A DNA stretch of 64,000 bases from Brachycybe producta. Taxonomy: Eukaryota > Arthropoda > Diplopoda > Playtdesmida > Andrognathidae. Shown one piece after another: positions 1 to 64,000 of the stretch. The stretch lies in NCBI GenBank assembly GCA_036925085.1, contig JAUPFP010000196.1, forward strand, positions 1-64,000, given 5' to 3'. The translations under genes and the position numbers were made by a program. Position 1 is the first letter of the stretch; each line of letters begins with the position of its first letter. The notes under the pieces are model-generated. The model made no database searches, was not told where the DNA came from, and saw only the letters and a list, made by a program, of their open reading frames with translations.

Positions 1-800
1 AAGTTAAACTTAAACTTCAATTTCAACTTCAAATTCAACTTCAACTTCAACTTCAATTTCAACTTCAATTTCAACTTCAATTTCAACTTCAATTTCAACT
101 TCAATTTCAAACTTAACTTCAACTTCAACTTTACATTCAAGTTCAACTTCAAATTTAACTTCAACTTCAACTTTAACTTCAACTTCAACTTAAAATTCAA
201 TTTTAACTTCAATTTTAACTTCAAATTCAACTTCAATTTCAACTTCAATTTCAACTTCAAATTCAACTTCAACTTCAACTTTAACCTTAACCTTAACTTA
301 AACTTAAACTTCAATTTTAACTTCAATTTCAACTTTAATTTCAACTTCAATTTCAACTTCAATTACAACTTCAATTTTAACTTCAGTTTCAACTTCAATT
401 TTAACTTCAATTTCAACTTCAAATTCAACTTCAATTTCAACTTCAATTTCAACTTCAATTTCAACTTCAATTTCAACTTCAATTTCAACTTCAATTTCAA
501 CTTCAATTTCAACTTCATTTTCAACTTCAATTTCAACTTCAATTTCAACTTAAATTTCAACTTCAGTTTCAACTTCAATTTTAACTTCAATTTCAACTTC
601 AATTTAACTTCAATTTCAACTTCAATTTCAACTTCAATTTCAACTTCAATTTCAACTTCAATTTCAACTTCAATTTCAACTTCAATTTCAACTTCCACTT
701 CAATTTCAAACTTAACTTCAACTTCAACTTAACTTCAACTTCAACTTTAACTTCACTTTCAAGTTCAACTTCAAATTGAACTTTAACTTCAACTTTAACT
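1..800 (+). repeat. X unit (left edge of window)
   Basis: Block order A(partial)-B without GTCGAC-C-E-run-D. Marks: CTTAAAATTC near 188, CTTCATTTTC at 513, slip CAATTTAAC at 600. Ends in the X-specific tail ATTGAACTTTAAC. Aligns to 27487 onward except at bases 1 and 3 and a few substitutions. Confidence 0.8.
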
Positions 801-1452
801 TCAATTAAACTTAAACTTCAATTTCAACTTCAAATTCAACTTCAACTTCAACTTCAATTTCAACTTCAATTTCAACTTCAATTTCAACTTCAATTTCAAC
901 TTCAATTTCAACTTCAATTTCAACTTCAATTTCAATGTCGACTTCAAGTTCAATGTCAATTTCAATTTCAAACTTAACTTCAACTTCAACTTTACATTCA
1001 AGTTCAACTTCAAATTTAACATCAACTTCAACTTTAACTTCAACTTCAACTTAAACTTCAATTTTAACTTCAAATTCAACTTCAATTTCAACTTCAATTT
1101 CAACTTCAAATTCAACTTCAACTTCAACTTTAACCTTAACCTTAACCTTAACTTAAACTTAAACTTCAATTTCAACTTCAATTTCAACTTCAATTTCAAC
1201 TTCAATTTCAACTTCAATTACAACTTCAATTTCAACTTCAGTTTCAACTTCAATTTTAACTTCAATTTCAACTTCAAATTCAACTTCAATTTCAACTTCA
1301 ATTTCAACTTCAATTTCAACTTCAATTTCAACTTCAATTTCAACTTCCACTTCAATTTCAAACTTAACTTCAACTTCAACTTAACTTCAACTTCAACTTT
1401 AACTTCACTTTCAAGTTCAACTTCAAATTCAACTTCAACTTCAACTTTAACT
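801..1452 (+). repeat. Y unit, 652 bp
   Basis: A-B(GTCGAC at 937)-AACATCAAC-C with three TTAACC-E-D. Same length as the Y units at 28287 and 46082. Confidence 0.85.
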
Positions 1453-2032
1453 TCAATTAAACTTAAACTTCAATTTCAACTTCAAATTCAACTTCAACTT
1501 CAACTTCAATTTCAACTTCAATTTCAACTTCAATTTCAACTTCAATTTCAACTTCAATTTCAACTTCAATTTCAACTTCAATTTCAACTTCAATTTCAAC
1601 TTCAATTTCAATGTCGACTTCAAGTTCAATGTCAATTTCAATTTCAAACTTAACTTCAACTTCAACTTTACATTCAAGTTCAACTTCAAATTTAACTTCA
1701 ACTTCAACTTTAACTTCAACTTCAACTTTAACTTCAACTTCAACTTAAACTTCAATTTTAACTTCAAATTCAACTTCAATTTCAACTTCAATTTCAACTT
1801 CAAATTCAACTTCAACTTCAACTTTAACCTTAACCTTAACTTAAACTTAAACTTCAATTTTAACTTCAATTTCAACTTCAATTTCAACTTCAATTTCAAC
1901 TTCAATTTCAACTTCAATTTCAACTTCCACTTCAATTTCAAACTTAACTTCAACTTCAACTTAACTTCAACTTCAACTTTAACTTCACTTTCAAGTTCAA
2001 CTTCAAATTCAACTTCAACTTCAACTTTAACT
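1453..2032 (+). repeat. d unit, 580 bp
   Basis: A-run-B(1613)-C-D. The 580-bp length recurs exactly at 28939 and 46734, always right after Y. Confidence 0.85.
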
Positions 2033-2894
2033 TCAATTAAACTTAAACTTCAATTTCAACTTCAAATTCAACTTCAACTTCAACTTCAATTTCAACTTCA
2101 ATTTCAACTTCAATTTCAACTTCAATTTCAACTTCAATTTCAACTTCAATTTCAACTTCAATTTCAACTTCAATTTCAACTTCAATTTCAACTTCAATTT
2201 CAATGTCGACTTCAAGTTCAATGTCAATTTCAATTTCAAACTTAACTTCAACTTCAACTTTACATTCAAGTTCAACTTCAAATTTAACTTCAACTTTAAC
2301 TTCAACTTCAACTTTAACTTCAACTTCAACTTAAACTTCAATTTTAACTTCAAATTCAACTTCAATTTCAACTTCAATTTCAACTTCAAATTCAACTTCA
2401 ACTTCAACTTTAACCTTAACCTTAACTTAAACTTAAACTTCAATTTTAACTTCAATTTCAACTTCAATTTCAACTTCAATTTCAACTTCAATTTCAACTT
2501 CAATTTCAACTTCAATTTCAACTTCAATTTCAACTTCAAATTCAACTTCAACTTCAACTTTAACCTTAACCTTAACCTTAACTTAAACTTAAACTTCAAT
2601 TTTAACTTCAATTTCAACTTCAATTTCAACTTCAAATTCAACTTCAATTACAACTTCAATTTCAACTTCAGTTTCAACTTCAATTTTAACTTCAATTTCA
2701 ACTTCAAATTCAACTTCAATTTCAACTTCAATTTCAACTTCAATTTCAACTTCAATTTCAACATCAATTTCAACTTCAATTTCAACTTCCACTTCAATTT
2801 CAAACTTAACTTCAACTTCAACTTAACTTCAACTTCAACTTTAACTTCACTTTCAAGTTCAACTTCAAATTCAACTTCAACTTCAACTTTAACT
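2033..2894 (+). repeat. c unit, 862 bp
   Basis: A-run-B(2205)-C-run-C3-E-D, with two C blocks, the second of three TTAACC. One 12-mer longer than the 850-bp form. Confidence 0.85.
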
Positions 2895-4242
2895 TCAATT
2901 AAACTTAAACTTCAATTTCAACTTCAAATTCAACTTCAACTTCAACTTCAATTTCAACTTCAATTTCAACTTCAATTTCAACTTCAATTTCAACTTCAAT
3001 TTCAACTTCAATTTCAACTTCAATTTCAACTTCAATTTCAACTTCAATTTCAACTTCAATTTCAACTTCAATTTCAATGTCGACTTCAAGTTCAATGTCA
3101 ATTTCAATTTCAAACTTAACTTCAACTTCAACTTTACATTCAAGTTCAACTTCAAATTTAACTTCAACTTCAACTTTAACTTCAACTTCAACTTTAACTT
3201 CAACTTCAACTTAAACTTCAATTTTAACTTCAATTTTAACTTCAAATTCAACTTCAATTTCAACTTCAATTTCAACTTCAAATTCAACTTCAACTTCAAC
3301 TTTAACCTTAACCTTAACTTAAACTTAAACTTCAATTTTAACTTCAATTTCAACTTCAATTTCAACTTCAATTTCAACTTCAATTTCAACTTCAATTTCA
3401 ACTTCAATTTCAACTTCAATTTCAACTTCAATTTCAACATCAATTTCAACTTCAATTTTAACTTCAATATCAACTTTGATTTCAATTTCGACTTCAATTT
3501 CAACTTCGATTTCAACTTCAATTTCAACTTCAATTTCAACTTCAATTTCAACTTCAACTTCAATTTTAACATCAATTTCAACTTCAATTTTAACTTCAAT
3601 TTCAACTTCAATTACAACTTCAATTTCAACTTCAGTTTCAACTTCAATTTTAACTTCAATTTCAACTTCAATTTCAACTTCAATTTTAACTTCAATATCA
3701 ACTTTGATTTCAATTTCGACTTCAATTTCAACTTCAAATTCAACTTCAACTTCAACTTTAACCTTAACCTTAACTTAAACTTAAACTTCAATTTTAACTT
3801 CAATTTCAGCTTCAATTTCAACATCAATTTCAACTTCAATTTCAACTTCAATTTCAACTTCAACTTCAACTTCAATTTTAACATCAATTTCAACTTCAAT
3901 TTTAACTTCAATTTCAACTTCAATTACAACTTCAATTTCAACTTCAGTTTCAACTTCAATTTTAACTTCAATTTCAACTTCAATTTCAACTTCAATTTCA
4001 ACTTCAATTTCAACTTCAATTTCAACTTCAATTTCAACTTCAATTTCAACTTCAATTTCAACTTCAATTTCAACTTCAATTTCAACTTCAATTTCAACTT
4101 CAATTTCAACTTCAATTTCAACTTTAATTTCAACTTCCACTTCAATTTCAAACTTAACTTCAACTTCAACTTAACTTCAACTTCAACTTTAACTTCACTT
4201 TCAAGTTCAACTTCAAATTGAACTTCAACTTCAACTTTAACT
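2895..4242 (+). repeat. e' unit, 1348 bp
   Basis: Like e but with a single B (3079). It is 480 bp shorter than e (1828), which equals the spacing of the two B blocks in e (7808 and 8288). TTTGAT of F is at 3475. G and two E blocks lie in the tail. Confidence 0.83.
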
Positions 4243-4798
4243 TCAATTAAACTTAAACTTCAATTTCAACTTCAAATTCAACTTCAACTTCAACTTCAAT
4301 TTCAACTTCAATTTCAACTTCAATTTCAACTTCAATTTCAACTTCAATTTCAACTTCAATTTCAACTTCAATTTCAACTTCAATTTCAATGTCGACTTCA
4401 AGTTCAATGTCAATTTCAATTTCAAACTTAACTTCAACTTCAACTTTACATTCAAGTTCAACTTCAAATTTAACATCAACTTCAACTTTAACTTCAACTT
4501 CAACTTTAACTTCAACTTCAACTTAAACTTCAATTTTAACTTCAAATTCAACTTCAATTTCAACTTCAATTTCAACTTCAAATTCAACTTCAACTTCAAC
4601 TTTAACCTTAACCTTAACTTAAACTTAAACTTCAATTTTAACTTCAATTTCAACTTCAATTTCAACTTCAATTTCAACTTCAATTTCAACTTCCACTTCA
4701 ATTTCAAACTTAACTTCAACTTCAACTTAACTTCAACTTCAACTTTAACTTCACTTTCAAGTTCAACTTCAAATTCAACTTCAACTTCAACTTTAACT
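4243..4798 (+). repeat. a unit, 556 bp
   Basis: A-run-B(4391)-AACATCAAC-C-D, following an e-type tail that ends ATTGAACTTCAAC. Confidence 0.85.
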
Positions 4799-5613
4799 TC
4801 AATTAAACTTAAACTTCAATTTCAACTTCAAATTCAACTTCAACTTCAACTTCAATTTCAACTTCAATTTCAACTTCAATTTCAACTTCAATTTCAACTT
4901 CAATTTCAACTTCAATTTCAACATCAATTTCAACTTCAATTTTAACTTCAATATCAACTTTGATTTCAACTTCAATTTCAACTTCAATTTCAACTTCAAT
5001 TTTAACTTCAATTTCAACTTCAACTTCAACTTCAATTTCAACTTCAATTTCAACTTCAATTTCAACTTCAATTTCAACTTCAATTTCAACTTCAATTTCA
5101 ACTTCAATTTCAACTTCAATTTCAACTTCAATTTCAATGTCGACTTCAAGTTCAATGTCAATTTCAATTTCAAACTTAACTTCAACTTCAACTTTACATT
5201 CAATTTCAACTTCAATTTTAACATTCAACTTCAATTTCAACTTCAATTTCAACTTCAAATTCAACTTCAACTTCAACTTTAACCTTAACCTTAACCTTAA
5301 CTTAAACTTAAACTTCAATTTTAACTTCAATTTCAACTTCAATTTCAACTTCAATTTCAACTTCAATTACAACTTCAATTTCAACTTCAGTTTCAACTTC
5401 AATTTTAACTTCAATTTCAACTTCAAATTCAACTTCAATTTCAACTTCAATTTCAACTTCAATTTCAACTTCAATTTCAACTTCAATTTCAACTTCAATT
5501 TCAACTTCCACTTCAATTTCAAACTTAACTTCAACTTCAACTTAACTTCAACTTCAACTTTAACTTCACTTTCAAGTTCAACTTCAAATTCAACTTCAAC
5601 TTCAACTTTAACT
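4799..5613 (+). repeat. b unit, 815 bp
   Basis: A-run-short F (TTTGATTTCAAC, no TTCGAC)-B(5139)-C3-E-D. Differs from the 808-bp form by one extra 12-mer and a private 5-bp loss (TTTTAACATTCAAC near 5217). Confidence 0.83.
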
Positions 5614-6157
5614 TCAATTAAACTTAAACTTCAATTTCAACTTCAAATTCAACTTCAACTTCAACTTCAATTTCAACTTCAATTTCAACTTCAATTTCAA
5701 CTTCAATTTCAACTTCAATTTCAACTTCAATTTCAATGTCGACTTCAAGTTCAATGTCAATTTCAATTTCAAACTTAACTTCAACTTCAACTTTACATTC
5801 AAGTTCAACTTCAAATTTAACTTCAACTTCAACTTTAACTTCAACTTCAACTTTAACTTCAACTTCAACTTAAACTTCAATTTTAACTTCAAATTCAACT
5901 TCAATTTCAACTTCAATTTCAACTTCAAATTCAACTTCAACTTCAACTTTAACCTTAACCTTAACTTAAACTTAAACTTCAATTTTAACTTCAATTTCAA
6001 CTTCAATTTCAACTTCAATTTCAACTTCAATTTCAACTTCAATTTCAACTTCCACTTCAATTTCAAACTTAACTTCAACTTCAACTTAACTTCAACTTCA
6101 ACTTTAACTTCACTTTCAAGTTCAACTTCAAATTCAACTTCAACTTCAACTTTAACT
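5614..6157 (+). repeat. d unit, 544 bp
   Basis: A-run-B(5738)-C-D, with a shorter 12-mer run than other d units. Confidence 0.84.
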
Positions 6158-7007
6158 TCAATTAAACTTAAACTTCAATTTCAACTTCAAATTCAACTTC
6201 AACTTCAACTTCAATTTCAACTTCAATTTCAACTTCAATTTCAACTTCAATTTCAACTTCAATTTCAACTTCAATTTCAACTTCAATTTCAACTTCAATT
6301 TCAACTTCAATTTCAACTTCAATTTCAACTTCAATTTCAACTTCAATTTCAATGTCGACTTCAAGTTCAATGTCAATTTCAATTTCAAACTTAACTTCAA
6401 CTTCAACTTTACATTCAAGTTCAACTTCAAATTTAACTTCAACTTTAACTTCAACTTCAACTTTAACTTCAACTTCAACTTAAACTTCAATTTTAACTTC
6501 AAATTTAACTTCAATTTCAACTTCAATTTCAACTTCAAATTCAACTTCAACTTCAACTTTAACCTTAACCTTAACTTAAACTTAAACTTCAATTTTAACT
6601 TCAATTTCAACTTCAATTTCAACTTCAATTTCAACTTCAATTTCAACTTCAATTTCAACTTCAATTTCAACTTCAAATTCAACTTCAACTTCAACTTTAA
6701 CCTTAACCTTAACCTTAACTTAAACTTAAACTTCAATTTTAACTTCAATTTCAACTTCAATTTCAACTTCAAATTCAACTTCAATTACAACTTCAATTTC
6801 AACTTCAGTTTCAACTTCAATTTTAACTTCAATTTCAACTTCAAATTCAACTTCAATTTCAACTTCAATTTCAACTTCAATTTCAACTTCAATTTCAACT
6901 TCCACTTCAATTTCAAACTTAACTTCAACTTCAACTTAACTTCAACTTCAACTTTAACTTCACTTTCAAGTTCAACTTCAAATTCAACTTCAACTTCAAC
7001 TTTAACT
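6158..7007 (+). repeat. c unit, 850 bp
   Basis: A-run-B(6354)-C-run-C3-E-D, the modal c length. Confidence 0.84.
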
Positions 7008-7623
7008 TCAATTAAACTTAAACTTCAATTTCAACTTCAAATTCAACTTCAACTTCAACTTCAATTTCAACTTCAATTTCAACTTCAATTTCAACTTCAA
7101 TTTCAACTTCAATTTCAACTTCAATTTCAACTTCAATTTCAACTTCAATTTCAACTTCAATTTCAACTTCAATTTCAACTTCAATTTCAACTTCAATTTC
7201 AATGTCGACTTCAAGTTCAATGTCAATTTCAATTTCAAACTTAACTTCAACTTCAACTTTACATTCAAGTTCAACTTCAAATTTAACTTCAACTTCAACT
7301 TTAACTTCAACTTCAACTTTAACTTCAACTTCAACTTAAACTTCAATTTTAACTTCAAATTCAACTTCAATTTCAACTTCAATTTCAACTTCAAATTCAA
7401 CTTCAACTTCAACTTTAACCTTAACCTTAACTTAAACTTAAACTTCAATTTTAACTTCAATTTCAACTTCAATTTCAACTTCAATTTCAACTTCAATTTC
7501 AACTTCAATTTCAACTTCCACTTCAATTTCAAACTTAACTTCAACTTCAACTTAACTTCAACTTCAACTTTAACTTCACTTTCAAGTTCAACTTCAAATT
7601 CAACTTCAACTTCAACTTTAACT
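7008..7623 (+). repeat. d unit, 616 bp
   Basis: A-long run-B(7204)-C-D. Precedes e, as at 40885. Confidence 0.84.
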
Positions 7624-9451
7624 TCAATTAAACTTAAACTTCAATTTCAACTTCAAATTCAACTTCAACTTCAACTTCAATTTCAACTTCAATTTCAACT
7701 TCAATTTCAACTTCAATTTCAACTTCAATTTCAACTTCAATTTCAACTTCAATTTCAACTTCAATTTCAACTTCAATTTCAACTTCAATTTCAACTTCAA
7801 TTTCAATGTCGACTTCAAGTTCAATGTCAATTTCAATTTCAAACTTAACTTCAACTTCAACTTTACATTCAAGTTCAACTTCAAATTTAACTTCAACTTT
7901 AACTTCAACTTCAACTTTAACTTCAACTTCAACTTAAACTTCAATTTTAACTTCAAATTCAACTTCAATTTCAACTTCAATTTCAACTTCAAATTCAACT
8001 TCAACTTCAACTTTAACCTTAACCTTAACTTAAACTTAAACTTCAATTTTAACTTCAATTTCAACTTCAATTTCAACTTCAATTTCAACTTCAATTTCAA
8101 CTTCAATTTCAACTTCAATTTCAACTTCAATTTCAACTTCAATTTCAACATCAATTTCAACTTCAATTTTAACTTCAATATCAACTTTGATTTCAATTTC
8201 GACTTCAATTTCAACTTCGATTTCAACTTCAATTTCAACTTCAATTTCAACTTCAATTTCAACTTCAATTTCAACTTCAATTTCAATGTCGACTTCAAGT
8301 TCAATGTCAATTTCAATTTCAAACTTAACTTCAACTTCAACTTTACATTCAAGTTCAACTTCAAATTTAACTTCAACTTCAACTTTAACTTCAACTTCAA
8401 CTTTAACTTCAACTTCAACTTAAACTTCAATTTTAACTTCAATTTTAACTTCAAATTCAACTTCAATTTCAACTTCAATTTCAACTTCAAATTCAACTTC
8501 AACTTCAACTTTAACCTTAACCTTAACTTAAACTTAAACTTCAATTTTAACTTCAATTTCAACTTCAATTTCAACTTCAATTTCAACTTCAATTTCAACT
8601 TCAATTTCAACTTCAATTTCAACTTCAATTTCAACTTCAATTTCAACTTCAATTTCAACATCAATTTCAACTTCAATTTTAACTTCAATATCAACTTTGA
8701 TTTCAATTTCGACTTCAATTTCAACTTCGATTTCAACTTCAATTTCAACTTCAATTTCAACTTCAATTTCAACTTCAACTTCAATTTTAACATCAATTTC
8801 AACTTCAATTTTAACTTCAATTTCAACTTCAATTACAACTTCAATTTCAACTTCAGTTTCAACTTCAATTTTAACTTCAATTTCAACTTCAATTTCAACT
8901 TCAATTTTAACTTCAATATCAACTTTGATTTCAATTTCGACTTCAATTTCAACTTCAAATTCAACTTCAACTTCAACTTTAACCTTAACCTTAACTTAAA
9001 CTTAAACTTCAATTTTAACTTCAATTTCAGCTTCAATTTCAACATCAATTTCAACTTCAATTTCAACTTCAATTTCAACTTCAACTTCAACTTCAATTTT
9101 AACATCAATTTCAACTTCAATTTTAACTTCAATTTCAACTTCAATTACAACTTCAATTTCAACTTCAGTTTCAACTTCAATTTTAACTTCAATTTCAACT
9201 TCAATTTCAACTTCAATTTCAACTTCAATTTCAACTTCAATTTCAACTTCAATTTCAACTTCAATTTCAACTTCAATTTCAACTTCAATTTCAACTTCAA
9301 TTTCAACTTCAATTTCAACTTCAATTTCAACTTTAATTTCAACTTCCACTTCAATTTCAAACTTAACTTCAACTTCAACTTAACTTCAACTTCAACTTTA
9401 ACTTCACTTTCAAGTTCAACTTCAAATTGAACTTCAACTTCAACTTTAACT
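7624..9451 (+). repeat. e unit, 1828 bp (reference copy)
   Basis: Blocks in order: A 7624, B 7808, C 8013, F (TTTGAT 8186), B 8288, C 8513, F 8696, E 8832 (CAG 8854), F 8924, C 8979, G (CAG 9028), E 9144, long 12-mer run to about 9330, D (CCACT 9346), tail ATTGAACTTCAAC. Same 1828 bp at 12257, 35036 and 50168. Confidence 0.87.
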
Positions 9452-10007
9452 TCAATTAAACTTAAACTTCAATTTCAACTTCAAATTCAACTTCAACTTC
9501 AACTTCAATTTCAACTTCAATTTCAACTTCAATTTCAACTTCAATTTCAACTTCAATTTCAACTTCAATTTCAACTTCAATTTCAACTTCAATTTCAATG
9601 TCGACTTCAAGTTCAATGTCAATTTCAATTTCAAACTTAACTTCAACTTCAACTTTACATTCAAGTTCAACTTCAAATTTAACATCAACTTCAACTTTAA
9701 CTTCAACTTCAACTTTAACTTCAACTTCAACTTAAACTTCAATTTTAACTTCAAATTCAACTTCAATTTCAACTTCAATTTCAACTTCAAATTCAACTTC
9801 AACTTCAACTTTAACCTTAACCTTAACTTAAACTTAAACTTCAATTTTAACTTCAATTTCAACTTCAATTTCAACTTCAATTTCAACTTCAATTTCAACT
9901 TCCACTTCAATTTCAAACTTAACTTCAACTTCAACTTAACTTCAACTTCAACTTTAACTTCACTTTCAAGTTCAACTTCAAATTCAACTTCAACTTCAAC
10001 TTTAACT
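9452..10007 (+). repeat. a unit, 556 bp
   Basis: A-run-B(9600)-AACATCAAC-C-D, following e. Confidence 0.85.
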
Positions 10008-10815
10008 TCAATTAAACTTAAACTTCAATTTCAACTTCAAATTCAACTTCAACTTCAACTTCAATTTCAACTTCAATTTCAACTTCAATTTCAACTTCAA
10101 TTTCAACTTCAATTTCAACTTCAATTTCAACATCAATTTCAACTTCAATTTTAACTTCAATATCAACTTTGATTTCAACTTCAATTTCAACTTCAATTTC
10201 AACTTCAATTTTAACTTCAATTTCAACTTCAACTTCAACTTCAATTTCAACTTCAATTTCAACTTCAATTTCAACTTCAATTTCAACTTCAATTTCAACT
10301 TCAATTTCAACTTCAATTTCAACTTCAATTTCAACTTCAATTTCAATGTCGACTTCAAGTTCAATGTCAATTTCAATTTCAAACTTAACTTCAACTTCAA
10401 CTTTACATTCAATTTCAACTTCAATTTTAACTTCAAATTCAACTTCAATTTCAACTTCAATTTCAACTTCAAATTCAACTTCAACTTCAACTTTAACCTT
10501 AACCTTAACCTTAACTTAAACTTAAACTTCAATTTTAACTTCAATTTCAACTTCAATTTCAACTTCAATTTCAACTTCAATTACAACTTCAATTTCAACT
10601 TCAGTTTCAACTTCAATTTTAACTTCAATTTCAACTTCAAATTCAACTTCAATTTCAACTTCAATTTCAACTTCAATTTCAACTTCAATTTCAACTTCAA
10701 TTTCAACTTCCACTTCAATTTCAAACTTAACTTCAACTTCAACTTAACTTCAACTTCAACTTTAACTTCACTTTCAAGTTCAACTTCAAATTCAACTTCA
10801 ACTTCAACTTTAACT
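10008..10815 (+). repeat. b unit, 808 bp
   Basis: Short F, B(10348) followed by TTTACATTCAATTTC in place of TTTACATTCAAG, then C3, E, D. Modal b length. Confidence 0.85.
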
Positions 10816-11664
10816 TCAATTAAACTTAAACTTCAATTTCAACTTCAAATTCAACTTCAACTTCAACTTCAATTTCAACTTCAATTTCAACTTCAATTTC
10901 AACTTCAATTTCAACTTCAATTTCAACTTCAATTTCAACTTCAATTTCAACTTCAATTTCAACTTCAATTTCAACTTCAATTTCAACTTCAATTCAATGT
11001 CGACTTCAAGTTCAATGTCAATTTCAATTTCAAACTTAACTTCAACTTCAACTTTACATTCAAGTTCAACTTCAAATTTAACTTCAACTTTAACTTCAAC
11101 TTCAACTTTAACTTCAACTTCAACTTAAACTTCAATTTTAACTTCAAATTCAACTTCAATTTCAACTTCAATTTCAACTTCAAATTCAACTTCAACTTCA
11201 ACTTTAACCTTAACCTTAACTTAAACTTAAACTTCAATTTTAACTTCAATTTCAACTTCAATTTCAACTTCAATTTCAACTTCAATTTCAACTTCAATTT
11301 CAACTTCAATTTCAACTTCAAATTCAACTTCAACTTCAACTTTAACCTTAACCTTAACCTTAACTTAAACTTAAACTTCAATTTTAACTTCAATTTCAAC
11401 TTCAATTTCAACTTCAAATTCAACTTCAATTACAACTTCAATTTCAACTTCAGTTTCAACTTCAATTTTAACTTCAATTTCAACTTCAAATTCAACTTCA
11501 ATTTCAACTTCAATTTCAACTTCAATTTCAACTTCAATTTCAACTTCAATTTCAACTTCCACTTCAATTTCAAACTTAACTTCAACTTCAACTTAACTTC
11601 AACTTCAACTTTAACTTCACTTTCAAGTTCAACTTCAAATTCAACTTCAACTTCAACTTTAACT
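10816..11664 (+). repeat. c unit, 849 bp
   Basis: A-run-B(10999)-C-C3-E-D. One T is lost just before B (CTTCAATTCAATGTCGAC), a private mark that also shifts the hexamer phase. Confidence 0.84.
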
Positions 11665-12256
11665 TCAATTAAACTTAAACTTCAATTTCAACTTCAAATT
11701 CAACTTCAACTTCAACTTCAATTTCAACTTCAATTTCAACTTCAATTTCAACTTCAATTTCAACTTCAATTTCAACTTCAATTTCAACTTCAATTTCAAC
11801 TTCAATTTCAACTTCAATTTCAACTTCAATTTCAACTTCAATTTCAATGTCGACTTCAAGTTCAATGTCAATTTCAATTTCAAACTTAACTTCAACTTCA
11901 ACTTTACATTCAAGTTCAACTTCAAATTTAACTTCAACTTCAACTTTAACTTCAACTTCAACTTTAACTTCAACTTCAACTTAAACTTCAATTTTAACTT
12001 CAAATTCAACTTCAATTTCAACTTCAATTTCAACTTCAAATTCAACTTCAACTTCAACTTTAACCTTAACCTTAACTTAAACTTAAACTTCAATTTTAAC
12101 TTCAATTTCAACTTCAATTTCAACTTCAATTTCAACTTCAATTTCAACTTCCACTTCAATTTCAAACTTAACTTCAACTTCAACTTAACTTCAACTTCAA
12201 CTTTAACTTCACTTTCAAGTTCAACTTCAAATTCAACTTCAACTTCAACTTTAACT
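11665..12256 (+). repeat. d unit, 592 bp
   Basis: A-run-B(11849)-C-D. Confidence 0.84.
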
Positions 12257-14084
12257 TCAATTAAACTTAAACTTCAATTTCAACTTCAAATTCAACTTCA
12301 ACTTCAACTTCAATTTCAACTTCAATTTCAACTTCAATTTCAACTTCAATTTCAACTTCAATTTCAACTTCAATTTCAACTTCAATTTCAACTTCAATTT
12401 CAACTTCAATTTCAACTTCAATTTCAACTTCAATTTCAACTTCAATTTCAATGTCGACTTCAAGTTCAATGTCAATTTCAATTTCAAACTTAACTTCAAC
12501 TTCAACTTTACATTCAAGTTCAACTTCAAATTTAACTTCAACTTTAACTTCAACTTCAACTTTAACTTCAACTTCAACTTAAACTTCAATTTTAACTTCA
12601 AATTCAACTTCAATTTCAACTTCAAATTCAACTTCAACTTCAACTTTAACCTTAACCTTAACTTAAACTTAAACTTCAATTTTAACTTCAATTTCAACTT
12701 CAATTTCAACTTCAATTTCAACTTCAATTTCAACTTCAATTTCAACTTCAATTTCAACTTCAATTTCAACTTCAATTTCAACATCAATTTCAACTTCAAT
12801 TTTAACTTCAATATCAACTTTGATTTCAATTTCGACTTCAATTTCAACTTCGATTTCAACTTCAATTTCAACTTCAATTTCAACTTCAATTTCAACTTCA
12901 ATTTCAACTTCAATTTCAATGTCGACTTCAAGTTCAATGTCAATTTCAATTTCAAACTTAACTTCAACTTCAACTTTACATTCAAGTTCAACTTCAAATT
13001 TAACTTCAACTTCAACTTTAACTTCAACTTCAACTTTAACTTCAACTTCAACTTAAACTTCAATTTTAACTTCAATTTTAACTTCAAATTCAACTTCAAT
13101 TTCAACTTCAATTTCAACTTCAAATTCAACTTCAACTTCAACTTTAACCTTAACCTTAACTTAAACTTAAACTTCAATTTTAACTTCAATTTCAACTTCA
13201 ATTTCAACTTCAATTTCAACTTCAATTTCAACTTCAATTTCAACTTCAATTTCAACTTCAATTTCAACTTCAATTTCAACATCAATTTCAACTTCAATTT
13301 TAACTTCAATATCAACTTTGATTTCAATTTCGACTTCAATTTCAACTTCGATTTCAACTTCAATTTCAACTTCAATTTCAACTTCAATTTCAACTTCAAC
13401 TTCAATTTTAACATCAATTTCAACTTCAATTTTAACTTCAATTTCAACTTCAATTACAACTTCAATTTCAACTTCAGTTTCAACTTCAATTTTAACTTCA
13501 ATTTCAACTTCAATTTCAACTTCAATTTTAACTTCAATATCAACTTTGATTTCAATTTCGACTTCAATTTCAACTTCAAATTCAACTTCAACTTCAACTT
13601 TAACCTTAACCTTAACTTAAACTTAAACTTCAATTTTAACTTCAATTTCAGCTTCAATTTCAACATCAATTTCAACTTCAATTTCAACTTCAATTTCAAC
13701 TTCAATTTCAACTTCAACTTCAACTTCAATTTTAACATCAATTTCAACTTCAATTTTAACTTCAATTTCAACTTCAATTACAACTTCAATTTCAACTTCA
13801 GTTTCAACTTCAATTTTAACTTCAATTTCAACTTCAATTTCAACTTCAATTTCAACTTCAATTTCAACTTCAATTTCAACTTCAATTTCAACTTCAATTT
13901 CAACTTCAATTTCAACTTCAATTTCAACTTCAATTTCAACTTCAATTTCAACTTCAATTTCAACTTTAATTTCAACTTCCACTTCAATTTCAAACTTAAC
14001 TTCAACTTCAACTTAACTTCAACTTCAACTTTAACTTCACTTTCAAGTTCAACTTCAAATTGAACTTCAACTTCAACTTTAACT
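12257..14084 (+). repeat. e unit, 1828 bp
   Basis: Two B blocks (12453, 12921), 468 bp apart, one 12-mer fewer than in the reference e. The tail from 13394 is the start of the 6.3-kb duplicated segment. Confidence 0.85.
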
Positions 14085-14622
14085 TCAATTAAACTTAAAC
14101 TTCAATTTCAACTTCAAATTCAACTTCAACTTCAACTTCAATTTCAACTTCAATTTCAACTTCAATTTCAACTTCAATTTCAACTTCAATTTCAACTTCA
14201 ATTTCAACTTCAATTTCAACTTCAATTTCAATGTCGACTTCAAGTTCAATGTCAATTTCAATTTCAAACTTAACTTCAACTTCAACTTTACATTCAAGTT
14301 CAACTTCAAATTTAACATCAACTTCAACTTTAACTTCAACTTCAACTTTAACTTCAACTTCAACTTAAACTTCAATTTTAACTTCAAATTCAACTTCAAT
14401 TTCAACTTCAATTTCAACTTCAAATTCAACTTCAACTTCAACTTTAACCTTAACCTTAACTTAAACTTAAACTTCAATTTTAACTTCAATTTCAACTTCA
14501 ATTTCAACTTAAATTTCAACTTCAATTTCAACTTCCACTTCAACTTCAACTTAACTTCAACTTCAACTTTAACTTCACTTTCAAGTTCAACTTCAAATTC
14601 AACTTCAACTTCAACTTTAACT
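14085..14622 (+). repeat. a unit, 538 bp
   Basis: B at 14233. An 18-bp loss in D (CCACTTCAACTTCAACTTAAC) makes it shorter than 556. Shares CTTAAATTTC with the a unit at 20372. Confidence 0.84.
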
Positions 14623-15430
14623 TCAATTAAACTTAAACTTCAATTTCAACTTCAAATTCAACTTCAACTTCAACTTCAATTTCAACTTCAATTTCAACTT
14701 CAATTTCAACTTCAATTTCAACTTCAATTTCAACTTCAATTTCAACATCAATTTCAACTTCAATTTTAACTTCAATATCAACTTTGATTTCAACTTCAAT
14801 TTCAACTTCAATTTCAACTTCAATTTTAACTTCAATTTCAACTTCAACTTCAACTTCAATTTCAACTTCAATTTCAACTTCAATTTCAACTTCAATTTCA
14901 ACTTCAATTTCAACTTCAATTTCAACTTCAATTTCAACTTCAATTTCAACTTCAATTTCAATGTCGACTTCAAGTTCAATGTCAATTTCAATTTCAAACT
15001 TAACTTCAACTTCAACTTTACATTCAATTTCAACTTCAATTTTAACTTCAAATTCAACTTCAATTTCAACTTCAATTTCAACTTCAAATTCAACTTCAAC
15101 TTCAACTTTAACCTTAACCTTAACCTTAACTTAAACTTAAACTTCAATTTTAACTTCAATTTCAACTTCAATTTCAACTTCAATTTCAACTTCAATTACA
15201 ACTTCAATTTCAACTTCAGTTTCAACTTCAATTTTAACTTCAATTTCAACTTCAAATTCAACTTCAATTTCAACTTCAATTTCAACTTCAATTTCAACTT
15301 CAATTTCAACTTCAATTTCAACTTCCACTTCAATTTCAAACTTAACTTCAACTTCAACTTAACTTCAACTTCAACTTTAACTTCACTTTCAAGTTCAACT
15401 TCAAATTCAACTTCAACTTCAACTTTAACT
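14623..15430 (+). repeat. b unit, 808 bp
   Basis: Short F, B(14963), C3, E, D. Confidence 0.84.
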
Positions 15431-15987
15431 TCAATTAAACTTAAACTTCAATTTCAACTTCAAATTCAACTTCAACTTCAACTTCAATTTCAACTTCAAT
15501 TTCAACTTCAATTTCAACTTCAATTTCAACTTCAATTTCAACTTCAATTTCAACTTCAATTTCAACTTCAATTTCAACTTCAATTTCAACTTCAATTTCA
15601 ACTTCAATTTCAACTTCAATTTCAATGCCGACTTCAAGTTCAATGTCAATTTCAATTTCAAACTTAACTTCAACTTCAACTTTACATTCAAGTTCAACTT
15701 CAAATTTAACTTCAACTTCAACTTTAACTTCAACTTCAACTTTAACTTCAACTTCATCTTCAACTTCAATTTTAACTTCAAATTCAACTTCAATTTCAAC
15801 TTCAATTTCAACTTCAAATTCAACTTCAACTTCAACTTTAACCTTAACCTTAACTTAAACTTAAACTTCAATTTTAACTTCAATTTCAACTTCAATTTCA
15901 ACTTCAATTTCAACTTCAATTTCAACTTCAATTTCAACTTCAATTTCAAGTTCAACTTCAAATTCAACTTCAACTTCAACTTTAACT
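15431..15987 (+). repeat. f unit, 557 bp
   Basis: A-run-B with GCCGAC (15627) instead of GTCGAC, then the CTTCATCTTCAAC variant, C, and a run joined directly to TTTCAAGTTCAAC. Most of D is missing. Confidence 0.84.
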
Positions 15988-16777
15988 TCAATTAAACTTA
16001 AACTTCAATTTCAACTTCAAATTCAACTTCAACTTCAACTTCAATTTCAACTTCAATTTCAACTTCAATTTCAACTTCAATTTCAACTTCAATTTCAACT
16101 TCAATTTCAACTTCAATTTCAACTTCAATTTCAACTTCAATTTCAACTTCAATTTCAACTTCAATTTCAACTTCAATTTCAACTTCAATTTCAACTTCAA
16201 TTTCAATGTCGACTTCAAGTTCAATGTCAATTTCAATTTCAAACTTAACTTCAACTTCAACTTTACATTCAAGTTCAACTTCAAATTTAACTTCAACTTC
16301 AACTTTAACTTCAACTTCAACTTTAACTTCAACTTCAACTTAAACTTCAATTTTAACTTCAAATTCAACTTCAATTTCAACTTCAATTTCAACTTCAATT
16401 TCAACTTCAATTTCAACTTCAAATTCAACTTCAACTTCAACTTTAACCTTAACCTTAACCTTAACTTAAACTTAAACTTCAATTTTAACTTCAATTTCAA
16501 CTTCAATTTCAACTTCAATTTCAACTTCAATTACAACTTCAATTTCAACTTCAGTTTCAACTTCAATTTTAACTTCAATTTCAACTTCAAATTCAACTTC
16601 AATTTCAACTTCAATTTCAACTTCAATTTCAACTTCAATTTCAACTTCAATTTCAACTTCAATTTCAACTTCCACTTCAATTTTAAACTTAACTTAAACT
16701 TCAACTTAACTTCAACTTCAACTTTAACTTCACTTTCAAGTTCAACTTCAAATTCAACTTCAACTTCAACTTTAACT
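15988..16777 (+). repeat. g unit, 790 bp
   Basis: A-long run-B(16208)-C3-E-D. D carries the private TTTTAAACTTAACTTAAAC variant near 16680. Confidence 0.83.
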
Positions 16778-17322
16778 TCAATTAAACTTAAACTTCAATT
16801 TCAACTTCAAATTCAACTTCAACTTCAACTTCAATTTCAACTTCAATTTCAACTTCAATTTCAACTTCAATTTCAACTTCAATTTCAACTTCAATTTCAA
16901 CTTCAATTTCAACTTCAATTTCAACTTCAATTTCAACTTCAATTTCAACTTCAATTTCAATGTCGACTTCAAGTTCAATGTCAATTTCAATTTCAAACTT
17001 AACTTCAACTTCAACTTTACATTCAAGTTCAACTTCAAATTTAACTTCAACTTCAACTTTAACTTCAACTTCAACTTTAACTTCAACTTCATCTTCAACT
17101 TCAATTTTAACTTCAAATTCAACTTCAATTTCAACTTCAATTTCAACTTCAAATTCAACTTCAACTTCAACTTTAACCTTAACCTTAACTTAAACTTAAA
17201 CTTCAATTTTAACTTCAATTTCAACTTCAATTTCAACTTCAATTTCAACTTCAATTTCAACTTCAATTTCAACTTCAATTTCAAGTTCAACTTCAAATTC
17301 AACTTCAACTTCAACTTTAACT
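16778..17322 (+). repeat. f unit, 545 bp
   Basis: B intact (16962), CTTCATCTTC variant, D truncated as in the f unit at 15431. Confidence 0.84.
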
Positions 17323-19227
17323 TCAATTAAACTTAAACTTCAATTTCAACTTCAAATTCAACTTCAACTTCAACTTCAATTTCAACTTCAATTTCAACTT
17401 CAATTTCAACTTCAATTTCAACTTCAATTTCAACTTCAATTTCAACTTCAATTTCAACTTCAATTTCAACTTCAATTTCAACTTCAATTTCAACTTCAAT
17501 TTCAACTTCAATTTCAACTTCAATTTCAACTTCAATTTCAATGTCGACTTCAAGTTCAATGTCAATTTCAATTTCAAACTTAACTTCAACTTCAACTTTA
17601 CATTCAAGTTCAACTTCAAATTTAACTTCAACTTCAACTTTAACTTCAACTTCAACTTTAACTTCAACTTCAACTTAAACTTCAATTTTAACTTCAAATT
17701 CAACTTCAATTTCAACTTCAATTTCAACTTCAAATTCAACTTCAACTTCAACTTTAACCTTAACCTTAACTTAAACTTAAACTTCAATTTTAACTTCAAT
17801 TTCAACTTCAATTTCAACTTCAATTTCAACTTCAATTTCAACTTCAATTTCAACTTCAATTTCAACTTCAATTTCAACTTCAATTTCAACATCAATTTCA
17901 CCTTCAATTTTAACTTCAATATCAACTTTGATTTCAATTTCGACTTCAATTTCAACTTCGATTTCAACTTCAATTTCAACTTCAATTTCAACTTCAATTT
18001 CAACTTCAATTTAACTTCAATTTCAACGTCGACTTCAAGTTCAATGTCAATTTCAATTTCAAACTTAACTTCAACTTCAACTTTACATTCAAGTTCAACT
18101 TCAAATTTAACTTCAACTTCAACTTTAACTTCAACTTCAACTTTAACTTCAACTTCAACTTAAACTTCAATTTTAACTTCAATTTTAACTTCAAATTCAA
18201 CTTCAATTTCAACTTCATTTTCAACTTCAATTTCAACTTCAAATTCAACTTCAACTTCAACTTTAACCTTAACCTTAACTTAAACTTAAACTTCAATTTT
18301 AACTTCAATTTCAACTTCAATTTCAACTTCAATTTCAACTTCAATTTCAACTTCAATTTCAACTTCAATTTCAACTTCAATTTCAACTTCAATTTCAACA
18401 TCAATTTCAACTTCAATTTTAACTTCAATATCAACTTTGATTTCAATTTCGACTTCAGTTTCAACTTCGATTTCAACTTCAATTTCAACTTCAATTTCAA
18501 CTTCAATTTCAACTTCAACTTCAATTTTAACATCAATTTCAACTTCAATTTTAACTTCAATTTCAACTTCAATTACAACTTCAATTTCAACTTCAGTTTC
18601 AACTTCAATTTTAACTTCAATTTCAACTTCAATTTCAACTTCAATTTTAACTTCAATATCAACTTTGATTTCAATTTCGACTTGAATTTCAACTTCAAAT
18701 TCAACTTCAACTTCAACTTTAACCTTAACCTTAACTTAAACTTAAACTTCAATTTTAACTTCAATTTCAGCTTCAATTTCAACATCAATTTCAACATCAA
18801 TTTCAACTTCAATTTCAACTTCAATTTCAACTTCAATTTCAACTTCAACTTCAACTTCAATTTTAACATCAATTTCAACTTCAATTTTAACTTCAATTTC
18901 AACTTCAATTACAACTTCAATTTCAACTTCAGTTTCAACTTCAATTTTAACTTCAATTTCAACTTCAATTTCAACTTCAATTTCAACTTCAATTTCAACT
19001 TCAATTTCAACTTCAATTTCAACTTCAATTTCAACTTCAATTTCAATTTCAATTTCAACTTCAATTTCAACTTCAATTTCAACTTCAATTTCAACTTCAA
19101 TTTCAACTTTAATTTCAACTTCCACTTCAATTTCAAACTTAACTTCAACTTCAACTTAACTTCAACTTCAACTTTAACTTCACTTTCAAGTTCAACTTCA
19201 AATTGAACTTCAACTTCAACTTTATTT
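17323..19227 (+). repeat. e'' unit, 1905 bp
   Basis: Same series as e, but the second B is entered through a phase slip CAATTTAAC (18007) and reads AACGTCGAC (18028). F carries CGACTTCAGTTTC. Private marks: TTTCACCTTC near 17897 and CTTGAATTTC near 18681. Confidence 0.84.
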
Positions 19228-20371
19228 TCAATTAAACTTAAACTTCAATTTCAACTTCAAATTCAACTTCAACTTCAACTTCAATTTCAACTTCAATTTC
19301 AACTTCAATTTCAACTTCAATTTCAACTTCAATTTCAACTTCAATTTCAATGTCGACTTCAAGTTCAATGTCAATTTCAATTTCAAACTTAACTTCAACT
19401 TCAACTTTACATTCAAGTTCAACTTCAAATTTAACATCAACTTCAACTTTAACTTCAACTTCAACTTAAACTTCAATTTTAACTTCAAATTCAACTTCAA
19501 TTTCAACTTCAATTTCAACTTCAATTTCAACTTTAATTACAACTTCAATTTCAACTTCAGTTTCAACTTCAATTTTAACTTCAATTTCAACTTCAAATTC
19601 AACTTCAATTTCAACTTCAATTTCAACTTCAACTTCAACTTCAATTTCAACTTCAACTTCAATTTCAACTTCAATTTCAACTTCAACTTCAATTTTAACA
19701 TCAATTTCAACTTCAATTTTAACTTCAATTTCAACTTCAATTACAACTTCAATTTCAACTTCAGTTTCAACTTCAATTTTAACTTCAATTTCAACTTCAA
19801 TTTCAACTTCAATTTTAACTTCAATATCAACTTTGATTTCAATTTCGACTTCAATTTCAACTTCAAATTCAACTTCAACTTCAACTTTAACCTTAACCTT
19901 AACTTAAACTTAAACTTCAATTTTAACTTCAATTTCAGCTTCAATTTCAACATCAATTTCAACTTCAATTTCAACTTCAATTTCAACTTCAATTTCAACT
20001 TCAACTTCAACTTCAATTTTAACATCAATTTCAACTTCAATTTTAACTTCAATTTCAACTTCAATTACAACTTCAATTTCAACTTCAGTTTCAACTTCAA
20101 TTTTAACTTCAATTTCAACTTCAATTTCAACTTCAATTTCAACTTCAATTTCAACTTCAATTTCAACTTCAATTTCAACTTCAATTTCAACTTCAATTTC
20201 AACTTCAATTTCAACTTCAATTTCAACTTCAATTTCAACTTCAATTTCAACTTTAATTTCAACTTCCACTTCAATTTCAAACTTAACTTCAACTTCAACT
20301 TAACTTCAACTTCAACTTTAACTTCACTTTCAAGTTCAACTTCAAATTGAACTTCAACTTCAACTTTAACT
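19228..20371 (+). repeat. h unit, 1144 bp, hybrid
   Basis: Starts like h' (A, B at 19352, no C, E entered through CTTTAATTAC), then crosses near 19650-19690 into an e tail (E, F, C, G, E, D). The A block is preceded by the private TTTATTTTC. Confidence 0.82.
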
Positions 20372-20927
20372 TCAATTAAACTTAAACTTCAATTTCAACT
20401 TCAAATTCAACTTCAACTTCAACTTCAATTTCAACTTCAATTTCAACTTCAATTTCAACTTCAATTTCAACTTCAATTTCAACTTCAATTTCAACTTCAA
20501 TTTCAACTTCAATTTCAATGTCGACTTCAAGTTCAATGTCAATTTCAATTTCAAACTTAACTTCAACTTCAACTTTACATTCAAGTTCAACTTCAAATTT
20601 AACATCAACTTCAACTTTAACTTCAACTTCAACTTTAACTTCAACTTCAACTTAAACTTCAATTTTAACTTCAAATTCAACTTCAATTTCAACTTCAATT
20701 TCAACTTCAAATTCAACTTCAACTTCAACTTTAACCTTAACCTTAACTTAAACTTAAACTTCAATTTTAACTTCAATTTCAACTTCAATTTCAACTTAAA
20801 TTTCAACTTCAATTTCAACTTCCACTTCAATTTCAAACTTAACTTCAACTTCAACTTAACTTCAACTTCAACTTTAACTTCACTTTCAAGTTCAACTTCA
20901 AATTCAACTTCAACTTCAACTTTAACT
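20372..20927 (+). repeat. a unit, 556 bp
   Basis: B(20520), CTTAAATTTC variant near 20797, D complete. Confidence 0.84.
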
Positions 20928-21747
20928 TCAATTAAACTTAAACTTCAATTTCAACTTCAAATTCAACTTCAACTTCAACTTCAATTTCAACTTCAATTTC
21001 AACTTCAATTTCAACTTCAATTTCAACTTCAATTTCAACTTCAATTTCAACTTCAATTTCAACATCAATTTCAACTTCAATTTTAACTTCAATATCAACT
21101 TTGATTTCAACTTCAATTTCAACTTCAATTTCAACTTCAATTTTAACTTCAATTTCAACTTCAACTTCAACTTCAATTTCAACTTCAATTTCAACTTCAA
21201 TTTCAACTTCAATTTCAACTTCAATTTCAACTTCAATTTCAACTTCAATTTCAACTTCAATTTCAACTTCAATTTCAATGTCGACTTCAAGTTCAATGTC
21301 AATTTCAATTTCAAACTTAACTTCAACTTCAACTTTACATTCAATTTCAACTTCAATTTTAACTTCAAATTCAACTTCAATTTCAACTTCAATTTCAACT
21401 TCAAATTCAACTTCAACTTCAACTTTAACCTTAACCTTAACCTTAACTTAAACTTAAACTTCAATTTTAACTTCAATTTCAACTTCAATTTCAACTTCAA
21501 TTTCAACTTCAATTACAACTTCAATTTCAACTTCAGTTTCAACTTCAATTTTAACTTCAATTTCAACTTCAAATTCAACTTCAATTTCAACTTCAATTTC
21601 AACTTCAATTTCAACTTCAATTTCAACTTCAATTTCAACTTCCACTTCAATTTCAAACTTAACTTCAACTTCAACTTAACTTCAACTTCAACTTTAACTT
21701 CACTTTCAAGTTCAACTTCAAATTCAACTTCAACTTCAACTTTAACT
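20928..21747 (+). repeat. b unit, 820 bp
   Basis: Short F, B(21280), C3, E, D. One 12-mer longer than the modal b. Confidence 0.84.
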
Positions 21748-22304
21748 TCAATTAAACTTAAACTTCAATTTCAACTTCAAATTCAACTTCAACTTCAACT
21801 TCAATTTCAACTTCAATTTCAACTTCAATTTCAACTTCAATTTCAACTTCAATTTCAACTTCAATTTCAACTTCAATTTCAACTTCAATTTCAACTTCAA
21901 TTTCAACTTCAATTTCAACTTCAATTTCAACTTCAATTTCAATGCCGACTTCAAGTTCAATGTCAATTTCAATTTCAAACTTAACTTCAACTTCAACTTT
22001 ACATTCAAGTTCAACTTCAAATTTAACTTCAACTTCAACTTTAACTTCAACTTCAACTTTAACTTCAACTTCATCTTCAACTTCAATTTTAACTTCAAAT
22101 TCAACTTCAATTTCAACTTCAATTTCAACTTCAAATTCAACTTCAACTTCAACTTTAACCTTAACCTTAACTTAAACTTAAACTTCAATTTTAACTTCAA
22201 TTTCAACTTCAATTTCAACTTCAATTTCAACTTCAATTTCAACTTCAATTTCAACTTCAATTTCAAGTTCAACTTCAAATTCAACTTCAACTTCAACTTT
22301 AACT
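21748..22304 (+). repeat. f unit, 557 bp
   Basis: GCCGAC at 21944, exactly 6,317 bp after the only other GCCGAC. D truncated. Confidence 0.84.
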
Positions 22305-23082
22305 TCAATTAAACTTAAACTTCAATTTCAACTTCAAATTCAACTTCAACTTCAACTTCAATTTCAACTTCAATTTCAACTTCAATTTCAACTTCAATTT
22401 CAACTTCAATTTCAACTTCAATTTCAACTTCAATTTCAACTTCAATTTCAACTTCAATTTCAACTTCAATTTCAACTTCAATTTCAACTTCAATTTCAAC
22501 TTCAATTTCAATGTCGACTTCAAGTTCAATGTCAATTTCAATTTCAAACTTAACTTCAACTTCAACTTTACATTCAAGTTCAACTTCAAATTTAACTTCA
22601 ACTTCAACTTTAACTTCAACTTCAACTTTAACTTCAACTTCAACTTAAACTTCAATTTTAACTTCAAATTCAACTTCAATTTCAACTTCAATTTCAACTT
22701 CAATTTCAACTTCAATTTCAACTTCAAATTCAACTTCAACTTCAACTTTAACCTTAACCTTAACCTTAACTTAAACTTAAACTTCAATTTTAACTTCAAT
22801 TTCAACTTCAATTTCAACTTCAATTTCAACTTCAATTACAACTTCAATTTCAACTTCAGTTTCAACTTCAATTTTAACTTCAATTTCAACTTCAAATTCA
22901 ACTTCAATTTCAACTTCAATTTCAACTTCAATTTCAACTTCAATTTCAACTTCAATTTCAACTTCAATTTCAACTTCCACTTCAATTTTAAACTTAACTT
23001 AAACTTCAACTTAACTTCAACTTCAACTTTAACTTCACTTTCAAGTTCAACTTCAAATTCAACTTCAACTTCAACTTTAACT
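22305..23082 (+). repeat. g unit, 778 bp
   Basis: B(22513), C3, E, and D with the same TTTTAAACTTAACTTAAAC variant as the g at 15988. One 12-mer shorter. Confidence 0.83.
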
Positions 23083-23627
23083 TCAATTAAACTTAAACTT
23101 CAATTTCAACTTCAAATTCAACTTCAACTTCAACTTCAATTTCAACTTCAATTTCAACTTCAATTTCAACTTCAATTTCAACTTCAATTTCAACTTCAAT
23201 TTCAACTTCAATTTCAACTTCAATTTCAACTTCAATTTCAACTTCAATTTCAACTTCAATTTCAATGTCGACTTCAAGTTCAATGTCAATTTCAATTTCA
23301 AACTTAACTTCAACTTCAACTTTACATTCAAGTTCAACTTCAAATTTAACTTCAACTTCAACTTTAACTTCAACTTCAACTTTAACTTCAACTTCATCTT
23401 CAACTTCAATTTTAACTTCAAATTCAACTTCAATTTCAACTTCAATTTCAACTTCAAATTCAACTTCAACTTCAACTTTAACCTTAACCTTAACTTAAAC
23501 TTAAACTTCAATTTTAACTTCAATTTCAACTTCAATTTCAACTTCAATTTCAACTTCAATTTCAACTTCAATTTCAACTTCAATTTCAAGTTCAACTTCA
23601 AATTCAACTTCAACTTCAACTTTAACT
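23083..23627 (+). repeat. f unit, 545 bp
   Basis: B(23267), CTTCATCTTC variant, truncated D. Same length as its partner at 16778. Confidence 0.84.
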
Positions 23628-25544
23628 TCAATTAAACTTAAACTTCAATTTCAACTTCAAATTCAACTTCAACTTCAACTTCAATTTCAACTTCAATTTC
23701 AACTTCAATTTCAACTTCAATTTCAACTTCAATTTCAACTTCAATTTCAACTTCAATTTCAACTTCAATTTCAACTTCAATTTCAACTTCAATTTCAACT
23801 TCAATTTCAACTTCAATTTCAACTTCAATTTCAACTTCAATTTCAACTTCAATTTCAATGTCGACTTCAAGTTCAATGTCAATTTCAATTTCAAACTTAA
23901 CTTCAACTTCAACTTTACATTCAAGTTCAACTTCAAATTTAACTTCAACTTCAACTTTAACTTCAACTTCAACTTTAACTTCAACTTCAACTTAAACTTC
24001 AATTTTAACTTCAAATTCAACTTCAATTTCAACTTCAATTTCAACTTCAAATTCAACTTCAACTTCAACTTTAACCTTAACCTTAACTTAAACTTAAACT
24101 TCAATTTTAACTTCAATTTCAACTTCAATTTCAACTTCAATTTCAACTTCAATTTCAACTTCAATTTCAACTTCAATTTCAACTTCAATTTCAACTTCAA
24201 TTTCAACATCAATTTCACCTTCAATTTTAACTTCAATATCAACTTTGATTTCAATTTCGACTTCAATTTCAACTTCGATTTCAACTTCAATTTCAACTTC
24301 AATTTCAACTTCAATTTCAACTTCAATTTAACTTCAATTTCAACGTCGACTTCAAGTTCAATGTCAATTTCAATTTCAAACTTAACTTCAACTTCAACTT
24401 TACATTCAAGTTCAACTTCAAATTTAACTTCAACTTCAACTTTAACTTCAACTTCAACTTTAACTTCAACTTCAACTTAAACTTCAATTTTAACTTCAAT
24501 TTTAACTTCAAATTCAACTTCAATTTCAACTTCATTTTCAACTTCAATTTCAACTTCAAATTCAACTTCAACTTCAACTTTAACCTTAACCTTAACTTAA
24601 ACTTAAACTTCAATTTTAACTTCAATTTCAACTTCAATTTCAACTTCAATTTCAACTTCAATTTCAACTTCAATTTCAACTTCAATTTCAACTTCAATTT
24701 CAACTTCAATTTCAACATCAATTTCAACTTCAATTTTAACTTCAATATCAACTTTGATTTCAATTTCGACTTCAGTTTCAACTTCGATTTCAACTTCAAT
24801 TTCAACTTCAATTTCAACTTCAATTTCAACTTCAACTTCAATTTTAACATCAATTTCAACTTCAATTTTAACTTCAATTTCAACTTCAATTACAACTTCA
24901 ATTTCAACTTCAGTTTCAACTTCAATTTTAACTTCAATTTCAACTTCAATTTCAACTTCAATTTTAACTTCAATATCAACTTTGATTTCAATTTCGACTT
25001 GAATTTCAACTTCAAATTCAACTTCAACTTCAACTTTAACCTTAACCTTAACTTAAACTTAAACTTCAATTTTAACTTCAATTTCAGCTTCAATTTCAAC
25101 ATCAATTTCAACATCAATTTCAACTTCAATTTCAACTTCAATTTCAACTTCAATTTCAACTTCAACTTCAACTTCAATTTTAACATCAATTTCAACTTCA
25201 ATTTTAACTTCAATTTCAACTTCAATTACAACTTCAATTTCAACTTCAGTTTCAACTTCAATTTTAACTTCAATTTCAACTTCAATTTCAACTTCAATTT
25301 CAACTTCAATTTCAACTTCAATTTCAACTTCAATTTCAACTTCAATTTCAACTTCAATTTCAATTTCAATTTCAACTTCAATTTCAACTTCAATTTCAAC
25401 TTCAATTTCAACTTCAATTTCAACTTTAATTTCAACTTCCACTTCAATTTCAAACTTAACTTCAACTTCAACTTAACTTCAACTTCAACTTTAACTTCAC
25501 TTTCAAGTTCAACTTCAAATTGAACTTCAACTTCAACTTTAACT
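23628..25544 (+). repeat. e'' unit, 1917 bp
   Basis: B at 23860, slip CAATTTAAC (24324), AACGTCGAC at 24345, TTTCACCTTC and CTTGAATTTC as in its partner. One 12-mer longer. Confidence 0.84.
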
Positions 25545-27485
25545 TCAATTAAACTTAAACTTCAATTTCAACTTCAAATTCAACTTCAACTTCAACTTCA
25601 ATTTCAACTTCAATTTCAACTTCAATTTCAACTTCAATTTCAACTTCAATTTCAACTTCAATTTCAATGTCGACTTCAAGTTCAATGTCAATTTCAATTT
25701 CAAACTTAACTTCAACTTCAACTTTACATTCAAGTTCAACTTCAAATTTAACATCAACTTCAACTTTAACTTCAACTTCAACTTAAACTTCAATTTTAAC
25801 TTCAAATTCAACTTCAATTTCAACTTCAATTTCAACTTCAATTTCAACTTTAATTACAACTTCAATTTCAACTTCAGTTTCAACTTCAATTTTAACTTCA
25901 ATTTCAACTTCAAATTCAACTTCAATTTCAACTTCAATTTCAACTTCAACTTCAACTTCAATTTCAACTTCAATTTCAACTTCAATTTCAACTTCCACTT
26001 CAATTTCAAACTTAACTTCAACTTCAACTTAACTTCAACTTCAACTTTAACTTCACTTTCAAGTTCAACTTCAATTTCAACTTCAATTTCAACTTCAATT
26101 TCAACATCAATTTCAACTTCAATTTTAACTTCAATATCAACTTTGATTTCAATTTCGACTTCAATTTCAACTTCGATTGCAACTTCAATTTCAACTTCAA
26201 TTTCAACTTCAATTTCAACTTCAATTTCAACTTCAATTTCAATGTCGACTTCAAGTTCAATGTCAATTTCAATTTCAAACTTAACTTCAACTTCAACTTT
26301 ACATTCAAGTTCAACTTCAAATTTAACTTCAACTTCAACTTTAACTTCAACTTCAACTTAAACTTCAATTTTAACTTCAATTTTAACTTCAATTTCAACT
26401 TCAATTTCAACTTCAATTTCAACTTCAATTTCAACTTCAAATTCAACTTCAACTTCAACTTTAACCTTAACCTTAACTTAAACTTAAACTTCAATTTTAA
26501 CTTCAATTTCAACTTCAATTTCAACTTCAATTTCAACTTCAATTTCAACTTCAATTTCAACTTCAATTTCAACTTCAATTTCAACTTCAATTTCAACATC
26601 AATTTCAACTTCAATTTTAACTTCAATATCAACTTTGATTTCAATTTCGACTTCAATTTCAACTTCGATTTCAACTTCAATTTCAACTTCAATTTCAACT
26701 TCAATTTCAACTTCAACTTCAATTTTAACATCAATTTCCACTTCAATTTTAACTTCAATTTCAACTTCAATTACAACTTCAATTTCAACTTCAGTTTCAA
26801 CTTCAATTTTAACTTCAATTTCAACTTCAATTTCAACTTCAATTTCAACTTCAATTTTAACTTCAATATCAACTTTGATTTCAATTTCGACTTCAATTTC
26901 AACTTCAAATTCAACTTCAACTTCAACTTTAACCTTAACCTTAACTTAAACTTAAACTTCAATTTTAACTTCAATTTCAGCTTCAATTTCAACTTCAATT
27001 TCAACTTCAATTTCAACTTCAATTTCAACATCAATTTCAACTTCAATTTTAACTTCAATATCAACTTTGATTTCAATTTCGACTTCAATTTCAACTTCGA
27101 TTTCAACTTCAATTTCAACTTCAATTTCAACTTCAATTTCAACTTCAACTTCAATTTTAACATCAATTTCAACTTCAATTTTAACTTCAATTTCAACTTC
27201 AATTACAACTTCAATTTCAACTTCAGTTTCAACTTCAATTTTAACTTCAATTTCAACTTCAATTTCAACTTCAATTTCAACTTCAATTTCAACTTCAATT
27301 TCAACTTCAATTTCAACTTCAATTTCAACTTCAATTTCAACTTCAATTTCAACTTCAATTTCAACTTCAATTTCAACTTCCACTTCAATTTCAAACTTAA
27401 CTTCAACTTCAACTTAACTTCAACTTCAACTTTAACTTCACTTTCAAGTTCAACTTCAAATTGAACTTCAACTTCAACTTTAACT
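25545..27485 (+). repeat. h' unit, 1941 bp
   Basis: A, B 25669, no C, E through CTTTAATTAC, D near 25993 with no A after it, then F (private CGATTGCAAC), B 26244, C, F, E, F, C, G, F, E, D. Leads into X, as at 43317 and 55756. Confidence 0.83.
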
Positions 27486-28286
27486 TCAATTAAACTTAAA
27501 CTTCAATTTCAACTTCAAATTCAACTTCAACTTCAACTTCAATTTCAACTTCAATTTCAACTTCAATTTCAACTTCAATTTCAACTTCAATTTCAAACTT
27601 AACTTCAACTTCAACTTTACATTCAAGTTCAACTTCAAATTTAACTTCAACTTCAACTTTAACTTCAACTTCAACTTAAAATTCAATTTTAACTTCAATT
27701 TTAACTTCAAATTCAACTTCAATTTCAACATCAATTTCAACTTCAAATTCAACTTCAACTTCAACTTTAACCTTAACCTTAACTTAAACTTAAACTTCAA
27801 TTTTAACTTCAATTTCAACTTCAATTTCAACTTCAATTTCAACTTCAATTACAACTTCAATTTTAACTTCAGTTTCAACTTCAATTTTAACTTCAATTTC
27901 AACTTCAAATTCAACTTCAATTTCAACTTCAATTTCAACTTCAATTTCAACTTCAATTTCAACTTCAATTTCAACTTCAATTTCAACTTCAATTTCAACT
28001 TCATTTTCAACTTCAATTTCAACTTCAATTTCAACTTAAATTTCAACTTCAGTTTCAACTTCAATTTTAACTTCAATTTCAACTTCAATTTAACTTCAAT
28101 TTCAACTTCAATTTCAACTTCAATTTCAACTTCAATTTCAACTTCAATTTCAACTTCAATTTCAACTTCAATTTCAACTTCCACTTCAATTTCAAACTTA
28201 ACTTCAACTTCAACTTAACTTCAACTTCAACTTTAACTTCACTTTCAAGTTCAACTTCAAATTGAACTTTAACTTCAACTTTAACT
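27486..28286 (+). repeat. X unit, 801 bp
   Basis: Partner of the window start. Shares CTTCATTTTC (27999), CTTAAATTTC and the slip CAATTTAAC (28086). Differs by AACATCAATTTC near 27727. Confidence 0.85.
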
Positions 28287-28938
28287 TCAATTAAACTTAA
28301 ACTTCAATTTCAACTTCAAATTCAACTTCAACTTCAACTTCAATTTCAACTTCAATTTCAACTTCAATTTCAACTTCAATTTCAACTTCAATTTCAACTT
28401 CAATTTCAACTTCAATTTCAATGTCGACTTCAAGTTCAATGTCAATTTCAATTTCAAACTTAACTTCAACTTCAACTTTACATTCAAGTTCAACTTCAAA
28501 TTTAACATCAACTTCAACTTTAACTTCAACTTCAACTTAAACTTCAATTTTAACTTCAAATTCAACTTCAATTTCAACTTCAATTTCAACTTCAAATTCA
28601 ACTTCAACTTCAACTTTAACCTTAACCTTAACCTTAACTTAAACTTAAACTTCAATTTCAACTTCAATTTCAACTTCAATTTCAACTTCAATTTCAACTT
28701 CAATTACAACTTCAATTTCAACTTCAGTTTCAACTTCAATTTTAACTTCAATTTCAACTTCAAATTCAACTTCAATTTCAACTTCAATTTCAACTTCAAT
28801 TTCAACTTCAATTTCAACTTCAATTTCAACTTCCACTTCAATTTCAAACTTAACTTCAACTTCAACTTAACTTCAACTTCAACTTTAACTTCACTTTCAA
28901 GTTCAACTTCAAATTCAACTTCAACTTCAACTTTAACT
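28287..28938 (+). repeat. Y unit, 652 bp
   Basis: B(28423), AACATCAAC, C3, E, D. Confidence 0.85.
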
Positions 28939-29518
28939 TCAATTAAACTTAAACTTCAATTTCAACTTCAAATTCAACTTCAACTTCAACTTCAATTTCA
29001 ACTTCAATTTCAACTTCAATTTCAACTTCAATTTCAACTTCAATTTCAACTTCAATTTCAACTTCAATTTCAACTTCAATTTCAACTTCAATTTCAATGT
29101 CGACTTCAAGTTCAATGTCAATTTCAATTTCAAACTTAACTTCAACTTCAACTTTACATTCAAGTTCAACTTCAAATTTAACTTCAACTTCAACTTTAAC
29201 TTCAACTTCAACTTTAACTTCAACTTCAACTTAAACTTCAATTTTAACTTCAAATTCAACTTCAATTTCAACTTCAATTTCAACTTCAAATTCAACTTCA
29301 ACTTCAACTTTAACCTTAACCTTAACTTAAACTTAAACTTCAATTTTAACTTCAATTTCAACTTCAATTTCAACTTCAATTTCAACTTCAATTTCAACTT
29401 CAATTTCAACTTCCACTTCAATTTCAAACTTAACTTCAACTTCAACTTAACTTCAACTTCAACTTTAACTTCACTTTCAAGTTCAACTTCAAATTCAACT
29501 TCAACTTCAACTTTAACT
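28939..29518 (+). repeat. d unit, 580 bp
   Basis: B(29099), C, D. Confidence 0.85.
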
Positions 29519-30350
29519 TCAATTAAACTTAAACTTCAATTTCAACTTCAAATTCAACTTCAACTTCAACTTCAATTTCAACTTCAATTTCAACTTCAAT
29601 TTCAACTTCAATTTCAACTTCAATTTCAACTTCAATTTCAACTTCAATTTCAACTTCAATTTCAACTTCAATTTCAACTTCAATTTCAATGTCGACTTCA
29701 AGTTCAATGTCAATTTCAATTTCAAACTTAACTTCAACTTCAACTTTACATTCAAGTTCAACTTCAAATTTAACTTCAACTTTAACTTCAACTTCAACTT
29801 TAACTTCAACTTCAACTTAAACTTCAATTTTAACTTCAAATTCAACTTCAATTTCAACTTCAATTTCAACTTCAAATTCAACTTCAACTTCAACTTTAAC
29901 CTTAACCTAAACTTAAACTTAAACTTCAATTTTAACTTCAATTTCAACTTCAATTTCAACTTCAATTTCAACTTCAATTTCAACTTCAATTTCAACTTCA
30001 ATTTCAACTTCAAATTCAACTTCAACTTCAACTTTAACCTTAACCTTAACCTTAACTTAAACTTAAACTTCAATTTTAACTTCAATTTCAACTTCAATTT
30101 CAACTTCAAATTCAACTTCAATTACAACTTCAATTTCAACTTCAGTTTCAACTTCAATTTTAACTTCAATTTCAACGTCAAATTCAACTTCAATTTCAAC
30201 TTCAATTTCAACTTCAATTTCAACTTCAATTTCAACTTCAATTTCAACTTCCACTTCAATTTCAAACTTAACTTCAACTTCAACTTAACTTCAACTTCAA
30301 CTTTAACTTCACTTTCAAGTTCAACTTCAACTTCAACTTCAACTTTAACT
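29519..30350 (+). repeat. c unit, 832 bp
   Basis: B(29691), C with a private TTAACCTAAACTTAAAC form near 29902, C3, E, D shortened before A. Confidence 0.83.
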
Positions 30351-31686
30351 TCAATTAAACTTAAACTTCAATTTCAACTTCAAATTCAACTTCAACTTCA
30401 ACTTCAATTTCAACTTCAATTTCAACTTCAATTTCAACTTCAATTTCAACTTCAATTTCAACTTCAATTTCAACTTCAATTTCAACTTCAATTTCAACTT
30501 CAATTTCAACTTCAATTTCAACTTCAATTTCAATGTCGACTTCAAGTTCAATGTCAATTTCAATTTCAAACTTAACTTCAACTTCAACTTTACATTCAAG
30601 TTCAACTTCAAATTTAACTTCAACTTCAACTTTAACTTCAACTTCAACTTTAACTTCAACTTCAACTTAAACTTCAATTTTAACTTCAATTTTTACTTCA
30701 AATTCAACTTCAATTTCAACTTCAATTTCAACTTCAAATTCAACTTCAACTTCAACTTTAACCTTAACCTTAACTTAAACTTAAACTTCAATTTTAACTT
30801 CAATTTCAACTTCAATTTCAACTTCAATTTCAACTTCAATTTCAACTTCAATTTCAACTTCAATTTCAACTTCAATTTCAACTTCAATTTCAACATCAAT
30901 TTCAACTTCAATTTTAACTTCAATATCAACTTTGATTTCAATTTCGACTTCAATTTCAACTTCGATTTCAACTTCAATTTCAACTTCAATTTCAACTTCA
31001 ATTTCAACTTCAACTTCAATTTTAACATCAATTTCAACTTCAATTTTAACTTCAATTTCAACTTCAATTACAACTTCAATTTCAACTTCAGTTTCAACTT
31101 CAATTTTAACTTCAATTTCAACTTCAATTTCAACTTCAATTTTAACTTCAATATCAACTTTGATTTCAATTTCGACTTCAATTTCAACTTCAAATTCAAC
31201 TTCAACTTCAACTTTAACCTTAACCTTAACTTAAACTTAAACTTCAATTTTAACTTCAATTTCAGCTTCAATTTCAACATCAATTTCAACTTCAATTTCA
31301 ACTTCAATTTCAACTTCAACTTCAACTTCAATTTTAACATCAATTTCAACTTCAATTTTAACTTCAATTTCAACTTCAATTACAACTTCAATTTCAACTT
31401 CAGTTTCAACTTCAATTTTAACTTCAATTTCAACTTCAATTTCAACTTCAATTTCAACTTCAATTTCAACTTCAATTTCAACTTCAATTTCAACTTCAAT
31501 TTCAACTTCAATTTCAACTTCAATTTCAACTTCAATTTCAACTTCAATTTCAACTTCAATTTCAACTTTAATTTCAACTTCCACTTCAATTTCAAACTTA
31601 ACTTCAACTTCAACTTAACTTCAACTTCAACTTTAACTTCACTTTCAAGTTCAACTTCAAATTGAACTTCAACTTCAACTTTAACT
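30351..31686 (+). repeat. e' unit, 1336 bp
   Basis: Single B (30535), private TTTTTACTTC near 30691. Partner of the e' at 2895, one 12-mer shorter. Confidence 0.83.
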
Positions 31687-32242
31687 TCAATTAAACTTAA
31701 ACTTCAATTTCAACTTCAAATTCAACTTCAACTTCAACTTCAATTTCAACTTCAATTTCAACTTCAATTTCAACTTCAATTTCAACTTCAATTTCAACTT
31801 CAATTTCAACTTCAATTTCAACTTCAATTTCAATGTCGACTTCAAGTTCAATGTCAATTTCAATTTCAAACTTAACTTCAACTTCAACTTTACATTCAAG
31901 TTCAACTTCAAATTTAACATCAACTTCAACTTTAACTTCAACTTCAACTTTAACTTCAACTTCAACTTAAACTTCAATTTTAACTTCAAATTCAACTTCA
32001 ATTTCAACTTCAATTTCAACTTCAAATTCAACTTCAACTTCAACTTTAACCTTAACCTTAACTTAAACTTAAACTTCAATTTTAACTTCAATTTCAACTT
32101 CAATTTCAACTTCAATTTCAACTTCAATTTCAACTTCCACTTCAATTTCAAACTTAACTTCAACTTCAACTTAACTTCAACTTCAACTTTAACTTCACTT
32201 TCAAGTTCAACTTCAAATTCAACTTCAACTTCAACTTTAACT
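31687..32242 (+). repeat. a unit, 556 bp
   Basis: B(31835), AACATCAAC, C, D. Confidence 0.84.
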
Positions 32243-33050
32243 TCAATTAAACTTAAACTTCAATTTCAACTTCAAATTCAACTTCAACTTCAACTTCAAT
32301 TTCAACTTCAATTTCAACTTCAATTTCAACTTCAATTTCAACTTCAATTTCAACTTCAATTTCAACATCAATTTCAACTTCAATTTTAACTTCAATATCA
32401 ACTTTGATTTCAACTTCAATTTCAACTTCAATTTCAACTTCAATTTTAACTTCAATTTCAACTTCAACTTCAACTTCAATTTCAACTTCAATTTCAACTT
32501 CAATTTCAACTTCAATTTCAACTTCAATTTCAACTTCAATTTCAACTTCAATTTCAACTTCAATTTCAACTTCAATTTCAATGTCGACTTCAAGTTCAAT
32601 GTCAATTTCAATTTCAAACTTAACTTCAACTTCAACTTTACATTCAATTTCAACTTCAATTTTAACTTCAAATTCAACTTCAATTTCAACTTCAATTTCA
32701 ACTTCAAATTCAACTTCAACTTCAACTTTAACCTTAACCTTAACCTTAACTTAAACTTAAACTTCAATTTTAACTTCAATTTCAACTTCAATTTCAACTT
32801 CAATTTCAACTTCAATTACAACTTCAATTTCAACTTCAGTTTCAACTTCAATTTTAACTTCAATTTCAACTTCAAATTCAACTTCAATTTCAACTTCAAT
32901 TTCAACTTCAATTTCAACTTCAATTTCAACTTCAATTTCAACTTCCACTTCAATTTCAAACTTAACTTCAACTTCAACTTAACTTCAACTTCAACTTTAA
33001 CTTCACTTTCAAGTTCAACTTCAAATTCAACTTCAACTTCAACTTTAACT
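32243..33050 (+). repeat. b unit, 808 bp
   Basis: Short F, B(32583), C3, E, D. Confidence 0.84.
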
Positions 33051-33593
33051 TCAATTAACTTAAACTTCAATTTCAACTTCAAATTCAACTTCAACTTCAA
33101 CTTCAATTTCAACTTCAATTTCAACTTCAATTTCAACTTCAATTTCAACTTCAATTTCAACTTCAATTTCAATGTCGACTTCAAGTTCAATGTCAATTTC
33201 AATTTCAAACTTAACTTCAACTTCAACTTTACATTCAAGTTCAACTTCAAATTTAACTTCAACTTCAACTTTAACTTCAACTTCAACTTTAACTTCAACT
33301 TCAACTTAAACTTCAATTTTAACTTCAAATTCAACTTCAATTTCAACTTCAATTTCAACTTCAAATTCAACTTCAACTTCAACTTTAACCTTAACCTTAA
33401 CTTAAACTTAAACTTCAATTTTAACTTCAATTTCAACTTCAATTTCAACTTCAATTTCAACTTCAATTTCAACTTCAATTTCAACTTCCACTTCAATTTC
33501 AAACTTAACTTCAACTTCAACTTAACTTCAACTTCAACTTTAACTTCACTTTCAAGTTCAACTTCAAATTCAACTTCAACTTCAACTTTAACT
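33051..33593 (+). repeat. d unit, 543 bp
   Basis: The only A block one base short (TCAATTAACTTAAAC). B(33174), C, D. Confidence 0.83.
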
Positions 33594-34431
33594 TCAATTA
33601 AACTTAAACTTCAATTTCAACTTCAAATTCAACTTCAACTTCAACTTCAATTTCAACTTCAATTTCAACTTCAATTTCAACTTCAATTTCAACTTCAATT
33701 TCAACTTCAATTTCAACTTCAATTTCAACTTCAATTTCAACTTCAATTTCAACTTCAATTTCAACTTCAATTTCAATGTCGACTTCAAGTTCAATGTCAA
33801 TTTCAATTTCAAACTTAACTTCAACTTCAACTTTACATTCAAGTTCAACTTCAAATTTAACTTCAACTTTAACTTCAACTTCAACTTTAACTTCAACTTC
33901 AACTTAAACTTCAATTTTAACTTCAAATTCAACTTCAATTTCAACTTCAATTTCAACTTCAAATTCAACTTCAACTTCAACTTTAACCTTAACCTTAACT
34001 TAAACTTAAACTTCAATTTTAACTTCAATTTCAACTTCAATTTCAACTTCAATTTCAACTTCAATTTCAACTTCAATTTCAACTTCAATTTCAACTTCAA
34101 ATTCAACTTCAACTTCAACTTTAACCTTAACCTTAACCTTAACTTAAACTTAAACTTCAATTTTAACTTCAATTTCAACTTCAATTTCAACTTCAAATTC
34201 AACTTCAATTACAACTTCAATTTCAACTTCAGTTTCAACTTCAATTTTAACTTCAATTTCAACTTCAAATTCAACTTCAATTTCAACTTCAATTTCAACT
34301 TCAATTTCAACTTCAATTTCAACTTCCACTTCAATTTCAAACTTAACTTCAACTTCAACTTAACTTCAACTTCAACTTTAACTTCACTTTCAAGTTCAAC
34401 TTCAAATTCAACTTCAACTTCAACTTTAACT
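33594..34431 (+). repeat. c unit, 838 bp
   Basis: B(33778), C, C3, E, D. Confidence 0.84.
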
Positions 34432-35035
34432 TCAATTAAACTTAAACTTCAATTTCAACTTCAAATTCAACTTCAACTTCAACTTCAATTTCAACTTCAA
34501 TTTCAACTTCAATTTCAACTTCAATTTCAACTTCAATTTCAACTTCAATTTCAACTTCAATTTCAACTTCAATTTCAACTTCAATTTCAACTTCAATTTC
34601 AACTTCAATTTCAATGTCGACTTCAAGTTCAATGTCAATTTCAATTTCAAACTTAACTTCAACTTCAACTTTACATTCAAGTTCAACTTCAAATTTAACT
34701 TCAACTTCAACTTTAACTTCAACTTCAACTTTAACTTCAACTTCAACTTAAACTTCAATTTTAACTTCAAATTCAACTTCAATTTCAACTTCAATTTCAA
34801 CTTCAAATTCAACTTCAACTTCAACTTTAACCTTAACCTTAACTTAAACTTAAACTTCAATTTTAACTTCAATTTCAACTTCAATTTCAACTTCAATTTC
34901 AACTTCAATTTCAACTTCAATTTCAACTTCCACTTCAATTTCAAACTTAACTTCAACTTCAACTTAACTTCAACTTCAACTTTAACTTCACTTTCAAGTT
35001 CAACTTCAAATTCAACTTCAACTTCAACTTTAACT
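34432..35035 (+). repeat. d unit, 604 bp
   Basis: B(34616), C, D. Confidence 0.84.
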
Positions 35036-36863
35036 TCAATTAAACTTAAACTTCAATTTCAACTTCAAATTCAACTTCAACTTCAACTTCAATTTCAACT
35101 TCAATTTCAACTTCAATTTCAACTTCAATTTCAACTTCAATTTCAACTTCAATTTCAACTTCAATTTCAACTTCAATTTCAACTTCAATTTCAACTTCAA
35201 TTTCAACTTCAATTTCAATGTCGACTTCAAGTTCAATGTCAATTTCAATTTCAAACTTAACTTCAACTTCAACTTTACATTCAAGTTCAACTTCAAATTT
35301 AACTTCAACTTTAACTTCAACTTCAACTTTAACTTCAACTTCAACTTAAACTTCAATTTTAACTTCAAATTCAACTTCAATTTCAACTTCAATTTCAACT
35401 TCAAATTCAACTTCAACTTCAACTTTAACCTTAACCTTAACTTAAACTTAAACTTCAATTTTAACTTCAATTTCAACTTCAATTTCAACTTCAATTTCAA
35501 CTTCAATTTCAACTTCAATTTCAACTTCAATTTCAACTTCAATTTCAACTTCAATTTCAACATCAATTTCAACTTCAATTTTAACTTCAATATCAACTTT
35601 GATTTCAATTTCGACTTCAATTTCAACTTCGATTTCAACTTCAATTTCAACTTCAATTTCAACTTCAATTTCAACTTCAATTTCAACTTCAATTTCAACT
35701 TCAATTTCAATGTCGACTTCAAGTTCAATGTCAATTTCAATTTCAAACTTAACTTCAACTTCAACTTTACATTCAAGTTCAACTTCAAATTTAACTTCAA
35801 CTTCAACTTTAACTTCAACTTCAACTTTAACTTCAACTTCAACTTAAACTTCAATTTTAACTTCAATTTTAACTTCAAATTCAACTTCAATTTCAACTTC
35901 AATTTCAACTTCAAATTCAACTTCAACTTCAACTTTAACCTTAACCTTAACTTAAACTTAAACTTCAATTTTAACTTCAATTTCAACTTCAATTTCAACT
36001 TCAATTTCAACTTCAATTTCAACTTCAATTTCAACTTCAATTTCAACTTCAATTTCAACTTCAATTTCAACATCAATTTCAACTTCAATTTTAACTTCAA
36101 TATCAACTTTGATTTCAATTTCGACTTCAATTTCAACTTCGATTTCAACTTCAATTTCAACTTCAATTTCAACTTCAATTTCAACTTCAACTTCAATTTT
36201 AACATCAATTTCAACTTCAATTTTAACTTCAATTTCAACTTCAATTACAACTTCAATTTCAACTTCAGTTTCAACTTCAATTTTAACTTCAATTTCAACT
36301 TCAATTTCAACTTCAATTTTAACTTCAATATCAACTTTGATTTCAATTTCGACTTCAATTTCAACTTCAAATTCAACTTCAACTTCAACTTTAACCTTAA
36401 CCTTAACTTAAACTTAAACTTCAATTTTAACTTCAATTTCAGCTTCAATTTCAACATCAATTTCAACTTCAATTTCAACTTCAATTTCAACTTCAACTTC
36501 AACTTCAATTTTAACATCAATTTCAACTTCAATTTTAACTTCAATTTCAACTTCAATTACAACTTCAATTTCAACTTCAGTTTCAACTTCAATTTTAACT
36601 TCAATTTCAACTTCAATTTCAACTTCAATTTCAACTTCAATTTCAACTTCAATTTCAACTTCAATTTCAACTTCAATTTCAACTTCAATTTCAACTTCAA
36701 TTTCAACTTCAATTTCAACTTCAATTTCAACTTCAATTTCAACTTTAATTTCAACTTCCACTTCAATTTCAAACTTAACTTCAACTTCAACTTAACTTCA
36801 ACTTCAACTTTAACTTCACTTTCAAGTTCAACTTCAAATTGAACTTCAACTTCAACTTTAACT
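35036..36863 (+). repeat. e unit, 1828 bp
   Basis: B at 35220 and 35712 (492 bp apart, one 12-mer more than the reference e), with compensating loss elsewhere so that total length is unchanged. Confidence 0.85.
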
Positions 36864-37419
36864 TCAATTAAACTTAAACTTCAATTTCAACTTCAAATTC
36901 AACTTCAACTTCAACTTCAATTTCAACTTCAATTTCAACTTCAATTTCAACTTCAATTTCAACTTCAATTTCAACTTCAATTTCAACTTCAATTTCAACT
37001 TCAATTTCAATGTCGACTTCAAGTTCAATGTCAATTTCAATTTCAAACTTAACTTCAACTTCAACTTTACATTCAAGTTCAACTTCAAATTTAACATCAA
37101 CTTCAACTTTAACTTCAACTTCAACTTTAACTTCAACTTCAACTTAAACTTCAATTTTAACTTCAAATTCAACTTCAATTTCAACTTCAATTTCAACTTC
37201 AAATTCAACTTCAACTTCAACTTTAACCTTAACCTTAACTTAAACTTAAACTTCAATTTTAACTTCAATTTCAACTTCAATTTCAACTTCAATTTCAACT
37301 TCAATTTCAACTTCCACTTCAATTTCAAACTTAACTTCAACTTCAACTTAACTTCAACTTCAACTTTAACTTCACTTTCAAGTTCAACTTCAAATTCAAC
37401 TTCAACTTCAACTTTAACT
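36864..37419 (+). repeat. a unit, 556 bp
   Basis: B(37012), AACATCAAC, C, D. Confidence 0.84.
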
Positions 37420-38670
37420 TCAATTAAACTTAAACTTCAATTTCAACTTCAAATTCAACTTCAACTTCAACTTCAATTTCAACTTCAATTTCAACTTCAA
37501 TTTCAACTTCAATTTCAACTTCAATTTCAACTTCAATTTCAACATCAATTTCAACTTCAATTTTAACTTCAATATCAACTTTGATTTCAACTTCAATTTC
37601 AACTTCAATTTCAACTTCAATTTTAACTTCAATTTCAACTTCAACTTCAACTTCAATTTCAACTTCAATTTCAACTTCAATTTCAACTTCAATTTCAACT
37701 TCAATTTCAACTTCAATTTCAACTTCAATTTCAACTTCAATTTCAACTTCAATTTCAATGTCGACTTCAAGTTCAATGTCAATTTCAATTTCAAACTTAA
37801 CTTCAACTTCAACTTTACATTCAATTTCAACTTCAATTTTAACTTCAATTTCAACTTCAACTTCAACTTCAATTTTAACATCAATTTCAACTTCAATTTT
37901 AACTTCAATTTCAACTTCAATTACAACTTCAATTTCAACTTCAGTTTCAACTTCAATTTTAACTTCAATTTCAACTTCAATTTCAACTTCAATTTCAACT
38001 TCAATTTCAACTTCAATTTCAACTTCAATTTCAACTTCAATTTCAACTTCAATTTCAACTTCAATTTCAACTTCAATTTCAACTTCAATTTAACTTCAAT
38101 TTCAACTTCAATTTCAACTTCAATTTTAACTTCAATATCAACTTTGATTTCAATTTCGACTTCAATTTCAACTTCAAATTCAACTTCAACTTCAACTTTA
38201 ACCTTAACCTTAACTTAAACTTAAACTTCAATTTTAACTTCAATTTCAGCTTCAATTTCAACATCAATTTCAACTTCAATTTCAACTTCAATTTCAACTT
38301 CAACTTCAACTTCAATTTTAACATCAATTTCAACTTCAATTTTAACTTCAATTTCAACTTCAATTACAACTTCAATTTCAACTTCAGTTTCAACTTCAAT
38401 TTTAACTTCAATTTCAACTTCAATTTCAACTTCAATTTCAACTTCAATTTCAACTTCAATTTCAACTTCAATTTCAACTTCAATTTCAACTTCAATTTCA
38501 ACTTCAATTTCAACTTCAATTTCAACTTCAATTTCAACTTCAATTTCAACTTTAATTTCAACTTCCACTTCAATTTCAAACTTAACTTCAACTTCAACTT
38601 AACTTCAACTTCAACTTTAACTTCACTTTCAAGTTCAACTTCAAATTGAACTTCAACTTCAACTTTAACT
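37420..38670 (+). repeat. b/e-tail hybrid unit, 1251 bp
   Basis: Starts as b (short F, B at 37760, TTTACATTCAATTTC). Near 37845 it switches to an e tail (AACATCAATTTC, E, long run), passes a phase slip CAATTTAAC at 38086, then F, C, G, E, D. The only unit of this form in the window. Confidence 0.82.
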
Positions 38671-39226
38671 TCAATTAAACTTAAACTTCAATTTCAACTT
38701 CAAATTCAACTTCAACTTCAACTTCAATTTCAACTTCAATTTCAACTTCAATTTCAACTTCAATTTCAACTTCAATTTCAACTTCAATTTCAACTTCAAT
38801 TTCAACTTCAATTTCAATGTCGACTTCAAGTTCAATGTCAATTTCAATTTCAAACTTAACTTCAACTTCAACTTTACATTCAAGTTCAACTTCAAATTTA
38901 ACATCAACTTCAACTTTAACTTCAACTTCAACTTTAACTTCAACTTCAACTTAAACTTCAATTTTAACTTCAAATTCAACTTCAATTTCAACTTCAATTT
39001 CAACTTCAAATTCAACTTCAACTTCAACTTTAACCTTAACCTTAACTTAAACTTAAACTTCAATTTTAACTTCAATTTCAACTTCAATTTCAACTTCAAT
39101 TTCAACTTCAATTTCAACTTCCACTTCAATTTCAAACTTAACTTCAACTTCAACTTAACTTCAACTTCAACTTTAACTTCACTTTCAAGTTCAACTTCAA
39201 ATTCAACTTCAACTTCAACTTTAACT
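38671..39226 (+). repeat. a unit, 556 bp
   Basis: B(38819), AACATCAAC, C, D. The second a within 1.8 kb, explained by the hybrid unit before it. Confidence 0.84.
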
Positions 39227-40034
39227 TCAATTAAACTTAAACTTCAATTTCAACTTCAAATTCAACTTCAACTTCAACTTCAATTTCAACTTCAATTTCA
39301 ACTTCAATTTCAACTTCAATTTCAACTTCAATTTCAACTTCAATTTCAACATCAATTTCAACTTCAATTTTAACTTCAATATCAACTTTGATTTCAACTT
39401 CAATTTCAACTTCAATTTCAACTTCAATTTTAACTTCAATTTCAACTTCAACTTCAACTTCAATTTCAACTTCAATTTCAACTTCAATTTCAACTTCAAT
39501 TTCAACTTCAATTTCAACTTCAATTTCAACTTCAATTTCAACTTCAATTTCAACTTCAATTTCAATGTCGACTTCAAGTTCAATGTCAATTTCAATTTCA
39601 AACTTAACTTCAACTTCAACTTTACATTCAATTTCAACTTCAATTTTAACTTCAAATTCAACTTCAATTTCAACTTCAATTTCAACTTCAAATTCAACTT
39701 CAACTTCAACTTTAACCTTAACCTTAACCTTAACTTAAACTTAAACTTCAATTTTAACTTCAATTTCAACTTCAATTTCAACTTCAATTTCAACTTCAAT
39801 TACAACTTCAATTTCAACTTCAGTTTCAACTTCAATTTTAACTTCAATTTCAACTTCAAATTCAACTTCAATTTCAACTTCAATTTCAACTTCAATTTCA
39901 ACTTCAATTTCAACTTCAATTTCAACTTCCACTTCAATTTCAAACTTAACTTCAACTTCAACTTAACTTCAACTTCAACTTTAACTTCACTTTCAAGTTC
40001 AACTTCAAATTCAACTTCAACTTCAACTTTAACT
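39227..40034 (+). repeat. b unit, 808 bp
   Basis: Short F, B(39567), C3, E, D. Confidence 0.84.
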
Positions 40035-40884
40035 TCAATTAAACTTAAACTTCAATTTCAACTTCAAATTCAACTTCAACTTCAACTTCAATTTCAACTT
40101 CAATTTCAACTTCAATTTCAACTTCAATTTCAACTTCAATTTCAACTTCAATTTCAACTTCAATTTCAACTTCAATTTCAACTTCAATTTCAACTTCAAT
40201 TTCAACTTCAATTTCAATGTCGACTTCAAGTTCAATGTCAATTTCAATTTCAAACTTAACTTCAACTTCAACTTTACATTCAAGTTCAACTTCAAATTTA
40301 ACTTCAACTTTAACTTCAACTTCAACTTTAACTTCAACTTCAACTTAAACTTCAATTTTAACTTCAAATTCAACTTCAATTTCAACTTCAATTTCAACTT
40401 CAAATTCAACTTCAACTTCAACTTTAACCTTAACCTTAACTTAAACTTAAACTTCAATTTTAACTTCAATTTCAACTTCAATTTCAACTTCAATTTCAAC
40501 TTCAATTTCAACTTCAATTTCAACTTCAATTTCAACTTCAAATTCAACTTCAACTTCAACTTTAACCTTAACCTTAACCTTAACTTAAACTTAAACTTCA
40601 ATTTTAACTTCAATTTCAACTTCAATTTCAACTTCAAATTCAACTTCAATTACAACTTCAATTTCAACTTCAGTTTCAACTTCAATTTTAACTTCAATTT
40701 CAACTTCAAATTCAACTTCAATTTCAACTTCAATTTCAACTTCAATTTCAACTTCAATTTCAACTTCAATTTCAACTTCCACTTCAATTTCAAACTTAAC
40801 TTCAACTTCAACTTAACTTCAACTTCAACTTTAACTTCACTTTCAAGTTCAACTTCAAATTCAACTTCAACTTCAACTTTAACT
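40035..40884 (+). repeat. c unit, 850 bp
   Basis: B(40219), C, C3, E, D. Confidence 0.84.
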
Positions 40885-41500
40885 TCAATTAAACTTAAAC
40901 TTCAATTTCAACTTCAAATTCAACTTCAACTTCAACTTCAATTTCAACTTCAATTTCAACTTCAATTTCAACTTCAATTTCAACTTCAATTTCAACTTCA
41001 ATTTCAACTTCAATTTCAACTTCAATTTCAACTTCAATTTCAACTTCAATTTCAACTTCAATTTCAACTTCAATTTCAATGTCGACTTCAAGTTCAATGT
41101 CAATTTCAATTTCAAACTTAACTTCAACTTCAACTTTACATTCAAGTTCAACTTCAAATTTAACTTCAACTTCAACTTTAACTTCAACTTCAACTTTAAC
41201 TTCAACTTCAACTTAAACTTCAATTTTAACTTCAAATTCAACTTCAATTTCAACTTCAATTTCAACTTCAAATTCAACTTCAACTTCAACTTTAACCTTA
41301 ACCTTAACTTAAACTTAAACTTCAATTTTAACTTCAATTTCAACTTCAATTTCAACTTCAATTTCAACTTCAATTTCAACTTCAATTTCAACTTCCACTT
41401 CAATTTCAAACTTAACTTCAACTTCAACTTAACTTCAACTTCAACTTTAACTTCACTTTCAAGTTCAACTTCAAATTCAACTTCAACTTCAACTTTAACT
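40885..41500 (+). repeat. d unit, 616 bp
   Basis: B(41081), C, D. Same length as the d at 7008, which also precedes e. Confidence 0.84.
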
Positions 41501-43316
41501 TCAATTAAACTTAAACTTCAATTTCAACTTCAAATTCAACTTCAACTTCAACTTCAATTTCAACTTCAATTTCAACTTCAATTTCAACTTCAATTTCAAC
41601 TTCAATTTCAACTTCAATTTCAACTTCAATTTCAACTTCAATTTCAACTTCAATTTCAACTTCAATTTCAACTTCAATTTCAATGTCGACTTCAAGTTCA
41701 ATGTCAATTTCAATTTCAAACTTAACTTCAACTTCAACTTTACATTCAAGTTCAACTTCAAATTTAACTTCAACTTTAACTTCAACTTCAACTTTAACTT
41801 CAACTTCAACTTAAACTTCAATTTTAACTTCAAATTCAACTTCAATTTCAACTTCAATTTCAACTTCAAATTCAACTTCAACTTCAACTTTAACCTTAAC
41901 CTTAACTTAAACTTAAACTTCAATTTTAACTTCAATTTCAACTTCAATTTCAACTTCAATTTCAACTTCAATTTCAACTTCAATTTCAACTTCAATTTCA
42001 ACTTCAATTTCAACTTCAATTTCAACATCAATTTCAACTTCAATTTTAACTTCAATATCAACTTTGATTTCAATTTCGACTTCAATTTCAACTTCGATTT
42101 CAACTTCAATTTCAACTTCAATTTCAACTTCAATTTCAACTTCAATTTCAACTTCAATTTCAATGTCGACTTCAAGTTCAATGTCAATTTCAATTTCAAA
42201 CTTAACTTCAACTTCAACTTTACATTCAAGTTCAACTTCAAATTTAACTTCAACTTCAACTTTAACTTCAACTTCAACTTTAACTTCAACTTCAACTTAA
42301 ACTTCAATTTTAACTTCAATTTTAACTTCAAATTCAACTTCAATTTCAACTTCAATTTCAACTTCAAATTCAACTTCAACTTCAACTTTAACCTTAACCT
42401 TAACTTAAACTTAAACTTCAATTTTAACTTCAATTTCAACTTCAATTTCAACTTCAATTTCAACTTCAATTTCAACTTCAATTTCAACTTCAATTTCAAC
42501 TTCAATTTCAACTTCAATTTCAACATCAATTTCAACTTCAATTTTAACTTCAATATCAACTTTGATTTCAATTTCGACTTCAGTTTCAACTTCGATTTCA
42601 ACTTCAATTTCAACTTCAATTTCAACTTCAATTTCAACTTCAACTTCAATTTTAACATCAATTTCAACTTCAATTTTAACTTCAATTTCAACTTCAATTA
42701 CAACTTCAATTTCAACTTCAGTTTCAACTTCAATTTTAACTTCAATTTCAACTTCAATTTCAACTTCAATTTTAACTTCAATATCAACTTTGATTTCAAT
42801 TTCGACTTCAATTTCAACTTCAAATTCAACTTCAACTTCAACTTTAACCTCAATTTTAACTTCAATTTCAGCTTCAATTTCAACATCAATTTCAACTTCA
42901 ATTTCAACTTCAATTTCAACTTCAATTTCAACTTCAACTTCAACTTCAATTTTAACATCAATTTCAACTTCAATTTTAACTTCAATTTCAACTTCAATTA
43001 CAACTTCAATTTCAACTTCAGTTTCAACTTCAATTTTAACTTCAATTTCAACTTCAATTTCAACTTCAATTTCAACTTCAATTTCAACTTCAATTTCAAC
43101 TTCAATTTCAACTTCAATTTCAACTTCAATTTCAATTTCAATTTCAACTTCAATTTCAACTTCAATTTCAACTTCAATTTCAACTTCAATTTCAACTTTA
43201 ATTTCAACTTCCACTTCAATTTCAAACTTAACTTCAACTTCAACTTAACTTCAACTTCAACTTTAACTTCACTTTCAAGTTCAACTTCAAATTGAACTTC
43301 AACTTCAACTTTAACT
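41501..43316 (+). repeat. e/e'' hybrid unit, 1816 bp
   Basis: Left part as e (B 41685 and 42165, both ATGTCGAC). From about 42580 it carries CGACTTCAGTTTC, otherwise an e'' mark. One C block is collapsed by 24 bp to TTAACCTCAATTTT near 42845. TTTCAATTTCAATTTC near 43130 is likewise shared with e''. Confidence 0.82.
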
Positions 43317-45303
43317 TCAATTAAACTTAAACTTCAATTTCAACTTCAAATTCAACTTCAACTTCAACTTCAATTTCAACTTCAATTTCAACTTCAATTT
43401 CAACTTCAATTTCAACTTCAATTTCAACTTCAATTTCAACTTCAATTTCAACTTCAATTTCAATGTCGACTTCAAGTTCAATGTCAATTTCAATTTCAAA
43501 CTTAACTTCAACTTCAACTTTACATTCAAGTTCAACTTCAAATTTAACATCAACTTCAACTTTAACTTCAACTTCAACTTAAACTTCAATTTTAACTTCA
43601 AATTCAACTTCAATTTCAACTTCAATTTCAACTTCAATTTCAACTTTAATTACAACTTCAATTTCAACTTCAGTTTCAACTTCAATTTTAACTTCAATTT
43701 CAACTTCAAATTCAACTTCAATTTCAACTTCAATTTCAACTTCAACTTCAACTTCAATTTCAACTTCAATTTCAACTTCAATTTCAACTTCCACTTCAAT
43801 TTCAAACTTAACTTCAACTTCAACTTAACTTCAACTTCAACTTTAACTTCACTTTCAAGTTCAACTTCAATTTCAACTTCAATTTCAACTTCAATTTCAA
43901 CATCAATTTCAACTTCAATTTTAACTTCAATATCAACTTTGATTTCAATTTCGACTTCAATTTCAACTTCGATTGCAACTTCAATTTCAACTTCAATTTC
44001 AACTTCAATTTCAACTTCAATTTCAACTTCAATTTCAATGTCGACTTCAAGTTCAATGTCAATTTCAATTTCAAACTTAACTTCAACTTCAACTTTACAT
44101 TCAAGTTCAACTTCAAATTTAACTTCAACTTCAACTTTAACTTCAACTTCAACTTAAACTTCAATTTTAACTTCAATTTTAACTTCAATTTCAACTTCAA
44201 TTTCAACTTCAATTTCAACTTCAAATTCAACTTCAACTTCAACTTTAACCTTAACCTTAACTTAAACTTAAACTTCAATTTTAACTTCAATTTCAACTTC
44301 AATTTCAACTTCAATTTCAACTTCAATTTCAACTTCAATTTCAACTTCAATTTCAACTTCAATTTCAACTTCAATTTCAACATCAATTTCAACTTCAATT
44401 TTAACTTCAATATCAACTTTGATTTCAATTTCGACTTCAATTTCAACTTCGATTTCAACTTCAATTTCAACTTCAATTTCAACTTCAATTTCAACTTCAA
44501 CTTCAATTTTAACATCAATTTCAACTTCAATTTTAACTTCAATTTCAACTTCAATTACAACTTCAATTTCAACTTCAGTTTCAACTTCAATTTTAACTTC
44601 AATTTCAACTTCAATTTCAACTTCAATTTCAACTTCAATTTTAACTTCAATATCAACTTTGATTTCAATTTCGACTTCAATTTCAACTTCAAATTCAACT
44701 TCAACTTCAACTTTAACCTTAACCTTAACTTAAACTTAAACTTCAATTTTAACTTCAATTTCAGCTTCAATTTCAACTTCAATTTCAACTTCAATTTCAA
44801 CTTCAATTTCAACATCAATTTCAACTTCAATTTTAACTTCAATATCAACTTTGATTTCAATTTCGACTTCAATTTCAACTTCGATTTCAACTTCAATTTC
44901 AACTTCAATTTCAACTTCAATTTCAACTTCAACTTCAATTTTAACATCAATTTCAACTTCAATTTTAACTTCAATTTCAACTTCAATTACAACTTGAATT
45001 TCAACTTCAGTTTCAACTTCAATTTTAACTTCAATTTCAACTTCAATTTCAACTTCAATTTCAACTTCAATTTCAACTTCAATTTCAACTTCAATTTCAA
45101 CTTCAATTTCAACTTCAATTTCAACTTCAATTTCAACTTCAATTTCAACTTCAATTTCAACTTCCACTTCAATTTCAAACTTAACTTCAACTTCAACTTA
45201 ACTTCAACTTCAACTTAACTTCAACTTCAACTTAACTTCAACTTCAACTTTAACTTCACTTTCAAGTTCAACTTCAAATTGAACTTCAACTTCAACTTTA
45301 ACT
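43317..45303 (+). repeat. h' unit, 1987 bp
   Basis: B 43465 and 44040. D has four 17-bp repeats (45180-45247) instead of two, which accounts for 34 bp of its extra length. Private CTTGAATTTC near 44996. Confidence 0.83.
45180..45247 (+). repeat. 17-bp tandem repeat, four copies
   Basis: CTTAACTTCAACTTCAA four times in a row inside block D (45180, 45197, 45214, 45231). Other D blocks have two, or three in d* units. Confidence 0.9.
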
Positions 45304-46081
45304 TCAATTAAACTTAAACTTCAATTTCAACTTCAAATTCAACTTCAACTTCAACTTCAATTTCAACTTCAATTTCAACTTCAATTTCAACTTCAATTTC
45401 AAACTTAACTTCAACTTCAACTTTACATTCAAGTTCAACTTCAAATTTAACTTCAACTTCAACTTTAACTTCAACTTCAACTTAAAATTCAATTTTAACT
45501 TCAATTTTAACTTCAAATTCAACTTCAATTTCAACTTCAATTTCAACTTCAAATTCAACTTCAACTTCAACTTTAACCTTAACCTTAACTTAAACTTAAA
45601 CTTCAATTTTAACTTCAATTTCAACTTCAATTTCAACTTCAATTTCAACTTCAATTACAACTTCAATTTTAACTTCAGTTTCAACTTCAATTTTAACTTC
45701 AATTTCAACTTCAAATTCAACTTCAATTTCAACTTCAATTTCAACTTCAATTTCAACTTCAATTTCAACTTCAATTTCAACTTCAATTTCAACTTCAATT
45801 TCAACTTCATTTTCAACTTCAATTTCAACTTCAATTTCAACTTAAATTTCAACTTCAGTTTCAACTTCAATTTTAACTTCAATTTCAACTTCAATTTCAA
45901 CTTCAATTTCAACTTCAATTTCAACTTCAATTTCAACTTCAATTTCAACTTCAATTTCAACTTCAATTTCAACTTCCACTTCAATTTCAAACTTAACTTC
46001 AACTTCAACTTAACTTCAACTTCAACTTTAACTTCACTTTCAAGTTCAACTTCAAATTGAACTTTAACTTCAACTTTAACT
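45304..46081 (+). repeat. X unit, 778 bp
   Basis: CTTCATTTTC and CTTAAATTTC present. Lacks the CAATTTAAC slip found in the X units at 1 and 27486. Confidence 0.85.
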
Positions 46082-46733
46082 TCAATTAAACTTAAACTTC
46101 AATTTCAACTTCAAATTCAACTTCAACTTCAACTTCAATTTCAACTTCAATTTCAACTTCAATTTCAACTTCAATTTCAACTTCAATTTCAACTTCAATT
46201 TCAACTTCAATTTCAATGTCGACTTCAAGTTCAATGTCAATTTCAATTTCAAACTTAACTTCAACTTCAACTTTACATTCAAGTTCAACTTCAAATTTAA
46301 CATCAACTTCAACTTTAACTTCAACTTCAACTTAAACTTCAATTTTAACTTCAAATTCAACTTCAATTTCAACTTCAATTTCAACTTCAAATTCAACTTC
46401 AACTTCAACTTTAACCTTAACCTTAACCTTAACTTAAACTTAAACTTCAATTTTAACTTCAATTTCAACTTCAATTTCAACTTCAATTTCAACTTCAATT
46501 ACAACTTCAATTTCAACTTCAGTTTCAACTTCAATTTTAACTTCAATTTCAACTTCAAATTCAACTTCAATTTCAACTTCAATTTCAACTTCAATTTCAA
46601 CTTCAATTTCAACTTCAATTTCAACTTCCACTTCAATTTCAAACTTAACTTCAACTTCAACTTAACTTCAACTTCAACTTTAACTTCACTTTCAAGTTCA
46701 ACTTCAAATTCAACTTCAACTTCAACTTTAACT
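46082..46733 (+). repeat. Y unit, 652 bp
   Basis: B(46218), AACATCAAC, C3, E, D. Confidence 0.85.
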
Positions 46734-47313
46734 TCAATTAAACTTAAACTTCAATTTCAACTTCAAATTCAACTTCAACTTCAACTTCAATTTCAACTTC
46801 AATTTCAACTTCAATTTCAACTTCAATTTCAACTTCAATTTCAACTTCAATTTCAACTTCAATTTCAACTTCAATTTCAACTTCAATTTCAATGTCGACT
46901 TCAAGTTCAATGTCAATTTCAATTTCAAACTTAACTTCAACTTCAACTTTACATTCAAGTTCAACTTCAAATTTAACTTCAACTTCAACTTTAACTTCAA
47001 CTTCAACTTTAACTTCAACTTCAACTTAAACTTCAATTTTAACTTCAAATTCAACTTCAATTTCAACTTCAATTTCAACTTCAAATTCAACTTCAACTTC
47101 AACTTTAACCTTAACCTTAACTTAAACTTAAACTTCAATTTTAACTTCAATTTCAACTTCAATTTCAACTTCAATTTCAACTTCAATTTCAACTTCAATT
47201 TCAACTTCCACTTCAATTTCAAACTTAACTTCAACTTCAACTTAACTTCAACTTCAACTTTAACTTCACTTTCAAGTTCAACTTCAAATTCAACTTCAAC
47301 TTCAACTTTAACT
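46734..47313 (+). repeat. d unit, 580 bp
   Basis: B(46894), C, D. Confidence 0.85.
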
Positions 47314-48163
47314 TCAATTAAACTTAAACTTCAATTTCAACTTCAAATTCAACTTCAACTTCAACTTCAATTTCAACTTCAATTTCAACTTCAATTTCAA
47401 CTTCAATTTCAACTTCAATTTCAACTTCAATTTCAACTTCAATTTCAACTTCAATTTCAACTTCAATTTCAACTTCAATTTCAACTTCAATTTCAATGTC
47501 GACTTCAAGTTCAATGTCAATTTCAATTTCAAACTTAACTTCAACTTCAACTTTACATTCAAGTTCAACTTCAAATTTAACTTCAACTTTAACTTCAACT
47601 TCAACTTTAACTTCAACTTCAACTTAAACTTCAATTTTAACTTCAAATTCAACTTCAATTTCAACTTCAATTTCAACTTCAAATTCAACTTCAACTTCAA
47701 CTTTAACCTTAACCTTAACTTAAACTTAAACTTCAATTTTAACTTCAATTTCAACTTCAATTTCAACTTCAATTTCAACTTCAATTTCAACTTCAATTTC
47801 AACTTCAATTTCAACTTCAAATTCAACTTCAACTTCAACTTTAACCTTAACCTTAACCTTAACTTAAACTTAAACTTCAATTTTAACTTCAATTTCAACT
47901 TCAATTTCAACTTCAATTTCAACTTCAATTACAACTTCAATTTCAACTTCAGTTTCAACTTCAATTTTAACTTCAATTTCAACTTCAAATTCAACTTCAA
48001 TTTCAACTTCAATTTCAACTTCAATTTCAACTTCAATTTCAACTTCAATTTCAACTTCCACTTCAATTTCAAACTTAACTTCAACTTCAACTTAACTTCA
48101 ACTTCAACTTTAACTTCACTTTCAAGTTCAACTTCAAATTCAACTTCAACTTCAACTTTAACT
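47314..48163 (+). repeat. c unit, 850 bp
   Basis: B(47498), C, C3, E, D. Confidence 0.84.
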
Positions 48164-48749
48164 TCAATTAAACTTAAACTTCAATTTCAACTTCAAATTC
48201 AACTTCAACTTCAACTTCAATTTCAACTTCAATTTCAACTTCAATTTCAACTTCAATTTCAACTTCAATTTCAACTTCAATTTCAACTTCAATTTCAACT
48301 TCAATTTCAACTTCAATTTCAATGTCGACTTCAAGTTCAATGTCAATTTCAATTTCAAACTTAACTTCAACTTCAACTTTACATTCAAGTTCAACTTCAA
48401 ATTTAACTTCAACTTCAACTTTAACTTCAACTTCAACTTTAACTTCAACTTCAACTTAAACTTCAATTTTAACTTCAAATTCAACTTCAATTTCAACTTC
48501 AATTTCAACTTCAAATTCAACTTCAACTTCAACTTTAACCTTAACCTTAACTTAAACTTAAACTTCAATTTTAACTTCAATTTCAACTTCAATTTCAACT
48601 TCAATTTCAACTTCAATTTCAACTTCAATTTCAACTTCCACTTCAATTTCAAACTTAACTTCAACTTCAACTTAACTTCAACTTCAACTTCAACTTTAAC
48701 TTCACTTTCAAGTTCAACTTCAAATTCAACTTCAACTTCAACTTTAACT
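48164..48749 (+). repeat. d unit, 586 bp
   Basis: B(48324), C, D with one extra TTCAAC hexamer near 48683, giving an unusual +6 rather than +12 length step. Confidence 0.84.
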
Positions 48750-49599
48750 TCAATTAAACTTAAACTTCAATTTCAACTTCAAATTCAACTTCAACTTCAA
48801 CTTCAATTTCAACTTCAATTTCAACTTCAATTTCAACTTCAATTTCAACTTCAATTTCAACTTCAATTTCAACTTCAATTTCAACTTCAATTTCAACTTC
48901 AATTTCAACTTCAATTTCAACTTCAATTTCAACTTCAATTTCAACTTCAATTTCAACTTCAATTTCAATGTCGACTTCAAGTTCAATGTCAATTTCAATT
49001 TCAAACTTAACTTCAACTTCAACTTTACATTCAAGTTCAACTTCAAATTTAACTTCAACTTTAACTTCAACTTCAACTTTAACTTCAACTTCAACTTCAA
49101 CTTCAATTTTAACTTCAAATTCAACTTCAATTTCAACTTCAATTTCAACTTCAAATTCAACTTCAACTTCAACTTTAACCTTAACCTTAACTTAAACTTA
49201 AACTTCAATTTTAACTTCAATTTCAACTTCAATTTCAACTTCAATTTCAACTTCAATTTCAACTTCAATTTCAACTTCAATTTCAACTTCAATTTCAACT
49301 TCAAATTCAACTTCAACTTCAACTTTAACCTTAACCTTAAAATTAACTTAAACTTAAACTTCAATTTTAACTTCAATTTCAACTTCAATTTCAACTTCAA
49401 TTTCAACTTCAATTTCAACTTCAAATTCAACTTCAATTTCAACTTCAATTTCAACTTCAATTTCAACTTCAATTTCAACTTCAATTTCAACTTCCACTTC
49501 AATTTCAAACTTAACTTCAACTTCAACTTAACTTCAACTTCAACTTTAACTTCACTTTCAAGTTCAACTTCAAATTCAACTTCAACTTCAACTTTAACT
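48750..49599 (+). repeat. c variant unit, 850 bp
   Basis: B(48970), C, then a second C changed to TTAACCTTAAAATTAAC near 49330. Block E is missing. Confidence 0.83.
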
Positions 49600-50167
49600 T
49601 CAATTAAACTTAAACTTCAATTTCAACTTCAAATTCAACTTCAACTTCAACTTCAATTTCAACTTCAATTTCAACTTCAATTTCAACTTCAATTTCAACT
49701 TCAATTTCAACTTCAATTTCAACTTCAATTTCAACTTCAATTTCAATGTCGACTTCAAGTTCAATGTCAATTTCAATTTCAAACTTAACTTCAACTTCAA
49801 CTTTACATTCAAGTTCAACTTCAAATTTAACTTCAACTTCAACTTTAACTTCAACTTCAACTTTAACTTCAACTTCAACTTAAACTTCAATTTTAACTTC
49901 AAATTCAACTTCAATTTCAACTTCAATTTCAACTTCAAATTCAACTTCAACTTCAACTTTAACCTTAACCTTAACTTAAACTTAAACTTCAATTTTAACT
50001 TCAATTTCAACTTCAATTTCAACTTCAATTTCAACTTCAATTTCAACTTCAATTTCAACTTCCACTTCAATTTCAAACTTAACTTCAACTTCAACTTAAC
50101 TTCAACTTCAACTTTAACTTCACTTTCAAGTTCAACTTCAAATTCAACTTCAACTTCAACTTTAACT
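49600..50167 (+). repeat. d unit, 568 bp
   Basis: B(49748), C, D. Confidence 0.84.
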
Positions 50168-51995
50168 TCAATTAAACTTAAACTTCAATTTCAACTTCAA
50201 ATTCAACTTCAACTTCAACTTCAATTTCAACTTCAATTTCAACTTCAATTTCAACTTCAATTTCAACTTCAATTTCAACTTCAATTTCAACTTCAATTTC
50301 AACTTCAATTTCAACTTCAATTTCAACTTCAATTTCAATGTCGACTTCAAGTTCAATGTCAATTTCAATTTCAAACTTAACTTCAACTTCAACTTTACAT
50401 TCAAGTTCAACTTCAAATTTAACTTCAACTTTAACTTCAACTTCAACTTTAACTTCAACTTCAACTTAAACTTCAATTTTAACTTCAAATTCAACTTCAA
50501 TTTCAACTTCAATTTCAACTTCAAATTCAACTTCAACTTCAACTTTAACCTTAACCTTAACTTAAACTTAAACTTCAATTTTAACTTCAATTTCAACTTC
50601 AATTTCAACTTCAATTTCAACTTCAATTTCAACTTCAATTTCAACTTCAATTTCAACTTCAATTTCAACATCAATTTCAACTTCAATTTTAACTTCAATA
50701 TCAACTTTGATTTCAATTTCGACTTCAATTTCAACTTCGATTTCAACTTCAATTTCAACTTCAATTTCAACTTCAATTTCAACTTCAATTTCAACTTCAA
50801 TTTCAACTTCAATTTTAATGTCGACTTCAAGTTCAATGTCAATTTCAATTTCAAACTTAACTTCAACTTCAACTTTACATTCAAGTTCAACTTCAAATTT
50901 AACTTCAACTTCAACTTTAACTTCAACTTCAACTTTAACTTCAACTTCAACTTAAACTTCAATTTTAACTTCAATTTTAACTTCAAATTCAACTTCAATT
51001 TCAACTTCAATTTCAACTTCAAATTCAACTTCAACTTCAACTTTAACCTTAACCTTAACTTAAACTTAAACTTCAATTTTAACTTCAATTTCAACTTCAA
51101 TTTCAACTTCAATTTCAACTTCAATTTCAACTTCAATTTCAACTTCAATTTCAACTTCAATTTCAACTTCAATTTCAACATCAATTTCAACTTCAATTTT
51201 AACTTCAATATCAACTTTGATTTCAATTTCGACTTCAATTTCAACTTCGATTTCAACTTCAATTTCAACTTCAATTTCAACTTCAATTTCAACTTCAACT
51301 TCAATTTTAACATCAATTTCAACTTCAATTTTAACTTCAATTTCAACAACAATTACAACTTCAATTTCAACTTCAGTTTCAACTTCAATTTTAACTTCAA
51401 TTTCAACTTCAATTTCAACTTCAATTTTAACTTCAATATCAACTTTGATTTCAATTTCGACTTCAATTTCAACTTCAAATTCAACTTCAACTTCAACTTT
51501 AACCTTAACCTTAACTTAAACTTAAACTTCAATTTTAACTTCAATTTCAGCTTCAATTTCAACATCAATTTCAACTTCAATTTCAACTTCAATTTCAACT
51601 TCAATTTCAACTTCAACTTCAACTTCAATTTTAACATCAATTTCAACTTCAATTTTAACTTCAATTTCAACTTCAATTACAACTTCAATTTCAACTTCAG
51701 TTTCAACTTCAATTTTAACTTCAATTTCAACTTCAATTTCAACTTCAATTTCAACTTCAATTTCAACTTCAATTTCAACTTCAATTTCAACTTCAATTTC
51801 AACTTCAATTTCAACTTCAATTTCAACTTCAATTTCAACTTCAATTTCAACTTCAATTTCAACTTCAATTTCAACTTTAATTTCAACTTCCACTTCAATT
51901 TCAAACTTAACTTCAACTTCAACTTAACTTCAACTTCAACTTTAACTTCACTTTCAAGTTCAACTTCAAATTGAACTTCAACTTCAACTTTAACT
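50168..51995 (+). repeat. e unit, 1828 bp
   Basis: B 50340 and 50820 (second as TTTTAATGTCGAC). Private AACAACAATTAC before the first E near 51347. Confidence 0.85.
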
Positions 51996-52539
51996 TCAAT
52001 TAAACTTAAACTTCAATTTCAACTTCAAATTCAACTTCAACTTCAACTTCAATTTCAACTTCAATTTCAACTTCAATTTCAACTTCAATTTCAACTTCAA
52101 TTTCAACTTCAATTTCAACTTCAATTTCAATGTCGACTTCAAGTTCAATGTCAATTTCAATTTCAAACTTAACTTCAACTTCAACTTTACATTCAAGTTC
52201 AACTTCAAATTTAACATCAACTTCAACTTTAACTTCAACTTCAACTTTAACTTCAACTTCAACTTAAACTTCAATTTTAACTTCAAATTCAACTTCAATT
52301 TCAACTTCAATTTCAACTTCAAATTCAACTTCAACTTCAACTTTAACCTTAACCTTAACTTAAACTTAAACTTCAATTTTAACTTCAATTTCAACTTCAA
52401 TTTCAACTTCAATTTCAACTTCAATTTCAACTTCCACTTCAATTTCAAACTTAACTTCAACTTCAACTTAACTTCAACTTCAACTTTAACTTCACTTTCA
52501 AGTTCAACTTCAAATTCAACTTCAACTTCAACTTTAACT
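51996..52539 (+). repeat. a unit, 544 bp
   Basis: B(52132), AACATCAAC, C, D. One 12-mer short. Confidence 0.84.
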
Positions 52540-53347
52540 TCAATTAAACTTAAACTTCAATTTCAACTTCAAATTCAACTTCAACTTCAACTTCAATTTC
52601 AACTTCAATTTCAACTTCAATTTCAACTTCAATTTCAACTTCAATTTCAACTTCAATTTCAACATCAATTTCAACTTCAATTTTAACTTCAATATCAACT
52701 TTGATTTCAACTTCAATTTCAACTTCAATTTCAACTTCAATTTTAACTTCAATTTCAACTTCAACTTCAACTTCAATTTCAACTTCAATTTCAACTTCAA
52801 TTTCAACTTCAATTTCAACTTCAATTTCAACTTCAATTTCAACTTCAATTTCAACTTCAATTTCAACTTCAATTTCAATGTCGACTTCAAGTTCAATGTC
52901 AATTTCAATTTCAAACTTAACTTCAACTTCAACTTTACATTCAATTTCAACTTCAATTTTAACTTCAAATTCAACTTCAATTTCAACTTCAATTTCAACT
53001 TCAAATTCAACTTCAACTTCAACTTTAACCTTAACCTTAACCTTAACTTAAACTTAAACTTCAATTTTAACTTCAATTTCAACTTCAATTTCAACTTCAA
53101 TTTCAACTTCAATTACAACTTCAATTTCAACTTCAGTTTCAACTTCAATTTTAACTTCAATTTCAACTTCAAATTCAACTTCAATTTCAACTTCAATTTC
53201 AACTTCAATTTCAACTTCAATTTCAACTTCAATTTCAACTTCCACTTCAATTTCAAACTTAACTTCAACTTCAACTTAACTTCAACTTCAACTTTAACTT
53301 CACTTTCAAGTTCAACTTCAAATTCAACTTCAACTTCAACTTTAACT
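52540..53347 (+). repeat. b unit, 808 bp
   Basis: Short F, B(52880), C3, E, D. Confidence 0.84.
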
Positions 53348-53880
53348 TCAATTAAACTTAAACTTCAATTTCAACTTCAAATTCAACTTTAACTTCAACT
53401 TCAATTTCAACTTCAATTTCAACTTCAATTTCAACTTCAATTTCAACTTCAATTTCAACTTCAATTTCAACTTCAATTTCAACTTCAATTTCAACTTCAA
53501 TTTCAACTTCAATTTCAATGTCGACTTCAAGTTCAATGTCAATTTCAATTTCAAACTTAACTTCAACTTCAACTTTACATTCAAGTTCAACTTCAAATTT
53601 AACTTCAACTTCAACTTTAACTTCAACTTCAACTTTAACTTCAACTTCATCTTCAACTTCAATTTTAACTTCAAATTCAACTTCAATTTCAACTTCAATT
53701 TCAACTTCAAATTCAACTTCAACTTCAACTTTAACCTTAACCTTAACTTAAACTTAAACTTCAATTTTAACTTCAATTTCAACTTCAATTTCAACTTCAA
53801 TTTCAACTTCAATTTCAACTTCAATTTCAACTTCAATTTCAAGTTCAACTTCAAATTCAACTTCAACTTCAACTTTAACT
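53348..53880 (+). repeat. f unit, 533 bp
   Basis: B(53520), CTTCATCTTC variant, truncated D. Private TTCAACTTTAAC near 53386. Confidence 0.84.
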
Positions 53881-55755
53881 TCAATTAAACTTAAACTTCA
53901 ATTTCAACTTCAAATTCAACTTCAACTTCAACTTCAATTTCAACTTCAATTTCAACTTCAATTTCAACTTCAATTTCAACTTCAATTTCAACTTCAATTT
54001 CAACTTCAATTTCAACTTCAATTTCAACTTCAATTTCAACTTCAATTTCAACTTCAATTTCAACTTCAATTTCAACTTCAATTTCAACTTCAATTTCAAT
54101 GTCGACTTCAAGTTCAATGTCAATTTCAATTTCAAACTTAACTTCAACTTCAACTTTACATTCAAGTTCAACTTCAAATTTAACTTCAACTTCAACTTTA
54201 ACTTCAACTTCAACTTAAACTTCAATTTTAACTTCAAATTCAACTTCAATTTCAACTTCAATTTCAACTTCAAATTCAACTTCAACTTCAACTTTAACCT
54301 TAACCTTAACTTAAACTTAAACTTCAATTTTAACTTCAATTTCAACTTCAATTTCAACTTCAATTTCAACTTCAATTTCAACTTCAATTTCAACTTCAAT
54401 TTCAACTTCAATTTCAACTTCAATTTCAACATCAATTTCAACTTCAATTTTAACTTCAATATTAACTTTGATTTCAATTTCGACTTCAATTTCAACTTCG
54501 ATTTCAACTTCAATTTCAACTTCAATTTCAACTTCAATTTCAACTTCAATTTAACTTCAATTTCAACGTCGACTTCAAGTTCAATATCAATTTCAATTTC
54601 AAACTTAACTTCAACTTCAACTTTACATTCAAGTTCAACTTCAAATTTAACTTCAACTTCAACTTTAACTTCAACTTCAACTTTAACTTCAACTTCAACT
54701 TAAACTTCAATTTTAACTTCAATTTTAACTTCAAATTCAACTTCAATTTCAACTTCAATTTCAACTTCAATTTCAACTTCAAATTCAACTTCAACTTCAA
54801 CTTTAACCTTAACCTTAACTTAAACTTAAACTTCAATTTTAACTTCAATTTCAACTTCAATTTCAACTTCAATTTCAACTTCAATTTCAACTTCAATTTC
54901 AACTTCAATTTCAACTTCAATTTCAACTTCAATTTCAACATCAATTTCAACTTCAATTTTAACTTCAATATCAACTTTGATTTCAATTTCGACTTCAGTT
55001 TCAACTTCGATTTCAACTTCAATTTCAACTTCAATTTCAACTTCAATTTCAACTTCAACTTCAATTTTAACATCAATTTCAACTTCAATTTTAACTTCAA
55101 TTTCAACTTCAATTACAACTTCAATTTCAACTTCAGTTTCAACTTCAATTTTAACTTCAATTTCAACTTCAATTTCAACTTCAATTTTAACTTCAATATC
55201 AACTTTGATTTCAATTTCGACTTCAATTTCAACTTCAAATTCAACTTCAACTTCAACTTTAACCTTAACCTTAACTTAAACTTAAACTTCAATTTTAACT
55301 TCAATTTCAGCTTCAATTTCAACATCAATTTCAACTTCAATTTCAACTTCAATTTCAACTTCAATTTCAACTTCAACTTCAACTTCAATTTTAACATCAA
55401 TTTCAACTTCAATTTTAACTTCAATTTCAACTTCAATTACAACTTCAATTTCAACTTCAGTTTCAACTTCAATTTTAACTTCAATTTCAACTTCAATTTC
55501 AACTTCAATTTCAACTTCAATTTCAACTTCAATTTCAACTTCAATTTCAACTTCAATTTCAACTTCAATTTCAATTTCAATTTCAACTTCAATTTCAACT
55601 TCAATTTCAACTTCAATTTCAACTTCAATTTCAACTTTAATTTCAACTTCCACTTCAATTTCAAACTTAACTTCAACTTCAACTTAACTTCAACTTCAAC
55701 TTTAACTTCACTTTCAAGTTCAACTTCAAATTGAACTTCAACTTCAACTTTAACT
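53881..55755 (+). repeat. e'' unit, 1875 bp
   Basis: B 54101, slip CAATTTAAC (54547), AACGTCGAC at 54568. Lacks the TTTCACCTTC and CTTGAATTTC marks of the two e'' units in copy 1. Private AATATTAAC near 54460. Confidence 0.84.
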
Positions 55756-57672
55756 TCAATTAAACTTAAACTTCAATTTCAACTTCAAATTCAACTTCAA
55801 CTTCAACTTCAATTTCAACTTCAATTTCAACTTCAATTTCAACTTCAATTTCAACTTCAATTTCAATGTCGACTTCAAGTTCAATGTCAATTTCAATTTC
55901 AAACTTAACTTCAACTTCAACTTTACATTCAAGTTCAACTTCAAATTTAACATCAACTTCAACTTTAACTTCAACTTCAACTTAAACTTCAATTTTAACT
56001 TCAAATTCAACTTCAATTTCAACTTCAATTTCAACTTCAATTTCAACTTTAATTACAACTTCAATTTCAACTTCAGTTTCAACTTCAATTTTAACTTCAA
56101 TTTCAACTTCAAATTCAACTTCAATTTCAACTTCAATTTCAACTTCAACTTCAACTTCAATTTCAACTTCAATTTCAACTTCAATTTCAACTTCCACTTC
56201 AATTTCAAACTTAACTTCAACTTCAACTTAACTTCAACTTCAACTTTAACTTCACTTTCAAGTTCAACTTCAATTTCAACTTCAATTTCAACTTCAATTT
56301 TAACATCAATTTCAACTTCAATTTTAACTTCAATATCAACTTTGATTTCAATTTCGACTTCAATTTCAACTTCGATTGCAACTTCAATTTCAACTTCAAT
56401 TTCAACTTCAATTTCAACTTCAATTTCAACTTCAATTTCAATGTCGACTTCAAGTTCAATGTCAATTTCAATTTCAAACTTAACTTCAACTTCAACTTTA
56501 CATTCAAGTTCAACTTCAAATTTAACTTCAACTTCAACTTTAACTTCAACTTCAACTTAAACTTCAATTTTAACTTCAATTTTAACTTCAATTTCAACTT
56601 CAATTTCAACTTCAATTTCAACTTCAAATTCAACTTCAACTTCAACTTTAACCTTAACCTTAACTTAAACTTAAACTTCAATTTTAACTTCAATTTCAAC
56701 TTCAATTTCAACTTCAATTTCAACTTCAATTTCAACTTCAATTTCAACTTCAATTTCAACTTCAATTTCAACTTCAATTTCAACATCAATTTCAACTTCA
56801 ATTTTAACTTCAATATCAACTTTGATTTCAATTTCGACTTCAATTTCAACTTCGATTTCAACTTCAATTTCAACTTCAATTTCAACTTCAATTTCAACTT
56901 CAACTTCAATTTTAACATCAATTTCAACTTCAATTTTAACTTCAATTTCAACTTCAATTACAACTTCAATTTCAACTTCAGTTTCAACTTCAATTTTAAC
57001 TTCAATTTCAACTTCAATTTCAACTTCAATTTCAACTTCAATTTTAACTTCAATATCAACTTTGATTTCAATTTCGACTTCAATTTCAACTTCAAATTCA
57101 ACTTCAACTTCAACTTTAACCTTAACCTTAACTTAAACTTAAACTTCAATTTTAACTTCAATTTCAGCTTCAATTTCAACTTCAATTTCAACTTCAATTT
57201 CAACTTCAATTTCAACATCAATTTCAACTTCAATTTTAACTTCAATATCAACTTTGATTTCAATTTCGACTTCAATTTCAACTTCGATTTCAACTTCAAT
57301 TTCAACTTCAATTTCAACTTCAATTTCAACTTCAACTTCAATTTTAACATCAATTTCAACTTCAATTTTAACTTCAATTTCAACTTCAATTACAACTTCA
57401 ATTTCAACTTCAGTTTCAACTTCAATTTTAACTTCAATTTCAACTTCAATTTCAACTTCAATTTCAACTTCAATTTCAACTTCAATTTCAACTTCAATTT
57501 CAACTTCAATTTCAACTTCAATTTCAACTTCAATTTCAACTTCAATTTCAACTTCAATTTCAACTTCCACTTCAATTTCAAACTTAACTTCAACTTCAAC
57601 TTAACTTCAACTTCAACTTTAACTTCACTTTCAAGTTCAACTTCAAATTGAACTTCAACTTCAACTTTAACT
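55756..57672 (+). repeat. h' unit, 1917 bp
   Basis: B 55868 and 56443, CGATTGCAAC variant near 56372. The end is set where block A should begin but is missing; the resulting length differs from the h' at 25545 by exactly two 12-mers. Confidence 0.8.
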
Positions 57673-58403
57673 TCAACTTCAATTTCAACTTCAATTTCAA
57701 CTTCAATTTCAAACTTAACTTCAACTTCAACTTTACATTCAAGTTCAACTTCAAATTTAACTTCAACTTCAACTTTAACTTCAACTTCAACTTAAAATTC
57801 AATTTTAACTTCAATTTTAACTTCAAATTCAACTTCAATTTCAACTTCAATTTCAACTTCAAATTCAACTTCAACTTCAACTTTAACCTTAACCTTAACT
57901 TAAACTTAAACTTCAATTTTAACTTCAATTTCAACTTCAATTTCAACTTCAATTTCAACTTCAATTACAACTTCAATTTTAACTTCAGTTTCAACTTCAA
58001 TTTTAACTTCAATTTCAACTTCAAATTCAACTTCAATTTCAACTTCAATTTCAACTTCAATTTCAACTTCAATTTCAACTTCAATTTCAACTTCAATTTC
58101 AACTTCAATTTCAACTTCATTTTCAACTTCAATTTCAACTTCAATTTCAACTTAAATTTCAACTTCAGTTTCAACTTCAATTTTAACTTCAATTTCAACT
58201 TCAATTTCAACTTCAATTTCAACTTCAATTTCAACTTCAATTTCAACTTCAATTTCAACTTCAATTTCAACTTCAATTTCAACTTCAATTTCAACTTCCA
58301 CTTCAATTTCAAACTTAACTTCAACTTCAACTTAACTTCAACTTCAACTTTAACTTCACTTTCAAGTTCAACTTCAAATTGAACTTTAACTTCAACTTTA
58401 ACT
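57673..58403 (+). repeat. X unit lacking block A, 731 bp
   Basis: CTTTAACTTC runs directly into the 12-mer run, so TCAATTAAACTTAAAC and its flank are deleted. CTTAAAATTC, CTTCATTTTC and CTTAAATTTC are present. Ends ATTGAACTTTAAC. Confidence 0.8.
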
Positions 58404-59067
58404 TCAATTAAACTTAAACTTCAATTTCAACTTCAAATTCAACTTCAACTTCAACTTCAATTTCAACTTCAATTTCAACTTCAATTTCAACTTCAATTTC
58501 AACTTCAATTTCAACTTCAATTTCAACTTCAATTTCAACTTCAATTTCAATGTCGACTTCAAGTTCAATGTCAATTTCAATTTCAAACTTAACTTCAACT
58601 TCAACTTTACATTCAAGTTCAACTTCAAATTTAACATCAACTTCAACTTTAACTTCAACTTCAACTTAAACTTCAATTTTAACTTCAAATTCAACTTCAA
58701 TTTCAACTTCAATTTCAACTTCAAATTCAACTTCAACTTCAACTTTAACCTTAACCTTAACCTTAACTTAAACTTAAACTTCAATTTTAACTTCAATTTC
58801 AACTTCAATTTCAACTTCAATTTCAACTTCAATTACAACTTCAATTTCAACTTCAGTTTCAACTTCAATTTTAACTTCAATTTCAACTTCAAATTCAACT
58901 TCAATTTCAACTTCAATTTCAACTTCAATTTCAACTTCAATTTCAACTTCAATTTCAACTTCCACTTCAATTTCAAACTTAACTTCAACTTCAACTTAAC
59001 TTCAACTTCAACTTTAACTTCACTTTCAAGTTCAACTTCAAATTGAACTTCAACTTCAACTTTAACT
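58404..59067 (+). repeat. Y unit, 664 bp, with exchanged tail
   Basis: B(58552), C3, E, D. Ends ATTGAACTTCAAC, a tail otherwise seen on e and h units rather than on Y, which suggests exchange. Confidence 0.82.
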
Positions 59068-59731
59068 TCAATTAAACTTAAACTTCAATTTCAACTTCAA
59101 ATTCAACTTCAACTTCAACTTCAATTTCAACTTCAATTTCAACTTCAATTTCAACTTCAATTTCAACTTCAATTTCAACTTCAATTTCAACTTCAATTTC
59201 AACTTCAATTTCAACTTCAATTTCAATGTCGACTTCAAGTTCAATGTCAATTTCAATTTCAAACTTAACTTCAACTTCAACTTTACATTCAAGTTCAACT
59301 TCAAATTTAACATCAACTTCAACTTTAACTTCAACTTCAACTTAAACTTCAATTTTAACTTCAAATTCAACTTCAATTTCAACTTCAATTTCAACTTCAA
59401 ATTCAACTTCAACTTCAACTTTAACCTTAACCTTAACCTTAACTTAAACTTAAACTTCAATTTTAACTTCAATTTCAACTTCAATTTCAACTTTAATTTC
59501 AACTTCAATTACAACTTCAATTTCAACTTCAGTTTCAACTTCAATTTTAACTTCAATTTCAACTTCAAATTCAACTTCAATTTCAACTTCAATTTCAACT
59601 TCAATTTCAACTTCAATTTCAACTTCCACTTCAATTTCAAACTTAACTTCAACTTCAACTTAACTTCAACTTCAACTTTAACTTCACTTTCAAGTTCAAC
59701 TTCAAATTCAACTTCAACTTCAACTTTAACT
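59068..59731 (+). repeat. Y unit, 664 bp
   Basis: B(59228), AACATCAAC, C3, CTTTAATTTC, E, D ending ATTCAAC. Confidence 0.84.
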
Positions 59732-60364
59732 TCAATTAAACTTAAACTTCAATTTCAACTTCAAATTCAACTTCAACTTCAACTTCAATTTCAACTTCAA
59801 TTTCAACTTCAATTTCAACTTCAATTTCAACTTCAATTTCAACTTCAATTTCAACTTCAATTTCAACTTCAATTTCAACTTCAATTTCAACTTCAATTTC
59901 AATGTCGACTTCAAGTTCAATGTCAATTTCAATTTCAAACTTAACTTCAACTTCAACTTTACATTCAAGTTCAACTTCAAATTTAACTTCAACTTCAACT
60001 TTAACTTCAACTTCAACTTTAACTTCAACTTCAACTTCAACTTCAATTTTAACTTCAAATTCAACTTCAATTTCAACTTCAATTTCAACTTCAAATTCAA
60101 CTTCAACTTCAACTTTAACCTTAACCTTAACTTAAACTTAAACTTCAATTTTAACTTCAATTTCAACTTCAATTTCAACTTCAATTTCAACTTCAATTTC
60201 AACTTCAATTTCAACTTCAATTTCAACTTCAATTTCAACTTCCACTTCAATTTCAAACTTAACTTCAACTTCAACTTAACTTCAACTTCAACTTAACTTC
60301 AACTTCAACTTTAACTTCACTTTCAAGTTCAACTTCAAATTCAACTTCAACTTCAACTTTAACT
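59732..60364 (+). repeat. d* unit, 633 bp
   Basis: B(59904), TTCAACTTCAATTTT in place of CTTAAACTTCAATTTT, C, run, D with three 17-bp repeats (60258-60308). Confidence 0.84.
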
Positions 60365-60788
60365 TCAATTAAACTTAAACTTCAATTTCAACTTCAAATT
60401 CAACTTCAACTTCAACTTCAATTTCAACTTCAATTTCAACTTCAATTTCAACTTCAATTTCAACTTCAATTTCAACTTCAATTTCAACTTCAATTTCAAC
60501 TTCAATTTCAACTTCAATTTCAACTTCAATTTCAACTTCAATTTCAACTTCAATTTCAATGTCGACTTCAAGTTCAATGTCAATTTCAATTTCAAACTTA
60601 ACTTCAACTTCAACTTTACATTCAATTTCAACTTCAATTTCAACTTCAATTTCAACTTCAATTTCAACTTCAATTTCAACTTCCACTTCAATTTCAAACT
60701 TAACTTCAACTTCAACTTAACTTCAACTTCAACTTTAACTTCACTTTCAAGTTCAACTTCAAATTGAACTTTAACTTCAACTTTAACT
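60365..60788 (+). repeat. k unit, 424 bp
   Basis: A-run-B(60561)-TTTACATTCAATTTC-run-D, with no C. The b-like left half and X-type end (ATTGAACTTTAAC) suggest a recombinant. Confidence 0.83.
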
Positions 60789-61452
60789 TCAATTAAACTT
60801 AAACTTCAATTTCAACTTCAAATTCAACTTCAACTTCAACTTCAATTTCAACTTCAATTTCAACTTCAATTTCAACTTCAATTTCAACTTCAATTTCAAC
60901 TTCAATTTCAACTTCAATTTCAACTTCAATTTCAACTTCAATTTCAATGTCGACTTCAAGTTCAATGTCAATTTCAATTTCAAACTTAACTTCAACTTCA
61001 ACTTTACATTCAAGTTCAACTTCAAATTTAACATCAACTTCAACTTTAACTTCAACTTCAACTTAAACTTCAATTTTAACTTCAAATTCAACTTCAATTT
61101 CAACTTCAATTTCAACTTCAAATTCAACTTCAACTTCAACTTTAACCTTAACCTTAACCTTAACTTAAACTTAAACTTCAATTTTAACTTCAATTTCAAC
61201 TTCAATTTCAACTTTAATTTCAACTTCAATTACAACTTCAATTTCAACTTCAGTTTCAACTTCAATTTTAACTTCAATTTCAACTTCAAATTCAACTTCA
61301 ATTTCAACTTCAATTTCAACTTCAATTTCAACTTCAATTTCAACTTCCACTTCAATTTCAAACTTAACTTCAACTTCAACTTAACTTCAACTTCAACTTT
61401 AACTTCACTTTCAAGTTCAACTTCAAATTCAACTTCAACTTCAACTTTAACT
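60789..61452 (+). repeat. Y unit, 664 bp
   Basis: B(60949), C3, CTTTAATTTC, E, D. Matches the unit at 59068 in length. Confidence 0.84.
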
Positions 61453-62075
61453 TCAATTAAACTTAAACTTCAATTTCAACTTCAAATTCAACTTCAACTT
61501 CAACTTCAATTTCAACTTCAATTTCAACTTCAATTTCAACTTCAATTTCAACTTCAATTTCAACTTCAATTTCAACTTCAATTTCAACTTCAATTTCAAC
61601 TTCAATTTCAATGTCGACTTCAAGTTCAATGTCAATTTCAATTTCAAACTTAACTTCAACTTCAACTTTACATTCAAGTTCAACTTCAAATTTAACTTCA
61701 ACTTCAACTTTAACTTCAACTTCAACTTTAACTTCAACTTCAACTTCAACTTCAATTTTAACTTCAAATTCAACTTCAATTTCAACTTCAATTTCAACTT
61801 CAAATTCAACTTCAACTTCAACTTTAACCTTAACCTTAACTTAAACTTAAACTTCAATTTTAACTTCAATTTCAACTTCAATTTCAACTTCAATTTCAAC
61901 TTCAATTTCAACTTCAATTTCAACTTCAATTTCAACTTCAATTTCAACTTCCACTTCAATTTCAAACTTAACTTCAACTTCAACTTAACTTCAACTTCAA
62001 CTTAACTTCAACTTCAACTTTAACTTCACTTTCAAGTTCAACTTCTCAAATTCAACTTCAACTTCAACTTTAACT
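61453..62075 (+). repeat. d* unit, 623 bp
   Basis: B(61613), C, D with three 17-bp repeats (61967-62017) and a private 2-bp insertion near 62045. Confidence 0.84.
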
Positions 62076-62523
62076 TCAATTAAACTTAAACTTCAATTTC
62101 AACTTCAAATTCAACTTCAACTTCAACTTCAATTTCAACTTCAATTTCAACTTCAATTTCAACTTCAATTTCAACTTCAATTTCAACTTCAATTTCAACT
62201 TCAATTTCAACTTCAATTTCAACTTCAATTTCAACTTCAATTTCAACTTCAATTTCAACTTCAATTTCAACTTCAATTTCAACTTCAATTTCAATGTCGA
62301 CTTCAAGTTCAATGTCAATTTCAATTTCAAACTTAACTTCAACTTCAACTTTACATTCAATTTCAACTTCAATTTCAACTTCAATTTCAACTTCAATTTC
62401 AACTTCAATTTCAACTTCCACTTCAATTTCAAACTTAACTTCAACTTCAACTTAACTTCAACTTCAACTTTAACTTCACTTTCAAGTTCAACTTCAAATT
62501 GAACTTTAACTTCAACTTTAACT
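62076..62523 (+). repeat. k unit, 448 bp
   Basis: B(62296), no C, D with X-type tail. Two 12-mers longer than the k at 60365. Confidence 0.83.
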
Positions 62524-63185
62524 TCAATTAAACTTAAACTTCAATTTCAACTTCAAATTCAACTTCAACTTCAACTTCAATTTCAACTTCAATTTCAACT
62601 TCAATTTCAACTTCAATTTCAACTTCAATTTCAACTTCAATTTCAACTTCAATTTCAACTTCAATTTCAATGTCGACTTCAAGTTCAATGTCAATTTCAA
62701 TTTCAAACTTAACTTCAACTTCAACTTTACATTCAAGTTCAACTTCAAATTTAACATCAACTTCAACTTTAACTTCAACTTCAACTTAAACTTCATTTAA
62801 CTTCAAATTCAACTTCAATTTCAACTTCAATTTCAACTTCAAATTCAACTTCAACTTCAACTTTAACCTTAACCTTAACCTTAACTTAAACTTAAACTTC
62901 AATTTTAACTTCAATTTCAACTTCAATTTCAACTTCAATTTCAACTTCAATTACAACTTCAATTTCAACTTCAGTTTCAACTTCAATTTTAACTTCAATT
63001 TCAACTTCAAATTCAACTTCAATTTCAACTTCAATTTCAACTTCAATTTCAACTTCAATTTCAACTTCAATTTCAACTTCCACTTCAATTTCAAACTTAA
63101 CTTCAACTTCAACTTAACTTCAACTTCAACTTTAACTTCACTTTCAAGTTCAACTTCAAATTCAACTTCAACTTCAACTTTAACT
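62524..63185 (+). repeat. Y unit, 662 bp
   Basis: B(62672), AACATCAAC, CTTCATTTAAC (2 bp lost), C3, E, D. Confidence 0.83.
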
Positions 63186-63818
63186 TCAATTAAACTTAAA
63201 CTTCAATTTCAACTTCAAATTCAACTTCAACTTCAACTTCAATTTCAACTTCAATTTCAACTTCAATTTCAACTTCAATTTCAACTTCAATTTCAACTTC
63301 AATTTCAACTTCAATTTCAACTTCAATTTCAACTTCAATTTCAATGTCGACTTCAAGTTCAATGTCAATTTCAATTTCAAACTTAACTTCAACTTCAACT
63401 TTACATTCAAGTTCAACTTCAAATTTAACTTCAACTTCAACTTTAACTTCAACTTCAACTTTAACTTCAACTTCAACTTCAACTTCAATTTTAACTTCAA
63501 ATTCAACTTCAATTTCAACTTCAATTTCAACTTCAAATTCAACTTCAACTTCAACTTTAACCTTAACCTTAACTTAAACTTAAACTTCAATTTTAACTTC
63601 AATTTCAACTTCAATTTCAACTTCAATTTCAACTTCAATTTCAACTTCAATTTCAACTTCAATTTCAACTTCAATTTCAACTTCAATTTCAACTTCCACT
63701 TCAATTTCAAACTTAACTTCAACTTCAACTTAACTTCAACTTCAACTTAACTTCAACTTCAACTTTAACTTCACTTTCAAGTTCAACTTCAAATTCAACT
63801 TCAACTTCAACTTTAACT
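63186..63818 (+). repeat. d* unit, 633 bp
   Basis: B(63346), C, D with three 17-bp repeats (63712-63762). Same length as the d* at 59732. Confidence 0.84.
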
Positions 63819-64000
63819 TCAATTAAACTTAAACTTCAATTTCAACTTCAAATTCAACTTCAACTTTAACTTCAACTTCAACTTTAACTTCAACTTCAAC
63901 TTCAACTTCAATTTTAACTTCAAATTCAACTTCAATTTCAACTTCAATTTCAACTTCAAATTCAACTTCAACTTCAACTTTAACCTTAACCTTAACTTAA
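63819..64000 (+). repeat. Partial unit at window end, run and B deleted
   Basis: After block A the sequence passes within about 45 bp into the post-B part (TTTAACTTCAACTTCAAC), so the 12-mer run and GTCGAC block are absent. The window stops inside block C. Confidence 0.78.

Follow-up and report, generated by a model that had tools for sequence, protein, structure and literature searches.

The mouse major satellite consists of nested doublings of a short ancestral motif with a regular 234-bp unit, and we know of no multi-kilobase super-repeats in it. In the sections of Warburton et al (2008; PMC2588610) considered here, several human "simple sequence" arrays are described as complex in organisation, being arranged in domains or at a higher order; the higher-order repeats measure 3,360, 3,600, and 5,630 bp where GAATG forms the array and ~5.8 kb in an HsatII array. 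The sections considered of Altemose et al (2014; PMC4022460) give a 1.77-kb unit for HSat2 and a 3.6-kb unit for HSat3 (DYZ1), with array-specific compositions. By the same excerpts, human satellite 3 (DYZ1), which is based on the GAATG pentamer, has the 3.6-kb repeat at Yq12 and those of 3,360 and 5,630 bp at Yq11.1, and human satellite 2 has the 1.77-kb unit on chromosome 1 and the higher-order repeat of ~5.8 kb in a chromosome 16 array (PMC2588610; PMC4022460). For alpha satellite, the sections considered of a review (PMC8122249) give monomers that are ~70% alike and higher-order copies that are up to 97–100% alike.

A preliminary description of the DNA studied here, which is from the millipede Brachycybe producta, held that simple-sequence satellites usually lack deep higher-order structure. 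Because higher-order repeats of 1.8–5.8 kb have been published for human GAATG and HSat2,3 arrays, the unusualness claimed in this way was too strong. The nested layering of the satellite is confirmed and its kind is already known; the array is a new case, with nesting that is deeper and less regular than in the human-satellite descriptions compared, and its unusual points are the depth of the nesting and an 84-bp marker that occurs in exact form on just two contigs. A satellite named by a TTCAAY-type motif was not found in the titles and abstract beginnings of the open-access literature, a partial coverage in which absence proves little.

The window, that is, the whole stretch of 64,000 nucleotides analysed, covers the first 64 kb of contig C196 (84,826 bp) in a genome assembly of 295,300,729 bases and 442 contigs. 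One satellite occupies it throughout:

1 to 64,000, + strand: continuous satellite with the 12-bp consensus AACTTCAATTTC (two TTCAAY hexamers), from lag identity and TRF

Identity within the window was 0.792 at lag 6 and 0.857 at lag 12, and TRF reported a single array at 13–63,980 with a period of 12, 5,349 copies, and 84% matches. Exact TTCAAY or RTTGAA contained 68.8% of the bases, with 7,318 forward occurrences of TTCAAY against 22 of its reverse complement, and the orientation of the array does not change within the window. Here a short motif is repeated head to tail over a long distance, as in a simple-sequence satellite, and the hexamer and 12-mer periodicity, with TTCAAY as the motif, places the array outside the HSat2,3 family, which is of CATTC/GAATG pentamer ancestry. 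The satellite also fills the 20,826 bp of the contig past the window, and both contig ends are satellite. The + strand of the window has 25,483 T, 22,163 A, 15,658 C, and 696 G, a strong strand asymmetry in which G makes up 1.1% of the bases, and the GC skew lies between −0.88 and −0.93 in every 2-kb step.

To describe the next level, the contig was cut before every CTT, which gave 8,369 tokens belonging to 84 types. Among these, the rarer ones recur in the same order over long strings, with CTTCAATTTCAA runs of variable length between them. A core termed "mj" served as an anchor for units; the contig has 102 such anchors with a spacing of 234–2,229 bp, 79 of which start within the window, where the full spacings are 376–2,179 bp. 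One unit is given as an example:

942 to 1,617, + strand: unit of class A, 676 bp, from "mj" anchors and unit clustering

The 101 units of the contig were compared by global alignment. Neighbouring units (offset 1) had a mean similarity of 0.518 versus 0.562 for all pairs, and the highest means among offsets 1–60 were found at offsets 21 (0.676), 36 (0.655), 13 (0.641), 46 (0.624), 23 (0.620), and 8 (0.618); offset 34, which corresponds to the 27.5-kb copy, and offset 5 were both weak (0.602 and 0.570). None of 500 permutations of the unit order reached the observed peak of 0.676 over offsets 1–40 (mean of the maxima 0.609, sd 0.012). Copies of larger units in the contig are more alike than adjacent small units, as is characteristic of a higher-order repeat satellite.

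The window has stop-free frames of up to 627 codons, and 160 kb of a second contig (C53) has frames of up to 4,743 codons; a repetitive coding region with long Phe-Asn or Leu-Lys dipeptide repeats could be read from them. This reading is extremely improbable, as three token-shuffled arrays had stop-free frames of 325, 587, and 541 codons, close to the real 627, and tokens of 5, 7, 11, and 13 bases break the frame. Coding frames were rejected on these two grounds; the frames are long because the common hexamers have no stop in most frames.

Above the units, we searched the contig for near-identical segments, defined as ungapped, at least 1 kb long, at least 98.5% identical in 500-bp windows, and at a lag of at least 600. 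There were 64 of them, with the longest being 2,688 bp, whereas three token shuffles and three order-3 token Markov arrays had none. The following blocks were located in the window:

13,329 to 26,004, + strand: 6.3-kb block present twice in tandem, at lags 6,287–6,317 (13,329–14,559 and 14,625–19,687 match)
30,416 to 37,906, + strand: repeat at lag 5,177 (30,416–32,729 matches 35,593–37,906)
36,270 to 39,713, + strand: repeat at lag 1,807 (36,270–37,906 matches 38,077–39,713)
59,233 to 63,338, + strand: three-unit block in tandem at lag 1,721 (AOQ at clustering threshold 0.08, ABL at 0.15)

The match at lag 1,721 covers 59,233–61,617. Lags of about 6.3, 27.5, and 1.73 kb had been predicted beforehand, and they were found at 6,287–6,317, 27,486, and 1,721. 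The first steps proposed in the preliminary description, from the TTCAAY hexamer to 12-mers and to units of 0.4–2 kb, agree with the lag identity, TRF, and the "mj" anchors, and the repeats of 1.7–6.3 kb proposed above them are seen at lags 6,287–6,317, 5,177, 1,807, and 1,721. A periodicity of 12 bp only, which had been named as the outcome against nesting, was not obtained; multi-kilobase lags were present in the contig and missing in all six shuffled or Markov arrays.

Unit clustering at threshold 0.08 gave 25 classes, by which the contig reads, in its first part (super-repeats 1 and 2), ABCDEFBCBGDE HCBGDE HIJIGDKE HIJIGDLM / ABCDEFBCBGDENEHCBGDLM, and in the rest, ABCOPBGDEHIGDLM / AAOQAOQARSTM / AOGDLUOGDLVLM / ABWDXY, where the spaces, slashes, and cut points are our choice. 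The super-repeats in the window are as follows:

942 to 28,427, + strand: super-repeat 1, 34 units, 27.5 kb, from unit clustering and marker spacing
28,428 to 46,222, + strand: super-repeat 2, 21 units, 17.8 kb, from unit clustering
46,223 to 58,556, + strand: super-repeat 3, 15 units, 12.3 kb, from unit clustering
58,557 to 64,000, + strand: start of super-repeat 4 (12 units, 8.8 kb, ending at 67,317 of the contig), from unit clustering

The contig has five complete super-repeats, of 34, 21, 15, 12, and 13 units. Class A begins all five and LM ends four of them, with TM ending the 12-unit one, and they differ from each other by whole internal blocks; units 1–12 of super-repeat 2 repeat units 1–12 of super-repeat 1 at lag 27,486. 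A 48-bp marker chosen independently of the unit cuts gave nearly equal super-repeat lengths, as it lies at 177, 27,663, 45,469, 57,779, 66,520, and 78,432 of the contig, with spacings of 27,486, 17,806, 12,310, 8,741, and 11,912 bp, the last two beyond the window. Marker spacing thus bears out the proposed super-repeats of 12–27 kb, with the correction that their lengths vary (27.5, 17.8, and 12.3 kb). Since they are unequal in length, there is no single clean higher-order repeat, and the array is not governed by one regular integer repeat over most of its length. The similarity peaks at offsets 8, 13, and 21 (with 5 and 34 weaker) look Fibonacci-like; this probably follows from the combination of blocks of 5 and 8 units, since there are further peaks at offsets 23, 36, and 46, and the later super-repeats comprise 15, 12, and 13 units.

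As far as the published sections considered here go, the satellite resembles human satellite 3 in having a very short ancestral monomer, diverged copies, multi-kilobase higher-order repeats, and a domain structure, although the motif and the organism differ, and human satellite 3 is described there with no more than two repeat sizes in an array, whereas super-repeats of 12–27 kb lie here on top of kilobase-scale blocks. It shares with human satellite 2, as portrayed in these sections, array-specific kilobase-scale units made from diverged short repeats; that satellite, however, shows one repeat size over a long stretch, and the block sizes here vary by super-repeat. The presence of higher-order repeats within higher-order repeats recalls the cascading higher-order repeats of alpha satellite, to judge from the part of the literature compared, but alpha satellite has a 171-bp monomer and is centromeric, whereas the monomer here is 12 bp and a centromere link is only putative.

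The satellite extends well beyond this contig. A 24-mer of the motif had 77,395 forward and 94,288 reverse matches genome-wide (171,683), compared with 4,903 and 5,475 (10,378) for the pattern written in reverse order as a control, an abundance expected of a satellite; if the density of the window (1,470 matches per 64 kb) is assumed throughout, this extrapolates to ~7.5 Mb. The 60-bp "mj" core had 367 matches, which were on C149, C159, and C174 among the matches listed (the first 100). The 48-bp marker had 34 matches, on C149, C174, C196, and C237, with six copies 754–790 bp apart on C237 and 1.5–31.6 kb between four same-strand copies on C149. The 84-bp marker had 11 exact matches among the 442 contigs, only on C196 (8) and C293 (3); exact matching overlooks diverged copies of such markers. 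As markers are held in common but are spaced differently, the arrays have a common vocabulary and different higher-order arrangements. In addition, 4 of 20 one-kb samples (three from C53 and one from C195) were rich in TTCAA/TTGAA by motif count, although the samples were picked by hand and give no estimate of abundance.

A second array, at 905,001–1,065,000 of the 1.28-Mb contig C53, consists of 160 kb of a TTCAAC-rich dialect and contained, with slightly different search settings, 46 near-identical segments of at least 1 kb at nested lags from 918 to 48,603 bp. None of the 13,411 different 100-mers of C196 and 14 of 7,622 of its 60-mers occurred in this array. The orientation is reversed in the final 1 kb of C53 and one of the five markers on C149 is on the opposite strand, indicating that orientation changes occur in the satellite; this is another likeness to arrays related to human satellite 3, for which inversions appear in the sections considered of PMC2588610 and PMC4022460.

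These data also bear on whether near-identical reads were misjoined during assembly, creating the multi-kilobase periodicity. C196 ends without a unique anchor on either side, the copies differ partly in run length, which sequencing error can mimic, and the structure was read from the assembled sequence. However, the longest exact repeat in C196 (2,481 bp at lag 2,577, at position 72,727, outside the window) is shorter than usual long reads, so that longer reads would encounter differences between the copies and could resolve the array. At lags above 20 kb, the longest exact repeat is 2,263 bp, which is also the longest in the window. Moreover, the super-repeats are not identical, as whole blocks and tags differ, and similar nesting is present inside C53. 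We thus regard an assembly artefact as very improbable, and a misassembly of all levels is unlikely.

Several observations were made elsewhere in the assembly. The last 1 kb of C17 (4,638,526–4,639,525) is an (AGTCGA)n array, and the GTTGAA satellite is present on C17 from ~4,624,380 (sample 4,619,000–4,628,999); these are possibly sister hexamer satellites. By eye, a TTTAGGGCAAATGG-like repeat-rich block (2,880–5,390 of the same sample) adjoins the GTTGAA satellite. A GTTTAAGGTTGAAC-like repeat occupies C197:1–1,000. A different repeat, which by eye has a much longer unit, lies at C53:1–1,000, C53:300,001–301,000, and C5:1–1,000 and is a candidate for the main or centromeric satellite. A TTAGG 50-mer had 450 forward and 7,016 reverse matches genome-wide; among the matches listed, those on C1 begin exactly at 5,001, and N fills the first 1 kb of this contig (possibly a gap). 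The 15,359-bp contig C442 carries mitochondrial genes that are open under the invertebrate mitochondrial code, with ND4L, ND4, and ND5 on the COX1 strand and ND1 opposite (names by eye), and nuclear COX1-like copies are at C1:12,697,416–12,698,753, which is nearly full length with one internal TAA, and C17:4,027,703–4,029,047.

The distribution of the markers may raise the idea of a functional higher-order array, such as a centromere or another chromosome-specific element, kept by selection or by centromere-linked homogenisation like alpha satellite. The confinement of exact 84-bp marker copies to two contigs and the dependence of the 48-bp marker spacing on the contig (754–790 bp on C237 and 8.7–27.5 kb on C196) recall chromosome-specific higher-order repeats. 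Local drift, however, yields an equal contig-specific pattern, exact matching would miss diverged copies, and the longer-unit repeat of C53 and C5 could equally be centromeric, so that we consider a functional array unlikely. By analogy, the hexamer might have diversified into array-specific higher-order dialects that represent chromosome-specific centromeric or pericentromeric domains, with the hexamer in the role of the primate 171-bp alpha satellite and a depth of nesting beyond that known to us for any simple satellite, a possibility to which we would give only a small chance.

The satellite was probably shaped by unequal exchange at many scales, and it is most likely non-coding and heterochromatic, the location being a deduction. 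A 12-bp ancestor of two TTCAAY hexamers would have gained point and small length changes, which constitute the tags, and out-of-register sister-chromatid exchange would then have duplicated and deleted segments of tens of bp to tens of kb, with each larger event copying the pattern left by smaller ones, so that units, blocks, and super-repeats may have arisen in this way. Serial duplication and deletion is supported by the fact that the super-repeats begin with A, mostly end with LM, and differ by whole blocks, and the nesting in the second array, with its other dialect, counts as support for exchange at multiple scales. The alternatives to sister exchange named in the sections considered of a review (PMC8122249), break-induced replication and rolling circles, the latter acting through reinsertion, are not separated from it here, as they would leave a similar record. 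The preliminary description had read the unit order as a recombination history; the order can be taken as a record of duplications and deletions, whereas the mechanism is our interpretation. What was observed directly is the nesting of the copies, their tags, the difference between adjacent and distant units, and the outcome of the shuffle controls; we infer the recombination mechanism and the absence of a sequence-specific function.

A toy neutral simulation was performed, in which a 12-mer array underwent point mutation and random tandem duplication and deletion; it used a size distribution of our own, with no selection, no one-base indels, and an array length that drifted between 48 and 136 kb. 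With events of up to 60 bp, a multi-kilobase repeat appeared in 0 of 6 and 0 of 12 runs, and with events of up to 600 bp in 0 of 12 runs; purely local slippage was rejected as insufficient in the simulation. With events of up to 6 kb, the runs showed between two and four levels, with four in 1 of 12 and 1 of 6 runs, and with events of up to 30 kb, at least four levels arose in 23 of 24 and 6 of 6 runs, where the count of levels is crude in that it chains lags and includes non-adjacent copies. The highest lag observed in the real array, 78,484, depends on one 1-kb segment. In the runs with events of up to 30 kb, the longest near-identical ungapped segments were always longer than the 2,688 bp of the real array (24 of 24 runs, with 2,858–27,301 bp, and 6 of 6 runs), indicating that neither the size nor the age of the real copies is reproduced by the simulation, and the mean lag-12 identity was 0.715 in half of the 24 runs versus 0.856 in the real array. 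Within the model, then, unequal exchange over a broad range of scales can yield such depth, and the simulation leaves the actual route unproven.

As the array carries tags at every scale, it records its own exchange events, and by sequencing individuals with long reads one could determine how often unequal exchange takes place in a short-motif satellite and with what size spectrum. A broad size range of tandem copying suffices in the toy simulation, which suggests that neither a long monomer nor a centromere function is required for deep higher-order structure.
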